Below are positions 1-64,000 of a stretch of 64,000 nucleotides of DNA, piece after piece; positions within the stretch are counted from its first letter, which is position 1, and the number at the start of each line of letters is the position of its first letter. Below the pieces are notes generated by a model. That model did no database searches and was not told where the DNA came from. It saw only the letters and a program-made list of their open reading frames with translations. This DNA is from Blastococcus mobilis (GTDB taxonomy: Bacteria; Actinomycetota; Actinomycetes; Mycobacteriales; Geodermatophilaceae): assembly GCF_900188025.1 (NCBI RefSeq), contig NZ_FZNO01000007.1, forward strand, positions 124,001-188,000. Direction: 5' to 3'. The translations under genes and the position numbers were made by a program.

Positions 1-1643
1 GTGCGCAGCGCGTCGCAGATCTCGCCGAGGGTCGCCTCGGCACGGACGGCGTCCAGCATCGCCGGGACCATGTTCGCGTCGGTCCGGCTGACCTCGACCA
101 TCCGGGCGACGGCGGCGCGCGCGGCGTCGTCGTCGCGGGCCCGCTTCCGGGAACGGAGCTCGGCCTTCTGGTCGGTCTCCACCTGGTGGCTGACCCGCAG
201 GATGTCCAGCTTGTCGTGGGCGTCCACCGACCCGGTCAGCGTGTTGACGCCGACGACCTTCTTGTCGCCCTTCTCCAGCGCCCGCTGGTAGACGAACGCG
301 GCCTCGGCGATCTCCCCGGTGAACCAGCCGTCCTCGATCCCGCGCAGGATGCCCGAGGTCATCGTGCCGTCGGTGCCCATGTCCCGGATCCGGCTGAAGA
401 TGGCCTCCGCCTGCCGCTCCAGCTCGTCGGTGAGCGCCTCCACGTACCAGGCGCCGCCCAGTGGGTCGGCCACGTTCATCACGCCGGTCTCCTCGGCGAT
501 GACCTGCTGGGTGCGCAGCGCGATCTGCGCGGCCTTGGCACTCGGCAGGGCCAGGACCTCGTCGAGGGCGTTGGTGTGCAGGGACTGGGTGCCGCCCAGG
601 ACCGCGGCCAGGGCCTCGATCGCCGTCCGGGTGATGTTGTTGTCCGGCTGCTGGGCGGTGAGGCTCACCCCGGCCGTCTGGGTGTGGAACCGCAGCTGCT
701 GCGCCTTCTCGGTGGTCGCCCCGTAGACGTCGCGCAGCCACCGGGCCCAGATCCGGCGGGCCGCCCGGAACTTCGCGATCTCTTCGAAGAAGTCGATGTG
801 CGCGTCGAAGAAGAACGACAACCCGGGGGCGAACTGCTCGATGTCCAGCCCGCGGGAGAGCCCGAGCTCCACGTAGGCGAAGCCGTCGGCGAGGGTGAAC
901 GCGAGCTCCTGCGCGGCCGTCGAGCCGGCCTCGCGGATGTGGTAGCCGGACACCGAGATCGGCTTGTAGGCCGGGATGTTCTCGGCGCAGTAGGCCATCA
1001 GGTCACCGATGAGGCGCAGGTGCGGCTCAGGGGCGAAGAGCCACTCCTTCTGCGCGATGTACTCCTTGAAGATGTCGGTCTGCAGCGTGCCGTTGAGCTT
1101 CCCGATGTCGACGCCCTGCCGCTCGGCGGCGACCAGGTACATGCAGAACACGGGGACGGCGGGACCGCTGATCGTCATCGACGTCGTCGTCTCGTCGAGC
1201 GGGATGCCGTCGAAGAGAACGTCCATGTCGGCCGCGGTGTCGATGGCGACGCCGCAGTGGCCGACCTCCCCCAGTGCCCGCGGGTCGTCGGAGTCGCGGC
1301 CCATGAGGGTCGGCATGTCGAAGGCGACCGAGAGACCTCCCCCACCCTCGGCCAGGATCATGCGGTACCGCTCGTTGGTCTGCCGGGCGTTCCCGAAGCC
1401 GGCGAACTGGCGGATGGTCCACGCCCGCCCGCGGTAGCCGGTGGCGTGCAGCCCGCGCGTGAAGGGGAACTCACCCGGATAGCCGATGCGCTCGAACCCG
1501 GGGACGGCGGACTCGTCCGCCGGGCCGTAGACCGGGGCCACCTCCACGCCCGAGAGGGTCGTGAAGTCGGCATCGCGCACCCTGCCCGCGGCCAGCGCCG
1601 CGTCGTACCGCTGCTGCCACCGCTGCCCGGCGTCCTGTCCCAT
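1..1643 (-). CDS. icmA: Acyl-CoA mutase large subunit, isobutyryl-CoA mutase-like (3' end cut by window)
   Basis: Adenosylcobalamin-dependent carbon-skeleton mutase, catalytic TIM-barrel subunit. 547 residues are visible and the C-terminus lies beyond base 1. The ATG at 1643 gives MGQDAGQRW and the barrel entry TIRQFAGFG has Phe at residue 80. Isobutyryl-CoA mutase has Phe80 here, while methylmalonyl-CoA mutase has Tyr (RQYAGF), so interconversion of isobutyryl- and butyryl-CoA is more likely than methylmalonyl chemistry (inference). YHIREAG and SLHTNALDE family motifs are present. No B12-binding DxHxxG domain has appeared by residue 547, which fits the two-subunit IcmA/IcmB type, whose large subunit is about 566 residues. 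It lies 37 bp downstream of a marR gene on the same strand, with a near-palindrome between them. Confidence 0.88.
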
Positions 1644-1650
1644 GGCATCG

Positions 1651-1670
1651 ATAGTAGGACGTCCAACTAT
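1651..1670. promoter_or_regulatory. Near-palindromic operator overlapping a leaderless-type -10, before the acyl-CoA mutase
   Basis: ATAGTAGGACGTCCAACTAT is an inverted repeat with one mismatched pair. It lies between the marR stop (1681) and the mutase start (1643). On the minus strand the distal arm reads TACTAT (1656-1651), followed by 7 nt and the ATG, so the same bases can serve as a -10 of a leaderless promoter. The simplest inference is that the upstream MarR protein binds here. Confidence 0.55.
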
Positions 1671-1680
1671 CTTCCGTCGA

Positions 1681-2205
1681 TCATTCGGCGTTCGCGCCCC
1701 CTCCCTCCACGTCACCGGCGCCCAGGCGGACCCGGCGGAGGATGGCGAAGAGAGCGGCCCGCTCCTGCTCGGACAGGTCGCCGAGCCCGAAGTCGAGGGC
1801 CGTGAGGGCGGCGGTCGCCGTCCCGACCACCTCCCGCCCGGCGTCGGTGATGCCGGCCAGCACGCCCCGCCCGTCGTCGGGATTCGGCCGCCGCCGCACG
1901 TATCCGGCCGCCACGAGCCGGTCGATGGCGTTGGTGACGCTGGTCGGGTGCACCATCAGCCGGCTGCCGATGACCTTGAGCGGCAGCTCCCCGGTACGGC
2001 TGAACGTGAGCAGGACCAGCACCTCGTAGCGGGCGAAGGTCAGCCCGTGCGGCTTGACCGCCTCGTCGAAGCGGGCCAGCAGGATCTGCTGGACACGGAA
2101 CACCGACGTCGCGGCGCGCATCGCCGACGCGGGACCGAAGCGCTCCTCCCAGGTCTGCCCGGCGCGCTCGATGGGATCGAAGGGCAGCCCGAGCGGTCGC
2201 ACCAT
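1681..2205 (-). CDS. MarR-family transcriptional regulator
   Basis: 174-residue winged-helix repressor of the MarR family. The wHTH spans about residues 55-123. The recognition helix is near HPTSVTNAIDRL (86-97), and the wing carries the typical RRRPNPDDGRG signature (104-114). N- and C-terminal helices would form the dimer. It lies immediately upstream of, and collinear with, the acyl-CoA mutase gene, so it probably controls that gene and itself; MarR ligands in such contexts are often acyl-CoA or carboxylate metabolites, which is inference here. A TAGCGT hexamer lies 7 nt upstream of the ATG (2213-2218), suggesting a leaderless message. Confidence 0.88.
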   Translation of the reverse strand: MVRPLGLPFDPIERAGQTWEERFGPASAMRAATSVFRVQQILLARFDEAVKPHGLTFARYEVLVLLTFSRTGELPLKVIGSRLMVHPTSVTNAIDRLVAAGYVRRRPNPDDGRGVLAGITDAGREVVGTATAALTALDFGLGDLSEQERAALFAILRRVRLGAGDVEGGGANAE

Positions 2206-2648
2206 GGCCTCGACGCTACCGGCGCAGTCCCTCTGCCTCGTGTCCCGCCCTCGTGCGCATCAGGGGGGTCGAGGCCGTCGCATCCCGCGCTCGTCGGCAT
2301 GCGGACGCGGTCCCGGCCCGAGAAGTGATCGGTTCCACACGACGCCTGCATGCCCGCTGATGACGGGGCCTCCGGCGACATGTCGACGGGTCGACCTCTC
2401 GATTTGGCGACCGCGCGGTTGTGGTCCACCACGGAGCGTTCCTACGGTGGACGAGCCGGCCGGGTGGTCGTCGCCCGACGAGGGTGGCCCCGGATCGGTA
2501 CCGCCGCAGCCGCGGAGCGGTGTGCCCGCGAGGGCCCGCCCGGCGAGCCGGCCGCACGCACCCGCACCGCATTCCATCCCCAGCGCAGGTGTGCCGCGCC
2601 GTGCCCGCGACCGGCCGCGGCGGACGAACGGAAGGAGAGCCGCCACCG
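2206..2648. other. Intergenic region between divergent marR and NlpC/P60 genes
   Basis: No coding region is convincing here. Visible elements are the TAGCGT hexamer for marR (2213-2218) and an inverted repeat GTCCACC...GGTGGAC (2424-2430 and 2446-2452), which could be an operator or leader hairpin for the hydrolase gene. I looked for the ydaO/c-di-AMP riboswitch that often precedes actinobacterial cell-wall hydrolases and could not recognise its conserved blocks. Confidence 0.4.
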
Positions 2649-3182
2649 ATGGTGACCACTCGCCCGACCCCGGACGCCCACAAGCTCTGCACCCCCGGAC
2701 ACCGGCCGCTGCGTCGGCTCGGCACCGGCCTGCTCGCCGGCACGGCCGCCTCACTCGCGATCGTGGTGGCGCCGGGTACCGCCGCCGCCGAGCCCGCGTC
2801 GTCGTCGTCGAGCAGCTCCGCCCCGGCGCCGAGCGCCGCTGCGCGGACCGCCGTCGACACTGCCCGCGCAGAGGTCGGGAAGTCCTACGAGTACGGCGCG
2901 ACGGGGCCGGACAGCTACGACTGCTCGGGGCTGACGCAGTACGCCTACCGGGCCGCGGGCATCGAGCTGCCGCACTCCAGCCGGAGCCAGTCGGAGATGG
3001 GCACCCCGGTCGCGCGAGCCGACCTGCAGCCTGGCGACCTGGTCTTCTTCTACGAGCCGGTCAGCCACGTGCGGATCTACGTCGGGGACGGCCAGATGGT
3101 GGACGCCGGCAGCGAAGAGACCGGCGTCAGCCAGCGCACGGTGGACATGGAGGGTTACAACTTCGCCCGACGGATCGCCTGA
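2649..3182 (+). CDS. Secreted NlpC/P60 (C40) peptidoglycan endopeptidase
   Basis: 177 residues. The N-terminus is basic, followed by a hydrophobic stretch (about residues 20-44) ending AAAEPAS, a Sec-type signal peptide. A Ser/Ala-rich linker leads into one NlpC/P60 domain (about 65-177). The catalytic Cys is in YDCSGLTQYAY and the His in SHVRIYVG. Such enzymes cleave the D-Glu/mDAP bond of stem peptides. There is no SH3 or LysM domain. The ATG at 2649 was chosen because GGAGAG lies about 10 nt upstream; longer readings have no signal peptide at the start. A dispersed repeat copy follows the stop directly. Confidence 0.9.
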   Translation: MVTTRPTPDAHKLCTPGHRPLRRLGTGLLAGTAASLAIVVAPGTAAAEPASSSSSSSAPAPSAAARTAVDTARAEVGKSYEYGATGPDSYDCSGLTQYAYRAAGIELPHSSRSQSEMGTPVARADLQPGDLVFFYEPVSHVRIYVGDGQMVDAGSEETGVSQRTVDMEGYNFARRIA

Positions 3183-3292
3183 GAGAGGACCCGGTCCTCC
3201 TCACCGTAGAAGAACCCCTTCCCCCTCACGCCTCGCACGCTCGGCGCGAGCCTCTGGACGGGGCCGCGAGCCTCGGGACCGGGCCGCTGTGG
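3183..3292. repeat. Dispersed stop-codon-associated palindromic repeat, copy A
   Basis: Begins 1 nt after the hydrolase TGA with GAGAGGACCCGGTCCTCCTC. It contains the core CTCGCACGCTCGGCGCGAG (3232-3250) and the outer GGACGGGGCC arm. It lies between convergent genes, so it could also terminate both transcripts. Its best matches are copies B and G. Confidence 0.7.
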
Positions 3293-3297
3293 CCCGA

Positions 3298-4767
3298 TCA
3301 GCGCAGGGCGGGGCGCAGCGGCGGCACGTGCCGGACACCGAAGACCTCGCGCAGCGCCACCCGCGCGGCGTTGTCCCCGCAGGCACCGTGCACCGCGGGC
3401 CCGGGCGGGGTGGCAGCCGAGGCCAGGTAGACGCCCTTGGCCGGTGTCTTGTAGGTGTTCCACCGAGGCACCGGCCGGGCGAGCATCTGAGCGAGGGTGG
3501 CTTGCCCGTTGGAGATGTCCCCACCCAGGTAGCTGGGGTTCCACCGCTCCATGGCGACGGCGTCCTTCGTGTACCGCTCCACGATCGTGTCGCGGAACCC
3601 GGGTGCGAACCGCTCGATCTGGTTCTCGATCGCCTCGGTCATGTCCACGTCCGCACCGTGCGGCACGTGCACGTAGGCCCAGAGGATGTGGCCGCCCTCG
3701 GGCGCTCGGGTGGGGTCGGGCACCGTGGGCTGCACCGCGAGCACGTAGGGGCGGTCGGTCAGCTGCCCCTGGTTGGGCGCCCGCTCGCCGGCGATCGTCT
3801 CGTCCAGGTTGCCGGCGACGTGGATCGTCCCGGCCCGCCGGACGTCGGGGTTGGTCCACGGCACCGGCTCGGACAGGATCCAGTCGATCTTGAAGACGCC
3901 GGCACCGTGGCGGTACCGCGACACCCAGCGTCGGTACCCCTCGTGGACCCGGTCACCGGCCATGGAGACGAAGGCCTCGGGCGTCGTGTTGAGCAACACC
4001 GCGGGGACGCCGTCGAACTCGCGCAGGTCGGTGACGTGGTGGCCGGTCACCACCTCGCCACCCTGCTCCTCCAGCGCGGTGACCATCGCGTCGGCCAGCT
4101 TCTGCGACCCGCCCTCGATCAGCGGCCAGCCGACGTGGTGGCTCAGCATCGTGAGCAGCATCCCCAGCGCGGAGGTCAGCGGCTGACTGAGGTCGAGCAT
4201 GCCGTGCGCCGCCGCCCCGCCCACCAGGGCGCGCGCCTCCTCGGTGTCGAAGTACCGGTGCGCCAGCCAGCGCACGTTGGGCAGCCCGTTGAGCCCGAAA
4301 TGAACGATCTGCGGGACGCTCCGGGTAGGAGCCCGGCGCAGCCGGCTGGTGAGGAAGAAGTCGACGACGTCGGTGCCGTGCTCGACCAGCGGCCCGAACA
4401 GCCGACGGTAGGCCGCCGCATCCTTCCCCAGCCCCGCCGCCGTCTCCTCCAGTGACCGTCGCGAGACCGACGCCCGCCCGCCGTCGAGCGGATGGGCGAA
4501 GTTGATCTCCGGGTGCACGAGCCGGACACCGCGGCTCTCCAGGTCGAACTCCCGGAAGAAGGGCGCCGCCTCGGCCATCGGCTGCACGATCGAGCAGACG
4601 TCGTGGAAGTAGCCGGGGCGCATGAGCTGCTCGGTGCGCATCCCGCCCCCGGGGCGCTCGGCCACCTCGACGACCTGGACCCGGAGGCCCGCGGCGGACA
4701 GGCGCAGGGCCGCGGCCAGTCCGTTGGGCCCCGCTCCGACGACGACGGCGTCCGGCTTCCCGTTCAC
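3298..4767 (-). CDS. Phytoene-desaturase-like FAD/NAD(P)-dependent oxidoreductase
   Basis: 489 residues from GTG 4767. The N-terminal Rossmann FAD motif is VVVGAGPNGLAAAL, followed by the ERPGGGMRTEQL region typical of the COG1233 phytoene dehydrogenase/retinol saturase family. The C-terminal FAD-contacting segment contains YLASAATPPGPAVHGACG. No carotenoid synthase genes are adjacent, so the substrate is unknown. It may act on other polyunsaturated or hydrophobic substrates. The start was set at the GTG directly before the Rossmann strand; upstream codons in this frame are antisense to meaB. Confidence 0.85.
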   Translation of the reverse strand: MNGKPDAVVVGAGPNGLAAALRLSAAGLRVQVVEVAERPGGGMRTEQLMRPGYFHDVCSIVQPMAEAAPFFREFDLESRGVRLVHPEINFAHPLDGGRASVSRRSLEETAAGLGKDAAAYRRLFGPLVEHGTDVVDFFLTSRLRRAPTRSVPQIVHFGLNGLPNVRWLAHRYFDTEEARALVGGAAAHGMLDLSQPLTSALGMLLTMLSHHVGWPLIEGGSQKLADAMVTALEEQGGEVVTGHHVTDLREFDGVPAVLLNTTPEAFVSMAGDRVHEGYRRWVSRYRHGAGVFKIDWILSEPVPWTNPDVRRAGTIHVAGNLDETIAGERAPNQGQLTDRPYVLAVQPTVPDPTRAPEGGHILWAYVHVPHGADVDMTEAIENQIERFAPGFRDTIVERYTKDAVAMERWNPSYLGGDISNGQATLAQMLARPVPRWNTYKTPAKGVYLASAATPPGPAVHGACGDNAARVALREVFGVRHVPPLRPALR

Positions 4768-4804
4768 CCGACCATCCTGGCCGCCCGGGGGCTGGGCTGC
4801 GCGT

Positions 4805-5836
4805 TCAGAGCTGGTCGAGCAGTTCGTCCGCGGCCCGGTAGGGGTCGGACTCGCCCGCCACCACCCGGTCGGCGAGCGCACCCAGCGCGGCCGAGCCGCG
4901 GACGTCACCCATCCGCTCGCGCAGCGAGGCCAGCGCGATGGCCTCGATCTCGCGGGCCGCACGCTCGCTGCGCCGCCGGTGCCCCTCGCCGGAGGACTCC
5001 AGCCACTGACGGTGCGCCTCGATCTTCGCCACGACCTCGTCGATGCCGTTGTCGGTCTCGCGGGAGGCCACGGTCTTGCAGATCGGCGGCCGCCAGTGGC
5101 CCCCCTCGCTGTGCCGGCCGCCCAGGGACAGCATGTAGCGGAGGTCGCGCACGGTCTGGTCGGCGCCGTCCCGGTCGGCCTTGTTGACGACGAACACGTC
5201 GGCGACCTCGAGGATCCCCGCCTTGGCCGCCTGGATGCCGTCACCCATCCCCGGCGCCACCAGGACGAGCGTGGTGTCGGCCAGGGAGGCGATCTCGAGC
5301 TCCGACTGCCCGACGCCCACCGTCTCGATCAGCACGACGTCGCAGCCGGCGGCATCGAGCACCCGCAGCGCCTGCGGCGTCGACCAGGCGAGGCCGCCGA
5401 GGTGCCCGCGGGAGGCCATCGACCGGATGTAGACACCGGGGTCCCCCGCGTGGTCCTGCATCCGCACCCGGTCGCCCAGCAGCGCCCCGCCGGAGAAGGG
5501 GGACGACGGGTCGACGGCGAGCACCCCCACGCGCTTGCCCGCCGCACGGAGCGCGCGGACCAGCGCCGTCGTCGACGTCGACTTGCCGACACCCGGGGAC
5601 CCGGTCAGGCCGATCACCTGCGCCCGCCCCGTGTGGGGGGCCAGTGCCGCGGCGACCTCGCGCAGGACGGGGCTGGCGTCCTCGACCAGCGAGATCAACC
5701 GCGCCACCGAGCGCGCGTCACCCTCGCGGGCGCGCTCGACCAGGGTCGGGACGTCGTCCGCCCGCCGACCGCGCCGCCCGGTCGGGGCGGGACCGGCCGG
5801 CGTCTGGACGGCGGTCCCGGCGGCGAGGTCGGTCAA
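4805..5836 (-). CDS. meaB: Methylmalonyl-CoA mutase-associated GTPase MeaB
   Basis: G3E-family P-loop GTPase that gates cofactor loading and protects B12-dependent acyl-CoA mutases. Motifs seen are the Walker [37 protein letters not shown] and NKAD. 343 residues if translation starts at TTG 5836, whose TTGA overlaps the thiolase stop by 4 bp; this tight coupling is why I prefer it over the ATG at 5887, which lies inside the thiolase gene. Likely clients in this window are the IcmA-like mutase and Ecm. Confidence 0.93.
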
Positions 5837-7035
5837 CGAGCGGGAACGTGCAGGATCAGGGCGTCGCCCTGACCACCGCCGCCGCACAGCGCCGCGGCGG
5901 CCACGCCGCCCCCACGGCGACCGAGCTCCAGCGCCGCGTGCAGCACGATGCGCGCACCGCTCATGCCGATCGGGTGGCCCAGCGCGATGGCGCCGCCGTT
6001 GACGTTCACCTTCTCGGGGTCGATGCCCAGCTCGCGGGTGGAGACGATGCCGACTGCGGCGAACGCCTCGTTGAGCTCCACCAGGTCGAGGTCCTGGGGG
6101 TCGATGCCTTCGCGCTCGCAGGCCTTGGCGATCGCCCGGGACGGCTGGCTCTGCAGGGTCGCGTCCGGCCCAGCGACGACGCCGTGCGCCCCGATCTCGG
6201 CGATCGGGGTCAGCCCCAGCTCCGCGGCCTTCTCCGCGCTCATCACGACGACCGCGCAGGCGCCGTCGGAGATCTGCGAGGCGGTGCCCGCGGTGATCGT
6301 GCCGTCCTTGCCGAACGCCGGCTTGAGCTTCGACAGGCTGTCGACGGTCGTGTCGGCGCGGATGCCCTCGTCGTCGCGGAACTCGATGGGGTCACCCTTG
6401 CGCTGCGGGATGAGCACCGGGGTGATCTCGTCGTCGAACAGGCCGTTCTTCGCCGCCGCGGCCGCCCGCTGGTGCGACGTCGCGGCGAAGGCGTCCTGCT
6501 CCTCGCGGGTGAGGCCGTAGCGGCTGTTGGCCTGCTCGGTCAGCACGCCCATCGCCACCTGGTCGAAGGTGTCGGAGAGCCCGTCGTGGGCCATGGAGTC
6601 GATGAGCGTGGTGTCGCCGTACTTCGTGCCGGTGCGCGAGTTGGCGAGGAGGTGCGGCGCCTGCGTCATGGACTCCATGCCACCGGCCACGACGACGTCG
6701 AACTCACCGGCGCGGATCAGCTGGTCGGCCAGGGCGATGGCGTCGATGCCGGACAGGCAGACCTTGTTCAGCGTGAACGACGGCACCGACATGGGGATGC
6801 CGCCGGCGACCGCGGCCGGGCGGGCCGGGTTCTGGCCGGCGCCGGCCTGGATGACCTGGCCCATGATCACGTAGTCGACCTGGGCGCCGGAGATCCCGGC
6901 CCGCTCCAGCGCGGCCTTGATCGCGATGCCGCCGAGGTCGGCCGCGGAGAAGTCCTTCAGGGAGCCGAGGAGACGGCCCATCGGGGTGCGGGCGCCGCTG
7001 ACGATGACCGAGCGGGGGCGGGCGGGCTGGCTCAT
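5833..7035 (-). CDS. Acetyl-CoA C-acetyltransferase (thiolase)
   Basis: 400-residue type II thiolase that condenses two acetyl-CoA to acetoacetyl-CoA. The acyl-accepting Cys is in [13 protein letters not shown], the second block is [13 protein letters not shown], the His block is [17 protein letters not shown], and the C-terminal catalytic Cys is in ALCGGGGQG. The ATG at 7035 follows GGAGG by a good spacing. It is divergent from methylmalonyl-CoA epimerase and translationally coupled to meaB. It resembles M. tuberculosis FadA4 (Rv1323), which also neighbours the epimerase. It could feed the ethylmalonyl-CoA pathway or PHB synthesis. Confidence 0.93.
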
Positions 7036-7228
7036 GACGGGCCTCCAGTGCCGGGCCGCCGACGCTGGCGACCGTGTCAACAGGGCAGACCGCGCAACCG
7101 CGCGGAATCGGACTGCCCATCAGGATAGGACGACACGTGCAACGAGCGACCAGGCACGAAATGCCGGCGAGCGTGACCCCGGCCACATCGATGTGTCGTC
7201 TCAGACGTCTTGGCGGCAGGATGCGCGC

Positions 7229-7687
7229 GTGACCAATGAGACGCATGCCGGGCTGCCCGGCGAGCTGTTCACCACGATCGACCACGTGGGCATCGCCGTC
7301 CCGGACCTGGACGAGGCGATCGCCTTCTACGCGCAGGCCTTCGGCGTGCACTCGGTGCACGAGGAGACCAACGAGGAGCAGGGCGTCCGCGAGGCCATGC
7401 TGGCCGTCGGCGACGGCGCAACCCGCATCCAGCTCCTCGCCCCGCTGACGCCGGAGTCGACGATCGCGAAGTTCATCGGCCGGTCCGGCCCGGGCCTCCA
7501 GCAGCTGGCCTTCCGGGTGGAGGACGTCGAGGCGGTCAGCGCCACGCTGCGCGAGCGCGGGCTGCGCCTCCTCTACGACGTCCCCAAGCGCGGGACCGCC
7601 GGGAGCCGGGTGAACTTCGTGCATCCCAAGGACGCCGGTGGCGTCCTGGTGGAGCTGGTCGAGCCGGCCGCCACCCCCATCCACTGA
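7229..7687 (+). CDS. mce: Methylmalonyl-CoA epimerase
   Basis: 152-residue vicinal-oxygen-chelate (glyoxalase-fold) protein that interconverts (2R)- and (2S)-methylmalonyl/ethylmalonyl-CoA. The first metal ligand is in FTTIDHVGIAVPDLDEA, and later blocks are QQLAFRVEDVEA and VHPKDAGGVLVELVEP. The GTG at 7229 is preceded by GCAGGA. A 12-bp palindrome CACATCGATGTG (7184-7195) lies in the upstream region shared with the divergent thiolase. It is followed at 97 bp by ccr, consistent with a role in the same pathway. Confidence 0.93.
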   Translation: MTNETHAGLPGELFTTIDHVGIAVPDLDEAIAFYAQAFGVHSVHEETNEEQGVREAMLAVGDGATRIQLLAPLTPESTIAKFIGRSGPGLQQLAFRVEDVEAVSATLRERGLRLLYDVPKRGTAGSRVNFVHPKDAGGVLVELVEPAATPIH

Positions 7688-7693
7688 CCGCAC

Positions 7694-7722
7694 TCGACCC
7701 GCGGGTTACCGATCGGTAACAT
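7694..7722 (+). promoter_or_regulatory. ccr promoter with embedded 16-bp palindromic operator
   Basis: The -35-like TCGACC (7694-7699), a 17-nt spacer and the -10-like TAACAT (7717-7722) form a plausible sigma-70 promoter. The perfect palindrome GTTACCGATCGGTAAC (7705-7720) fills the spacer and overlaps the -10, the expected position for a repressor (TetR-type spacing, inferred). Related sites precede the dehydrogenase at 14252-14267 and ecm at 21252-21267. Confidence 0.65.
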
Positions 7723-7783
7723 CGCGCCACCCGCACCGCCTCCGAGCCGGCCGACGACGGCCACCCACGACCCGGGAGAACGC

Positions 7784-9115
7784 GTGAACGAGATCAGGGA
7801 CGCCATCCTCAGCGATCAGCTGGACGCCGTGGGAGGGCTGGCCGTGCCGGAGTCCTACCGCGCCGTCCTGGTCCGCAAGGACGAGCAGGACATGTTCGCG
7901 GGCATGCCGACCAAGGAGAAGGACCCGCGCAAGTCGCTCCACGTCGAGGAGGTCGCCACCCCGGAGCTGGGCCCCGGCGAGGCGATCGTCGCGGTGATGG
8001 CGTCGTCGGTGAACTACAACACCGTCTGGACGTCGATCTTCGAGCCGGTGTCGACCTTCGGCTTCCTGGAGCGCTACGGCCGCGTGTCGGAGCTCACCAA
8101 GCGCCACGACCTGCCCTACCACGTGGTCGGCTCCGACCTGGCCGGCGTCGTCCTGCGGGTCGGGCCGGGGGTGAACAAGTGGAAGCCCGGCGACGAGGTG
8201 GTCGCGCACTGCCTGTCGGTCGAGCTGGAGGACCCGGCCGGCCACGACGACACGATGATGGACCCGCAGCAGCGGATCTGGGGCTTCGAGACCAACTTCG
8301 GCGGCCTCGCGGAGCTGGCCCTGGTCAAGAGCAACCAGCTGATGCCCAAGCCGGGCCATCTGTCCTGGGAGGAGGCCGCCGCACCGGGGCTGGTCAACTC
8401 CACCGCCTACCGGCAGCTGGTCAGCCACAACGGCGCCAACATGAAGCAGGGCGACACGGTCCTGATCTGGGGCGCGTCGGGCGGGCTGGGCTCCTACGCC
8501 ACCCAGATGGCGCTGGGCGGCGGCGCGATCCCGATCTGCGTCGTGAGCAGCCCGGAGAAGGCCGAGATCGTCCGCAGGATGGGCGCCGAACTCATCATCG
8601 ACCGCTCCGCCGAGGGCTACGCGTTCTGGAAGGACGAGCACACCCAGGACCCCAAGGAGTGGCAGCGCCTGGGCAAGAAGATCCGGGAGCTGACCGGCGG
8701 GGAGGACGTCGACATCGTCTTCGAGCACCCCGGGCGGGAGACCTTCGGCGCCAGCGTCTACGTCGCCAAGAAGGGCGGCACGATCGTCACCTGCGCCTCC
8801 ACCAGCGGGTACATGCACTCCTACGACAACCGCTACCTCTGGATGAACCTCAAGCGGATCATCGGCTCGCACTTCGCCAACTACAAGGAGGCGTGGGAGG
8901 CCAACCGGCTCATCGACAAGGGCCTCATCCACCCGACGCTGTCGAAGGTCTACCCGATGGACGAGGTCGGCCAGGCCGCCCTGGACGTCCACCGCAATGC
9001 CCACCAGGGCAAGGTCGGCGTCCTGACCCTCGCCCCCGAGGAGGGTCTCGGCGTGCGGAACCCGGAGAAGCGCGAGCAGCACATCGAGGCCATCAACCGT
9101 TTCCGCGGCATCTGA
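7784..9115 (+). CDS. ccr: Crotonyl-CoA carboxylase/reductase
   Basis: 443-residue MDR-superfamily enzyme that reductively carboxylates crotonyl-CoA to (2S)-ethylmalonyl-CoA with NADPH and CO2, the key step of the ethylmalonyl-CoA pathway. The four CO2-pocket residues known from Kitasatospora Ccr (N81, F170, E171, H365) are present at N79, F168, E169 and H363. The cofactor-binding region is LIWGASGGLGSYATQ. The GTG at 7784 follows GGGAGA. Its promoter carries a palindromic operator shared with ecm and the 3-hydroxybutyryl-CoA dehydrogenase. Confidence 0.97.
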   Translation: MNEIRDAILSDQLDAVGGLAVPESYRAVLVRKDEQDMFAGMPTKEKDPRKSLHVEEVATPELGPGEAIVAVMASSVNYNTVWTSIFEPVSTFGFLERYGRVSELTKRHDLPYHVVGSDLAGVVLRVGPGVNKWKPGDEVVAHCLSVELEDPAGHDDTMMDPQQRIWGFETNFGGLAELALVKSNQLMPKPGHLSWEEAAAPGLVNSTAYRQLVSHNGANMKQGDTVLIWGASGGLGSYATQMALGGGAIPICVVSSPEKAEIVRRMGAELIIDRSAEGYAFWKDEHTQDPKEWQRLGKKIRELTGGEDVDIVFEHPGRETFGASVYVAKKGGTIVTCASTSGYMHSYDNRYLWMNLKRIIGSHFANYKEAWEANRLIDKGLIHPTLSKVYPMDEVGQAALDVHRNAHQGKVGVLTLAPEEGLGVRNPEKREQHIEAINRFRGI

Positions 9116-9182
9116 GAGAGGACCCTGCCCTCCTCACCCTTCGCACGCTCAGGGTGAGGCTCCGGACGGGGCCCCTACCCCC
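9116..9182. repeat. Dispersed stop-codon-associated palindromic repeat, copy B
   Basis: Starts right after the ccr TGA with GAGAGGACCCTGCCCTCCTC, then the core TTCGCACGCTCAGGGTGAGG and GGACGGGGCC. Nearly the same layout as copy A, with the stop codon at the same offset. Confidence 0.7.
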
Positions 9183-9341
9183 ACCGAGAAGGAGTCCGGC
9201 GGGGCCCCGCAGGAGGGCCGCCGACAGTCCGCTCGGCCGTGCCGTGGGACGGGGCCCCGTCCCACGGCACAGCCGTCCCACCGGCCCCGGTTGTCCCCCC
9301 GACACGCTGACTAGCCACTGACCTTCTGCGAGGATGACGAC

Positions 9342-10499
9342 ATGAGCGATCCCCGCCGCGATTTGCTGCCGACTCACGAGGCCCAGCACTCGTTCGACGT
9401 GGTGCTGCGGGGCTACGACCGCAGTCAGGTGGCCGACACCATCGAGCGGCTCGAGGCCGACTTCCGGATCGCCCTCGCCGATCGTGATGCGGCCGTCAGC
9501 CGCTCCGCCGACCTCGCCGGCCAGCTCTCCGCGCTGCACGGTGAGATCGAGTCGCTCCGGCGCAAGGCCGCCTCGGCGTCGGCCCCCACCTTCGAGAACA
9601 TCAGCGAGCGCATCCAGCACATGCTGCAGCTCGCCGAGGAGGAAGCAGGGGAGATCCGCCGCGCGGCCGAGCTGGACGCGCAGGCGGTCCGCGAGCAGAC
9701 CGCCGCCGAGGAGCGCGCGCTGCTCGAGCGGCACGCCGCCGGGCAGGCCGAGGTCGAGCGGATGCTCGCGGAGGCCCGGCAGAACGCCGAGCAGATCGCC
9801 CAGAAGGCGCAGCAGCGCGCCGACGAGCTCGTCGCCAAGGCACAGGAGCGGGTGGCCCGGCTCGATGCCGAGTCCCAGGCGCGCCGGGCCAAGGTCGAGG
9901 AGGACTTCGACATCGCCCAGCGCGCTCGGCGAGCCGAGGCGGCCGCGGCGGAGGAAGAGCGCGAACGCGTCTCCACGCAGGCCGCCCGCCAGCGGATCGC
10001 CGCAGCCGAGCAGCACGCGGCGCAGCTCGTCGCCGAGGCGGAGGCGAAGGCCGAGGCCATCCGCGACGTGCGCGACGAGCTCACCGGCCGGCTACTGCAG
10101 GCCCGCCAGCTGCTCAGCAGCCTTCCGGAGCTCAGCGACCGCCCGCAGCAGACCGCTCCACAGGAGACCGCTCCCCAGCCGGCACCGGCTCCGACCCGGA
10201 GCCAGGCATCCCCGACCGGCTCGGGCTCGGGCACCAGCGTCGCCGCGTCGCAGGCTGCCGCCGTACGAGAGACCGAGCGACGCCCTCAGCCGGCGGCGCA
10301 GGCCACGCCCACGCATGCCACGCCGTCGTCCGCCCCCAGGGGCGAGGGCGAGGCGGCCGCGGCGCGGCAGCCCACCCGCCCGGAGCCGGCCGCGACGCGT
10401 CAGCTCCCGATGCCGCCGCGGCCGGGTGCGTCCCCGGCTCCGGTCCAGGGGCCGCCGACCCAGGCCATCGACCAGCCGGTCGGCCAGGGGCGTCACTGA
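9342..10499 (+). CDS. DivIVA-domain coiled-coil protein (Wag31/FilP-like)
   Basis: 385 residues. An N-terminal DivIVA-type membrane-targeting and dimerisation segment (about 14-48, SFDVVLRGYDRSQVADTIERL) is followed by a long Ala/Glu/Gln/Arg coiled coil to about residue 265, then a low-complexity Pro/Ala/Gln tail. It is probably a polar or cytoskeletal scaffold related to Streptomyces FilP/Scy. Sequence alone does not say which. A GAGGAT hexamer 6 nt before the ATG may be a leaderless-type -10. The downstream sortase begins about 80 bp on, with a repeat copy between. Confidence 0.85.
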   Translation: MSDPRRDLLPTHEAQHSFDVVLRGYDRSQVADTIERLEADFRIALADRDAAVSRSADLAGQLSALHGEIESLRRKAASASAPTFENISERIQHMLQLAEEEAGEIRRAAELDAQAVREQTAAEERALLERHAAGQAEVERMLAEARQNAEQIAQKAQQRADELVAKAQERVARLDAESQARRAKVEEDFDIAQRARRAEAAAAEEERERVSTQAARQRIAAAEQHAAQLVAEAEAKAEAIRDVRDELTGRLLQARQLLSSLPELSDRPQQTAPQETAPQPAPAPTRSQASPTGSGSGTSVAASQAAAVRETERRPQPAAQATPTHATPSSAPRGEGEAAAARQPTRPEPAATRQLPMPPRPGASPAPVQGPPTQAIDQPVGQGRH

Positions 10500-10560
10500 T
10501 AGAGGGCCCCCCTACCCCCCGCCACTCGCGAGCTCGTGGCGGGACCCTGCAGAGGGGCCG
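10500..10560. repeat. Dispersed palindromic repeat, copy C
   Basis: Directly follows the DivIVA-like TGA: AGAGGGCCCCCCTACCCC, then ACTCGCGAGCTCGTGGCGGG and CCCTGCAGAGGGGCC. It occupies the leader, and possibly the first codons, of the sortase gene. Confidence 0.65.
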
Positions 10561-10579
10561 CCGCGGGCTGTTCGTCGTC

Positions 10580-11932
10580 GTGCTGGGGGCGCTCGTGTGG
10601 TCCCTCGGCATGCCTCCGGCAGCGGCCGAGGAGGCCGGGCGCCTGCGCGTGGCGCACCTCTCCCCTGACACGCCGGCCGTGGACGTCGCCGTCGCCCCCG
10701 TGGCCCCCGGCTCCGGAGAACCGCTGACCCATCCGGGACCCGACCTCGTCGCCGGGCTCTCCTACGGCACGGTCAGCGACGTCGTCGAGCTCGTTCCCGG
10801 CGCGTACGCCGTGAGCGTGCGTGCCGCGGGCAGTGAGCGCACCGTCCCGCCGGTGCTGTCGGCCCGCGTCGAGGTGGCCGCCGGAGCGGCCGGGACGGTG
10901 ACCCTCGGCGGCCGGTTCGCCGACCTCGCTCTGCACTCGCTCACCGACGACCTCTCCGCTCCCCCGCCCGGCTCCGCACGCGTCCGCGTCCTGGCGGCGG
11001 CCGCCGAGATCCCGGCCCTGGACGTCGCGGTGCGCGGCGGGCCGTCACTGGCCACGGGGCTGCCCTTCGGTGCCGGCGGAGAAGCACGCACGGTCCCGGC
11101 CGGGGCGGCGACCCTGACCGTCGGCGGAGGCGGCGTCGCGGCGGCCGAGGTGCCGATGTCGTTCGTCGCGGGCTCGGTGGTCACGCTGATCGTGCTCGAC
11201 CGCCCGGAGGGTGGCCTGACCGTCCGGCCGGTACTCGACGCCGCCGGGCCGTCCGTGGTTCCGGCCGGTGGTGTGGAGGCGGGCACCGGTCCTCTCCCGG
11301 GTGCAGCACCCGCCCTGCCGCTCGCCCTGCCGCTCGCCACGGCACTCGTGGCGGTGCTGGGCGCAGCCGGCCGCCGGGGACGCGTCGTCCTCGCGGTCAC
11401 CGGTCTCGCCGTGACCGTGGGGTTCTCGACGCCGGGAACCAGCGCCCATGCGACGACGGGGCCCGTCGTCCTCGCTCCCGCTCCCCAGCAGCAGACCGCA
11501 CCCGTCCGCGTCCTGATCCCCTCCGTGGGCGTGGACGCCCCGCTCACCGGCGCGGGGCTGGACGCCTCCGGTGCGCTGGTGCCGCCCGCGGATCCAGCGA
11601 CCGCCGGCTGGTACACCGGCGGCCCGGTTCCCGGGGGAACCGGTCCTGCGGTGCTCGCCGGGCACGTGGACTGGGCCGGCTCGCCCGCCGCGTTCGCCGG
11701 CATCGCCGACCTCGACCCCGGCGAGGAGGTCCTGGTCGGGCGCGCCGACGGGAGCACGGCCCGGTTCACCGTCACGCGCGTCGTCCACCGCGCCAAGAGC
11801 GACTTCCCGGCCGCCGAGGTCTACGCACCCACCTCAGGAGCCGAGCTGCGGCTGATCACCTGCGGCGGCGCCTTCGACCGGTCGCGGGGCAGCTACGAGG
11901 ACAACGTGATCGTCTTCGCCCGGGCGAGGTGA
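10580..11932 (+). CDS. DUF4397-class F sortase fusion protein
   Basis: 450 residues from GTG 10580. Order: signal-peptide-like hydrophobic segment, a DUF4397 domain (starting RLRVAHLSPDTPAVDVAV, about 21-215), a Pro/Ala linker with one transmembrane stretch (LPLALPLATALVAVLGAAG), then a sortase domain (about 300-450). The catalytic triad is visible: His in LAGHVDW, Cys in LITCGGAF and Arg in SRGSYEDN. The true start is uncertain. RGRRGLFVVV, an ideal signal-peptide n-region, is encoded in frame just upstream of 10580, but only CTG codons (10496, 10547, 10568) are available. DUF4397 and class F sortases are usually separate genes. Confidence 0.87.
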   Translation: MLGALVWSLGMPPAAAEEAGRLRVAHLSPDTPAVDVAVAPVAPGSGEPLTHPGPDLVAGLSYGTVSDVVELVPGAYAVSVRAAGSERTVPPVLSARVEVAAGAAGTVTLGGRFADLALHSLTDDLSAPPPGSARVRVLAAAAEIPALDVAVRGGPSLATGLPFGAGGEARTVPAGAATLTVGGGGVAAAEVPMSFVAGSVVTLIVLDRPEGGLTVRPVLDAAGPSVVPAGGVEAGTGPLPGAAPALPLALPLATALVAVLGAAGRRGRVVLAVTGLAVTVGFSTPGTSAHATTGPVVLAPAPQQQTAPVRVLIPSVGVDAPLTGAGLDASGALVPPADPATAGWYTGGPVPGGTGPAVLAGHVDWAGSPAAFAGIADLDPGEEVLVGRADGSTARFTVTRVVHRAKSDFPAAEVYAPTSGAELRLITCGGAFDRSRGSYEDNVIVFARAR

Positions 11933-11936
11933 TGCA

Positions 11937-12078
11937 ACGGCCCCGCTGCAGGGGCCCACGCGAGCATGCAAGGGCGGGCGGCAGGACGGCCCCCCCTGCA
12001 GGGGCCCGCCGCCGGCCCCGTCCCGGGCCCCGCCCTGAGCGTGCGAAGGGTGGGCAGGACGGGGTCCTTCTCCGGTGG
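11937..12078. repeat. Dispersed palindromic repeat, copy D (double unit)
   Basis: Two cores, GAGCATGCAAGGGC and GAGCGTGCGAAGGGTGGG, separated by CCCCCCTGCAGGGGCC, ending GGGGGGTCCTTA against the stop of the minus-strand gene at 12094. It fills the space between convergent genes and can fold into long GC hairpins. Confidence 0.7.
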
Positions 12079-12093
12079 GGGGCAGGGGGGTCC

Positions 12094-12399
12094 TTACCGG
12101 CGCCGGTCCCGCGCCCGCCAGCAGGTCGCGTGCCAGTGCCGGCGCCGGTCTGCGGCGGACTCGGTGTCCCAGGGGTCGAGGTCGGAGTCACGGGCGTAGG
12201 CGGGCCAGGTGACGACGTGCGGGGTACCCGGCCGGATCTCCTGGTCACAGCCCGGGCAGCGGTAGGTCTTGCCCGTCGCGGCCCCGGTGAGCGGGCGGAC
12301 CACCCAGTCACCGTCGGCGGCCTCCTCGACGGTCTCGACGCGACGGGCCGGGTCCGGCCCCGAGGGGCGGGACCCGGCCCGTGGTCGCCGACGGGGCAC
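12094..12399 (-). CDS. Small putative zinc-ribbon protein, actinobacterial hypothetical
   Basis: 101 residues from GTG 12399, which begins 2 bp after the stop of the upstream dehydrogenase, so the two are co-transcribed and probably coupled. The Arg/Pro-rich N-terminus precedes YRCPGCDQEIRPGTPHVV and HWHATCW, a Cys-x2-Cys ... His ... His-x3-Cys arrangement able to bind zinc. I recognise this as a conserved actinobacterial hypothetical family that databases sometimes call ATP/GTP-binding. No function can be assigned. Confidence 0.75.
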   Translation of the reverse strand: MPRRRPRAGSRPSGPDPARRVETVEEAADGDWVVRPLTGAATGKTYRCPGCDQEIRPGTPHVVTWPAYARDSDLDPWDTESAADRRRHWHATCWRARDRRR

Positions 12400-12401
12400 C
12401 G

Positions 12402-14183
12402 TCAGCGAGCGGCGTAGTCCCGGAACCCGCGGCCGGTCTTGCGGCCGAGGTAGCCGGCGGTCACCAGGTGCTCCAGGAGCGGGGCCGGCGCGAACCCGGG
12501 CTCGCGGAACTCGGTGTAGAGCTCGCGCTCGATGGCCAGCGACACGTCCAGGCCCACGACGTCGAGCAGCTCGAAGGGCCCCATGGGGTAGCCGCAGCCC
12601 ACCTTCATGGCGGCGTCGATGTCGTCGGCGGTCGCGTAGTGCGCCTCCAGCATCTTCACCGCGTCGTTGAGGTACGGGAACAGCAGCGCATTCACGATGA
12701 AGCCGGCGCGGTCGGTGCAGGACACCGCGTGCTTGCCCAGCTGCGCGCTGACCGCGTGCGCGGTGGCCGCGACGTCCGGCGCGGTCGAGATGGTGGAGAC
12801 GACCTCGACCAGCTTCATGACCTGCGCCGGGTTGAAGAAGTGCATGCCGACCACGTCGGCCGGGCGGCCGCTGGCCTTGGCGCACTCGATGACCGGCAGG
12901 CTGGACGTGGTGGTCGCGAGCACCGCGCCCGGCTTGGCGATCTCACCGAGGTTGGCGAAGAGCGCCTCCTTCACCGACAGCGACTCGACGACGGCCTCGA
13001 TGATCAGGTCGCGGTCGGCCAGCTCGTCCAGCGACGTGGTGCCGGTGACCCGGGCGAGGATCTCGTCCCGGGCGGTCTCGTCGAGGCGGCCGCGCACCAC
13101 CTGCTTCTCCAGCGACTTGGTGAGGGCCAACGTGGCGGCCTCGACCTTCTCCGGGGTGCGGGCGACGAAGCGCACGTCGTAGCCGCCCTTGGCGACGACC
13201 TCGAGGATCCCGGTGGCCATGGTGCCCGAACCGATGACGCCCACGGCCCGCACCGGCCGGGCGCCCTCCGCGGCTCCCCCGGCGGCTGGGGTCGCGGCGT
13301 CGTCGACGACCTCGGCCGAGCCGGGCTCTGCGTAGGTGTAGAAGCCGCGGCCGGACTTCCGGCCGAGCAGGCCCGCGGTCATCATCTGCTTGATGACCGG
13401 GCTCGGGGCGTGCAGCCGGTTGCGCGACTGCTTGTACATCGTGTCGAGGATCTCGTAGGCGGTGTCGATGCCGATGAGGTCCATCAGCGCGAGCGGGCCC
13501 ATGGGCAGGCCACAGCCCAGCCGCATGGCGGCGTCGATGTCCTCACGGGTGGCGTAGCGGTTCTCGAACATGGAGACCGCGTGGTTGAGGTAGCCGAACA
13601 GCAGTGCGTTGGCGATGAACCCGGCCTTGTCGCCGATGGTCACGTCGACCTTGCCGAGCCGCTCGGCCAGCGCCTCGACGTCGTCCACGACCGACTGCTC
13701 GGTGACGACGGTGCGCACCACCTCCACCAGCTTCATGACCGGCGCCGGGTTGAAGAAGTGCATCCCGATGACCTTGCTCGGCCGGCCGGTGGCCACGGAG
13801 AGCTCGGTCACCGACAGGCTCGAGGTGTTGGTCGCCAGGATCGTGTCCGGCGGGCAGATCTTGTCCAGCTCGGCGAAGACCTCGGCCTTGAGCTCCATGC
13901 GCTCGGGCACGGCCTCGATGACGAGCTCGGCGTTCGCGAGGTCCTCCATCGAGCAGGTGAAGCGGATCCGCTCGAAGATCGCGTCCCGGTCGGCCGGGTC
14001 GAGCTTGCCGCGGCTCACGGCCCGGTCGGTGGACTGCTCGACGTGGCCGCGTCCCCGGGCCAGCGCGTCCTCGGTGACCTCCACGGCGGTGACCGAGAGG
14101 CCCGCCCGCGCGAGCACCTCGGCGATGCCGGCACCCATGGTGCCCAGCCCCACGACGCCGACCTCGTTCAGTTCCCTGGCCAC
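12402..14183 (-). CDS. Tandem (two-domain) 3-hydroxybutyryl-CoA dehydrogenase
   Basis: 593 residues made of two complete 3-hydroxyacyl-CoA dehydrogenase units (about 1-300 and 310-593) joined by an Ala/Gly/Pro linker. Each has its NAD-binding motif (VGVVGLGTMGAGIAEVL and VGVIGSGTMATGILEVV), catalytic His in GMHFFNPA, and a C-terminal helical domain (GLLGRKSGRGFY and GYLGRKTGRGFR). It oxidises 3-hydroxybutyryl-CoA or, in reverse, reduces acetoacetyl-CoA. Its operator matches those of ccr and ecm, supporting a role in the ethylmalonyl-CoA pathway. Both halves retain key residues, so both may be active. Confidence 0.92.
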   Translation of the reverse strand: MARELNEVGVVGLGTMGAGIAEVLARAGLSVTAVEVTEDALARGRGHVEQSTDRAVSRGKLDPADRDAIFERIRFTCSMEDLANAELVIEAVPERMELKAEVFAELDKICPPDTILATNTSSLSVTELSVATGRPSKVIGMHFFNPAPVMKLVEVVRTVVTEQSVVDDVEALAERLGKVDVTIGDKAGFIANALLFGYLNHAVSMFENRYATREDIDAAMRLGCGLPMGPLALMDLIGIDTAYEILDTMYKQSRNRLHAPSPVIKQMMTAGLLGRKSGRGFYTYAEPGSAEVVDDAATPAAGGAAEGARPVRAVGVIGSGTMATGILEVVAKGGYDVRFVARTPEKVEAATLALTKSLEKQVVRGRLDETARDEILARVTGTTSLDELADRDLIIEAVVESLSVKEALFANLGEIAKPGAVLATTTSSLPVIECAKASGRPADVVGMHFFNPAQVMKLVEVVSTISTAPDVAATAHAVSAQLGKHAVSCTDRAGFIVNALLFPYLNDAVKMLEAHYATADDIDAAMKVGCGYPMGPFELLDVVGLDVSLAIERELYTEFREPGFAPAPLLEHLVTAGYLGRKTGRGFRDYAAR

Positions 14184-14251
14184 GAGCTCATCTCCTCACA
14201 CCGGTGATCGCGGGTGAGTCTCTCACCCCGGGCGAACCACCGCTGCGCGGG

Positions 14252-14267
14252 TCTACCGGTCGGTAAC
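14252..14267 (-). promoter_or_regulatory. Palindromic operator upstream of 3-hydroxybutyryl-CoA dehydrogenase
   Basis: On the minus strand GTTACCGACCGGTAGA, one half-site perfect and the other with one change, 69 bp before the dehydrogenase ATG. It matches the ccr operator at 13 of 16 positions, and the spacing to a possible TAGACC -10 is comparable. Confidence 0.6.
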
Positions 14268-14287
14268 TTCAGGTCGGCGTCGGCCTG

Positions 14288-14959
14288 TCAGAACAGCCGC
14301 TCGGAGGGGTCGTCGGTGCCCTTGAGGACGGCGTAGTCGACGGTGACGCAGTCGATGCCGCGATCCTGAGCGAGCACCCGCGCCTGGGGCTTGATCTCCT
14401 GCGCGGCGAACACGCCCTTGACCGGGGCGAGCAGCGGATCCCGGTTGAGCAGCTCCAGGTAGCGGGTGAGCTGCTCCACGCCGTCGATCTCGCCGCGCCG
14501 CTTGATCTCGACGGCCACCACGGCGCCGGAGGCGTCGCGGCAGAGCAGGTCGACCGGCCCGATGGCGGTCGGGTACTCGCGGCGCACCAGCGACCACCCC
14601 GGCCCGAAGGTCTCCACGTGCAGCGCGAGCAACCGCTGGAGCTCGGCCTCGACGCCGTCCTTCTGCAGACCGGGGTCGACCCCGAGGTCGGCGGAGTGAT
14701 CGTGCTCCACGGCCTCGATGGTGATGATCAGCTGCTCGCCGGCCTTGTTCGTGACCGTCCAGGTGCCCGAGCCGTCCACCAGCTCGTCCTTGAGCGTGCA
14801 GGGTGGGCTCATCCAGTTCAGCGGCTTGTAGGCGCGGTCGTCGGCGTGGATGGACACCGAGCCGTCCGCCTTGACCAGCAGCAGGCGGGTCGCCATGGGC
14901 AGGTGGGCGGTGAGCCGCCCGATGTAGTCGACGGAGCAGCGGGCAAGGACCAGACGCAC
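14288..14959 (-). CDS. nucS: Endonuclease NucS (mismatch-specific, non-canonical MMR)
   Basis: 223 residues from GTG 14959. The N-terminal DNA-binding half is followed by a RecB-like nuclease domain with [22 protein letters not shown]137, E151 and K153 form the catalytic set. The C-terminus SERLF resembles the beta-clamp-binding tail of mycobacterial NucS. NucS cleaves both strands at G-T, G-G and T-T mismatches in actinobacteria lacking MutS/MutL. TAGCGT lies 8 nt upstream of the GTG (14968-14973), consistent with a leaderless transcript. The gene also lies near the epimerase/thiolase pair in mycobacteria (Rv1321). Confidence 0.95.
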
Positions 14960-14967
14960 GGGCGCCG

Positions 14968-14973
14968 ACGCTA
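14968..14973 (-). promoter_or_regulatory. Leaderless-type -10 for nucS
   Basis: TAGCGT on the minus strand, 8 nt from the GTG start. No good -35 is visible. Support comes from recurrence of the same arrangement at other genes in the window. Confidence 0.4.
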
Positions 14974-15016
14974 CCGGGCGCGGGAACCGTCTCCGCGGCC
15001 CCGTCGTGGTGGTGGC

Positions 15017-15874
15017 ATGACGATCATGAGAGTGGTCCGGCCGGTGCTCACGGCCGCCCTGCTCCTGGGGCTCCCGGCGTGCGCGGAGCGCGGCGGGGTG
15101 GCGGCCCCCGGCACCCCTGCGCCCTCGTCGTCCCAGGCAGCGGCGACCGAGGGCCTCGTCCTCCGCGTGGAGCACACCGGTGGCTATGCCACGCCGTCGA
15201 TGCTCGCTGCGCGGCTGCCCCTCGTGAGCGTCTACGCCGACGGGCGGGTGATCACCGAAGGCCCCGTCATCGAGGTCCATCCGGGCCCGGCGCTGCCCAA
15301 CCTGCAGGTGCAGCAGATCGCGCGGAGCGAGGTGCAGGGCCTCGTGGACCGCGCCATGGCCGCCGGGGTCGCCGACACCTTCGATCTGGGGCTCCCCCCG
15401 ATCGCCGACGCACCGACCACCCGGTTCACGGTCGTGACCGCCGCGGACACCTACGTGCGCGAGGCCTACGCGTTGTGGGACACCCCCGGAGGCAGTGGGC
15501 TCACCGGCGAGCAGGAGAAGGCCCGCGGGAAGCTCATCGATCTCCTGAGCTCCCTGACCGACCTCGGTGCAGGCACCGGGCCCTACGCGGCCGACGTCGT
15601 CTCGGCCGTCGTCTCCCCGTGGGTCGATCGCGGGGACGGGCTCGCCCAGCCGCATGCCCCGTGGCCCGGCCCGCCGCTGCCGGGCGAGACGACCGGCGGC
15701 CCGCCGGACGTCACCTGCGTGACGGCCACCGGCGAGGAGGCCCGGGCGGTCCTGGAGGCAGCCCGCTCGGCCAACGCCGCGACGCCGTGGACCACGGCGA
15801 ACGGCATGCGGTGGTCGGTCTCCTTCCGCCCGCTGCTGCCCGACGAGACCAGCTGCGCGGACCTGGCCCGCTGA
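15017..15874 (+). CDS. Hypothetical lipoprotein
   Basis: 285 residues. A short basic n-region and hydrophobic core end in the lipobox LPAC with Cys22, so export and lipidation are expected. A Gly/Ala/Pro/Ser linker leads to a globular part with no domain I recognise. Two Cys pairs (VTCVT and TSCAD) near the C-terminus could be disulphide-bonded. The gene stands alone between divergent nucS and a terminator. An internal ATG at 15026 would shorten it by three residues. Confidence 0.8.
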
Positions 15875-15880
15875 TCCGGG

Positions 15881-15928
15881 ACGACGAGCGGCCCGGCCCT
15901 CCACAGGGAGGACCGGGCCGGTCGTCGT
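15881..15928. terminator. Bidirectional hairpin terminator
   Basis: ACGACGAGCGGCCCGGCCCT (15881-15900) pairs with GGACCGGGCCGGTCGTCGT (15910-15928), giving a long stem around a short loop. It sits between the convergent lipoprotein and symporter genes. Confidence 0.75.
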
Positions 15929-15937
15929 GGTGTGGAA

Positions 15938-17290
15938 CTACACCGTCGCGGGCTCCGGACGGCGCAGGTCGGTGTCCACACCGCCACGCTCCTCGACCCG
16001 GGCCAGCGGCTCGATCGTGGAGGTCGACCGGTACCGCTCGATGTCGAGGATGCCCTCGCGCTTGGCCACGATCGTCGGCACCAGCGCCTGCCCCGCGACG
16101 TTGACCGCGGTCCGGCCCATGTCCAGGATCGGGTCGACGGCCAGCAGCAGGCCGACGCCGGCCAGCGGGAGGCCGAGGGTGGACAGCGTCAGGGTCAGCA
16201 TGACCACCGCGCCGGTCGTCCCGGCGGTGGCCGCCGAGCCGATGACCGACACCAGCGCGATCAGCAGGTAGTCGGTGACCGCCAGGTCCACGCCGAAGAA
16301 CTGAGCCACGAAGATCGCCGCGAGCGCCGGGTAGATCGCCGCGCAGCCGTCCATCTTGGTCGTCGCCCCGAGCGGGACGGCGAAGGAGGCGTAGGAGCGC
16401 GGGACGCCCAGGTTCTGCTCGGTCACCCGCTCGGTCACCGGCAGGGTGCCGATCGAGGAGCGGGAGACGAAGGCCAGCTGGATGGCCGGCCAGGCGCCCG
16501 CGAAGTACCGCAGCGGCGAGAGGCCGTGCAGCCGCAGGAGCACCGGGTAGACGACGAACAGCACGAGGGCCAGCCCGACGTAGACGGCGCCGGCGAAGAC
16601 ACCCAGCGAGCCGAGCGACTCCCAGCCGTAGCTGGCGACGGCGTTGCCGATCAGGCCCACGGTGCCCAGCGGCGCCAGCAGGATGACCCACCACAGCACC
16701 TTCTGCACGATCGCCAGGGCCGAGCGGACGAAGCCCAGGAACGGCTCGGCGGCCTCGCCGACCTTGAGGGCCGCGATGCCGATGGCGGCCGAGATGACGA
16801 TCAGCTGCAGCACGTTGAAGGACAGCGCACCCTCGGCCGACGACTGCAGCCCGAGGACGTTGCCCGGCACGATTCCGGTGAGGAAGTCGAACCAGCCACC
16901 GGTCTTCTCGGGAGCGGCCTGGCTGGCGGCATCGACGGAGCTGTTGCGGCCCGGCTCGGTGAGCAGGCCGAGGCCGATGCCGATCGCGACGGCGATCAGG
17001 GCGGTGATCCCGAACCAGAGCAGGGTCTGACCGGCCAGCCGGGCGGCGTTGGAGACCTGCTTGAGATTGGCGATGCTGACGATCACCGCGGTGACGATCA
17101 GCGGCGGGACCAACGCCTTCAGCAGCGTGACGAAGGTGGTGCCGATGGTCTGCAGGGTGCTGGTCAGCCAGTTGGGTTCTTCGGGTCCGACCGGACCCAT
17201 CTCACGGGCGACGAGGCCCAGGACCACGCCCAGCACGAGGGCGAGGAGGACCTGCGCCGCGAACGGGACACGGCGGAGACGAGCGAGCAC
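15938..17290 (-). CDS. Dicarboxylate/amino acid:cation symporter (DAACS family)
   Basis: 450-residue DctA/GltP-type membrane transporter with about eight membrane segments plus re-entrant loops. Family signatures are SRSSIGTLPV (HP1 serine motif), TTKMDGCAAIYP (TM7) and DPILDMGRTAVNVAG (TM8 substrate motif). It takes up C4-dicarboxylates or acidic amino acids with H+ or Na+. GTG 17290 has AAAGG upstream at good spacing; TTG 17317 is an alternative adding nine residues. C4-dicarboxylate uptake would fit the C4/C5 acyl-CoA metabolism nearby, though this is only context. Confidence 0.92.
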   Translation of the reverse strand: MLARLRRVPFAAQVLLALVLGVVLGLVAREMGPVGPEEPNWLTSTLQTIGTTFVTLLKALVPPLIVTAVIVSIANLKQVSNAARLAGQTLLWFGITALIAVAIGIGLGLLTEPGRNSSVDAASQAAPEKTGGWFDFLTGIVPGNVLGLQSSAEGALSFNVLQLIVISAAIGIAALKVGEAAEPFLGFVRSALAIVQKVLWWVILLAPLGTVGLIGNAVASYGWESLGSLGVFAGAVYVGLALVLFVVYPVLLRLHGLSPLRYFAGAWPAIQLAFVSRSSIGTLPVTERVTEQNLGVPRSYASFAVPLGATTKMDGCAAIYPALAAIFVAQFFGVDLAVTDYLLIALVSVIGSAATAGTTGAVVMLTLTLSTLGLPLAGVGLLLAVDPILDMGRTAVNVAGQALVPTIVAKREGILDIERYRSTSTIEPLARVEERGGVDTDLRRPEPATV

Positions 17291-17477
17291 GAGGGTGCCT
17301 TTCGCGAATGGGTGCAAGAACGACGACGGGACGGGAACGGGGAGACCGAGCGGCGCTCAACAGGCCGCGGTCGTCACCCGGCCGAAGTCAAGGGCACGCC
17401 GGCGCGTCAGGCCCCACAGGTTCTGCACGAGAGGATCAATGCCGGCGCCCACCGACGATCATCCCGGCTGTGAGCGG
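17291..17477. other. Non-coding leader region of the symporter gene
   Basis: I see no supported gene. With repeat copy E it forms a 320-bp gap. The sequence is less GC-extreme around 17420-17470 and probably contains the symporter promoter, but no clear -35/-10 pair could be assigned. Confidence 0.3.
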
Positions 17478-17605
17478 ACTCACCGCGGCCCCGTAGGGGT
17501 CCGGCCCGTCCGGGTCCCGCCCTGAGCTCGCGAAGGCCTGTGGCCCCGTCCCGAGGCTCACCGCGAGCGTGCGAGCGGTGAGGTGGGCGGAGTCCTTCCA
17601 GGGGT
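17478..17605. repeat. Dispersed palindromic repeat, copy E (double unit)
   Basis: Cores GAGCTCGCGAAGGC and GAGCGTGCGAGCGGTGAGG with GGGGTCCTT at the end, 6 bases from the stop of the minus-strand crotonase gene (17612). Confidence 0.65.
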
Positions 17606-17611
17606 CCTTCG

Positions 17612-18385
17612 TCAGTCGGTCCAGACCGGATGGCGCTTCTCGAGGAACGCGGCCATCCCCTCACGCGCCCCCGGGATCTGGCTGGCGGCGGCCATCACCT
17701 CGATGGCGGTCGTGTATGCGTCCCGCTCGGGGCGGTCGAGCTGGGCGTACATCGTCTGCTTGCCCCACGCCTTGCTGGCCCGTGAGCCACGGGTGGCCCG
17801 GGCCATCAGGTCGTCGACGGCCTTGTCGAGGTCGTCGTCGGGCACGACCCGGTTGACCAGGCCCCAGTCCTGAGCGGTCGCGGCGTCGATGACGTCGCCG
17901 GTCAGCGCCAGCTCCATGGCCCGCTTGCGGCCGACGTTGCGGGCGATCGCCACCATCGGCGTGTGGCAGAACCAGCCCCCCTTGCCGCCGGGGGCGGCGA
18001 ACCCCGCCGACTCCGCCGCGACGGCCAGGTCGCAGGAGGCCACCAGCTGGCAGCCCGCCGCCGTGGCCAGTGCGTGGACGCGGGCCAGGACCACCTGCGG
18101 CACGTCCTGGATCGTCTGCATCAGCTCGGTGCACAGCGCCAGCAGGCTGCGCACCTCGGGCAGCGAGGCGCCGGCGACGTCGGCGAAGTCGTGGCCGGCG
18201 CTGAAGACCGGGCCCTCGGCGGCGAGCACGATCCCGGTCGCGTCGCTCGATCCGGCTTCGGTGACGGCGGCCAGCAACTGCGTCAGATGCTCCCGGGAGA
18301 GGGCGTTGCGGCGCGCCGCGCGCACCATCGTGATGCGGAGGACGTCACCGTCGCGCTCGACCCGCGGTGCACCGGAAGTACTCAT
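17612..18385 (-). CDS. Enoyl-CoA hydratase/isomerase family protein, ECHDC3-like, catalytic Glu residues absent
   Basis: 257 residues with a crotonase fold. The oxyanion-hole loop GPVFSAGHDFADVAG is present. The block TAAGCQLVASCDLAVA has Gln where rat crotonase has Glu144, and APGGKGGWF has Gly at the Glu164 position, so classic hydration of enoyl-CoA is unlikely. The pattern (CQLVASCD, then CHTPMVAIARNVGRKRAMEL) matches the ECHDC3 subgroup of unknown reaction. It is divergent from the DUF2071 gene with 42 bp between starts. Confidence 0.87.
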   Translation of the reverse strand: MSTSGAPRVERDGDVLRITMVRAARRNALSREHLTQLLAAVTEAGSSDATGIVLAAEGPVFSAGHDFADVAGASLPEVRSLLALCTELMQTIQDVPQVVLARVHALATAAGCQLVASCDLAVAAESAGFAAPGGKGGWFCHTPMVAIARNVGRKRAMELALTGDVIDAATAQDWGLVNRVVPDDDLDKAVDDLMARATRGSRASKAWGKQTMYAQLDRPERDAYTTAIEVMAAASQIPGAREGMAAFLEKRHPVWTD

Positions 18386-18427
18386 GCCGCCGACCCCACC
18401 ACGTCCGACCACCGGTAGCAACGCGTC

Positions 18428-19171
18428 ATGCCCCGGCGCCCGGGGCATTCTCCCGGCGTGCAGCGCGAACCGGTCACCGCAGCCCCGCCACGGTCGGCCC
18501 GCCCGGCGCTCCTGCGTCAGGACTGGCGGGACGTCGCCTTCCTGCACTGGGTGATCCGCCCCGAGGTCGCCGCACCGCTGCTGCCCCCCGGCACCCGGCC
18601 CGACCTGCTCGACGGTCGGACGTTCGCGGGCCTGATCGCCCTGCGCATGGCCCACACGGCGCCACTGGGCGGGCCGCCGCTGCCATGGCTGGGGTCGTTC
18701 GGCCAGGCCAACGTCCGGCTGTACTCGGTCGACGAGGACGGACGACGCGGCGTCGTCTTCCTGTCCCTGGACGCCGGCCGCCTCCTACCCGCGTTGACCG
18801 CGCGGACGGCGGGCCTGCCCTACTCGTGGGCGCAGGTCCACGTGCGGCACGTGGGAGACCGCTGCAGCTATCACCTCGACCGGCGGACCGGGAGGGCGCA
18901 CGCGTCGATCGACCTGCGGGTCGGGCCCCGGCAGGAGCCCGACCCGCTGGAACTCTTCGTGACCGCCCGCTGGGGCATGCACCACCGGGTCCCGACCCGC
19001 ACGGTGTACGCGGCGGTCGAGCACCGGCCGTGGCCGCTGCACGCCGCGGAGCTGGTCCACTGGGACACCGACCTCCTCGCGGTCGCGGGGCTCCCGGAGG
19101 TGTCCGGCCCGCCGGTCAGCGTGCTGTTCTCACCCGGCGTCGACGGCGTCCGCATCGGCCCGCCGGCCTGA
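18428..19171 (+). CDS. DUF2071 (YqjF-like) family protein
   Basis: 247 residues. The family hallmark region DVAFLHWVIRPEVAAPLLPPG lies near residues 35-55, followed by DGRTFAGLIALRM, FGQANVRLY and YSWAQVHVRH, all typical of DUF2071 proteins. These are soluble and of unknown activity. GTG 18458 is an alternative start. It ends 6 bp before the convergent ecm stop. Confidence 0.83.
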   Translation: MPRRPGHSPGVQREPVTAAPPRSARPALLRQDWRDVAFLHWVIRPEVAAPLLPPGTRPDLLDGRTFAGLIALRMAHTAPLGGPPLPWLGSFGQANVRLYSVDEDGRRGVVFLSLDAGRLLPALTARTAGLPYSWAQVHVRHVGDRCSYHLDRRTGRAHASIDLRVGPRQEPDPLELFVTARWGMHHRVPTRTVYAAVEHRPWPLHAAELVHWDTDLLAVAGLPEVSGPPVSVLFSPGVDGVRIGPPA

Positions 19172-19177
19172 GCCGGA

Positions 19178-21232
19178 TCAGGCCGGGGCCGGCACCTTCC
19201 CGTCGAGGTGGGCGGCCAGGTCGTTCGCCTCGCGGATCACGTCCACGATCTGACCCATGATCTCGGTCAGCCCGAAATCCTTCGGCGTGAAGACCCGTGC
19301 CACCCCCTGCTCGCGCAGCCGGCGGGCGTCGCTGTCGGGGATGATCCCGCCCACCACCACCGGGACGTCGTCGAGCCCGGCATCCTTCAGGCCCTGGAGG
19401 ACCGCGGGCACGACCTGCAGGTGGGAACCGGACAGCACCGACAGGCCGACGACGTGGACGTCCTCCTCGACCGCGGCCGAGACGATCTGCGCGGGCGTGA
19501 GCCGGATGCCCTGGTAGACGACCTCGAAGCCGACGTCGCGGGCCCGCACGGCGATCTGCTCGGCGCCGTTGGAGTGCCCGTCCAGACCGGGCTTGCCGAC
19601 CAGGAAGCGCAGCCGCCCGCCCAGCTCCTCACCGGTCGCCCGGACCCGTTCGCGGACTTCGGTGAGGCTCGCGTCGGCCTCGCCACCGCCGGTCGCCGCC
19701 GAGACGCCGGTGGGCGCCCGGTACTCGCCGAACACCTCCCGCAGCACTCCGGCCCACTCCCCCGTCGTGACGCCCGCGCGGGCGCACTCCAGTGTGGCGG
19801 GCATCAGGTTCGTGTCCGAGGCGGCGGCCGTGCGCAGGGCATCGAGCGCCTTCTCCACCGGCGCGGGATCCCGGTCGGCCCGCCACTTCCGCACCGCCTC
19901 CTGGGCGGCGGCCTCGACGGCCGGGTCGACCGTCATGATCGCGGTGTCCAGGTCGGCGGTCAGCGGATTGGGTTCGGTGGTGTCGAACTTGTTGACACCG
20001 ACGACCACGTCCTCGCCGCTCTCCATCTTGCGGCGCCGCTCGGCCAGCGAGCCGACGAGCTGGCCCTTCATGTAGCCGGACTCGACGGCCGCGACGGCGC
20101 CGCCCATCTCCTGCACCCGCGCGATCTCGGCGCGGGCCCCCTCGAGGATCTCCGAGACCTTCTTCTCGACGACCACCGAGCCCGTGAAGAGGTCCTCGTA
20201 CTCGAGCAGGTCGGTCTCGTAGGCCAGCACCTGCTGGAGCCGCAGCGACCACTGCTGGTCCCACGGCCGGGGCAGGCCGAGGGCCTCGTTCCAGGCGGGC
20301 AGCTGCACCGCGCGGGCGCGGGCGTCGCGGGAGAGCGTGACCGCGAGCATCTCGAGCACGATCCGCTGGACGTTGTTCTCCGGCTGGGCCTCGGTCAGGC
20401 CCAGGGAGTTGACCTGGACGCCGTAGCGGAAGCGGCGGTGCTTGGGGTCCTCGACGCCGTAGCGCTCCTTCGTCAGCTCGTCCCAGAGCTGGGTGAAGGC
20501 CCGCATCTTGCACATCTCCTCGACGAAGCGGACGCCCGCGTTGACGAAGAAGGAGATCCGCGCGACGACCTCGCCGAACTTCTCCTGCGGCACCTGACCG
20601 GAGTCGCGGACGGAGTCCAGGACGGCGATGGCGGTGCTGATGGCGTAGGCGATCTCCTGCTCCGGCGTGGCCCCGGCCTCCTGCAGGTGGTAGCTGCAGA
20701 TGTTGATCGGGTTCCACTTCGGCATGGTCGTCACCGTGTAGGCGACCATGTCGGTGATCAGCCGCATCGACGGAGCGGGCGGGAAGACGTAGGTCCCCCG
20801 CGACAGGTACTCCTTGATGATGTCGTTCTGCGTCGTCCCCGCGAGCCGGCGCAGGACAACGTCCGGATCAGCGCCCGTGCCCTCTGCTTGTTCGATGGCG
20901 ACCACCTGGTACAGCGCGAGCAGCCACATCGCGGTCGCGTTGATGGTCATCGACGTGTTCATCTCGTCGAGCGGGATGCCGTCGAAGAGCGCACGCATGT
21001 CGCCGATGTGGGTGACCGGCACGCCGACCTTGCCGACCTCACCGACGGCGAGCTCGTCGTCGGGGTCGTACCCGGTCTGCGTCGGCAGGTCGAAGGCGAC
21101 CGAGAGGCCGGTCTGCCCCTTCGCCAGGTTGCGGCGGTACAGGGCGTTGGACTCGGCCGGCGAGGAGTGGCCGGCGTAGGTGCGCATGACCCAGGGGCGG
21201 TCGCGCTCCAACGGCTTCGAAGGGAACGGCAT
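19178..21232 (-). CDS. ecm: Ethylmalonyl-CoA mutase
   Basis: 684-residue single-chain adenosylcobalamin mutase converting (2R)-ethylmalonyl-CoA to (2S)-methylsuccinyl-CoA (the Streptomyces meaA type). The substrate barrel begins VMRTYAGHSSPAESNALYR, where methylmalonyl-CoA mutase has TIRQYAGF; the block NICSYHLQEAGATPEQE also fits Ecm. The C-terminal B12-binding domain carries DGHSNG (DxHxxG, lower-axial His) and GGIIPDSDA. The ATG at 21232 was chosen because a TACACT -10 lies 8 nt upstream and the N-terminus MPFPSKPLERDRPW fits the family; longer readings are spurious. Confidence 0.95.
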   Translation of the reverse strand: MPFPSKPLERDRPWVMRTYAGHSSPAESNALYRRNLAKGQTGLSVAFDLPTQTGYDPDDELAVGEVGKVGVPVTHIGDMRALFDGIPLDEMNTSMTINATAMWLLALYQVVAIEQAEGTGADPDVVLRRLAGTTQNDIIKEYLSRGTYVFPPAPSMRLITDMVAYTVTTMPKWNPINICSYHLQEAGATPEQEIAYAISTAIAVLDSVRDSGQVPQEKFGEVVARISFFVNAGVRFVEEMCKMRAFTQLWDELTKERYGVEDPKHRRFRYGVQVNSLGLTEAQPENNVQRIVLEMLAVTLSRDARARAVQLPAWNEALGLPRPWDQQWSLRLQQVLAYETDLLEYEDLFTGSVVVEKKVSEILEGARAEIARVQEMGGAVAAVESGYMKGQLVGSLAERRRKMESGEDVVVGVNKFDTTEPNPLTADLDTAIMTVDPAVEAAAQEAVRKWRADRDPAPVEKALDALRTAAASDTNLMPATLECARAGVTTGEWAGVLREVFGEYRAPTGVSAATGGGEADASLTEVRERVRATGEELGGRLRFLVGKPGLDGHSNGAEQIAVRARDVGFEVVYQGIRLTPAQIVSAAVEEDVHVVGLSVLSGSHLQVVPAVLQGLKDAGLDDVPVVVGGIIPDSDARRLREQGVARVFTPKDFGLTEIMGQIVDVIREANDLAAHLDGKVPAPA

Positions 21233-21240
21233 ACCGGCGG

Positions 21241-21267
21241 AGTGTAGGGCGGTTACCCGCCGGTAGC
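21241..21267 (-). promoter_or_regulatory. ecm promoter and palindromic operator
   Basis: Minus-strand TACACT (21246-21241) lies 8 nt before the ATG. Directly upstream is the imperfect palindrome at 21252-21267 (plus strand GTTACCCGCCGGTAGC), related to the ccr operator. The operator falls between the expected -35 and -10. Confidence 0.55.
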
Positions 21268-21324
21268 AGCCCCGCGTCGGGGACCCGCAGCCGACTATGA
21301 CCGGTGGCACACTCGGACGACGGA

Positions 21325-21378
21325 AGCACCCCGTCCCCCTCCCCCTCGCATGCTCGGGGCGAGCCACTGGACGGGGCC
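21325..21378. repeat. Dispersed palindromic repeat, copy F
   Basis: ACCCCGTCCCCCTCCCCCTC, then CTCGCATGCTCGGGGCGAG and GGACGGGGCC. The one copy not beside a stop codon: it lies between the divergent ecm and DUF2007-like genes. Confidence 0.6.
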
Positions 21379-21403
21379 GGTGGGCGGTCGATGGGAGGAC
21401 GGC

Positions 21404-21745
21404 ATGCCGATCGGGGCGGGGAGCAGCCTGCACTACCTCGTGGGCCCGGTGATCGCGTTCGTCGTCCTGGGCCTGCTCGCGCTGTTCATGCGCTGGGCCT
21501 TCGGTACCGGCTACGGCAGGGACAGGGTCCGGCGTACGGCCACACCGCCCGCCGACGACGGCCTGCTCACGCTGGTGGCCACCCTCTCGCGCCGCGAATC
21601 CGCGCTGGCGCTGCGCGCGGTGCTCTCCGACGCAGGCATCCGGTCCACCGTCCGCTGCCCGGCGCCGCACCGGGCCGACGTCCTGGTCTTCCCGGAGGAC
21701 GCCGCCCGCGCCCGGTCGCTGGCCGCGATCTTCCCCGGGAACTGA
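21404..21745 (+). CDS. Small membrane-anchored DUF2007-like protein
   Basis: 113 residues from ATG 21404, preceded by GGGAGGAC. One N-terminal transmembrane helix (about 10-30, LVGPVIAFVVLGLLALFM) precedes a cytoplasmic domain, TLVATLSRRESALALRAVLSDAGI...VLVFPEDAARARSLAAIF, resembling DUF2007 (putative signal-transducing domain, ferredoxin-like fold). Function unknown. The ATG at 21350 lies within repeat copy F and is less likely. Confidence 0.72.
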   Translation: MPIGAGSSLHYLVGPVIAFVVLGLLALFMRWAFGTGYGRDRVRRTATPPADDGLLTLVATLSRRESALALRAVLSDAGIRSTVRCPAPHRADVLVFPEDAARARSLAAIFPGN

Positions 21746-21783
21746 AGACGGGCCCTCGTGCCCCCCGAACGTCGCTCGGCCCG

Positions 21784-21801
21784 GGCCCTCGCGCGAGGGC
21801 C
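21784..21801. terminator. Hairpin downstream of murA and the DUF2007-like gene
   Basis: GGCCCTCGCG/CGAGGGCC is a tight GC palindrome between the convergent ends, directly abutting the murA stop. Confidence 0.55.
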
Positions 21802-23075
21802 TATTGCTGGGTCCGTTCGACCTTCGCCCCGAGGCTCCGCAGCTGGTCGACGAAGTCGGGGTAGCCGCGGTCGACGTGGTGCACCTCCTGGACCTGGGTG
21901 ACGCCGTCGGAGACCAGGCCGGCGAGGACCAGCCCGGCGCCGGCCCTGATGTCGGTGGCGACGACCGGAGCGCTGGAGAGCCGCTCCCGGCCGCGGACGA
22001 CGGCATGGTGACCGTCGATGCGCACGTCCGCGCCGAGCCGCACCAACTCGTTGACGAACATGAACCGGCCCTCGAACACGTTCTCCGTGATCAGCGCCGT
22101 CCCGGTGGACACAGCCGCGAGTGCCACCGCCATGGGCTGGAGGTCGGTCGGGAACCCGGGGAAGGGCAGGGTGACGACGTCGACGCTCCGAGGACGTTCG
22201 GTCATGGCCACCCGGATGCCGTCCGGACGGGCCTCCACGGTCGCGCCGACGTCGGTCAGCTTGTCCAGAGCCACGGACAGGTGCGCGGCGACGGCTCGTT
22301 CGATGACGACGTCCCCGCGGGTCATCACCGCGCCGACGGCCCATGTGCCGGCCACGATCCGGTCGGGCACGGTGGTGTAGCTCACCGGCGCCAGCGTCTC
22401 GACGCCCTCGACAGTGATCGTCGACGTGCCCGCACCGTCGATCCGGGCCCCCATCGCGCCCAGCATCGAGCAGAGGTCGACGATCTCCGGCTCGCGGGCG
22501 GCGTTGTCGATGACGGTCGTCCCGGCAGCGAGGACCGCCGCCATCACCAGGTTCTCGGTGGCGCCGACGGAGGGGAAGTCCAGCCAGATCGACGTCCCGG
22601 CCAGCCGGGGAGCCGTGGCGACCAGGAACCCGTGCTCGCTGACGATCGTGGCGCCCAGCCGCTCGAGGCCCGAGATGTGCATGTCCAGGCCGCGGGAGCC
22701 GATCGCGTCACCGCCGGGCAGCGCCACCCGCGCACTGCCGCACCGCGCCACCAGCGGGCCCAGGACGCTGATCGAGGCGCGCATCCGGCGAACGAGGTCG
22801 TAGTCGGTCTCGGTCGAGGGCTTCTCGGGGACGTCGATGGTGACGCGCCCACCGCCGCCCCCGTTCCCGGTGCGCTCGTAGTCGACGTCGCAGCCGAGGC
22901 GGCGCAGCACCTCGCTCATGATCGAGACGTCGAGGATGTCGGGGACCTCGTCGATGGTGGCCCGCCCGGGCGCCAGCAGCGCGGCTGCCATGAGCTTGAG
23001 CGCGCTGTTCTTCGCCCCCGTGACCCGCACGTGGCCGTTCAGGACCGCGCCGCCGGTCACCTCGAAGCACTCCAT
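21801..23075 (-). CDS. murA: UDP-N-acetylglucosamine 1-carboxyvinyltransferase, Asp-type
   Basis: 424 residues. First committed step of peptidoglycan synthesis: enolpyruvyl transfer from PEP to UDP-GlcNAc. The N-terminal [13 protein letters not shown] motif carries the catalytic Lys/Asn. The mobile loop reads [16 protein letters not shown]: Asp123 stands where E. coli has Cys115. That Cys is the residue alkylated by fosfomycin, and mycobacterial MurA with Asp is naturally resistant. TAGGGT lies 6 nt upstream of the ATG. The gene is divergent from the cobalamin adenosyltransferase, as in mycobacteria (Rv1315/Rv1314c). Confidence 0.97.
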
Positions 23076-23081
23076 CCGGCC

Positions 23082-23138
23082 ACCCTACGGCGGGCACTCT
23101 GCGTGCTCGTCGCGACCGCGGTCGCAGCGCCCTAGGCT
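23082..23138. promoter_or_regulatory. Divergent murA / adenosyltransferase promoter region
   Basis: Minus-strand TAGGGT (23087-23082) is 6 nt before the murA ATG. Plus-strand TAGGCT (23133-23138) is 7 nt before the adenosyltransferase ATG. Both look like -10 boxes of leaderless transcripts. Between them lies the perfect 14-bp palindrome GCGACCGCGGTCGC (23112-23125), a possible shared operator. Confidence 0.45.
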
Positions 23139-23145
23139 GCCGGGC

Positions 23146-23751
23146 ATGACAGTCCGGCTGACCCGCATCTACACCAAGACCGGCGACGCCGGACAGACCC
23201 ACCTCGGCGACATGAGCCGGGTGGCCAAGACCGATCCGCGACTGGTCGCCTACGCCGACGTCGACGAGGCCAACAGCGTGCTCGGCACCGCACTGGCACT
23301 CGGCGCACCACAACCCGCCGTCGCCGGCCTGCTGCGCAGCATCCAGAACGACCTCTTCGACGTCGGGGCCGACCTCTGCACCCCGATCACCCCGGACCCG
23401 CAGTTCCCGCCGCTCCGGGTGACCGCGGCCTACACCGAACGACTCGAGGCGGCCTGCGACGAGTACAACGAGTCGCTGCCGAAGCTGGCCAGCTTCATCC
23501 TCCCCGGCGGCACTCCCGCGGCGGCGCTGTTGCACCAGGCTCGGGTGGTGACGCGGCGGGCCGAGCGCAGCGTCTGGGCACTACTCGAGGTGGACGGCGA
23601 GCGCACCAACCCCGAGACGGCCCGCTACCTGAACCGGCTCTCGGACCTGCTGTTCATCCTGGCGCGCGTCGCGAATCCCGGCGGCGACATCCTGTGGGAA
23701 CCCGGGGCGCACAGCGGGGCTCATGCCCAGCGCGGGACGAGCACCGATTGA
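23146..23751 (+). CDS. Cob(I)alamin adenosyltransferase, PduO type
   Basis: 201 residues. Transfers adenosyl from ATP to cob(I)alamin, making the coenzyme the mutases in this window need. The N-terminal ATP loop TRIYTKTGDAGQTHLGDMSR, then VAYADVDEANSVLG and the C-terminal RRAERSVWALLEV...NRLSDLLFILAR signature define the family (human MMAB type). It sits beside murA as in M. tuberculosis. Its start follows TAGGCT by 7 nt. Confidence 0.95.
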   Translation: MTVRLTRIYTKTGDAGQTHLGDMSRVAKTDPRLVAYADVDEANSVLGTALALGAPQPAVAGLLRSIQNDLFDVGADLCTPITPDPQFPPLRVTAAYTERLEAACDEYNESLPKLASFILPGGTPAAALLHQARVVTRRAERSVWALLEVDGERTNPETARYLNRLSDLLFILARVANPGGDILWEPGAHSGAHAQRGTSTD

Positions 23752-23759
23752 GAGCGGCC

Positions 23760-23846
23760 CCTACGAGTCGAGGACCCCGTCCTCCTCACCCGTCGCACGC
23801 TCGGGGTGAGCGGCGGGACGGGGCCTGAGGGGACACGGGTCCTTTC
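23760..23846. repeat. Dispersed palindromic repeat, copy G
   Basis: GAGGACCCCGTCCTCCTCAC, then GTCGCACGCTCGGGGTGAG and GGGACGGGGCC, ending GGGTCCTTTCTCAG at the stop of the convergent DUF2550 gene. Lies between two convergent stops. Confidence 0.7.
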
Positions 23847-24248
23847 TCAGCTGCCCGGCGGGGCCGACTCCACCCAGGACAGGAAGCCGGTCACGGTCGA
23901 GGGCTCCATGGCGAGCTCGCGTGGCCCCTCCGGACCGGTGATGGCGAGGACGACGACGTCGGAGGGGAGAGCCAGGTCGTCCCGTGCCGGGCCGCGGCGG
24001 GACTCCACCCGGAGCTCGGCGCGGCAGAGGCGTTCCTGCGGTCGCACGGCCAGGGAGAGTGCTCGGTACCAGAGCAGGACGTCACCGCCGTACCAGGCGA
24101 CGCCCACCGACCATCGCGGCGAGCCGATCGGACGCAGCCACATCGTCACCGCGCCGAGGCCGGACAGCAGGAAGCGGCGGCGGAGCAGGAACGCCACGAC
24201 GAGCACCACGAGGACAGTGGCGAGCAGGACCAGCAGGACAGTGGTCAC
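23847..24248 (-). CDS. DUF2550 membrane protein
   Basis: 133 residues. One N-terminal transmembrane helix (VLLVLLATVLVVLVVAFLL) followed by a compact domain with GGDVLLWYRALSLAVRP, typical of DUF2550. It resembles Rv1312, which also directly follows atpC, 49 bp upstream here. No biochemical function is known; the context suggests co-transcription with the ATP synthase epsilon gene. Confidence 0.88.
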   Translation of the reverse strand: MTTVLLVLLATVLVVLVVAFLLRRRFLLSGLGAVTMWLRPIGSPRWSVGVAWYGGDVLLWYRALSLAVRPQERLCRAELRVESRRGPARDDLALPSDVVVLAITGPEGPRELAMEPSTVTGFLSWVESAPPGS

Positions 24249-24297
24249 GGCGCGACCGGTTGCGGTGGAACTCGTCGATCAGGAGCGGATCAGGAGC

Positions 24298-24687
24298 TCA
24301 GGCGCTCTCGCCGGCGGCCCGCAGGCGGGACTGGGCGCGACGCGCGGCCTCGAGCGCCTCCGGGTCATCACCGGCGTCCTCGGCCCGACGCAGGGCCTCA
24401 CGGGCCCGCTCGACATCGATCTCGCTCGCGATCTCGGCGGTCTCGGCGAGAATGGAGACGCCGCGGTCGGTCACCGACAGGAACCCGCCGTGGGCCGCCA
24501 CGACGACGTCCTCACCGGACGCGGTGCGGATGGTGACCACCCCACCCCCGGCCAGCTCGCCCAGCAGCGGGGCGTGGCCGGGCAGCACACCCAGCTCGCC
24601 CTCAGTCGTGCGGGCGATGACCATGGTGGCCTCGCCGGACCAGATCTTCCGCTCGACGGCCACCAACTCGACCTGCAGGGTCGCCAC
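24298..24687 (-). CDS. atpC: F1Fo ATP synthase epsilon subunit
   Basis: 129 residues from GTG 24687, with GAGGAG at good spacing. The N-terminal beta-sandwich ([40 protein letters not shown]) and a C-terminal two-helix region rich in Ala/Arg match epsilon. It regulates ATP hydrolysis and couples the rotor to the c-ring. Unusually, it is separated from atpD by about 670 bp holding repeats, a strong hairpin and small ORFs, so it may need its own promoter. Confidence 0.95.
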
Positions 24688-24819
24688 GACACTCCTCGGG
24701 ATCCACCGGCGGGGCGGTGCGGTACGGGGGTTCGCCGGTCCAGGGACGCGGCGACGGGTGCTGCTCACTCTAGCGGCGCGTCGTCGACGTGCCTGCCCAG
24801 CCCCCGGCCCCGTTACCGG

Positions 24820-24874
24820 GCCGGCCCTCTCCTGACGTGCCCCGAGCCTGTGAGGGGTGGGAGGCGGGCCTCCT
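24820..24874. repeat. Dispersed palindromic repeat, copy H
   Basis: CCTCTCCTGACGTGCCCCGAGCCTGTGAGGGGTGGGAGGCGGGCCTCCTT-type element (described by parts: core GAGCCTGTGAGGGGTGGG) running into the stop of the 65-residue gene at 24875. More diverged than other copies. Confidence 0.55.
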
Positions 24875-25072
24875 TCAGACGCAGCGGCGGTACAGGAGAG
24901 TCCATCGGCCGACCCGGACCCACGGACGCCGGACCGTCGAGGCGGGCGCCCACTCGTCGACGTCGAAACGCTCCCCCTCGGCCGGCTCCCACGGCGCGTA
25001 CGGCGGCCAGCTCCAGCCGGCCTCGCCGCTGCGGGATGTCGCGTCGTTCGCGTCCACGTCGATCCTCGTCAC
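24875..25072 (-). CDS. Small Trp-rich hypothetical protein
   Basis: 65 residues from GTG 25072. Nearly every third codon base is G or C, as in neighbouring genes, which argues that it is translated. Trp-rich segments include [12 protein letters not shown] and [16 protein letters not shown]. No family recognised. It lies inside the unusual atpD-atpC gap, and its GTGA start overlaps the stop of an even smaller ORF. Confidence 0.55.
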
Positions 25073-25191
25073 GGTGCCCGCTGGTCGGGCTCATCTGTCG
25101 GATGGTCGGCGTCGGGCGCGCTGACCAGGAGGGACAGTAGCGCCGATCCACCTACACGGGTGACCGTGATGTCCCCCGATCGTGGGCACAC
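25069..25191 (-). CDS. Possible 40-residue ORF overlapping the Trp-rich gene
   Basis: Starts GTG 25191 and reads MCPRSGDITVTRVGG... to a TGA shared in GTGA with the next gene. Codon bias is moderate and no ribosome binding site is visible. The overlap is the main evidence. It may instead be leader sequence. Confidence 0.28.
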   Translation of the reverse strand: MCPRSGDITVTRVGGSALLSLLVSAPDADHPTDEPDQRAP

Positions 25192-25227
25192 CGGCGGCCG
25201 CGCGGAGGGACCGGAGCGGAACGGCGA

Positions 25228-25259
25228 ACGGCCGGGCCCTCCGAGGAGGGCCCGGCCGT
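25228..25259. terminator. Strong hairpin between atpD and atpC
   Basis: ACGGCCGGGCCCTCC, GA loop, then GGAGGGCCCGGCCGT: a perfect 15-bp stem. It would end or attenuate the atp operon transcript after atpD, an unexpected place because atpC lies further downstream. Confidence 0.7.
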
Positions 25260-25291
25260 CGCCGGACTGGAACGGCCACCCTTCAGTTGAA

Positions 25292-25360
25292 GGTCCGCCC
25301 TGCCCTCCACCGCTCGCAAGCTCGCGGCGGGACCCTGCAGGGCGGCCGTGGGGGGTCCTT
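25292..25360. repeat. Dispersed palindromic repeat, copy I
   Basis: CCGCCCTGCCCTCCACC, core GCTCGCAAGCTCGCGGCGGG, CCCTGCAGGGCGGCC and GGGGGGTCCTT, ending within 3 bases of the atpD stop codon. Confidence 0.7.
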
Positions 25361-26860
<1,500 letters not shown>

Positions 26861-27835
26861 TCAGTCGCCGGCGCCGGCCTTGACCAGCGCGTCGGCCCCG
26901 CCGACGATCTCGCTGATCTCCTGGGTGATCTCGGCCTGACGGGCCTGGTTGGCCTGCCGCGACAGGTTCTTGGCGAGCTCCTCGGCGTTGTCGGAGGCAG
27001 ACTTCATCGCGCGACGGCGCGAGGCCGACTCCGACGCTGCGGCCTCGAGCATCGCCGCGTAGATGCGCGTGGTGACGTACTTCGGCAACAGCGCGTCGAG
27101 CAGCCCCTCGGCCGACGGCTCGAACTCGTAGGACGTCGGGACGCCGGAGTCGTTGCCTCCGGCACCGTGTTCGCGGTCCTCTCGCTCGTAGTCGAACTCC
27201 TCGACCTCCTCGACCTCCAGCGGAGCCATCCGCTTCGCGACCGGGACCTGGGAGAGCAGCGAGCGGAACTCGGTGTAGACGATGTGCAGCTCGTCCACGC
27301 CGAAGATGCCGTCGGCGCCGGCGTCACCGTCCTCGTCGTCCTCACCAGCGGTGAAGGCGGCGATGAGCTCCTGTCCCACTGCCTGGGCGTCGGTGTAGTT
27401 CGGCTGCTCGGAGAACCCGGTGAAGGTGTCGGCCATCTCGCGGTGACGGAAGGAGTAGTAGGTTTCCCCCTTCCGTCCGACGACGTAGAGGACCGGCTCC
27501 TTGCCCTCCTGCCGCAGCAGCGAGAGCAGTTCCTCGGTGCGCCGCAGCACGTTGACGTTGTACGAGCCGGCGAACCCACGGTCGGAGGTGATCACCAGGA
27601 CCGCCGCGCGCTGCGGGTTCTGCCGCTCGGTCAGCAGTGGGTGGTCCAGGGACGCTGATGAGGCCAGCGCGGAGAGCACCCGCGTGATCTCCCGGGCGTA
27701 GGGCTTGGACGCCTCCACCCGGGCCTGGGCGCGCACGATGCGGGCGCCGGCAATCAGCTCCTGGGCCGAGAAGATCTTCTTCGTCGACTGGGTGGAGCGG
27801 ATGCGGCGCCGCAGCGCGCGGAGGGAAGCGGCCAT
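26861..27835 (-). CDS. atpG: F1Fo ATP synthase gamma subunit
   Basis: 324 residues. Central rotor stalk. N-terminal [21 protein letters not shown] and C-terminal [21 protein letters not shown]...[18 protein letters not shown] helices form the coiled coil. An acidic insertion ([13 protein letters not shown]) and a further charged loop ([14 protein letters not shown]) lengthen it over the usual 285-305, as in other actinobacterial gamma subunits. It begins 3 bp after the atpA stop. Confidence 0.97.
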
Positions 27836-27838
27836 CGG

Positions 27839-29476
<1,638 letters not shown>

Positions 29477-29531
29477 GGGTCGTCCTCTTCCCTGCGGGTC
29501 GTGTCGGGGGTGGGTCGGTCGATGGGGGCGG

Positions 29532-30404
29532 TCAGCCGGCCAGTCGCCGTTCGGCGGCTTCCAGGCGGTGGGCGATGCTGCCGTCGATGACCTCGTCGCC
29601 CACCTGGACGATCAGGCCGCCGAGCACGCTCGGGTCCACGGTGACCTGCAACCCGATGGTGCGCCCGTAGAGCCGGCTGAGCACATCGGCCAACTGCCGC
29701 TCCTGGTCAGGCGTGAGCGCCACGGCGGTGGTCACGCGGGCCACCGACCGGCCGCGGCGCCGGCTGGCCGCCTCGGAGAGCCGTTCGACCGCGATCTCCG
29801 CGCTGCCGGCGTGCGGACCGGTGAGCACGTTGCGCAGCAGTTGCTCGGTGACCGGACTGACCCGGCCGGAGAGCAGCCGGTCCAGCAACGCGGCCTTTCC
29901 CTCGGCCGGAGCCTTGCGGTCGTTGAGGATGCGGGCCAGCTCGCGGTCTCCGCCCACGATCCGGCCGAACCGGAAGAGCTCGTCCTCCACGCCGTCGAGC
30001 TCGCCGCGCGCGTCCGCAGCGTCCAGCGACGCCTCGGTGGCGAGCTCGGTGAAGGCGTCGACCAGATCGATCGGGCGTGACCAGCGCTGGCGTGCGACGG
30101 TCTCGATCAGATCGAGCGCGACGTCCGACACCTTGGACCCGAAGAGCCGCCGGGCCAGACCGGCCCGTTCCGCCGGCTTGCCGGCCGGGTCGGACAGCGC
30201 CCGGCGCAACGTCAGCTGACCGTTCAGCACCCGCGCGACGGCGAACAGCTCGTCAGCGAGGGCGAGCTGCTCGGGGGCCGAGACGGCACGGGCGTGCCCG
30301 GTCAGCCGGTCCTTGGTCTTCTCGATGACACCCGAGGCAGGCCGAGTGAGCTCGTCGAGGCGCGCGCGCGCCTCGACGAGCGCCGCTCGGCTGGAGGCCT
30401 CCAT
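29532..30404 (-). CDS. atpH: F1Fo ATP synthase delta subunit
   Basis: 290 residues, longer than the 175-180 of E. coli delta because of an N-terminal helical extension (residues 1-100), as in Streptomyces. The delta core includes [27 protein letters not shown]-type and [25 protein letters not shown] blocks (each cited in part). It joins F1 to the b stalk. The ATG at 30404 shares its A with the atpF TGA (TGATG), so I prefer it to TTG 30407. Confidence 0.95.
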
Positions 30405-30967
30405 CAACGGGTGCTCTTCCGTGCGCCGACGGCGCCGTCACCGGCCGCCGCCATGCCGTCGAGCTCGGCGAGGAAGCGGTCGACCGTGCCGCTGCGCCGG
30501 GCGTCGTCGGCGAGCGACTCGCCCACGACCTGGCCGGCGAGCTGGACGGCCAGCGTGCCGATCTGGCCACGCAGCTCGTTGACGACCTGCTGCCGGGCGG
30601 TGGCCAGCTGCTCCTCGCCGCGGGCGACGATGCGCGCCGACTCCTCCTGCGCCTGGGCCCGCAGCTCCTCGAGGATCTGCTGCCCCTCGGCGCGGGCCTG
30701 GTCGCGGATCTGCGCGGCCTCGCTGCGCGCCTCGGCCAGCTGGGCCCGGTACTGCTCCAGCGCGGCCTGCGCCTCGGCCTGCATGGCTTCGGCCCGCTCG
30801 ATGCCGCCTTCGATCGCCTCGCGGCGGGCGCGGAAGACCTGCTCGAAACGCGGCGCGACGAATTTGAACATCACCAGCAGCACGATCGCGAAGGCGATCA
30901 GGCCGATGATGATCTCGCCCACCGGTGGGAGGAGCGGATTGGCGCTCTCCGCAGCGAGAATGCTCAT
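30404..30967 (-). CDS. atpF: F1Fo ATP synthase subunit b
   Basis: 187 residues. One N-terminal membrane helix (IIIGLIAFAIVLLVMFKFVAP) followed by a long charged coiled coil rich in Ala/Glu/Gln/Arg. Forms the peripheral stator with delta. Coupled to atpH by TGATG. No second b-prime gene is present, so b should be a homodimer. Confidence 0.96.
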   Translation of the reverse strand: MSILAAESANPLLPPVGEIIIGLIAFAIVLLVMFKFVAPRFEQVFRARREAIEGGIERAEAMQAEAQAALEQYRAQLAEARSEAAQIRDQARAEGQQILEELRAQAQEESARIVARGEEQLATARQQVVNELRGQIGTLAVQLAGQVVGESLADDARRSGTVDRFLAELDGMAAAGDGAVGARKSTR

Positions 30968-31018
30968 GCTCTCAGTGTCCCTGTCTGGAGTCGGTGATCC
31001 GTATCAGGTGAATACGGA

Positions 31019-31246
31019 TCAGGTGCCGAAGACGAAGGGAACGACGAAGCCGATCAGGGCCAGCGCCTCGGACAGGGCGAAGCCGAGGAAGGCGTAGGTA
31101 CGGGTCAGGCCGGCGGACTCGGGCTGCCGGGCGGTGGCCTGGATGTAGGCCGCCCAGACGATGCCCACACCGATACCAGGGCCGATGGCGGCGAGGCCGT
31201 AGCCGACCGAGCCGATGCTGCCGGTCAGTTCTGCCAGAACGTCCAT
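31019..31246 (-). CDS. atpE: F1Fo ATP synthase subunit c
   Basis: 75 residues. Two-helix hairpin with GYGLAAIGPGIGVGIVW in helix 1, the conserved polar loop ATARQPE, and the ion-binding Glu in GFALSEALALIGFV of helix 2. The helix-1 Gln and Glu-Ser/Thr pattern of Na+-type rings are absent, so proton coupling is expected. Confidence 0.97.
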   Translation of the reverse strand: MDVLAELTGSIGSVGYGLAAIGPGIGVGIVWAAYIQATARQPESAGLTRTYAFLGFALSEALALIGFVVPFVFGT

Positions 31247-31340
31247 TGCGTGGTGTTCCTCCTGTGTCGTCGCCCGGCGGCTGCCGGGCGGCTGGCGGGG
31301 TCGTTCGGGTGGTGCAGGTGGTGCAGTCCGAAGGGTCGGC

Positions 31341-32165
31341 TCAGTGCTCGGCCTCGATCGACCCGTTGAGGTAGGTCCCCATGAGGACCGTGAAGACGTA
31401 GGCCTGCAGGAAGATGACCAGAAGCTCGAAGAAGGTCATCACGATGGCCATCAGCGCTGAGATCGGACCGAAGACGATCGAGAAGTTGTCCCGGCTGAAG
31501 AGGTAGACCGCACCGAGGGAGAAGACCACCAGCAGCATGTGGCCGGCGAACATGTTGGCGAAGAGCCGGACCGCCAGGGTGAACGGGCGGACCACGAAGT
31601 TCTGCAGGATCTCGATCGGCGTCACCAGGATGTACATCAGCTTGGGGACGCCCGGCAGGAACAGGATGTCCTTGAAGTACTTGCCGGCGCCCTGCTCGCG
31701 GATGCCGATCCAGATGTAGAGCACCCAGCAGATGGCCGCGAGCACCAGCGGGAAGGCGAACTTCGACATCGGCGAGATCTGGGCGAACGGGATGATCGCC
31801 ATCAGGTTGTTCGCGAGGATGAAGAAGAAAAGCGCGGCGAGGAAGGGCGCAAACGGCAGACCCTTGGGCCCGACGACGTCACGAGCGATGCCGTCGCGGA
31901 CCAGCGAGTAACCCGACTCCCCGACGAACTGCAGCCTGCCGGGCACGATCTGCGGGTTGCGGACCGCGGCCACGAGGAAGGCGATCATCGCCAGGGTCGC
32001 CACCCAGAGGATGAGCGTGATCCGGGTGATCTCGAAGTCGATGCCGAGCAGCGAGAAACTGGCGATCACCTCGGGATAGAACTCACCGAGGCCAGGGGCC
32101 TGGAAGCCGTCGCCGGATCCTTCGGCGGCGAGCACGCCGCCGAGCGCGGGGGCGCTGGAGGTCAC
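31341..32165 (-). CDS. atpB: F1Fo ATP synthase subunit a
   Basis: 274 residues with five to six membrane helices. The essential stator Arg is in FTLAVRLFANMFAGH; PFLAALFFFILANNLMAIIPF and FELLVIFLQAYVFTVLMGTY are family blocks. Forms the proton half-channels. GTG 32165 overlaps the atpZ stop in GTGA, indicating coupling. Confidence 0.97.
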   Translation of the reverse strand: MTSSAPALGGVLAAEGSGDGFQAPGLGEFYPEVIASFSLLGIDFEITRITLILWVATLAMIAFLVAAVRNPQIVPGRLQFVGESGYSLVRDGIARDVVGPKGLPFAPFLAALFFFILANNLMAIIPFAQISPMSKFAFPLVLAAICWVLYIWIGIREQGAGKYFKDILFLPGVPKLMYILVTPIEILQNFVVRPFTLAVRLFANMFAGHMLLVVFSLGAVYLFSRDNFSIVFGPISALMAIVMTFFELLVIFLQAYVFTVLMGTYLNGSIEAEH

Positions 32166-32488
32166 CGTTGTCCCTTCTGCGTCCTGGGCCGGCTCCGTCG
32201 TCCGCCCGGGGTCCTACCGTTGCGCTGTGGCCCTGATGGCGGGGCGACGGCGCCGTACCGGGCGACCACCAGATAGATGGCCACCGCCATGCCGAGGATG
32301 ACGCCGACCGGGAAGAACACTCGCGTGTCCCACCACTGGTCGAGCAGCCACCCGACCCCGCCCCACACGGCCATCCCGGAGATCATCGTGCCGATGACCG
32401 CATAGCCGGTCTCGGCACCACTGCCCTGCCCGGGCGGACGTGCAGGTCGAGGTCGAGAGTCCCCGCGAGCAGGGCTGTCCTCGGCCAT
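32162..32488 (-). CDS. AtpZ/AtpI-family small membrane protein
   Basis: 108 residues with two membrane helices (GYAVIGTMISGMAVWGGVGWLL and FFPVGVILGMAVAIYLVVARY) and a basic C-terminus. AtpZ-type proteins assist c-ring assembly or cation movement linked to the ATP synthase. ATG 32488 gives MAEDSPARG; GTG 32512 would overlap the upstream gene by 8 bp and is the alternative. It is coupled to atpB. Confidence 0.82.
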   Translation of the reverse strand: MAEDSPARGDSRPRPARPPGQGSGAETGYAVIGTMISGMAVWGGVGWLLDQWWDTRVFFPVGVILGMAVAIYLVVARYGAVAPPSGPQRNGRTPGGRRSRPRTQKGQR

Positions 32489-32504
32489 CGCTCGGGACAC
32501 TATC

Positions 32505-32987
32505 TCAGCCACCGGGCGCGGGTCTTTCCGGGTCCGCGCTGGACGCGGACGCGGGCGGCGCCGGAGGCGGCACGTAGTACAGCTGACGGGTCCAGACCCA
32601 GCGCAGTTGCACCCCGCTCCAGAGCAAGGCGCCCACCACGACGGTCAACGCGAAGGTCCGCCGGTCCAGCCACCCGTCCTCGGGCAGTGCGTTGAGCAGC
32701 GGGAAGAGGATCACCGCCTTGACGAAGAACATGCCGAGAGCGGCCGGCAGGGTGAACGTGTCGTCGATCCGCCCGGCCCAGGCGATGACCAGGCCGGAAA
32801 CGGTGAAGAACGCCGTGACGACGGCTGCGCCGGCGAGCACCCCCACGGCGTCGCCCCATCCGGCCAGGAGGCCGGTGACAAGAGCCGCGACCGCCGCCGT
32901 CGCGGCAGTAGCCACGATTCCGATGCGCAGGAAGGAGAGGTCCCAGGGCGCGTCGCTGCGCGGGGGCCGCTTTCCCGAGGTCGTCAT
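32505..32987 (-). CDS. AtpI-like hypothetical membrane protein (Rv1303 position)
   Basis: 160 residues with four predicted membrane helices (around 20-45, 48-70, 80-105 and 110-130) and a Pro/Ala/Ser cytoplasmic tail. It lies between wecA and atpZ, the place of the ATP synthase I protein Rv1303 in M. tuberculosis. Its ATG overlaps the wecA stop (ATGA). Function is inferred from position only. Confidence 0.8.
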   Translation of the reverse strand: MTTSGKRPPRSDAPWDLSFLRIGIVATAATAAVAALVTGLLAGWGDAVGVLAGAAVVTAFFTVSGLVIAWAGRIDDTFTLPAALGMFFVKAVILFPLLNALPEDGWLDRRTFALTVVVGALLWSGVQLRWVWTRQLYYVPPPAPPASASSADPERPAPGG

Positions 32988-34237
32988 CGCAGCACCTGCT
33001 CCGCACCTGCGGGCCGCTGGTCGGGACCGCGACGGGGTGCCTGTACCGCCGCCCGCGCCCGCACCGCACGGGCGGTGGGGTGCTCGGCCCGGCTCCGCTC
33101 GCGCTGAGCGGCGAGCTCGGCTGCCCGCGCCTCTCGCGCCGCCCGCCGGGCCCGGGGGCTGAGGACGACCACGACGCCCACCACGAGCAGGACGGCGATG
33201 GCGACGAGCAGCTCCACCCGACCACCGGTGATGGAGAGCGCGACGGCGCCGAAGGACAGCAACGCCGCCCAGAAGTACATGACCAGGACCGCGCGCCGGT
33301 GCGAGTGGCCGATGGAGAGCAACCGGTGGTGCAGGTGCATCTTGTCCGGCGAGAACGGGGACTGGCCCTTGCGCGTGCGCCGCACGACCGCCATCAGCAG
33401 GTCGACGAACGGGATGAAGAGGATGGCGATCGGCACCAGCAGGGGCAGGGCGAGCGGGAGCAGGGTCGCCGCGGAGTCGAAGGACTGCGGGTCCACTCCC
33501 CCGGTCGCGGTCACCGCCGCGGCGGACAGCATGAGCCCGACCAGCATCGAGCCGGAGTCCCCCATGAAGATCCGGGCGGGGCTGAAGTTGTGCGGCAGGA
33601 ACCCGAGGCAGGCGCCCGCCAGCACGGCGGTGATCAGCGCGGGGGCGCTGGCCACGTCGTCGTAGCCGACGACGCCCAGGTGGTAGCTGTAGGCGAAGAA
33701 CGCCAGCGCCGCGATCGCCGAGACACCCGCAGCCAGCCCGTCGAGCCCGTCGATGAAGTTGAGCGCGTTGACGGTGGCGACGGTGAGCACGATGGTGAGC
33801 GGCACGCCGACGTCGGGGCCGAGGGAGATCGTGCCGATGTCGGCGAACGGCAGGAACAGGAACGCCAGCTGGACGCCGAGCAGCACCATCACCCCGGCGG
33901 CGGCGATCTGACCGGTGAGTTTCGTCAGGGCATCGAGGCCCCACCGGTCGTCCAGGACACCGAGCAGGCAGATCAGCCCCCCGGCGACGAGCACCGCGAT
34001 GGTCTGGGAGTCGTCGAACGTCCGCTGCAGGGCAGGCAGCCGCGTGGCCACCAGGATGGACGCCGCCACGCCGAGGTACATCGCGACGCCACCGCCCCGG
34101 GGGGTCGGGATGACGTGCACGTCCCGCTCCCGTGGGGCGGCCATCATCCGCGCGCGGACGGCGATCATCCGCACCACCGGGGTGGTCAGGAAGGTGACCA
34201 GCGCGGCGGTGAGGAGGACGACGACGTACTCGCGCAC
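32984..34237 (-). CDS. wecA: Polyprenyl-phosphate GlcNAc-1-phosphate transferase (MraY/WecA family)
   Basis: 417 residues, about eleven membrane helices. Catalytic blocks: LLGVLDDRWGLDALTK (Mg2+ Asp pair), VNALNFIDGLDGLAAG, FMGDSGSMLVG and HLHHRLL. Transfers GlcNAc-1-P to decaprenyl phosphate, starting the arabinogalactan linker or other cell-wall polymers (Rv1302/Rfe type). The C-terminus has a long basic cytoplasmic tail. GTG 34237 starts 4 bp after the glyA stop. Confidence 0.93.
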   Translation of the reverse strand: MREYVVVLLTAALVTFLTTPVVRMIAVRARMMAAPRERDVHVIPTPRGGGVAMYLGVAASILVATRLPALQRTFDDSQTIAVLVAGGLICLLGVLDDRWGLDALTKLTGQIAAAGVMVLLGVQLAFLFLPFADIGTISLGPDVGVPLTIVLTVATVNALNFIDGLDGLAAGVSAIAALAFFAYSYHLGVVGYDDVASAPALITAVLAGACLGFLPHNFSPARIFMGDSGSMLVGLMLSAAAVTATGGVDPQSFDSAATLLPLALPLLVPIAILFIPFVDLLMAVVRRTRKGQSPFSPDKMHLHHRLLSIGHSHRRAVLVMYFWAALLSFGAVALSITGGRVELLVAIAVLLVVGVVVVLSPRARRAAREARAAELAAQRERSRAEHPTARAVRARAAVQAPRRGPDQRPAGAEQVLR

Positions 34238-34241
34238 GGGA

Positions 34242-35537
34242 TCAGTCGGCGGACTGGGGCGGGGAGGACGAACGCGGAGCCGGGTACGCCGGATGTGCCC
34301 CGACGAGCTCCCGCACGCCGGCGGCCACCTCGGCGGTACGGCTGCCGTCGGCGTCACGGAGGGCGGTCCCGATGAGGGAGGCGATCGCCTTCATGTCGTC
34401 CTCGGCCATGCCCTGGGTGGTGACCGCCGGGCTGCCGACCCGGATGCCCGAGGCGATCGAGGCCGGCTGCGGGTCGAACGGGATGGCGTTCTTGTTCAGC
34501 ACGATGCCGGCGGCGTCGCAGCGCTGCTCCGCGTCTGCACCGGTCACGCCGGTCGCCTGCAGGTCGAGGAGAGCCAGGTGGGTGTCGGTCCCACCGGCGA
34601 CGGGCCGCAGCCCCTCCGCCGCCAGGCCGTCGCTGAGCGCCTGCGCGTTCGCGATCACCTGGCGGGCGTAGGTCCGGTACTCGGGCTGCAGGCACTCCTT
34701 GAGGTTCACCGCCTTGGCCGCGACCGCGTGCATCAGCGGGCCGCCCTGCATCATCGGGAACGCGGCCTTGTCGATGGCCTTGGCGTGCTCCGCCTTGCAG
34801 ACGATCGCGCCGCCGCGCGGGCCGCGGAGCACCTTGTGCGTGGTGAAGGTGACGACGTCGGCGTAGGGCACCGGGCTCGGGATGGCCTTGCCGGCGACCA
34901 GGCCGATGAAGTGGGCCGCGTCGACCATGAGGATCGCGCCGACCTCGTCGGCGATCTCCCGGAAGGCGGCGAAGTCGATCAGCCGCGGGATCGCCGAGCC
35001 GCCGCAGACGATCAGCTTCGGCCGGTGCTCGCGGGCGAGGTCCCGGACCTGGTCGTAGTCGATGTGCTCGGTGTCCGGCCGGACTCCGTACTGCACCGCG
35101 TCGAACCACTTGCCGGAGAAGGACACCTTGGTGCCGTGGGTCAGGTGACCGCCGTGCGGGAGCGCCATCCCCAGCAGGGTGTCGCCGGGCTTCAGGAACG
35201 CGCCGTAGGCCGCCAGGTTCGCGCTGGCGCCGGAGTGCGGCTGCAGGTTCACGTGCTCGGCGCCGAAGAGCTCCTTGCCCCGGGCGATGCCGATCTCCTC
35301 GGCCCGGTCCACGACCTCGCACCCGCCGTAGTAGCGGCGTCCCGGATAGCCCTCGGCGTACTTGTTCGACAGGGTGCTGCCCAGCGCCGCGAGCACCGCA
35401 GGGCTGGTGAAGTTCTCGCTCGCGATCAGCTGCAGGCCCCCGCGGAGGCGATCCAGCTCGTCGACGACGACTCCGGCGATGTCCGGGTCGAAGGCGGCCA
35501 GGGCGTCGAAGTCCGGGCCCCAGTAGGGGGTGCTCAT
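34242..35537 (-). CDS. glyA: Serine hydroxymethyltransferase
   Basis: 431 residues. PLP fold-type I enzyme making glycine and 5,10-methylene-THF from serine. The PLP Lys is K235 in [40 protein letters not shown] and the cofactor Asp in [10 protein letters not shown] are present. In M. tuberculosis the corresponding space has no glyA, so its presence here is a lineage-specific insertion into the conserved block. The leader of 168 bp holds a perfect 7-bp hairpin. Confidence 0.96.
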
Positions 35538-35588
35538 CTCGGGGGCGCTCCAGATGGCTCGGGGCGGCGGTCGCCCCACTATGACACT

Positions 35589-35606
35589 GCAGCCCTTCCG
35601 GGCTGC
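35589..35606. terminator. Short perfect hairpin between tsaC and glyA
   Basis: GCAGCCC TTCC GGGCTGC. It may end the tsaC message or act in the glyA leader. No T tract follows. Confidence 0.4.
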
Positions 35607-35705
35607 ACCGCGACCACGTGCCGCGTCCGTTGCGCTGAGCCGCTGCGTCGCGCCTGTGCGGAGCTCTCCGGGCCCCACTCGGCGCGACCCTCCGTGGCCG
35701 GTCTG

Positions 35706-36380
35706 TCAATCGGTCAGGTCGGGAGCGATCTCGCGCAGGCGGTCGACGGGGATCGCGCCCACTCGCAGGACCCGCGGAACCGGCCCGGTGCAGTCGACGA
35801 TGGTGCTCGCCGCCGAAGCGTCGCGCGATCCGCCGTCGAGGACGACGGCGGCGTGCGCGCCGAGCTGCTCCTCCGCCTCCTGCGCCGTGGTGGCAGCGGG
35901 CCGGCCGGAGCGGTTGGCGCTGGAGACGGCGAGCGGCCCGGTCCGCCGGAGCAGGTCCCGTGCGACCTCGTCGTCGGGCAGCCGGACGGCCACCGTGCCC
36001 TCGGCGTCGCCGAGGTCCCAGGCCAGGGACGGCGCGTGCTCGAGCACCAGGGTCAGACCGCCGGGCCAGAACGCCTGCGCGAGCTCGTGGGCGACCGGCG
36101 GCAGGTTCACCACCAGCCCCGCCAGGGTGGACGCCTCACCGATCAGCACCGGGACGGGCATGGTGCGGCCGCGGTTCTTGGCGGCCAGCAGCCCGGTGAC
36201 GGCTGCGGGCGTGAAGGCGTCGGCCGCCACGCCGTAGACGGTGTCGGTGGGCAGCAGCACCAGCTCGCCGCGCGCGATGGCAGCGGTCGCGGCGTCGAGG
36301 CCGGCGGCGCGCGCGGCGGGGTCGGAGCAGTCGTAGGTCGTCGGGGTCGATGGTGTCGCCACGGACGGCGAGTCTGTCAC
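35706..36380 (-). CDS. tsaC: L-threonylcarbamoyladenylate synthase (Sua5/YrdC family)
   Basis: 224 residues from GTG 36380. Makes threonylcarbamoyl-AMP for the t6A37 modification of ANN-decoding tRNAs. YrdC motifs: GELVLLPTDTVYGVAADA, KNRGRTMPVPVLI, the basic pocket TVAVRLPDD and VSSANRSGRPA. Single-domain, without the extra Sua5 C-terminal domain. Sits between prmC and glyA, as Rv1301 does next to hemK. Confidence 0.93.
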   Translation of the reverse strand: MTDSPSVATPSTPTTYDCSDPAARAAGLDAATAAIARGELVLLPTDTVYGVAADAFTPAAVTGLLAAKNRGRTMPVPVLIGEASTLAGLVVNLPPVAHELAQAFWPGGLTLVLEHAPSLAWDLGDAEGTVAVRLPDDEVARDLLRRTGPLAVSSANRSGRPAATTAQEAEEQLGAHAAVVLDGGSRDASAASTIVDCTGPVPRVLRVGAIPVDRLREIAPDLTD

Positions 36381-36510
36381 CCGGACGCCGGCGCGCCCCG
36401 AGGCACCTACGCCGAGCGGTGCCCGGGCGCACTCGTCGGTCAGGTCCGCGCGCCCCGCCGATCGCTGCCGGTCAGGCGCCGGGCCAGCAGCGCCGGCCGA
36501 TCGGCGCACG

Positions 36511-37377
36511 CTATCCCGTCGCCGGGCGTCGGCGGGCGGTCGTGAAACGCGGCCGGCCGGCGAGGTCGGGATGGTCCTCGACATCCGCGAATGCGCCGTG
36601 CGCGCGGACGAGCGCCGGGAGGGAGCCGCCCTGCTGGTCGGCGTGCTCGATGCCGAGCCACCCGCCGGGATGCAGCAGCCGCGCGGCGACGGTCAGCATC
36701 CCGCGGACGACGTCGAGCCCGTCCGGTCCGCCCCAGAGTGCGAGCGGCGGGTCGTGGTCGGCCACCTCGCGCGGCAGCACGGCGTCGTCCGGTACGTAGG
36801 GCGGATTGGACACGACGACCGTGACCCGGCCGTCGAGCTCCGAGAGCAGCGCCGGGTCGGTCATGTCGCCCTCCACGACCCCGACGGGCGTGTCACCCGC
36901 GGCCACCCGGGACAGCGCGTTGTGCCGGGTCCACTCGATCGCGCCGCGATCGCGCTCGACGGCCGTGACCCGCGCGCCCGGGTGCTCGTGCGCGATCGAC
37001 AGCGCGATGGCGCCCGAACCACTGCCCAGGTCGACGACGATCGGCCCGTCCAGACCGGCCAGCCGCTCGAGCGCCCAGCCGGTCAGCTGCTCGGTCTCCG
37101 GGCGGGGCACGAAGACCCCGGGCCCGACGGCGAGCTCCAGGAAACGGAAGGGGGCGCGCCCGGTGAGGTGCTGCAGGGGTACCCGGTCGGCGCGCTGATC
37201 CAGCAGGGTGGCGAACCGGACGGAGACGTCGTCCGGCACGTCGATCAGCGTCAGCAGGCGACCGCGGGACACCCCGAGGACCGTCGCCAGCAGCAGCTCG
37301 GCGTCCACCCGGGGTGACTCGACCCCGGCGTCCGCGAGTCGATTCGCGGCGTCGGTGAGCAGGGACCGGACGTTCAG
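36511..37377 (-). CDS. prmC: Release factor glutamine N5-methyltransferase
   Basis: Methylates the GGQ Gln of RF1/RF2. The SAM motif is [15 protein letters not shown] and the active-site motif VVSNPPYVP. The conserved N-terminal helical domain ([20 protein letters not shown]) is encoded upstream of the first ATG/GTG-type start (GTG 37308), and the only initiation-like codon there is CTG 37377, which overlaps the prfA stop as CTGA. I therefore extend the gene to 37377 (288 residues, the normal family length), accepting a rare CTG start. GTG 37308 would give 265 residues and lose that domain. Confidence 0.9.
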
Positions 37378-38438
37378 GAGCCGGCCGCCAGCAGCTCGGC
37401 GGTGTGCGCCGCGGTGAGCGCGTCGATGACCGCGTCGAGATCGCCGTCGATCACCTGGTCCAGGTTGTGCGCCTTGTAGCCGACCCGGTGGTCGGCGATG
37501 CGGTTCTCGGGGAAGTTGTACGTCCGCACCCGCTCGCTGCGGTCCATCGTCCGCACCTGGCTGCGCCGCTGGTCACTCGCCGCGGCAGCAGCCTCCTCCC
37601 GGGCGGCGGCCAGCAGCCGGGAACGCAGCACCCGCAGCGCCGACTCCCGGTTCTGCAGCTGGCTCTTCTCGTTCTGCGAGCTGACCACGATCCCGCTGGG
37701 CAGGTGGGTGATGCGGACCGCGGAGTCGGTCGTGTTGACGCTCTGCCCGCCGGGCCCGGAGGAGCGGAAGACGTCGATGCGCAGGTCGTTCGGGTCGACG
37801 GTGACGTCGACCTCCTCGGCCTCCGGCAGCACGAGCACGCCCGCCGCGGACGTGTGGATGCGGCCCTGGCTCTCGGTGACCGGGACGCGCTGCACGCGGT
37901 GCACCCCGCCCTCGAACTTCAGCCGCGCCCAGATCCCCTCGTCCGTCCGCGACTTGATCGCGACGGCGACGTCCTTGTACCCCCCGAGCTCGGCGTCCAC
38001 GGCGTCGAGGATCTCGGTGGACCAGCCGCGGCGCTCGGCGTAGCGCAGATACATCCGCAGCAGGTCGCCGGCGAACAGGGCCGACTCCGCGCCGCCCTCC
38101 CCCGCCTTGATCTCGAGGATGACGTCCTTGTCGTCGTCGGGATCCTTGGGCAGCAGCTGCTCCTGCAGCCGGCCGGTCAGCTCCTCGATCTGCGACTCCA
38201 GAGCCGTGGCCTCGGCGGCGAAGGAGGCGTCCTCGCCGGCCAGCTCCCGCGCCGTGCCCAGGTCGCCACGGGCCTCGTCGAGCGCCCGGGCGGTCTCGAC
38301 GAGCGGTGCCAGCTGGGCGTAGCGGCGGCTCAGCCGACGGGCGCGCGACTGGTCGGCGTGCACCGCGGGGTCGGCGAGCTCCCGCTCCAGGGAGGCGTGC
38401 TCGTCGAGCAGGACGGACAACCGGTCGGGCGAGCTCAC
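37374..38438 (-). CDS. prfA: Peptide chain release factor 1
   Basis: 354 residues. Decodes UAA/UAG; the decoding tripeptide is PVT in [12 protein letters not shown], the peptidyl-hydrolase motif GGQ is in [19 protein letters not shown] 38438 was chosen because GGAG of GAGAGGAG precedes it at a sensible distance and the protein begins [13 protein letters not shown] like the family. ATG 38468 lies at the edge of the rpmE-prfA hairpin and is less likely. Confidence 0.96.
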
Positions 38439-38470
38439 CGGAGGACTCCTCTCTCGGGACGCGGACATGA

Positions 38471-38517
38471 CGACGGCGCCCGCCCCACCCCCGGAGGGGC
38501 GGGCGCGGGCGCCGTCG
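38471..38517. terminator. Hairpin between rpmE and prfA
   Basis: CGACGGCGCCCGCCCC pairs with the GGGGCGGGCG...GCGCCGTCG arm, with a short bulge. Long GC stem just after the rpmE stop. May attenuate rho-rpmE read-through into prfA. Confidence 0.6.
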
Positions 38518-38523
38518 GAGGAG

Positions 38524-38760
38524 CTACTTGCCGGCGGTCTCGGAACCGGCGGCGGCGCGCTTGCCGAACCGCTTCTCGAAGCGGGCGACGCGGCCACCGG
38601 TGTCCAGGATCTTCTGCTTGCCGGTGTAGAAGGGGTGGCACGCCGAGCAGACCTCGACCGTCAGCTGACCGGTCGGCGACGTGCTGCGGGTCTGGAACGT
38701 GTTGCCGCAGCCGCAGGTCACGGTGGTGACGTTGTAGGCCGGGTGGATGTCGGGCTTCAT
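38524..38760 (-). CDS. rpmE: 50S ribosomal protein L31, zinc-binding form
   Basis: 78 residues. Retains the four-Cys-type zinc site pattern: CGCGNTF near residues 16-18 and [14 protein letters not shown] at 36-39, so this is the C+ form used when zinc is plentiful. The position between rho and prfA is conserved in actinobacteria. C-terminal extension [12 protein letters not shown]. Confidence 0.96.
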
Positions 38761-38880
38761 ATCGCCTCTTCTGCGAAAGTCTGGGTCGTTCGGGGGGTGG
38801 AACGCCGGCGGCCGGCCGAAGATTCCGGCCGCGCAGCGGGGCTCGGTCGGCCAGTCTCCCAGATCGGGAGACCGGCCCAC

Positions 38881-38979
38881 CGCCCGCCCCCGTCGGCCCC
38901 CCTGCAGGGGCCCGCCACGAGCGTGCGAGTGGTGGGGGGCAGGGGGGTCGTCTTACGAGCCGCGGGGGGCAGGGGGTCC
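38881..38979. repeat. Dispersed palindromic repeat, copy J
   Basis: CCCCCCTGCAGGGGCCCGCC, core GAGCGTGCGAGTGGTGGGG, GGGGGTCGTCTTA and a second GGGGGTCCTTA running into the rho stop. Confidence 0.7.
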
Positions 38980-41166
38980 TTACTCGTTGCCGGGCCCCAG
39001 CGTCGTCTTCTGGATCTGCATCAGGAACTCGACGTTGTTGCGCGTCTTCTTCAGCTTGTCCAGGAGGAGCTCCAGCGCCTGCTGGGGCTCCAGCGCGGCG
39101 AGCACCCGGCGGAGCTTGATGACGATGGCCAGCTCGTCGGGGTTCATCAAGATCTCTTCCTTGCGGGTACCCGACGCGTTCACGTCGACCGCCGGGAAGA
39201 CCCGCTTGTCCGCCAGGCGGCGGTCGAGCTTGATCTCGGCGTTACCGGTGCCCTTGAACTCCTCGAAGATGACCGTGTCCATCGTGGAGCCGGTCTCGAC
39301 CAGCGCCGAGGCGATGATCGTGAGCGAGCCGCCGTTCTCGATGTTGCGGGCCGCGCCGAGGAAGCGCTTGGGCGGGTAGAGCGCCGTGGAGTCGACACCA
39401 CCGGAGAGGATCCGCCCGCTGGCGGGGGCCGCCAGGTTGTAGGCGCGGCCCAGGCGGGTGATCGAGTCCAGCAGGACGACCACGTCGTGGCCCATCTCGA
39501 CCAGGCGCTTGGCCCGCTCGATGGAGAGCTCCGCGACCGTGGTGTGGTCCGACGGCGGCCGGTCGAAGGTCGAGGCGATGACCTCGCCCTTCACCGAGCG
39601 CTGCATGTCGGTGACCTCCTCGGGCCGCTCGTCGACGAGGACGACCATGAGGTGGCACTCGGGGTTGTTCGTGGTGATCGCGTTGGCGAGCGACTGCAGC
39701 ACCATCGTCTTGCCGGCCTTGGGCGGCGACACGATCAGCGCGCGCTGCCCCTTGCCGATCGGCATGACGAGGTCGATGACCCGGGTGGTCAGGACGTGCG
39801 CCTCGGTCTCCAGCCGCAGCCGCTCCTGCGGGTAGAGCGGCGTCAGCTTGGTGAACTCCGGCCGGCGCTTGGCCTGCTCGGGGTCGAGCCCGTTGACGGT
39901 GTCGAGCCGGACCAGCGCGTTGTACTTGTCCTTGCGCTCGCCGTCGCGGGGCTGCCGGACAGCACCGGTGATGGCGTCACCGCGACGCAGACCGTATCGG
40001 CGCACCTGCGACAGCGAGACGTAGACGTCGTTCGGCCCGGTCAGGTAACCCGACGTCCGGACGAAGGCGTAGTTGTCGAGCACGTCGAGGATGCCGGCGA
40101 CGGGCAGCAGGACGTCGTCCTCGCTGACGGTCGGCTCGCCCTGGTCGAAGCGCTCGCGTCCGCCGCCGCGCTTGTTGCGGTCACGGTAGCGACGCCCGCG
40201 ACGGCCGCGGCCACCCTCGAAGTCGTCGTCGTCGTCATCGCTCTGGTTGTTCCGGCCGTCGTTGCGGCTGTCGTTGCGGCTGTCGTTCCGGTTCTCCGGC
40301 CGCCCAGTGCGATCGTTGCGGTCGCCGCGGTCGGGGCCCCGGTTGCCGTCACGGTTGTTCCCGCCGTCACGGGCACCGGCGCCCTCGCGGGCACCGCCGT
40401 CACGGACGCCGCCGTCACGGTTGTTGCCACCCTCACGGGAGCTGCCGTCACGGTCAGCGCGGTTGCGGCCGCGGTCGCGGTTGCGCTGGGGCCGGTCGCC
40501 GTCGGTGCGCTGCTCACCCTCGTCGGGCGCGGTGTCGGTCGAGGGCGGCGCGGTGTCGGTGACGGACGACGCGGTGTCGGTCGAGGGCGACGCGGTGTCG
40601 GTCGAGGGCGACGCAGTGTCGGTGACGGACGACGCGGTGTCCGTCACGGGCGCTGTCTCGGTCGCACGCTCACCGGCTGCGGCCGAGTCGGCCGCCGGCG
40701 AACCGGCCGGCCGACTGGCGCCACGGCGCGAGCGCACGGGGCGTGACGGGCGCTCGGTGGCGCCGGTCAGCGGACCGCCGTTCGCGCCGCCGCTGATGGG
40801 AGCCTCGAGCGGAGCGGAGGAGGCGGCGATACCGCGGGCCTCCGGGGCGCCGCCGGCAGCAGGAGAGCCGCCAGGAGCAGGGGTGCCTTCAGCAGCCGGG
40901 GCGTCGTTGGTCGGGGCGCCCGCCGCAGCGGACCCGCCGCCGACCTGGCGAGCGGAGATGGCGGCGACGAGGTCGCCCTTGCGCATCCGACCGGTGCCGG
41001 AGATGCCCAGCTCGCCGGCGAGCCGCTGCAGCTCGGGCAGCAGCATCCCGGCCAGTCCGGTGCCGCGGCGACGGGGGCTGCCCGTCGTCCCAGAAGCGGC
41101 AGTCGCCTCGGTCGGGCCGGCAGCATCCTGCGTACCGGTCACGACGAGGTCGGTGGTTTCACTCAC
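38980..41166 (-). CDS. rho: Transcription termination factor Rho with long disordered insertion
   Basis: 728 residues against 419 in E. coli. An N-terminal Rho_N-like helical segment ([28 protein letters not shown]) is followed by about 250 residues of low complexity: Ala/Pro-rich, six 7-residue VTDTASS-like repeats, then Arg/Asn/Gly/Asp-rich RGG-like sequence. The S1-like RNA-binding fold ([19 protein letters not shown]) and RecA-type motor follow, with Walker [10 protein letters not shown] and [15 protein letters not shown]. Terminates transcripts; the insertion likely binds extra RNA. GTG start. Its leader begins at a clear promoter 185 nt upstream. Confidence 0.97.
40531..40656 (-). repeat. 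Six tandem 21-bp units inside rho
   Basis: Units of GGTGTCGGTCGAGGGCGACGC type (read on the plus strand) at 40531, 40552, 40573, 40594, 40615 and 40636. Each encodes seven residues of the (V/S)TDTAS(S/P) kind. The units at 40573 and 40594 are identical. The sequence alternates two forms (TCGAGGGC and TGACGGAC). Confidence 0.9.
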
Positions 41167-41350
41167 GTACAGGTCCTTCCCTGCGGTGACCTGCGCCTAC
41201 CGGCGCAGGGGTCCCCCGGCCCCTGGAGGTCCGGCCCGGAGGCGGGAACGCACGAGGGAACGGGACGAAAATTGCGAGGCGGATCAGCGGCGAAGAGATC
41301 GTCTGCTTCGGCCCCGCGCGAGGCGCGCCCGAGTGGGCGGCTACGCCGTG

Positions 41351-41379
41351 AGCCTAGACGCAGCTCACGGACTCGACAA
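41351..41379 (-). promoter_or_regulatory. rho promoter
   Basis: Minus strand: TTGTCG (41379-41374), 17-nt spacer, TAGGCT (41356-41351), a good sigma-70/HrdB-like match. An inverted repeat CGTGAGC/GCTCACG (41347-41353 and 41363-41369) overlaps the -10. The predicted leader of about 175-180 nt contains a CCTGCGCC...GGCGCAGG hairpin (41190-41209); long rho leaders are often autoregulated. Confidence 0.65.
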
Positions 41380-41406
41380 CACCGGTGGGTTCCAGCGTGT
41401 TCCTCG

Positions 41407-42501
41407 TTACCGAGACGATACCTGAGCGTTCCCATGGAACACACGGGCACCGTCGGGGTCGACCTGCAGGGGAAGGACCGCCCAGTCCGGCGGGCTGAGG
41501 TCGTCGATGGCCCGCAGGTGGTCGGCATCGGTCGGCTCGCTCCCGTCGCGGGACGGCCGGGCGAGGACGAGGACGCTCGGCCCGGCGCCCGAGACCACCG
41601 CGGCCAGCCCTCGCTCGCGCAGCCGGTCGACCAGTGCCAGCGACTCGGGCATCGCCGCGGTCCGTTGCCGCTGGTGCAGCCGGTCCTCCGTCGCCGCCAG
41701 CAGCAGCTCCGGCTCGCGGGTGAGCGCGTGGACGAGGAGTGCGGCCCGTCCTGCCGCGTGCGCCGCGTCGGCGTGCGGAACGGCGTCGGGCAGCAGCCCG
41801 CGGGCCACGTGCGTGGACAAGGTGCCGGACGGGACGAGGACGACCGGGGAGACGGAGGGATCGACGTCCAGCCGGGCCGCGCGTGCACCCCCTGGTTCCA
41901 TCCACGACAGGGTGGCTCCCCCCAGCAGGCAGGGCGCGACGTTGTCCGGGTGCCCCTCGAGCTCGGTGGCCAGCCGCAGGACGGCGTCGAGGTCGATCCG
42001 GTGGGCGTCCGGGCACAGCGACCATGCGCCGACGACGCCGGCGACGACAGCGGCCGCGGACGAGCCCATCCCCCGCCCCTGCGGGATGCCGTTCTCCGCG
42101 ACCAACCGCAGACCCGGCGGCGTCCAGTCCAGTTCCGCGCACGCCGCCCGGAAGGCACGGACGACGAGGTGGGACTCGCCCGCCGGCAGCTCGCCGGCAC
42201 CGACACCGGAGACCACCACCTCCAGTCCGGAGCCGGTGACGGTGAAGTCGAGGACGTCGTGGCAGGTCAGCGCGAGGCCGGCGCAGTCGAAGGCCGGGCC
42301 GAGGTTAGCGCTCGTCGCCGGGACGCGCACCCGTACCGTGCCGACCGCGTCCGGGGCCGGCTGCCTGCAGGGTTCCGCCGCGAGCCTGCGAGTGGTGGTG
42401 GGCAGGCGGTCCTTCTCCGAGCGTCGGGTGGCCTCGTCCGGGGCGCCGCCGCGAACTTGCGAGCGGTGGGGAGGACGGGGTCCTTCCAGTGGTCCTGTCA
42501 T
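41407..42501 (-). CDS. thrB: Homoserine kinase, with repeat-encoded N-terminal extension
   Basis: GHMP kinase phosphorylating homoserine for threonine synthesis. The ATP loop is [17 protein letters not shown] and the N-terminal family block is [24 protein letters not shown] 42501 overlaps the thrC stop as ATGA and yields 364 residues, but its first ~45 codons run through repeat copy K, which has kept the frame open. GTG 42330 would give 307 residues starting at the conserved block. Which start is used cannot be told from sequence. Last gene of the hom-thrC-thrB unit. Confidence 0.9.
42361..42492. repeat. Dispersed palindromic repeat, copy K (double unit), inserted between thrC and thrB
   Basis: Cores GAGCCTGCGAGTGGTGGTGGG and, 60 bp on, GAACTTGCGAGCGGTGGGG, with GGTCCTTCT and GGGGTCCTTCC ends. 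In the thrC direction it begins 14 nt after the stop with AAGGACCCCG, the same placement as the other copies. Confidence 0.7.
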
Positions 42502-43577
42502 AGACCGAGCTGCGCCGCGGCCGCCCCGGCGTCGACCGGGATCGTCACGGGGGCGGGGGCTCCCGAGATCGCCCATTCCGGGTCCTTGAGGCCGTTCCCC
42601 GTGACGGTGCAGACCACGCGCTGACCGGGTTCCAGCTCACCGGCGGCGGCGACCTGCAGGAGGCCTGCCACCGAGGCCGCGGACGCCGGCTCGACGAAGA
42701 CGGCCTCGCTGCGGGCCAGCAGCCGGTAGGCGGACAGGATCGCCCGGTCGGTGACGGCGTCGATGCGCCCGCCGGACTCGTCGCGGGCAGCCAGGGCCTT
42801 GGTCCAGGATGCCGGGTTTCCGATGCGGATGGCGGTCGCGATCGTGCTGGGGTTCTCCACGACCTGGCCGGTGACGATCGGCGCTGCCCCGGCGGCCTGG
42901 AACCCCCACATGCGTGGCGTGCGGGCGGCGGTGCCGTCGGCGGCGTACTCGCGGTAGCCCTGCCAGTAGGCGGTGATGTTCCCGGCGTTGCCGACGGGCA
43001 GGCAGTGGATGTCCGGGGCGTCCCCGAGGACGTCGACGATCTCGAACGACGCCGTCTTCTGACCCTCGATGCGGTACTGGTTGACGCTGTTGACCAGGCT
43101 CACCGGGTAGTCGATCGCGAGCTTGCTGGCCAGCGTCAGGCAGTCGTCGAAGTTGCCCTCGACCTGCAGGAGCTTCGCGCCGTGCACCAGCGCCTGCGCG
43201 AGCTTCCCCATGGCGATCTTCCCCTGCGGGACCAGCACGGCGCAGGTGATCCCGGCACGGGCGGCGTAGGCCGCGGCGCTCGCACTGGTGTTGCCCGTCG
43301 AGGCGCAGATGACCGCCTTCGAGCCCTCCTCGACGGCCTTGGTGATCGCCATCGTCATGCCGCGGTCCTTGAAGGAACCGGTGGGGTTGGCGCCCTCGAC
43401 CTTGAGGAAGACCTCGCACCCGGTGCGACGGGAGAGCTCCGGGGCGGGCAGCAGCGGGGTCGCGCCCTCGTGCAGGGTCACCACCGGGGTGTCGTCGCTG
43501 ACCGGCAACCGCGACCGATAGGCCTCGATCAGCCCGGGCCATCCCGGGGAGATCACTCCCCGCACGCCTACCGTCAT
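42498..43577 (-). CDS. thrC: Threonine synthase
   Basis: 359 residues, PLP fold-type II. PLP-Lys is K70 in [11 protein letters not shown]; the phosphate-binding loop is [13 protein letters not shown]. Converts O-phosphohomoserine to threonine. ATG overlaps the hom stop (ATGA), and its own stop overlaps the thrB ATG. Confidence 0.96.
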
Positions 43578-44872
43578 GACAACCCCTCCACTCGCAGCAC
43601 GCTCGTGACGCCCCGGACGACGGGCATGTCCCGCAGCGCGGCGATGGTGGCAGAGAGCGCGGCGTCGGGGGCGCTGTGGGTGACGATGACGAGGGTGGCG
43701 GCGTCGCCGTGCCCGTCCTGGCGAACGGTGGCGATGCTGACCTCGTGCCGCGCGAACTCGTGCGCGACCGTCGCCAGGACACCGGGCCGGTCAGCCACGT
43801 CCAGGCTCACGTGGTAGCGGGTCGGGGTGTCGGCGATCGGCCGGACGGCCAGGTTGGCGTAGCCGGTGGGCCCCTGACCGGAGGCCCCGGCCAGCCGGTT
43901 GCGCGCGACGGCGACGAGGTCGCCGAGGACGGCGCTGGCGGTAGGCTCTCCCCCGGCACCCTGGCCGTAGAACATCAGCTGCCCGGCGGCCTCGGCCTCG
44001 ACGTACACCGCGTTGAACGCGCCTCCGACCGACGCCAGCGGGTGCGTCGTCGGGATCATCGCGGGGTGCACCCGGACGGCCACCGAGTCGCCGTCCTCGT
44101 TCCCGTTCTCCACCCGCTCGCAGATGGCCAGCAGCTTGACCGTGCAGCCGATCTCCGCGGCGCGTGCGACGTCGCTGGCGGAGACCGCGGAGATGCCCTC
44201 GCGGTAGACGTCGATGGCCGACACCGGCGTGTGGAACGCGAGCGAGGCGAGGATCGCCGCCTTGGCCGCCGCGTCGAACCCGTCGATGTCGGCCGTCGGG
44301 TCCGCCTCGGCGTACCCCAGGTCGGTGGCCTCGGCCAGCGCCTCGGCGAACCCCGCACCGGTCTCGGCCATCCGCGAGAGGATGTAGTTGGTCGTGCCGT
44401 TCACGATGCCGACGACCCGGCGCAACTGGTCGCCGGCCAGCGACTCGCGGAGGGGACGCAACAGCGGAATGGCGCCGGCCACCGCGGCCTCGTAGTAGAG
44501 GTCGACGCCGGCCTTCGCGGCGGCGGCGTGCAGCAGCGGGCCGTCGTCGGCCAGCAGCGCCTTGTTGGCGCTGACGACGGACTTGCCGGCCTCGAGCGCG
44601 GCGAGGATCAGCGTCCGGGCCGGCTCGATCCCGCCGATCACCTCGACGACGAGGTCGACGTCGTCGCGGGCGACCAGCGCCTCCGCGTCCGTGGTGAGCA
44701 GGTGCTGCGGGACGTCGGGGTGGTGGGCCGGCCGCCGCACCGCGATACCGGCCACCTCGACCGGCCGGCCGACGCGGGCGGTGAGGTCGTCGGCCTGCTC
44801 CGAGATCAACCGCAGGACGGCGCTGCCGACGGTCCCGCAGCCGAGCAGGGCCACCTTCAGGGGCTTGGTCAC
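43574..44872 (-). CDS. hom: Homoserine dehydrogenase
   Basis: 432 residues from GTG 44872. NAD(P)-binding motif [13 protein letters not shown], catalytic/substrate region [14 protein letters not shown] and [16 protein letters not shown], and a C-terminal ACT domain ([24 protein letters not shown]) for threonine feedback control. Reduces aspartate semialdehyde. 73 bp after lysA. Confidence 0.97.
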
Positions 44873-44945
44873 GAGTCCTCCTCGCCGGGGCTCGTCGGCC
44901 TCGTGCCCGGCAGTGCTCTGTACTCGGGGGAATTCGCCAGCTCGT

Positions 44946-46439
44946 TCACCTCTGCGCTCCGACCGGGTGCTCGGGTGCCGGCTGGGACGGCGCCGGTGAC
45001 GGAGCCGCCTCGCCGGCCAGGACGGCGTCGAGCGCGAACACGTCCGACAGTGTCTGCCGCCGGATGATCTCGGCGGCCGAACCGCCCCGCACGGCGACCA
45101 CCGGCGGCTTGAGCAGGTAGTTGTAGTTGCTGGCCATCGACCAGCAGTAGGCCCCGGTGGCGGCGACCGCGAGGAGATCCCCCGGCTGCACGTCCGAGGG
45201 CAGCCAGAGATCGCGGACGAGGATGTCGCCGCTCTCGCAGTGCTTGCCCACCACCCGGCACAGCGCCGGAGGAGCGTCGGAGATCCGGTTGGCCAGGACG
45301 CAGGTGTAGTTCGCGTCGTAGAGGGCGGTGCGGATGTTGTCGCTCATCCCGCCGTCCACGGACACGTAGTTGCGCACGAGCGGCGTGCCGGGCGCGCCGC
45401 TGGCGCCCAGGCGGACCGGCTTGATGGTGCCGATCTCGTACAGGGTCACCGTGCCGGGGCCGGCGATCGCGCGACCGGGCTCGACGGCCAGCCGGGGCAC
45501 CGGCAGGCCGAGCTGGGCGCACTCGGCGGCGATGACGGTGCGCAGCTTCCCGGCGACGTCCCGGGGGCTGACCGGGTCGTCCTCGGCGAGGTAGGCGATG
45601 CCGAAACCGCCGCCCAGGTTGAGCTCGTCGAGCACCTCCCCGGTGGCCTGGTGCACCTGACCCAGCAGCCCGACCACCCGGTGTGCCGCGGCCTCGAAGC
45701 CGGCGGTGTCGAAGATCTGGGAACCGATGTGACTGTGCAGCCCGGCCAGGTGCAGCGCCGGCTCCCGGATCACCCGGACCGCGGCGGTCAGGGCGTCGCC
45801 CGTCGCGAGGGAGAAGCCGAACTTCTGGTCCTCGTGGGCGGTGGCGATGAACTCGTGGGTGTGCGCCTCGATGCCGACGGTGGCGCGGATGAGCAGCGGG
45901 ACCGGCGTGCCACCGGCGGCGACGCGGGCGGCGGCGAGCGGCACCAGCCGGTCGATCTCGTCGAAGGAGTCGACGACGACGTGCGCGATGCCCGCGTCGA
46001 CGGCCAGCTGCAGCTCCACCAGCGACTTGTTGTTGCCGTGCAGCGCGATCCGCCCGGCCGGGAAGCCGGCGGCCAGGGCGAGGGAGAGCTCGTTGCCGCT
46101 GCAGGCGTCCAGGTGCAGGCCGTCGTCGGCGATCCAGCGCGCCACCTGGCCGCAGAGGAACGCCTTCGAGGCGTAGTGCACGTCGGCGTCGGTGAAGGCG
46201 CTCGCGAAATCCGCGGCCCGGCCGCGGAAGTCGTCCTCGTCCAGCACGAACAGCGGGGTGCCGTGCGTGCGGGCCAGGTCGGTGACCGGCAGCCCGCCCA
46301 GGTGCAGCTCCCCGTCGATCCGCTCGGCAGAACGCGGCCAGACGTGCGGGTCCAGCGCACCGAGGTCGCTCGGCGGCGCACCCGCGGCGCTCGGCTGCTG
46401 GATGTTCCCGTGGAGAGGGCCGGCCGGGTGCGCTCTCAC
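44946..46439 (-). CDS. lysA: Diaminopimelate decarboxylase
   Basis: 497 residues. Fold-type III PLP enzyme making lysine from meso-DAP. PLP-Lys is K92 in VHYASKAFLC; HSHIGSQI, LNLGGGFGIAY, the active-site Cys in GKHCESGDIL and GAYCWSMASNYN are present. GTG 46439 has GGAG 5 nt upstream and sits 58 bp after argS. An N-terminal extension of about 40 residues precedes the usual start region. Confidence 0.96.
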   Translation of the reverse strand: MRAHPAGPLHGNIQQPSAAGAPPSDLGALDPHVWPRSAERIDGELHLGGLPVTDLARTHGTPLFVLDEDDFRGRAADFASAFTDADVHYASKAFLCGQVARWIADDGLHLDACSGNELSLALAAGFPAGRIALHGNNKSLVELQLAVDAGIAHVVVDSFDEIDRLVPLAAARVAAGGTPVPLLIRATVGIEAHTHEFIATAHEDQKFGFSLATGDALTAAVRVIREPALHLAGLHSHIGSQIFDTAGFEAAAHRVVGLLGQVHQATGEVLDELNLGGGFGIAYLAEDDPVSPRDVAGKLRTVIAAECAQLGLPVPRLAVEPGRAIAGPGTVTLYEIGTIKPVRLGASGAPGTPLVRNYVSVDGGMSDNIRTALYDANYTCVLANRISDAPPALCRVVGKHCESGDILVRDLWLPSDVQPGDLLAVAATGAYCWSMASNYNYLLKPPVVAVRGGSAAEIIRRQTLSDVFALDAVLAGEAAPSPAPSQPAPEHPVGAQR

Positions 46440-46497
46440 AGCAACTCCAGGACGTCGATCCGACGGTTCCTGCCCGGCAGCCCCGCCGGTCGCGCCC

Positions 46498-48159
46498 TCA
46501 CATCCGCTCCGGGGCGGACACACCCAGGACGTCGAGGCCGTTGCGGAGCACCGTCGCGGTCGCCGCGCAGAGCCACAACCGGGCGGTGGTCAGCGCGGTC
46601 GCCTCCTCGTCCCCGCGCGGCAGGACCCGGCAGGAGTCGTAGAAGCGGTGGTAGGTGCCGGCCAGCTCCTCGAGGTAGCGGGCCACCCGGTGCGGCGCCC
46701 GCAGCTCGGCCGCGGCGGTGAGCACCCGCGGGAACTCGCCGATCGCCCGCAGCAGGTCGCTCTCCCGCTCGTGCGCGAGCTGGGCGACGTCGACGTCACC
46801 GGCCTCCCCGAGGGCGAGCCCGAGGTCGGCGGCGTTGCGCAGCACCGAGGAGATCCGGGCGTGCGCGTACTGGACGTAGAAGACCGGGTTGTCGTTGGTC
46901 CGCCGGCTCCAGAGGTCCGCGTCGATGTCGATCTGCTGGTCGACCGAGGCCCGGGCGAGGGCATAGCGGGCCGCGTCGGTGCCGACGGCGTCCACGAGGT
47001 CGGTGAGCAGCACGAAGTTGCCCTTGCGCTTGCTCATCCGGACCGGTTCGCCGTCGCGCACCAGGTTGACCAGCTGTCCGATGAGGATCTCCAGGTGCGT
47101 CGCCGGGTCGTCACCGGCCGCGGCGACCAGCGCCTTGTACCGGCCGACGTAGCCGGAGTGGTCGGCGCCCAGCATGATCACGACCCGGTCGAAGCCACGG
47201 GCCCGCTTGTCGAGGTAGTAGGCGCAGTCGGCGGCGAAGTAGGTGGGCTCGCCGTCGGCCTTGACCAGCACACGGTCCTTGTCGTCACCGAAGTCCGTCG
47301 TCCGCAACCAGACCGCACCGTCGGCCTCGAAGACGTGCCCCTGCTCCCGCAGCTGGGCTACCGCCTTCTCCAGCGCGCCGGACTCGTGCAGCGTCTTCTC
47401 GGAGAAGAACGTGTCGAAGTGGACGCCGAAGCCGTCGAGGGTGGCGCGGATGTCCGCGACCATGGCCTCGACGCCGCGCTCGGCGAAGATTCGCACCTGC
47501 TCGTCCTCCGGCAGGTCCAGCAGACCCGGAACGGCGTCGACCACCTGCCGGCCGACCGTCTCGACGTAGTCGCCCTGGTAACCGTCCTCGGGCACGGGCC
47601 GACCCAGCGCGACGGCCTGCAGGCTCCGCCCGAACCGCTCGATCTGCGCGCCGGCGTCGTTGACGTAGTACTCCCGGCTGACGCTGGCGCCGCTGGCCTC
47701 CAGCAGCCGGGCGAGGGCGTCCCCCACCGCTGCCCACCGGGTGGAGCCCAGGGTGACCGGCCCGGTGGGGTTGGCGGAGACGAACTCGAGGTTGAGCCGC
47801 TGTCCGGCCAGGACGTCGGTCCGCCCGTACGCGGCCCCGGCCGTCACCGCCTGGACGGCGATCCGCCCGAGCGCGCCCTCGGCGAGGGTGAGGTTGAGGA
47901 AGCCGGGACCCGCGACGTCGACGGCGGCGATGCCCGGCTGCGCGGCGAGGTCGGTCGCGAGCAGCCCGGCGACCTCACGGGGCGGCCGGCCGGCGGCCTT
48001 GGCCAGCCGCAGGGCGACGTTGGTGGCGTAGTCGCCGTGCGCCCGGTTCTTGGGCCGCTCGACGACGACCTCGTCGGGTACCTCGACCGCGAGCGCGCCA
48101 CGGTCGACGGCCGCGGCCACGACGGTCCGGACGACGTCACGCAGCTGCTCAGGTGTCAC
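46498..48159 (-). CDS. argS: Arginyl-tRNA synthetase
   Basis: 553 residues from GTG 48159. Class I synthetase. The N-terminal tRNA D-loop domain is followed by the HIGH region, which reads [15 protein letters not shown] (TLGS at the HIGH position), and the KMSKS-like motif RMSKRKGNF. The C-terminal DALR anticodon-binding helices end SAPERM. TACGCT lies 6 nt upstream of the GTG. Confidence 0.96.
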
Positions 48160-48165
48160 CGGACG

Positions 48166-48171
48166 AGCGTA
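48166..48171 (-). promoter_or_regulatory. Leaderless-type -10 for argS
   Basis: TACGCT on the minus strand, 6 nt from the GTG. The -35 is not obvious. Confidence 0.35.
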
Positions 48172-48321
48172 CTGACCGGCTGCACGCGCCTCGCCGGCCC
48201 GCCTCGTCCCAGCCACCACACGCTCCCAGGGGTCGCACAGGGAGCCGACCTAGACTCGCACGGCGACGGGCTGCCCGTGTCCGGCAGCCGTACCCCAGGA
48301 ACCCAGCATCGAGGAGAGGCC

Positions 48322-49098
48322 TTGGCCAAGGACCGCAAGCCCGCGACCGGCAACGGCAGGCCTGCCGGCAAGCGGGCGCCGGCCGGCAAGGGCGGGCGCA
48401 CCCGGCCCGCGGCCAACGTCGTCGCCCCGCAGCGGCCCTGGGGCCTGATCGCCGCGGCGGTGGCCGTGGTCGTGTTCGCCGCCGCCGTCATCACCTACGC
48501 GGTGATCCAGGTGAACAGGTCCAAGGAGGACGAGGTCCAGTCGATCGACGAGATCGACGGCGTCCAGACCTTCGACTACGCGGCCGGCCAGGAGCACGTG
48601 ACGACCGAGGTCGACTACACCGAGTCGCCGCCGGTGGGCGGTCCCCACGACGGCAACTGGGCGGACTGCACCGGCACCGTCTACGACGTCGACATCCGGC
48701 ACGAGAACGCGGTCCACGGCCTCGAGCACGGCGCCGTCTGGATCACCTACAACCCCGACCGGGTGTCCGACGGCGACATCGCGAAGCTGGCCGACCTGGT
48801 CGAGGGCGAGAACGGCCGGATGCTCTCCCCGTACGCCGGCCTCGACTCCCCCATCAGCCTCCAGTCGTGGAACCACCAGTTGAAGGTCGACTCGGCCGAC
48901 GACATCCGCATCGAGCAGTTCGCCGACTTCCTCACCTTCCGCGCCGGCGAGTTCCCGGAGCCCGGCGCCAGCTGCGAGAACCCGGCGTTCGCGGCCGACC
49001 CGCTCACCGAGGCCGACAGCAGCACCCCGATCGGCCCGAGCGACATGCCCACCGCGCCGACGCCCTCGGCCGACCCGACGGAGACCAGCGCCCCCTGA
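48322..49098 (+). CDS. DUF3105 membrane-anchored protein
   Basis: 258 residues from TTG 48322, preceded by GAGGAGAGG. Lys/Arg/Gly-rich cytoplasmic N-terminus, one membrane helix (about 41-63), and an extracytoplasmic DUF3105 domain with VGGPHDGNWADCTG and the His-rich HENAVHGLEHGAVWITY. Pro/Thr/Ser-rich tail. Unknown function. Its TGA overlaps the next ATG (TGATG), so it forms a pair with the DUF305 gene. Upstream TAGACT (48251-48256) may be the -10. Confidence 0.88.
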   Translation: MAKDRKPATGNGRPAGKRAPAGKGGRTRPAANVVAPQRPWGLIAAAVAVVVFAAAVITYAVIQVNRSKEDEVQSIDEIDGVQTFDYAAGQEHVTTEVDYTESPPVGGPHDGNWADCTGTVYDVDIRHENAVHGLEHGAVWITYNPDRVSDGDIAKLADLVEGENGRMLSPYAGLDSPISLQSWNHQLKVDSADDIRIEQFADFLTFRAGEFPEPGASCENPAFAADPLTEADSSTPIGPSDMPTAPTPSADPTETSAP

Positions 49099-49802
49099 TG
49101 ACCGCACCCGTGGTCCCGCAGACAGCCGAGGTGGAGGACGACGTGACCGTCCCCGGAGCCGCTCGCCGCAGCCCGCTGCGGACCGTCCTCCTGGCCGTGA
49201 TCGCGGTCGGCCTGGTGCTCCTCGGCGGCGGCCTGGCCGTCGCGCTGGGCATCGGGCGGACGGCCGACCCGACGGTGGACTCGGTCGACGCCGGGTTCTC
49301 CCGGGACATGGCGCGCCACCACCTGCAGGGCGTGGAGATGGCCAACCTCGTGGCCGAGCGCAGCCAGGACCCCGAGATCCGCCAGCTGGCGTTCGACATC
49401 TCCGCCGCGCAGACCAACCAGGCCGGCCGGATGCAGGGCTGGCTGGCGCTGTGGGGGCTGCCGACGACCGGCGGGGACACCATGGCGTGGATGTCCGACT
49501 CCGGTTCGCACGCCGGCCACGACATGCCCTCGGACGGTGCCCTGATGCCCGGCATGGCGACGGAGGAGGAGCTGGCGAACCTGCGGCAGCTGTCGGGGAC
49601 CGCGTTCGACGTCGAGTTCCTGCGGCTGATGATCCGGCACCACCAGGGCGGCAGGGACATGGCGGAGTACGCCGCCGAACACGCGCAGGAGCGGGCCGTC
49701 CGGGAGCTCGCCGACACGATGGCGCAAACCCAGACGGCCGAGACCGGGACCATGACCGACATGCTCGCGGCGCGCGGCGGCACCCCGCTCCCGGCGCCGT
49801 GA
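49098..49802 (+). CDS. DUF305 family protein
   Basis: 234 residues. One membrane helix (about 26-52) then a ferritin-like helical DUF305 domain duplicated in two HH-containing repeats: RDMARHHLQGVEMANL and LMIRHHQGGRDMAEYA. His/Met-rich character (GSHAGHDMPSDGALMPGM) suggests metal, perhaps copper, binding, which is inference. It is coupled to the DUF3105 gene. Confidence 0.9.
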   Translation: MTAPVVPQTAEVEDDVTVPGAARRSPLRTVLLAVIAVGLVLLGGGLAVALGIGRTADPTVDSVDAGFSRDMARHHLQGVEMANLVAERSQDPEIRQLAFDISAAQTNQAGRMQGWLALWGLPTTGGDTMAWMSDSGSHAGHDMPSDGALMPGMATEEELANLRQLSGTAFDVEFLRLMIRHHQGGRDMAEYAAEHAQERAVRELADTMAQTQTAETGTMTDMLAARGGTPLPAP

Positions 49803-49861
49803 GGGCCTGCGTCCGGCCCCCGTCGGGCGGCTGATAGCGTTCTCTCCGCACGAACGGACGA

Positions 49862-49933
49862 GCCCCCGTAGCTCAGGGGATAGAGCACTGCCCTCCGGAG
49901 GCAGGGGCGCAGGTTCGAATCCTGCCGGGGGCA
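49862..49933 (+). tRNA. tRNA-Arg(CCG)
   Basis: Full cloverleaf: acceptor GCCCCCG/CGGGGGC, D-stem GCTC/GAGC, anticodon stem CTGCC/GGCAG with loop CTCCGGA (anticodon CCG), T-arm GCAGG TTCGAAT CCTGC, discriminator A. CCA is not encoded. Reads CGG, a frequent codon here. Confidence 0.97.
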
Positions 49934-49992
49934 CTCATCCGATCCACGCCGACGCGGCCCGGCGACCACATGCGGTACGCCCGAGCCCGCAC

Positions 49993-49998
49993 TAGCGT
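49993..49998 (+). promoter_or_regulatory. Leaderless-type -10 for the alpha/beta hydrolase
   Basis: TAGCGT, 8 nt before the ATG at 50007. Confidence 0.4.
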
Positions 49999-50006
49999 CC
50001 CGCCTC

Positions 50007-50894
50007 ATGCAGAGCAGCGGAATCCAGCGGGCCCAGGTGGGCGACCTCGAGATCGCCTACGAGACCTTCGGCGACGCGGGCGATCCGCCGGTGCTGCTGG
50101 TCATGGGCCTGGCGACGCAGATGATCGGCTGGCCGGACGACTTCTGCGCCGGTCTGGCCGACCGCGGCCATTTCGTCGTCCGGTTCGACAACCGGGACAT
50201 CGGGCTGTCGACGCACCTGCACGCCGCCGGAGCGCCCGACATCATGGCGATGTTCGGGGGCGACGTGTCGACGGCCGCCTACGGGCTCACCGACCTGGCC
50301 GACGACACGATCGGCCTGCTCGACGCCCTCGGCCTGGACAGCGTGCACCTGGTGGGTGCGTCGATGGGCGGCATGATCGCCCAGCTGGTCGCGGTGCAGG
50401 CTCCCGAACGCGTGCGCAGCCTCACCTCGATCATGTCGACGACCGGGGAAGCCGGTGTCGGCGCACCCGCCGAGGTCGCCCTCCCGGTCTTGCTCGCACC
50501 GGCTGCCACCGACCGCGAGGGCGCGATCCAGCGGGTGATCAACACCTACCGGGTCATCGGTTCGCCCGGCTTCGAGTTCGACGAGGCCGCGCTCCGCGAC
50601 CGCGCGGGGCTCGCGTTCGACCGCGCACACGACCCGGCCGGGGTCGCGCGGCAGCTGGCGGCCATCCTCACCACGCACGACCGCACACCCGACCTCGCGA
50701 AGATCTCGGTGCCCACCCTCGTGATCCACGGCTCGCACGACACGCTGGTCGACGTCAGCGGCGGCCGCGCCACCGCGGCCGCGATCCCCGGCGCCGAGCT
50801 GCTCGTCGTCGACGGCATGGGGCACGACCTGCCGCGCGCGGTGTGGCCGGAGATCACCGACCGCATCAGCGCTCTGGTCGCGCGGGCCGGCTGA
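50007..50894 (+). CDS. Alpha/beta-hydrolase fold protein
   Basis: 295 residues. Nucleophile elbow GASMGG (Ser), acid in VIHGSHDTLVD and His in DGMGHDLP. Oxyanion region LLVMGLATQM. N-terminus DLEIAYETFGD matches the epoxide hydrolase/esterase-like group, but the substrate is not evident. Convergent with the SDR gene 13 bp away. Confidence 0.87.
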   Translation: MQSSGIQRAQVGDLEIAYETFGDAGDPPVLLVMGLATQMIGWPDDFCAGLADRGHFVVRFDNRDIGLSTHLHAAGAPDIMAMFGGDVSTAAYGLTDLADDTIGLLDALGLDSVHLVGASMGGMIAQLVAVQAPERVRSLTSIMSTTGEAGVGAPAEVALPVLLAPAATDREGAIQRVINTYRVIGSPGFEFDEAALRDRAGLAFDRAHDPAGVARQLAAILTTHDRTPDLAKISVPTLVIHGSHDTLVDVSGGRATAAAIPGAELLVVDGMGHDLPRAVWPEITDRISALVARAG

Positions 50895-50907
50895 CGCCAC
50901 CGACGCC

Positions 50908-51678
50908 TCAGCTGGTGAGCATCCCGCCCTCGACCGGGATGGTCGTGCCGGTCACGTAGCCGCCGGCGTCGCTGACGAGGAACACGAGTGCCGCGGCCAG
51001 CTCCTCCGGGTCGCCCTTCCGGCCCACGAGCACCCGCGCCAGCTGGGACTCGAGGTAGCCCTCGGGGTACTGGTCGGTCATCTCGGAGGTGAAGAACCCC
51101 GGGGCGAGCGCGTTCACGCGGATCCCCTTGCGGGCGGTCCACTGCTGGGCGAGGTCGCGGGTCAGCCCGATCAGCCCGGCCTTGCTGGCGGCGTACGCGG
51201 CCTGCGGGAGCCCCGCAGTCGTCAGGCCCAGCACGCTGGAGATGTTGACGATCGAGCTGCCCGGCTGCATCACGCGGCCACATGCCTGAGCCATCCAGTA
51301 GCAGCCGTTGAGGTTCACCTCGATGACCTCGCGGAACTGCTCGGGGGTCTCCCGCGTGGCGGGCACCGCCGTTCCGATCCCCGCGTTGTTGACCAGGATG
51401 TCGACCCGGCCGAACTCCCCCATCGCGGCGTCGACGAGGCCCTGGCAGTCCTCCGGGCTGGCGACGTCGGTACGCACGCTGATCGCTCGCCGGCCCGCCT
51501 TCTCCACCGCCTGCTGGGTGTCGGCGAGGCGGTCGACCCGTCGGGCGCCGAGCACCACGTCGGCCCCGGCCTCGGCCAGGGTGCGGGCGAAGACGGCGCC
51601 GAGCCCCGAGGAAGCGCCCGTCACGATCGCCACCCGGTCGTCCAGCCGGAACATGTCGAGGATCGTGCGGTCAGCCAT
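50908..51678 (-). CDS. SDR-family oxidoreductase
   Basis: 256 residues. Classical short-chain dehydrogenase: TGASSGLG (20-27), NNAGIG, catalytic Ser in NISSV and YAASK. C-terminal PVEGGMLTS. Substrate unknown; acetoacetyl-CoA/3-oxoacyl reduction would suit the nearby PHA synthase but also many other roles. ATG 51678 has GGAG upstream. Confidence 0.9.
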   Translation of the reverse strand: MADRTILDMFRLDDRVAIVTGASSGLGAVFARTLAEAGADVVLGARRVDRLADTQQAVEKAGRRAISVRTDVASPEDCQGLVDAAMGEFGRVDILVNNAGIGTAVPATRETPEQFREVIEVNLNGCYWMAQACGRVMQPGSSIVNISSVLGLTTAGLPQAAYAASKAGLIGLTRDLAQQWTARKGIRVNALAPGFFTSEMTDQYPEGYLESQLARVLVGRKGDPEELAAALVFLVSDAGGYVTGTTIPVEGGMLTS

Positions 51679-51791
51679 GTCGGGAGCTCCTGTCGTCGAC
51701 GTCGTCCGCACGACCGTAACGAAGACGTGGGGTAGCTCACCTCCCGGGCGGGTAGAGCGGTCGTCCGAACCCGGCGGGGAGGCAGACGACC

Positions 51792-51941
51792 GTGACCAAC
51801 CTGGCGCAGAACCTGCTCGACAGCGCGGCCAAGGACGAGAACCATCCCGCGCTCCGGATGGACGACGCCGTCCCGAAGGGCCCCACCGGCAAGATCCTCC
51901 GACGGGCCGTGGAGGTACCGCAGGAGGTGGGACAGCGATGA
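51792..51941 (+). pseudogene. Internally deleted acyl-CoA ligase remnant
   Basis: A 49-residue open frame from GTG 51792 with GGGGAGG upstream. Residues 1-26 (VTNLAQNLLDSAAKDENHP, then ALRMDDA) look like the first residues of a long-chain fatty acid-CoA ligase. Residues 27-41 (VPKGPTGKILRRAVE) look like the last ones, including the catalytic-Lys PxGPTGKILRR motif. The roughly 450-residue middle is missing. The stop overlaps the next gene's ATG as ATGA, so the old operon junction survives. Confidence 0.75.
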
Positions 51942-52396
51942 GGCCGCCGTCCGGGCCGAGGAAGCCGGCGCCGTCGCCCCCACTGTGGCGCCAGGCGTTC
52001 GACGCCGCCGAACGGACCGTCGCCCCCCGTGCCGAGGAGCTGGTGCGTGCCCCGTGGTTCACGCTGGGCTCGGCCCTGGCCCGCCGCGCGCAGAACCTCG
52101 CCGGCCGGTCCGCCCAGCAGCTGACCGCGCGCGCCTGGCATCTGCTCAACCTGCCCGCCGGCAGTGACATCAGCCGGCTGCGCGCGCAGATCGGGTCGCT
52201 GGACCGGGAAGTACGGCGCCTGACCCTGCAGCTGGAGACCGAGCGACGCCGCGCCGCCCGCTCCGTGTCCCGCCCGGGACCGACCGAACCGCCGACGACG
52301 ACCACGGAGGACGACGATGCCGACGGTGCCCAGCCCGCAGACGGTGCTCGACCGCGTCCGCCGCGACGTCGAGCGCAACGCCCTGCGCGCCCGTAA
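51938..52396 (+). CDS. Coiled-coil protein preceding PHA synthase (possible PhaE-like partner)
   Basis: 152 residues from ATG 51938. Middle part Ala/Leu/Arg helical (WFTLGSALARRAQNLAGR), then a heptad-like coiled coil (about 77-108, ISRLRAQIGSLDREVRRLTL), then a Pro/Thr/Asp/Arg tail. The last 80 bp overlap the PHA synthase gene, so the tail could be shorter in relatives. The coiled coil near the C-terminus and the position before phaC recall PhaE/PhaM-type synthase partners; this is inference, with no recognised domain. Confidence 0.6.
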   Translation: MRPPSGPRKPAPSPPLWRQAFDAAERTVAPRAEELVRAPWFTLGSALARRAQNLAGRSAQQLTARAWHLLNLPAGSDISRLRAQIGSLDREVRRLTLQLETERRRAARSVSRPGPTEPPTTTTEDDDADGAQPADGARPRPPRRRAQRPARP

Positions 52397-53441
52397 CGGG
52401 ATCAAGCTGGTCGCGGGCGTCGACCGGCCCGGCGTGGGGCAGACACCGAAGGACGTCGTCTGGCAGCGTGGCCGCACCCAGCTGTGGCACTACCGCAACG
52501 ACCCGGAGACCCATGGCGGGGTCCGGTACGGGCCGCCGCTGCTGCTCGTCTTCAGCCTGGTCAGCCGCAGTTACATCCTCGACCTGACCCCCGGCAACAG
52601 CTTCGTCGAGCAGCTGCTCGACGCGGGATTCGACGTGTACATGCTCGACTGGGGCGAACCCGACGAGCGGGACGCGGAGAACCGGCTCGAGGACTACGTC
52701 GACGACTACATCCCCGCCGGGATCGACCGGGTCCTGGAGCTCTCCGGTGCGGACGAGGTCACCCTGTTCGGCTACTGCTTCGGCGGGGACCTCGCGCTGC
52801 TCTACGCCGCGCACCACCCGGACGCGCCGCTGCGCAGCCTCACGGTGCTGGCCACACCGGTGGACTTCCGGCACATGGGCCCGCTCGCCGACATCTTCGC
52901 CGTCGGCGGGATGGACGTGGGTTCCGTTCTCGGCGCCGACGGCAACGTGCCGCCGTCCGTGGTCGTGCAGGGCTTCCGGGCGCTCACGCCCACCGCCGAG
53001 GTGACCCGCTACGTCACCCTCTGGGAGCGGCTCTGGAACGACGAGTACGTCGCCTCCTACCAGGCGATGACCGGCTGGTCGGACGACCACGTGCCCTTCC
53101 CGGGCGCGGCGGCCCGCGAGACCGCGGAGATGCTCGTACGGAAGAACGGGATGGTGACCGACCAGCTGACCGTGGGCGGGGACCCCGTGCACCTCGGTGA
53201 CATCCGGGTCCCCTTCCTCACCGTGCGGGCCAACCGGGACCACATCGTGCCGCCGGACGCGACGGCGCCGCTGATCGACCTGGTGGGCTCGCCGGACAAG
53301 CACGAGCTCTGCCTGGACGCCGGCCACATGGGGCTGGTCGTCGGGCGCACCGCAGCGAAGACGACGGTGCCCACGATCATCGACTTCATCCGGCGGCGGA
53401 GTGATGAGCTGGCCGCCGACGGCTCGGCAGAGGAGGCCTGA
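52317..53441 (+). CDS. phaC: Class III-like poly(3-hydroxyalkanoate) synthase
   Basis: 374 residues, the size of class III PhaC. Lipase-like box GYCFGG with catalytic Cys154; Asp in RANRDHIVPP and His in DAGHMGLVVG complete the triad. LDWGEPDERDAENRLEDYVDDYI is a strong PhaC family block. Would polymerise 3-hydroxybutyryl-CoA or similar. Precursors can come from the thiolase and 3-hydroxybutyryl-CoA dehydrogenase in this window, though stereochemistry for PHB needs the (R)-isomer. Confidence 0.9.
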   Translation: MPTVPSPQTVLDRVRRDVERNALRARNGIKLVAGVDRPGVGQTPKDVVWQRGRTQLWHYRNDPETHGGVRYGPPLLLVFSLVSRSYILDLTPGNSFVEQLLDAGFDVYMLDWGEPDERDAENRLEDYVDDYIPAGIDRVLELSGADEVTLFGYCFGGDLALLYAAHHPDAPLRSLTVLATPVDFRHMGPLADIFAVGGMDVGSVLGADGNVPPSVVVQGFRALTPTAEVTRYVTLWERLWNDEYVASYQAMTGWSDDHVPFPGAAARETAEMLVRKNGMVTDQLTVGGDPVHLGDIRVPFLTVRANRDHIVPPDATAPLIDLVGSPDKHELCLDAGHMGLVVGRTAAKTTVPTIIDFIRRRSDELAADGSAEEA

Positions 53442-53442
53442 C

Positions 53443-53985
53443 GTGGAGATCGTGGAGCTGGGCCCCGAGCGGTGCGACGCCCTCCTGCGCTTCTTCGCGG
53501 AGCTGCCCGAGGGTGACCTGACCTTCATCAAGGAGGAGGTCACCGATCCGGAGACGGTCCGCTCCTGGGCGACCGAGTCCTCACCGGGCGGCCGCTGGGT
53601 GGCCGTCGACGGCGACGAGGTGACCGGTTACGCCGCCGTCCGGCCACTGCCCGGCTGGTCGGACCACGTCGGTGAGCTGCGCCTGGTCGTGGCGACGTCG
53701 CAGCGGGGCAAGGGACTGGGCCGGGAACTGGCGCGCCGGGCCCTCGTGGAGGCGGTCTCCTCCGGGCTGTCGAAGCTGGTCGTCGAGGTGGTCGCCGAGC
53801 AGGGAGCGGCGTTGGCGCTGTTCACCGACCTCGGCTTCACCGGCGAGGCCTTGCTGCGGGACCACATCCGCGACCGCAGCGGCGAGCTGCGCGACCTCAT
53901 GGTGCTGGCCCACCACGTGTCCGACACCTGGTCGGGCATGGACACCGTGGGGATCGCCGACGAGCTCGGGACGCCCGCCGGCTGA
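53443..53985 (+). CDS. GNAT-family N-acetyltransferase
   Basis: 180 residues from GTG 53443, one base after the phaC stop with GGAGG inside it. GNAT motif A is LRLVVATSQRGKGLGRELARRAL (acetyl-CoA pyrophosphate loop RGKGLG); motif B FTDLGFTGEALL. Substrate unknown. Co-transcribed with phaC. Confidence 0.88.
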   Translation: MEIVELGPERCDALLRFFAELPEGDLTFIKEEVTDPETVRSWATESSPGGRWVAVDGDEVTGYAAVRPLPGWSDHVGELRLVVATSQRGKGLGRELARRALVEAVSSGLSKLVVEVVAEQGAALALFTDLGFTGEALLRDHIRDRSGELRDLMVLAHHVSDTWSGMDTVGIADELGTPAG

Positions 53986-53989
53986 CCGG

Positions 53990-55627
53990 TCAGCGCTCGA
54001 CGACCTGACCGTCGGTCACCTGGAGCCGGCGGGTCGTGGCGACCGCCTCGAGCATGCGTCGGTCATGGGTCACCAGGAGCAGGGTTCCCGCGTACTCGGC
54101 CAGGGCCTGCTCGAGCTGCTCGATGGCGGGCAGGTCGAGGTGGTTGGTGGGTTCGTCCAGGACCAGCACGTTCACCCCCCGCGCCTGGAGCAGTGCCAGC
54201 CCCGCCCGGGTCCGCTCCCCCGGGGAGAGCGTCGCGGCCGGGCGCAGCACGTGGTCGGCTGTCAGCCCGAACTTGGCCAGCAGCGTGCGCACGTCCGCCG
54301 TCGGCCAGTCGGGCACCTCGGCGGAGAACGCGTCCAGCAACTGCTCGCCGCCGAAGAAGCGGCTGCGCGCCTGCTCGATCTCCCCGATCTGCACCGCCGG
54401 CCCGAGCGATGCCGCGCCCTCGTCCAGTGGCACCCGCCCGAGCAGGGCGGCCAGCAGCGTGGACTTCCCCGATCCGTTGGCCCCGGTGATGGCGATCCGA
54501 TCGCCCCAGTCGACCTGCAGGTCCAGCGGGCCCAGCCGGAACTCGCCGCGCCGCACCACGGCCCCCCGAAGCGTGGCGACCACGGCACCGGCTCGCGGTG
54601 CGGCGGCGATCTCCAGCCGCAGCTCCCACTCCTTGCGCGGCTCCTCCACGACCTCCAGCCGCTCGATGCGGCGGTCGGTCTGCCTGGCCTTGGCGGCCTG
54701 CTTCTCCGAGGACGCCCGGTTGTGCGCCTTGATGTGCTTGTCGCCGTCCTTGGACTTCTTGATCGAGTCGCGGACGCCCTTGGCCATCCAGTTGCGCTGC
54801 ATGCGCGCCCGCGCCTCGAGCCCTGCCTTGGTGTCGGCGAACTCCTCGTACTCCTCGCGGGCGTGCCGCCGCGCCACCTCGCGCTCGGTCAGGTACGCCT
54901 CGTACCCGCCGTCGACGACGCGGACCAGCTGCTGGGCGAGGTCGAGCTCGACCACCCGCGTCACCGTGCGGGCGAGGAACTCACGATCGTGGCTGACGAC
55001 GACGATGCCGGCGCGGGACCCGCTGACGAATCGCTCGAGCTGGTCCAGTCCGGTCAGGTCCAGGTCGTTGGTGGGTTCGTCGAGGAGGAGGACGTCGTAG
55101 CGGGACAGCAGCAGCGCGGCCAGGCCGACGCGGGCGGCCTGGCCACCGGAGAGGCCGGTGGTCGGGGCGTCCAGGGCGACGCCGGGCGCCACCTCGGCGA
55201 CGACCTCGGCCGCCCGCTCCTCCAGGTCGGCACCCCCGAGAGCCAGCCAGTGCTCGAGCGCGTCGCCGTAGGCGTCGTCCGCGCCTGCCCGACCGACGGT
55301 GAGGGCGTCGGTGGCCGCGTCGAGCGCGGCCTGGGCGGCGGCCACACCGGTCCGCCGGACCAGCGCCCCGAGGACGGTCTCGCTCTCCCGTCGCTCGTGC
55401 TCCTGGGGCAGGTACCCCAGGGTGGCCGTCGGTGGGCTGACGACGACGGTGCCGGCCTCGGCGGGCAGGTCACCGGCCAGCGTGCGCAGCAGCGTGGACT
55501 TGCCCGCGCCGTTGACGCCGACGAGCCCGACGACGTCACCGGGAGCGACGACGAGATCGAGACCGGAGAAGAGCACGCGGGCGCCGTGACCGGCCGCCAG
55601 TCCGCGGGCGACCAGAGTTGCGCTCAC
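53990..55627 (-). CDS. ABC-F family ATPase
   Basis: 545 residues, two ABC domains and no membrane part. Walker A GLVGVNGAGKSTLL and ITGANGSGKSTLL; signatures LSGGQAARVGLA and LSPGERTRAGLA; Walker B LLLDEPTND and LVLDEPTNHLD. The linker between domains is basic and helical. ABC-F proteins act on the ribosome (translation factors or antibiotic resistance). GTG 55627 is 8 nt from GGGAGG; GTG 55633 would be too close. Confidence 0.92.
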   Translation of the reverse strand: MSATLVARGLAAGHGARVLFSGLDLVVAPGDVVGLVGVNGAGKSTLLRTLAGDLPAEAGTVVVSPPTATLGYLPQEHERRESETVLGALVRRTGVAAAQAALDAATDALTVGRAGADDAYGDALEHWLALGGADLEERAAEVVAEVAPGVALDAPTTGLSGGQAARVGLAALLLSRYDVLLLDEPTNDLDLTGLDQLERFVSGSRAGIVVVSHDREFLARTVTRVVELDLAQQLVRVVDGGYEAYLTEREVARRHAREEYEEFADTKAGLEARARMQRNWMAKGVRDSIKKSKDGDKHIKAHNRASSEKQAAKARQTDRRIERLEVVEEPRKEWELRLEIAAAPRAGAVVATLRGAVVRRGEFRLGPLDLQVDWGDRIAITGANGSGKSTLLAALLGRVPLDEGAASLGPAVQIGEIEQARSRFFGGEQLLDAFSAEVPDWPTADVRTLLAKFGLTADHVLRPAATLSPGERTRAGLALLQARGVNVLVLDEPTNHLDLPAIEQLEQALAEYAGTLLLVTHDRRMLEAVATTRRLQVTDGQVVER

Positions 55628-55671
55628 CGGCACAGCCTCCCAAGCCGCCCGTCACCGCGAGCGACCGGTCC

Positions 55672-56751
55672 TCAGGCGTCCTCGTCCTCCGGCCGCTCCA
55701 GGACGTCGTCGGCGAGCTCGTCGAGCATGCCCTCGAGCGGGTTGTCCTCCTCACCCGGCGGACGGCGCCTCACCAGCCACGGCTGCAGGTGGTCGTAGCC
55801 GCGGACCGAGACCCGGCGCAACGGCCGTACGCGGTAGGCGCGGAGCCCGCGCAGCCGCTGGGCCAGTTCCCGGTCCACGAGCACCGTGCCGGGGCGGCCG
55901 AGCGAGGTCAGCCGGCTGGCCAGGTTCACCACGGGCGAGTAGACGTCGCCCAGACGGGTCAGCACGGCGCCGTACGCGGCCCCGACCCTCAGCGGCGGAC
56001 GCTCCTCGCTGTCCCACACCTCCGGCAGCAGCAGCCCGATCTCGACGGCGTCGACCGGGGACGCGGCGGTGAAGAGCACGCCGTCCCCGACGGTCTTGAC
56101 CACCCGGCCGCGGTGCTGCGCGATGACCTCGGTCGCGGTGCTCTCGAAGTCCTCGACCATGGCCCCCAGTTCGCGACCGCCCATGCCCCGGCTGCGTGTG
56201 GTGTACCCGACCAGATCGGCGAAGCCGACCGCGAGCCGGCGCCGGTCCCCCTGGCCGGCCGACGAAGCGAGCAGCCGGTCGGCGTTGGCTGCGAGGTGCC
56301 GCCGCCAGACGTAGCTCTGGATGTCCCGCATCTTGGGCAGCAGCTCACGGGCGACGGCCACGGCCTCCTCGGGCGAGGCGGGCTGACATCCGCCGCCGGG
56401 CTCGGGCCGGCTCAGGGCATCGGCGAGCATGTCGGTCTGCCAGTCGGCCAGTCGTGACAGCGCCTGGCCCATCGCCCGGGCGATGGAGGCCTCGGTGTCG
56501 GCGTCGACGAAGCCGGAGTCGATCAGCTCCGACAGCACCCCGAGCGCCCGGACGTCGGCGTCGGTGAACGCGGGGTCGTCGTCGGCGGCGTCGGGGAAGC
56601 CGAGCGCCCGCCAGAGCCGCTGGGTGCGGTCGGGCGCCATTCCGGCGAGCTCGGCGACCTGGAGCCGCGTGTACCGCCGCGGGCCGTCGAGCAGCAACCG
56701 CTCGATCGCCTCACGGGCGTCCGGGCCGGAGCGCTCGTCCGGGGCGTCCAT
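55672..56751 (-). CDS. Class III adenylate cyclase, Rv1264-like
   Basis: 359 residues. The N-terminal helical regulatory domain (about 10-160, RLLLDGPRRYTRLQVAELAGM) resembles the pH-sensing autoinhibitory domain of M. tuberculosis Rv1264. The C-terminal catalytic domain has metal Asp D179 (FADLVGYT) and D223 (VGDGVLF), adenine-selecting K219 and D269, and transition-state N276 and R280 (VNLASRL). All are present, so it should be an active homodimeric cyclase. Acidic C-terminal tail. Confidence 0.92.
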   Translation of the reverse strand: MDAPDERSGPDAREAIERLLLDGPRRYTRLQVAELAGMAPDRTQRLWRALGFPDAADDDPAFTDADVRALGVLSELIDSGFVDADTEASIARAMGQALSRLADWQTDMLADALSRPEPGGGCQPASPEEAVAVARELLPKMRDIQSYVWRRHLAANADRLLASSAGQGDRRRLAVGFADLVGYTTRSRGMGGRELGAMVEDFESTATEVIAQHRGRVVKTVGDGVLFTAASPVDAVEIGLLLPEVWDSEERPPLRVGAAYGAVLTRLGDVYSPVVNLASRLTSLGRPGTVLVDRELAQRLRGLRAYRVRPLRRVSVRGYDHLQPWLVRRRPPGEEDNPLEGMLDELADDVLERPEDEDA

Positions 56752-56766
56752 CTGCGGTCCGCGACC

Positions 56767-57237
56767 TCAGTCGGTGGTGTGCACGACGAGCACGTCGCAT
56801 GCGGACCGCCGGGTGGCATCGGCCGGGACCGAGCCGAGCAGCCGACCCTTGATGCCGGCCAGACCACGGTTGCCGACGACCAGCAGGTCGGCGTTCTCCC
56901 GACGCACGACCTCCAGCAGCGCCTCGACCGGCGAGCCCTGTACGGCGACGGTCTTCACGCTTCCTGCACCCGCCGCGCCGGCGCGCTCGGCAGCGGTGCG
57001 CACCGTGTCCTCCGCCGGGTGCGAGCCGACCACCTGGTAGGCCTCGTCCCGGAGGACGTCCTGGGCGCGGGCCAGTTCGCGGTCGTCGGCCTCGGTGGGC
57101 AGGTAGGCGCAGGCGATGACGAGCGTCGCGTCACACGCGCCGGCCAGCACACCCGCCCGCGCGACCGCGCGCAGGGAGGACTCCGAACCGTCTGTTCCCA
57201 CGACGACCGTCCGGTAGGCGTTCGAGGTGTCGGTCAC
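56767..57237 (-). CDS. Universal stress protein (UspA family)
   Basis: 156 residues, one Usp domain. ATP-binding signature GNRGLAGIKGRLLGSVPADATRRSACDVLVV (G-2x-G-9x-G-(S/T)); N-terminal VVVGTDGSESSLRAV. GTG 57237 follows TAGAGT by 7 nt. Divergent from the ABC transporter. Confidence 0.93.
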   Translation of the reverse strand: MTDTSNAYRTVVVGTDGSESSLRAVARAGVLAGACDATLVIACAYLPTEADDRELARAQDVLRDEAYQVVGSHPAEDTVRTAAERAGAAGAGSVKTVAVQGSPVEALLEVVRRENADLLVVGNRGLAGIKGRLLGSVPADATRRSACDVLVVHTTD

Positions 57238-57244
57238 GGCGCGG

Positions 57245-57273
57245 ACTCTATGTGACCGTGTGCCGGCGGTCAC
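57245..57273 (-). promoter_or_regulatory. Leaderless promoter for the universal stress protein
   Basis: Minus strand GTGACC (57273-57268), 17-nt spacer, TAGAGT (57250-57245), 7 nt, GTG. The -35 forms an inverted repeat with GTGACC on the plus strand at 57252-57257. Confidence 0.55.
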
Positions 57274-57396
57274 GCCCGAGATGATCTCCGGCGCCGGGGG
57301 TGCGGTGCGGCGCGCCGCGGGCTCTCGGGGCTCACGGGAGCGCTCCTCGGTGCGCTTGGATGGGTTCGGACCCGCGCCCCACGACGAGGAGACACC

Positions 57397-58362
57397 ATTT
57401 CCATCGCAAGCGCCGCGACGGTCGACCCCGTCCGGGTCGATGTGCACGGACTCAGCAAGTCCTTCGGTCGGGTGCAGGCCGTCTCCGATCTGAGCTTCAC
57501 CGTGGAGCCGGGGTCGGTGACCGGCTTCCTGGGGCCGAACGGCGCCGGCAAGACCACCACGCTGCGGATGCTTCTCGGCCTCATGCAGCCCGACTCCGGG
57601 ACGGCGACCTTCGACGGCGCCCCGTACACGACCCTGACCGCCCCGCTCCGCACCGTGGGGGCCGTGCTGGAGACCGCGTTCCACCCGGCCCGGTCCGGTC
57701 GCAACCACCTCCGCGTGTACTGCCGCGCCGCCGGCTTCCCGCTGTCCCGCGCCGACGAGGTCCTGGCGCAGGTCGGGCTCGCCGACGCCGGCAACCGCCG
57801 GGCCGGGGGGTATTCGCTCGGCATGCGGCAACGGCTGGCGCTGGCCACCGCGCTGCTGGGCGATCCCGCCGTCCTGGTGCTGGACGAGCCGGCGAACGGG
57901 CTGGACCCCGAAGGCATCCAGTGGCTGCGGGGCTTCCTGCGCCACCTCGCCCACGACCTGGGCAGGACGGTCCTGGTCTCCAGCCATCTGCTGAGCGAGG
58001 TGGAGCAGACCGTCGACCGCGTGGTCATCGTCGGCGCGGGCCGCCTGGTCCGCGAGGGCTCCATGGACCAGTTGCGCTCGGGGGCCGACGGCGCCGGCAC
58101 GGTGCTGGTCCGCAGCCCGGAGGCCGCCCGGTTCGCCGACCTGCTGCGCGCCGACGGCACGGGGGTGACCTCCCAGGACGGCGTCCTCACCGTCACCGGG
58201 ACCACACCGGCCGAGGTGGGCCGGCGGGCGTTCGCCGCCGGCATCGAGCTCCATGAGCTGCGCTCCCGCACGAGCGGACTCGAGGCGATCTACTTCCAGC
58301 TGACCGGCGGTTCCGAGCAGTTCGCGGCCCCCTCACCCGTCGCCCAGGAGGCCACCCGATGA
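57397..58362 (+). CDS. ABC transporter ATP-binding protein (ABC-2 type)
   Basis: Walker A GFLGPNGAGKTTTL, signature YSLGMRQRLALA, Walker B VLVLDEPANGLDPEG, H-loop SSHLLSE. DrrA/CcmA-type exporter ATPase. The first beta strand VRVDVHGLSKSFG begins upstream of GTG 57442. The only start with a ribosome-binding site (GAGGAG, 5 nt) is ATT 57397, giving 321 residues. ATT starts are rare, so GTG 57442 (306 residues) is the conventional alternative. Coupled to the permease by ATGA. Confidence 0.9.
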   Translation: MSIASAATVDPVRVDVHGLSKSFGRVQAVSDLSFTVEPGSVTGFLGPNGAGKTTTLRMLLGLMQPDSGTATFDGAPYTTLTAPLRTVGAVLETAFHPARSGRNHLRVYCRAAGFPLSRADEVLAQVGLADAGNRRAGGYSLGMRQRLALATALLGDPAVLVLDEPANGLDPEGIQWLRGFLRHLAHDLGRTVLVSSHLLSEVEQTVDRVVIVGAGRLVREGSMDQLRSGADGAGTVLVRSPEAARFADLLRADGTGVTSQDGVLTVTGTTPAEVGRRAFAAGIELHELRSRTSGLEAIYFQLTGGSEQFAAPSPVAQEATR

Positions 58363-59114
58363 TCCGCCTGGTGCGCTCGGAGTGGACCAAGCTGTTCACG
58401 ACCCGGGTCTGGCTCGGGCTGCTGCTCGGTGGCTGCGTCATGGTGGGCGGCTTCGCCGCCCTGCTGACCGGCTTCGCCGGCAACGCAGAGAGCGGGCTGC
58501 CACCGGTCGGGACGCCGGAGTTCGAGCAAGTGGCGCTGGCCCAGGCCACGAATGCGACGGTGCTGTTCCTGATCCTCGGCATCATCGGGATGACCCAGGA
58601 GTACCGGCACCGCACCGCGACACCCACCTTCCTCACGGTGCCGCGCCGCTGGAAGGTGGTGGTCGCCAAGCTGATCGCGTACTCGGTGGCCGCCGTGCCG
58701 TTCGCGCTGGTGATGCTGGCCGTGAACGTCCTGGTCGTGACGGTCTACGCCGGCGCACGCGGCGCGGCCCCGTCCCTCACCGGGGACAACCTGGAGGTCC
58801 TCGCGACCTCGGGGCTCGCTCTGGTCATCTATGCGCTCATCGGGGTCGGGATCGGCGCGCTGCTGCGCAACCAGGTCGGGGCGATCGTCGGTGGCCTCGT
58901 GTACCTGTTCGTCGTCGAGCCGGTGATCCGCTCGATCCCGGCCACGTCCGGGGCCTACAAGTGGATGCCGGGAGGCGGGCTCGAGGCGATGACGGCGACG
59001 TTCCAGGGGCCCGATCTCCTGGGCGCCTGGGAAGGCGGCCTCCTGTTGGTCGGCTACGGCCTGCTGGCCGCGCTCCTCGGCACCCTGCTGGCGGTCCGGC
59101 GCGACGTCGTCTGA
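58359..59114 (+). CDS. ABC-2 type permease
   Basis: 251 residues with six predicted membrane helices. N-terminal MIRLVRSEWTKLFTTRVW, the amphipathic start typical of ABC-2 permeases; internal EYRHRTATPTFLTVPRRW loop between TM2 and TM3 is also typical. Partners the preceding ATPase; substrate unknown. Followed directly by repeat copy L. Confidence 0.9.
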   Translation: MIRLVRSEWTKLFTTRVWLGLLLGGCVMVGGFAALLTGFAGNAESGLPPVGTPEFEQVALAQATNATVLFLILGIIGMTQEYRHRTATPTFLTVPRRWKVVVAKLIAYSVAAVPFALVMLAVNVLVVTVYAGARGAAPSLTGDNLEVLATSGLALVIYALIGVGIGALLRNQVGAIVGGLVYLFVVEPVIRSIPATSGAYKWMPGGGLEAMTATFQGPDLLGAWEGGLLLVGYGLLAALLGTLLAVRRDVV

Positions 59115-59115
59115 G

Positions 59116-59190
59116 CAAGGACCCCGCCTCCCGCCCCCTCCCGGGGCCCGGCCCGAGCGTGCGAGGGTCGGGGAGGAGGGGGTCCTTACG
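59116..59190. repeat. Dispersed palindromic repeat, copy L (best-preserved full element)
   Basis: AAGGACCCCGCCTCC at one end and GGAGGAGGGGGTCCTT at the other form a long terminal inverted repeat; CCCCTCCCGGGGCCC and core GAGCGTGCGAGGGTCGGGG lie between. Begins 4 nt after the permease stop. Confidence 0.8.
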
Positions 59191-59250
59191 CACACTCGAG
59201 GCGGTGCCCCGGACGGGGCCACCGTCTTCCCACCGAAGGAAGGACGACGC

Positions 59251-60060
59251 GTGACCACTCGCATGACCGCCCAGCGACTGGGCCGGCTGATCGCCGCCGG
59301 GGACCTCGACGCCGTCCGGACCGCCGTCGAGTCGTCCGCCCGGCTGCTCGACAGCACCGTCGAGCGGTCCGGGCAGGGCGGCTGGACGCCCCTGCACGTG
59401 GCCGTCGCCGAGTGCCAGGGCGACATCGTCCGCTTCCTCGTGGGTGCCGGGGCGGACCTGGGCGCGCGCACCGAGCACCACCGGACGCCGATGCACGTGG
59501 CACTGGAGTCCTGCCCCGCCCTCGTGCCCGTGCTGCTCGAGCTCGGTGCCGTCCTCGACGCCCCGAGCGCGGCCTTCCTCGGGGAGGTCGACACGCTCGT
59601 GGCCCACCTCGACGACGGGGCGTCCTTGAGCGACCCGGCGTCGGGGATGGACCTGCTCTCCTGGGCGGCCCTGGGCGGCTCCCCCGCCACGGCCAAGGTG
59701 CTCCTCGAGCGAGGCGCCGACGCCGACGGTGGCGCCCTGCACGCGGCGGCGGGTGGCGCGCAGCTGGAACTGGTGCGGCTGCTGCTCGACGCGGGAGCCG
59801 ACGTCGACCGGCGGGAACCCGACACCGGCCGGGTTCCCCTGCACGCCGCCGTCGCCGGAGACCCCGGAGGCGACTCCCCGGACGTCGTCCGCGTGCTCCT
59901 CTCCCGCGGGGCCGACGTCAACGCGACGACCAACGACGGCGCGACCGCTCTGGACATCAGCCGGGTCGCCGCCGCCCGCCACCGCGGGAACGACGCGGGC
60001 CGCGCGACCGCGAACGACGACCTGGCCGATCTACTGGTCGCACACGGCGCCAGGGACTAG
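59251..60060 (+). CDS. Ankyrin-repeat protein
   Basis: 269 residues from GTG 59251, with GGAAGGA upstream. Five to six ankyrin repeats: GWTPLHVAVAECQGDIVRFL, RTPMHVALES, LLSWAALGGSPATAKVLLE, GALHAAAGGAQLELVRLLL, RVPLHAAVAG...VVRVLLSRGADVN, TALDIS. No signal peptide or membrane segment, so a cytoplasmic protein-protein binding role. Partner unknown. Confidence 0.92.
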   Translation: MTTRMTAQRLGRLIAAGDLDAVRTAVESSARLLDSTVERSGQGGWTPLHVAVAECQGDIVRFLVGAGADLGARTEHHRTPMHVALESCPALVPVLLELGAVLDAPSAAFLGEVDTLVAHLDDGASLSDPASGMDLLSWAALGGSPATAKVLLERGADADGGALHAAAGGAQLELVRLLLDAGADVDRREPDTGRVPLHAAVAGDPGGDSPDVVRVLLSRGADVNATTNDGATALDISRVAAARHRGNDAGRATANDDLADLLVAHGARD

Positions 60061-60073
60061 CGATCGGTACCCG

Positions 60074-60100
60074 GTCGGCGCCGACGACCGGGCGTAGACT
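60074..60100 (+). promoter_or_regulatory. Possible kgd promoter
   Basis: TAGACT (60095-60100) as -10, about 127 nt before the GTG, with a perfect 12-bp palindrome GTCGGCGCCGAC (60074-60085) in the -35 zone. No clear -35 hexamer. Confidence 0.4.
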
Positions 60101-60226
60101 CGACACCTGGCCCCAGCCATGCCGCGGCTCCGGACTTCTGGTCTGCGGCTGTGTCGCGGCCCGAGAACGCAGCCCAGACGACAGCCCCGAGTACGCAGCC
60201 CATCGACGAAGAAGGCACTCGACCCC

Positions 60227-64000
<3,774 letters not shown>

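Follow-up and report, generated by a model that had tools for sequence, protein, structure and literature searches.

A first-pass annotation of a 64,000-nt stretch of Blastococcus mobilis DNA (contig NZ_FZNO01000007.1; hereafter the window) reported a palindromic sequence at 12 loci, most of them beside stop codons. What is this element, how does it come to lie there, and could it be mobile? Abundant and old, small palindromic repeats still lack a good explanation, and prior work on them, as far as the accessible parts of the sources extend, mostly concerns REP/RAYT systems, largely in Proteobacteria.

A structured 56-bp unit

The element is present at all 12 loci. With up to three mismatches allowed, the core said to be shared by them occurs 10 times in the window (0.11 expected in shuffles), nine times at the reported loci and once elsewhere, at 60729. 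The covariance profile that had been proposed as a check was built as a model (R1) from 14 units spanning all 12 loci, and the repeat family is real. Its unit is a discrete 56 bp that folds into two stems, the outer one separated from the inner by an asymmetric interior loop and the inner one capped by a conserved loop of 10 nt, TCGCAnGCTC; the ends are sharp, with AAGGACCCC at the 5' side and GGGGCC at the 3' side. R1 finds its 14 units again at 43.7-76.7 bits, as it must by construction, and the next match in the window scores 21.9 bits. Both stems covary: both sides change at 14 of 18 pairs among the 14 window units, a score reached by 0 of 500 shuffles, and at 16 of 18 pairs among 56 distinct copies from the same genome. 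The predicted minimum free energies of the window units range from -18.2 to -36.4 kcal/mol. A search of the whole window against Rfam at the gathering score returned one tRNA as the sole match, leaving the unit without a known RNA family. The loci resolve into the following features.

3185..3285, + strand: outer copy with arms 3185-3205 and 3266-3285 (read from the sequence; its halves score 24.9 and 19.8 bits, both exceeding thresholds set at 99.5% of shuffles), 2 nt past the stop of an NlpC/P60 gene (2649-3182, Pfam)
3210..3265, + strand: inner 56-bp unit in the loop of this outer copy (covariance model, 71.2 bits)
9118..9173, + strand: 56-bp unit (70.9 bits), 2 nt past the stop of a zinc-binding dehydrogenase gene (7784-9115, Pfam)
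10503..10558, + strand: 56-bp unit (66.3 bits), 3 nt past the stop of ORF 9342-10499
11939..11994, - strand: diverged 56-bp unit (49.8 bits)
11990..12095 (ends approximate), - strand: outer copy, its loop split by 12014-12069 (left half 21.4, right half 18.6 bits)
12014..12069, - strand: inner 56-bp unit (76.7 bits)
17542..17597, - strand: 56-bp unit (73.1 bits), preceded by AAGGACCCC plus TGG of an older copy (17598-17609; left arm 15.6 bits), of which a possible remnant at about 17500-17540 appears only in a joined-flank search
21324..21379, + strand: 56-bp unit (71.2 bits) with divergent genes on either side and no adjoining stop
23770..23825, + strand: 56-bp unit (70.8 bits) adjoining an inverted outer half (end about 23844); the locus is 18 nt past the stop of a cobalamin adenosyltransferase gene
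24821..24876, - strand: diverged unit (43.7 bits) between atpD and atpC, overlapping the stop codon of a short ORF called there
25291..25346, + strand: 56-bp unit (71.2 bits) adjoining an inverted outer arm (right arm, 15.5 bits) that abuts the atpD stop at 25361 (Pfam)
38896..38951, - strand: 56-bp unit (71.8 bits) behind the 5' arm of another copy (about 38956-38981; left arm 27.0 bits), which overlaps the stop of rho (38980-41046, Rho domains)
42359..42414, - strand: 56-bp unit, tandem partner of the next (70.2 bits)
42430..42485, - strand: 56-bp unit (67.9 bits), 12 nt past the stop of a PALP-domain gene (42498-43556, Pfam)
59134..59187, - strand: unit (66.8 bits) adjoining an outer half in inverted orientation (from 59117; arms 24.3 and 12.7 bits), whose AAGG begins 2 nt past the stop of gene 58359-59114

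This parse modifies two earlier descriptions. AAGGACC had been placed beside the stop in 11 of the 12 loci; the count stands, with 21325 as the exception, but at 25292 and 59116 the stop-side end comes from what is left of an outer copy in inverted orientation, and the intact core faces the opposite way. Some loci had been called double; 42361-42492 is indeed a tandem pair, but at 3183-3292 and 11990-12095 one unit lies inside the loop of another.

Stop codons, TRR trinucleotides and nests

The B. mobilis genome contains at least 150 copies. Our sample of it comprises 864 kb of 5.09 Mb in 40 stretches, of which all of the second 20, and some among the first 20, had been selected for hits, and its gene neighborhoods rest on our own gene caller. 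The loop TCGCnnGCTC is present in 112 of 138 copies. The reported preference for stop codons becomes sharper in this set: in 58 of the 138 copies the first nucleotide falls between -2 and +5 nt relative to a stop on the same strand, and for 51 of them the distance is 0, 2 or 3 nt. The orientation, which had been considered fixed, instead shows a bias of about 2:1. Fifty-one copies point along both flanking genes, 26 point against both, 41 lie between convergent genes, 13 between divergent genes, and 7 fall inside called genes, so that 131 lie outside them. In this partly hit-selected sample, 41 copies are found at 122 convergent junctions, 77 at 573 tandem junctions and 13 at 130 divergent junctions. 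Core genes with copies directly behind their stops include ftsZ, atpD, rho and dnaA, where the hairpins may shape transcript 3' ends.

Sequence 5' of the unit shows only a weak T-R-R/NRG preference overall. When a hand-made list of 36 nested copies (2 of them also at a stop) is set aside, TGA, TAG or TAA (TRR) stands just before 18 of 46 copies that are not at stops, compared with 5.5% (p = 1.3e-11); one of these 18 sites turns out to be the end of a gene that the caller missed, and by reading roughly four others appear nested. Because TRR is preferred away from stops too, part of the stop rule is a DNA-level preference. Overall, units commonly start 0-3 nt past a TGA, TAG or TAA, in most cases a stop codon.

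The second type of site is the element itself. Outer halves in the same orientation flank 137 copies on the left in 25 cases, on the right in 31 and on both sides in 17, at thresholds that 0.5% of shuffled flanks pass and with tandem neighbors accounting for some one-sided matches. Most nested copies follow resident position 9, 21 or 26, and most share the orientation of the resident. In the loop class (21 and 26), about 12-16 nt of the resident, including its loop, are replaced by a short NRG-type leader and a complete unit, and this replacement of a resident loop by a whole new unit is the main nested class; in the stem class (position 9) the missing stretch varies in length. The insertion rule at nested sites is almost base-exact, and by our parse one locus (L214) is nested four levels deep. 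The loop-entry junction CCACCG-NRG-AAGGACC is found at 152 sites in 34 of 112 genomes, compared with 5 sites for its reversed control. Not all 152 are clean nests, since among 20 sites read in genome G098 with simple patterns, a canonical loop follows within 56 nt at 11, and at 8 of those 11 the outer arm recognizably resumes. Outer stems differ among the nests read in G098, which does not favor the idea that nests are one compound unit copied whole. The NRG leader of nested copies also differs from the TRR at stops, and therefore a single target rule does not cover both types of site.

Nesting can be compared between species at ftsZ. Among the matches listed in an FtsZ scan of genome contigs, the Geodermatophilus genome G085 has a nested element where its relatives G087 and G088 have plain ones with the same outer arms; the resident tip in G085 is replaced, not duplicated. 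The 34 copies at the ftsZ stop have a covariation score of 0.438, compared with 0.140 when shuffled and at most 0.107 when slid, and their pair types are not raised (25 versus 24.5 in shuffles; 256/500). Their stems differ strongly between species, and repeated insertion cannot be told apart from evolution in place. A role of the unit in supplying its own CAG-TRR, a terminal Gln plus stop, is rejected for ftsZ, where the protein ends in Gln-stop also in species without the unit.

Mobility and possible mechanisms

The element occurs in 101 of 112 Geodermatophilaceae genomes and was matched in none of 295 genomes from elsewhere in the class; no viral contig matches one exact pattern of the unit. 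Copy number within the family is patchy, from 0 to at least 150, and G015 and G061, near-complete genomes from carrier genera, have no match at all. Many orthologous junctions are empty in relatives, and the unit is present or absent between congeneric species, which are about 70-92% identical over aligned pieces, so that empty sites outside nests are not read to the base. At 3185..3285 the congener G013 has a short junction without the element, the element of 23770..23825 is absent from 9 of 10 congeners while G012 has its own there, and the dehydrogenase stop before 9118 is kept in relatives without the unit. Empty orthologous sites, nested units and patchy copy number support the earlier proposal of a dispersed mobile palindrome. 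Because no enzyme was found, we infer mobility from comparison only.

On this evidence the unit is probably a non-autonomous mobile palindrome, moved in trans by an enzyme other than the Y1/RAYT transposase (PF01797). Such an enzyme would act on the hairpin as single-stranded DNA (or a cruciform), recognizing the stem and the conserved loop. If the exposed loops of resident hairpins are its targets, then copies would pile up like Russian dolls, and the fold could be kept after insertion by selection, repeated insertion or repair between arms. More tentatively, the element may represent a new class: a single-strand palindrome that homes into its own resident apical loops and onto trinucleotides of the TRR (stop-codon) type, where it takes the place of roughly twelve bases, with an undescribed non-Y1/RAYT mover and a conserved loop that is both recognition element and preferred target. 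Reverse transcriptase was rejected as the driver (RVT_1 is in 49 of 112 genomes and absent from the copy-rich G002, G006, G008 and G009), as was Ku, which is near-universal (109 of 112 genomes) and does not discriminate. Near-complete genomes of one family with zero, few or scores of copies are natural material for an enzyme hunt.

The first-pass annotation had suggested a REP-like family, and REP/REPIN sequences moved by RAYT, a Y1 HUH transposase, share a short imperfect palindrome, many extragenic copies, tandem arrays and, in some copies, a TRG-like trinucleotide on the 5' side. This membership is not supported and seems unlikely. PF01797 was found in 0 of 23 and then 0 of 112 Geodermatophilaceae genomes, while the control search was positive in 5 of the 14 named genomes, E. 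coli among them. REP hairpins, as defined in the accessible text of PMC6006769, have a loop of 2-5 nt, compared with 10 nt here, and an invariant GTAG/GTGG tag; in the unit neither this nor CGTC stands as an invariant tag 0-2 nt 5' of the hairpin. Nests with loop replacement also count against it.

Double-strand-break repair might capture the hairpin if hairpin tips were cleaved and Ku/LigD end joining sealed in a hairpin fragment, with no dedicated enzyme. The 12-16 nt missing at resident tips and the wide presence of Ku fit this idea, but random capture would not be expected to give inserted units exact ends, Ku is equally present in the element-free G015 and G061, and it is common in actinomycetes that lack the element. 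We regard repair capture as quite improbable.

It is very unlikely that selection rather than mobility explains why the copies recur after stops, with the copies serving as functional 3' hairpins for termination or mRNA stability. Their position directly after stops, the preference for convergent junctions in the partly hit-selected sample and the covarying stems would suit such a role, but orthologous sites are empty, both orientations and divergent junctions are used, TRR is preferred away from stops, and whole units lie within the loops of others. As a sole explanation, selected hairpins fail to account for the nests. The window units fold into stable hairpins, and 58 of the 138 sampled copies have the stop-proximal position of a terminator, but a terminator's U-tract is absent directly 3' of the hairpin; sequence beyond position 56 has a G/C-rich background composition. 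Copies within the atpD-atpC interval, and between ftsZ and the ORF that follows it, argue against a strong terminator.

Hardest to credit is a MITE-type element with a DDE transposase, terminal inverted repeats and target duplication: the ends are palindromic (AAGGACCCC.../...GGGGCC) and trans-mobilised small elements are common in bacteria, but 133 flank pairs show no target duplication (flanking direct repeats of lengths 2-6, 8 and 9) and the resident tip at ftsZ is replaced rather than duplicated.

Comparison with known systems

The probable mobile palindrome spreads through an actinobacterial family whose genomes yielded no RAYT; it thereby uncouples the hairpin from the enzyme that normally accompanies it, and a different enzyme is predicted. 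A literature search by term sets found no account of a Geodermatophilaceae repeat family. Very small mobile repeats are also known from cyanobacteria as small dispersed repeats (SDR). SDR are named in the accessible portion of PMC3116915. BOX-PCR fingerprints have been made on Geodermatophilaceae (PMC2625358), and the available sections of that paper describe no genomic repeat of theirs.

REP/BIME/REPIN-RAYT systems fall into GTAG and CGTC super-families in the available parts of PMC3733652, PMC3116915 and PMC6006769 (see also PMC2817692); the accessible main text of PMC3733652 does not mention 'Actinobacteria'. Like them, the unit is a short extragenic palindrome that is abundant, clustered and thought to be mobilised in trans. 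REP palindromes are defined as 20-40 bp, whereas this high-copy unit has 56 bp and two stems, with 131 of 138 copies outside called genes. Unlike REP/RAYT, it nests in its own loop, without an invariant tetranucleotide or a Y1 gene. The GC clusters of yeast mitochondrial DNA (PMC4478555, as accessible) are likewise tiny, GC-rich, mobile hairpins whose units merge and shuffle, by a mechanism described as unsettled. Those organellar elements have a putative target-site duplication and loops as their most variable part, whereas here no target duplication was detected and the loop is the conserved part. Palindromic repeats also serve as insertion targets for IS1397 and ISPpu9, which target REP palindromes according to the available text of PMC1525189 and PMC8450116. 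In those cases an insertion sequence enters a REP, whereas here a non-coding palindrome lies inside its own copies.

The 56-bp unit and its distribution

At three or fewer mismatches, the core of the element occurs 10 times in the window (0.11 expected). Fourteen units drawn from all 12 reported loci form the alignment on which our covariance model is based. Here 85.9% of cells are paired, 14 of 18 pairs have changed on both sides, and the covariation score of 0.358 is reached by none of 500 shuffles and drops to 0.093 or less when partners are slid. With filters off, the model recovers the 14 units at 43.7-76.7 bits and its next match in the window at 21.9 bits; Rfam matches one tRNA in the window and otherwise nothing.

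In transcript sense the unit is AAGGACCCC-GTCC-(interior loop)-CTCACCC-TCGCAnGCTC-GGGTGAG-(interior loop)-GGACGGGG-CC. Per-column information in 38 ungapped copies falls to background immediately past position 56, and 5' of position 1 there is a weak signal only at the last three bases (T, A and G favored) and at a C at -5. Two main stem types occur in the B. mobilis genome, GTCC/GGAC and CTGC/GCAG, with further types in other species. Conservation is concentrated in the loop, which reads TCGCAnGCTC in 89 of 138 B. mobilis copies and fits TCGCnnGCTC in 112. Both-sided changes are found in 16 of 18 pairs of the copies from this genome (0 of 500 shuffles) in an alignment fitted to the model.

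The first-pass annotation had called for such a covariance profile, and scanning with it finds at least 150 copies in the B. mobilis genome, a lower bound because all 150 scored candidates match. The 12 copies counted over 200 kb of one contig, C57, would scale up to about 300, and the congener G009 has 110 matches among 150 scored candidates. When at most 49 candidates per genome are scored, the unit is present in 101 of 112 Geodermatophilaceae genomes and 9 of 12 genera. At this depth four genomes are nearly empty (G076, one copy; G067 and G018, two each; G113, three), G015 and G061 are near-complete and belong to carrier genera yet have no match, and nine small, fragmented genomes from three genera also have none. 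Outside the family, none of 24 genomes of the same order match, nor do any of 295 of the same class (best 18 candidates per genome scored). Head-to-tail arrays exist in B. mobilis, with about six units at L016:16403-16759 and about four to five at L058:7049-7372 (both fetched stretches).

Stop codons and gene context

The reported proximity to stop codons holds for 58 of 138 B. mobilis copies, whose start lies within -2 to +5 nt of a stop on the same strand; for 51 the distance is 0, 2 or 3 nt. Nested copies number 36 on a hand-made list, two of which are also at a stop, and 46 copies lie elsewhere. Among these 46, a TGA, TAG or TAA (TRR) ends 0-3 nt upstream in 18, compared with 5.5% for intergenic positions taken at random (p = 1.3e-11); the 18 include one gene end missed by the gene caller and about four copies that look nested. 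By this excess the stop rule is partly a TRR preference at the DNA level, to which loss of insertions inside genes would add. In a sample of stretches partly picked for containing matches, convergent junctions are densest (41 copies at 122), compared with 77 at 573 tandem and 13 at 130 divergent junctions. One unit lies immediately behind the stop of dnaA (L059:14068-14125; DnaA by Pfam). In the ATP synthase cluster, atpD and atpC are about 670 bp apart (window 24688-25360), and this interval contains a short called ORF together with two units.

Empty sites, nests and the ftsZ junction

Three lines of sequence comparison support mobility of the unit. The first is empty orthologous sites, which the first-pass annotation had proposed to look for and which were found on comparing ten congeners across the syntenic region. 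The 23760 site measures 150 bp between anchors in the window and 51-81 bp in nine congeners; the remaining one, G012, carries its own element. The unit is absent from most readable relatives at the 9116, 17478, 38881 and 42361 sites, with another type or orientation in some, and at 21325 a diverged element occurs in G006 and G011 and none in the other congeners. The fetched G015 regions contain no model match, and neither do those of G013, though the G013 genome has 22.

The second line is nests, in which a unit lies inside an older resident unit. Flanks of 137 B. mobilis copies were scored for halves of another unit at the 99.5% level of shuffled flanks. Same-orientation outer halves pass in 25 left flanks and 31 right flanks, with 17 copies passing on both sides; a few one-sided matches are tandem neighbors, and inverted halves pass in 5 and 7. 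Left outer halves end mostly after unit position 9 (AAGGACCCC), 21 (...CACCG) or 26 (...CTCG) and are followed by an NRG-type trinucleotide and then a complete unit. In the loop class, the right outer half restarts near position 34-38 when the left one ends after 21, or near 40-43 when it ends after 26; in the stem class, where the left half ends after 9, the restart point varies between about 12 and 22. A search of 112 genomes for the exact junction CCACCG-NRG-AAGGACC gives 152 sites in 34 of them, inspected in part (reversed control, 5); the single site in G020 is probably chance because that genome has no units. Across the 20 sites that were read, of 29 in G098, outer and inner stem types differ from one site to the next. 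The canonical loop follows within 56 nt in 11 of these 20, eight of them with a recognizable resumed outer arm, and the others are seemingly deeper nests or have no resolved structure. On our parse of its sequence, the stretch L214 has four successive 5' ends with matching 3' arms.

The third line is one orthologous nest comparison behind ftsZ (identified by Pfam). G087 and G088 have a plain unit, AAGGACCCCCGTGCCCCCCACC-CCTCGCTCCGCTC(G/A)G-GGCGGGCCCCTGCACGGGGGCC, whereas in G085 these two arms enclose, instead of the 15-nt tip, GGAG, then a unit of 56 bp with the other stem type, then AC. As read from these sequences, the tip is replaced rather than duplicated. Across 133 copies, flanking direct repeats show no excess.

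Of 60 ftsZ junctions fetched, 59 were searched (one stops with its contig); 39 have a model match, 37 oriented with ftsZ and two against, and 20 have none. The FtsZ ending is identical in species without the unit, so the stop is native here. The pair count used the B. mobilis copy and 33 of the 39, for 34 copies in all, omitting three nested copies, two inverted ones and, for no given reason, L187. In these, 91.8% of cells pair, covariation is 0.438 versus 0.140 shuffled and at most 0.107 slid, and 12 of 17 pairs have both-sided changes versus 8.9 in shuffles; the number of pair types is no higher than in shuffles. The covariation and pairing argue that stem sequence turns over while pairing and loop are kept, which may reflect selection in place, re-insertion or arm-to-arm repair. 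Behind ftsZ, many units (e.g., L183, L191, L194, L195) have a downstream tail resembling GTTCCAGCACGTCACC, the complement of which precedes some reversed copies; this points to a longer version of the element. At the G009 junction (L148), the position that the unit has in relatives is taken by another long hairpin, GGGTCCTCCCTCAC.../...GTGAGGGAGGACCC, which lacks the conserved loop.

Candidate enzymes, hairpin function and known systems

The RAYT (Y1 transposase) gene expected with a REP-like family did not appear, as PF01797 matches 0 of 112 Geodermatophilaceae genomes. RVT_1 (49 of 112) does not track copy number and Ku (109 of 112) is not discriminating, which leaves no candidate among these three enzyme families. 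In G076, the genome with one copy of the unit, Ku matches as two adjoining pieces (C2:492166-492709), perhaps because the gene is broken or the sequence contains an error. No viral contig contains the one exact unit pattern searched.

Hairpin energies of the units are terminator-like, but no U-tract lies 3' of the unit, the first stem would be covered by a terminating ribosome, and copies occupy the gaps from ftsZ to the next ORF and from atpD to atpC. We rate them as putative 3' hairpins that are tolerated or of mild use. Downstream of the 9118 unit, at a distance of about 60 bp, lies another, near-perfect inverted repeat of 22 bp (window 9234-9275), possibly the native terminator of the gene upstream of that unit.

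We found no account of this 56-bp unit family in a searched literature that covers few subscription journals. The literature consulted comprises PMC3733652, PMC6006769, PMC3116915, PMC4478555 and PMC2625358, with PMC1525189, PMC8450116 and PMC2817692 as further related entries.
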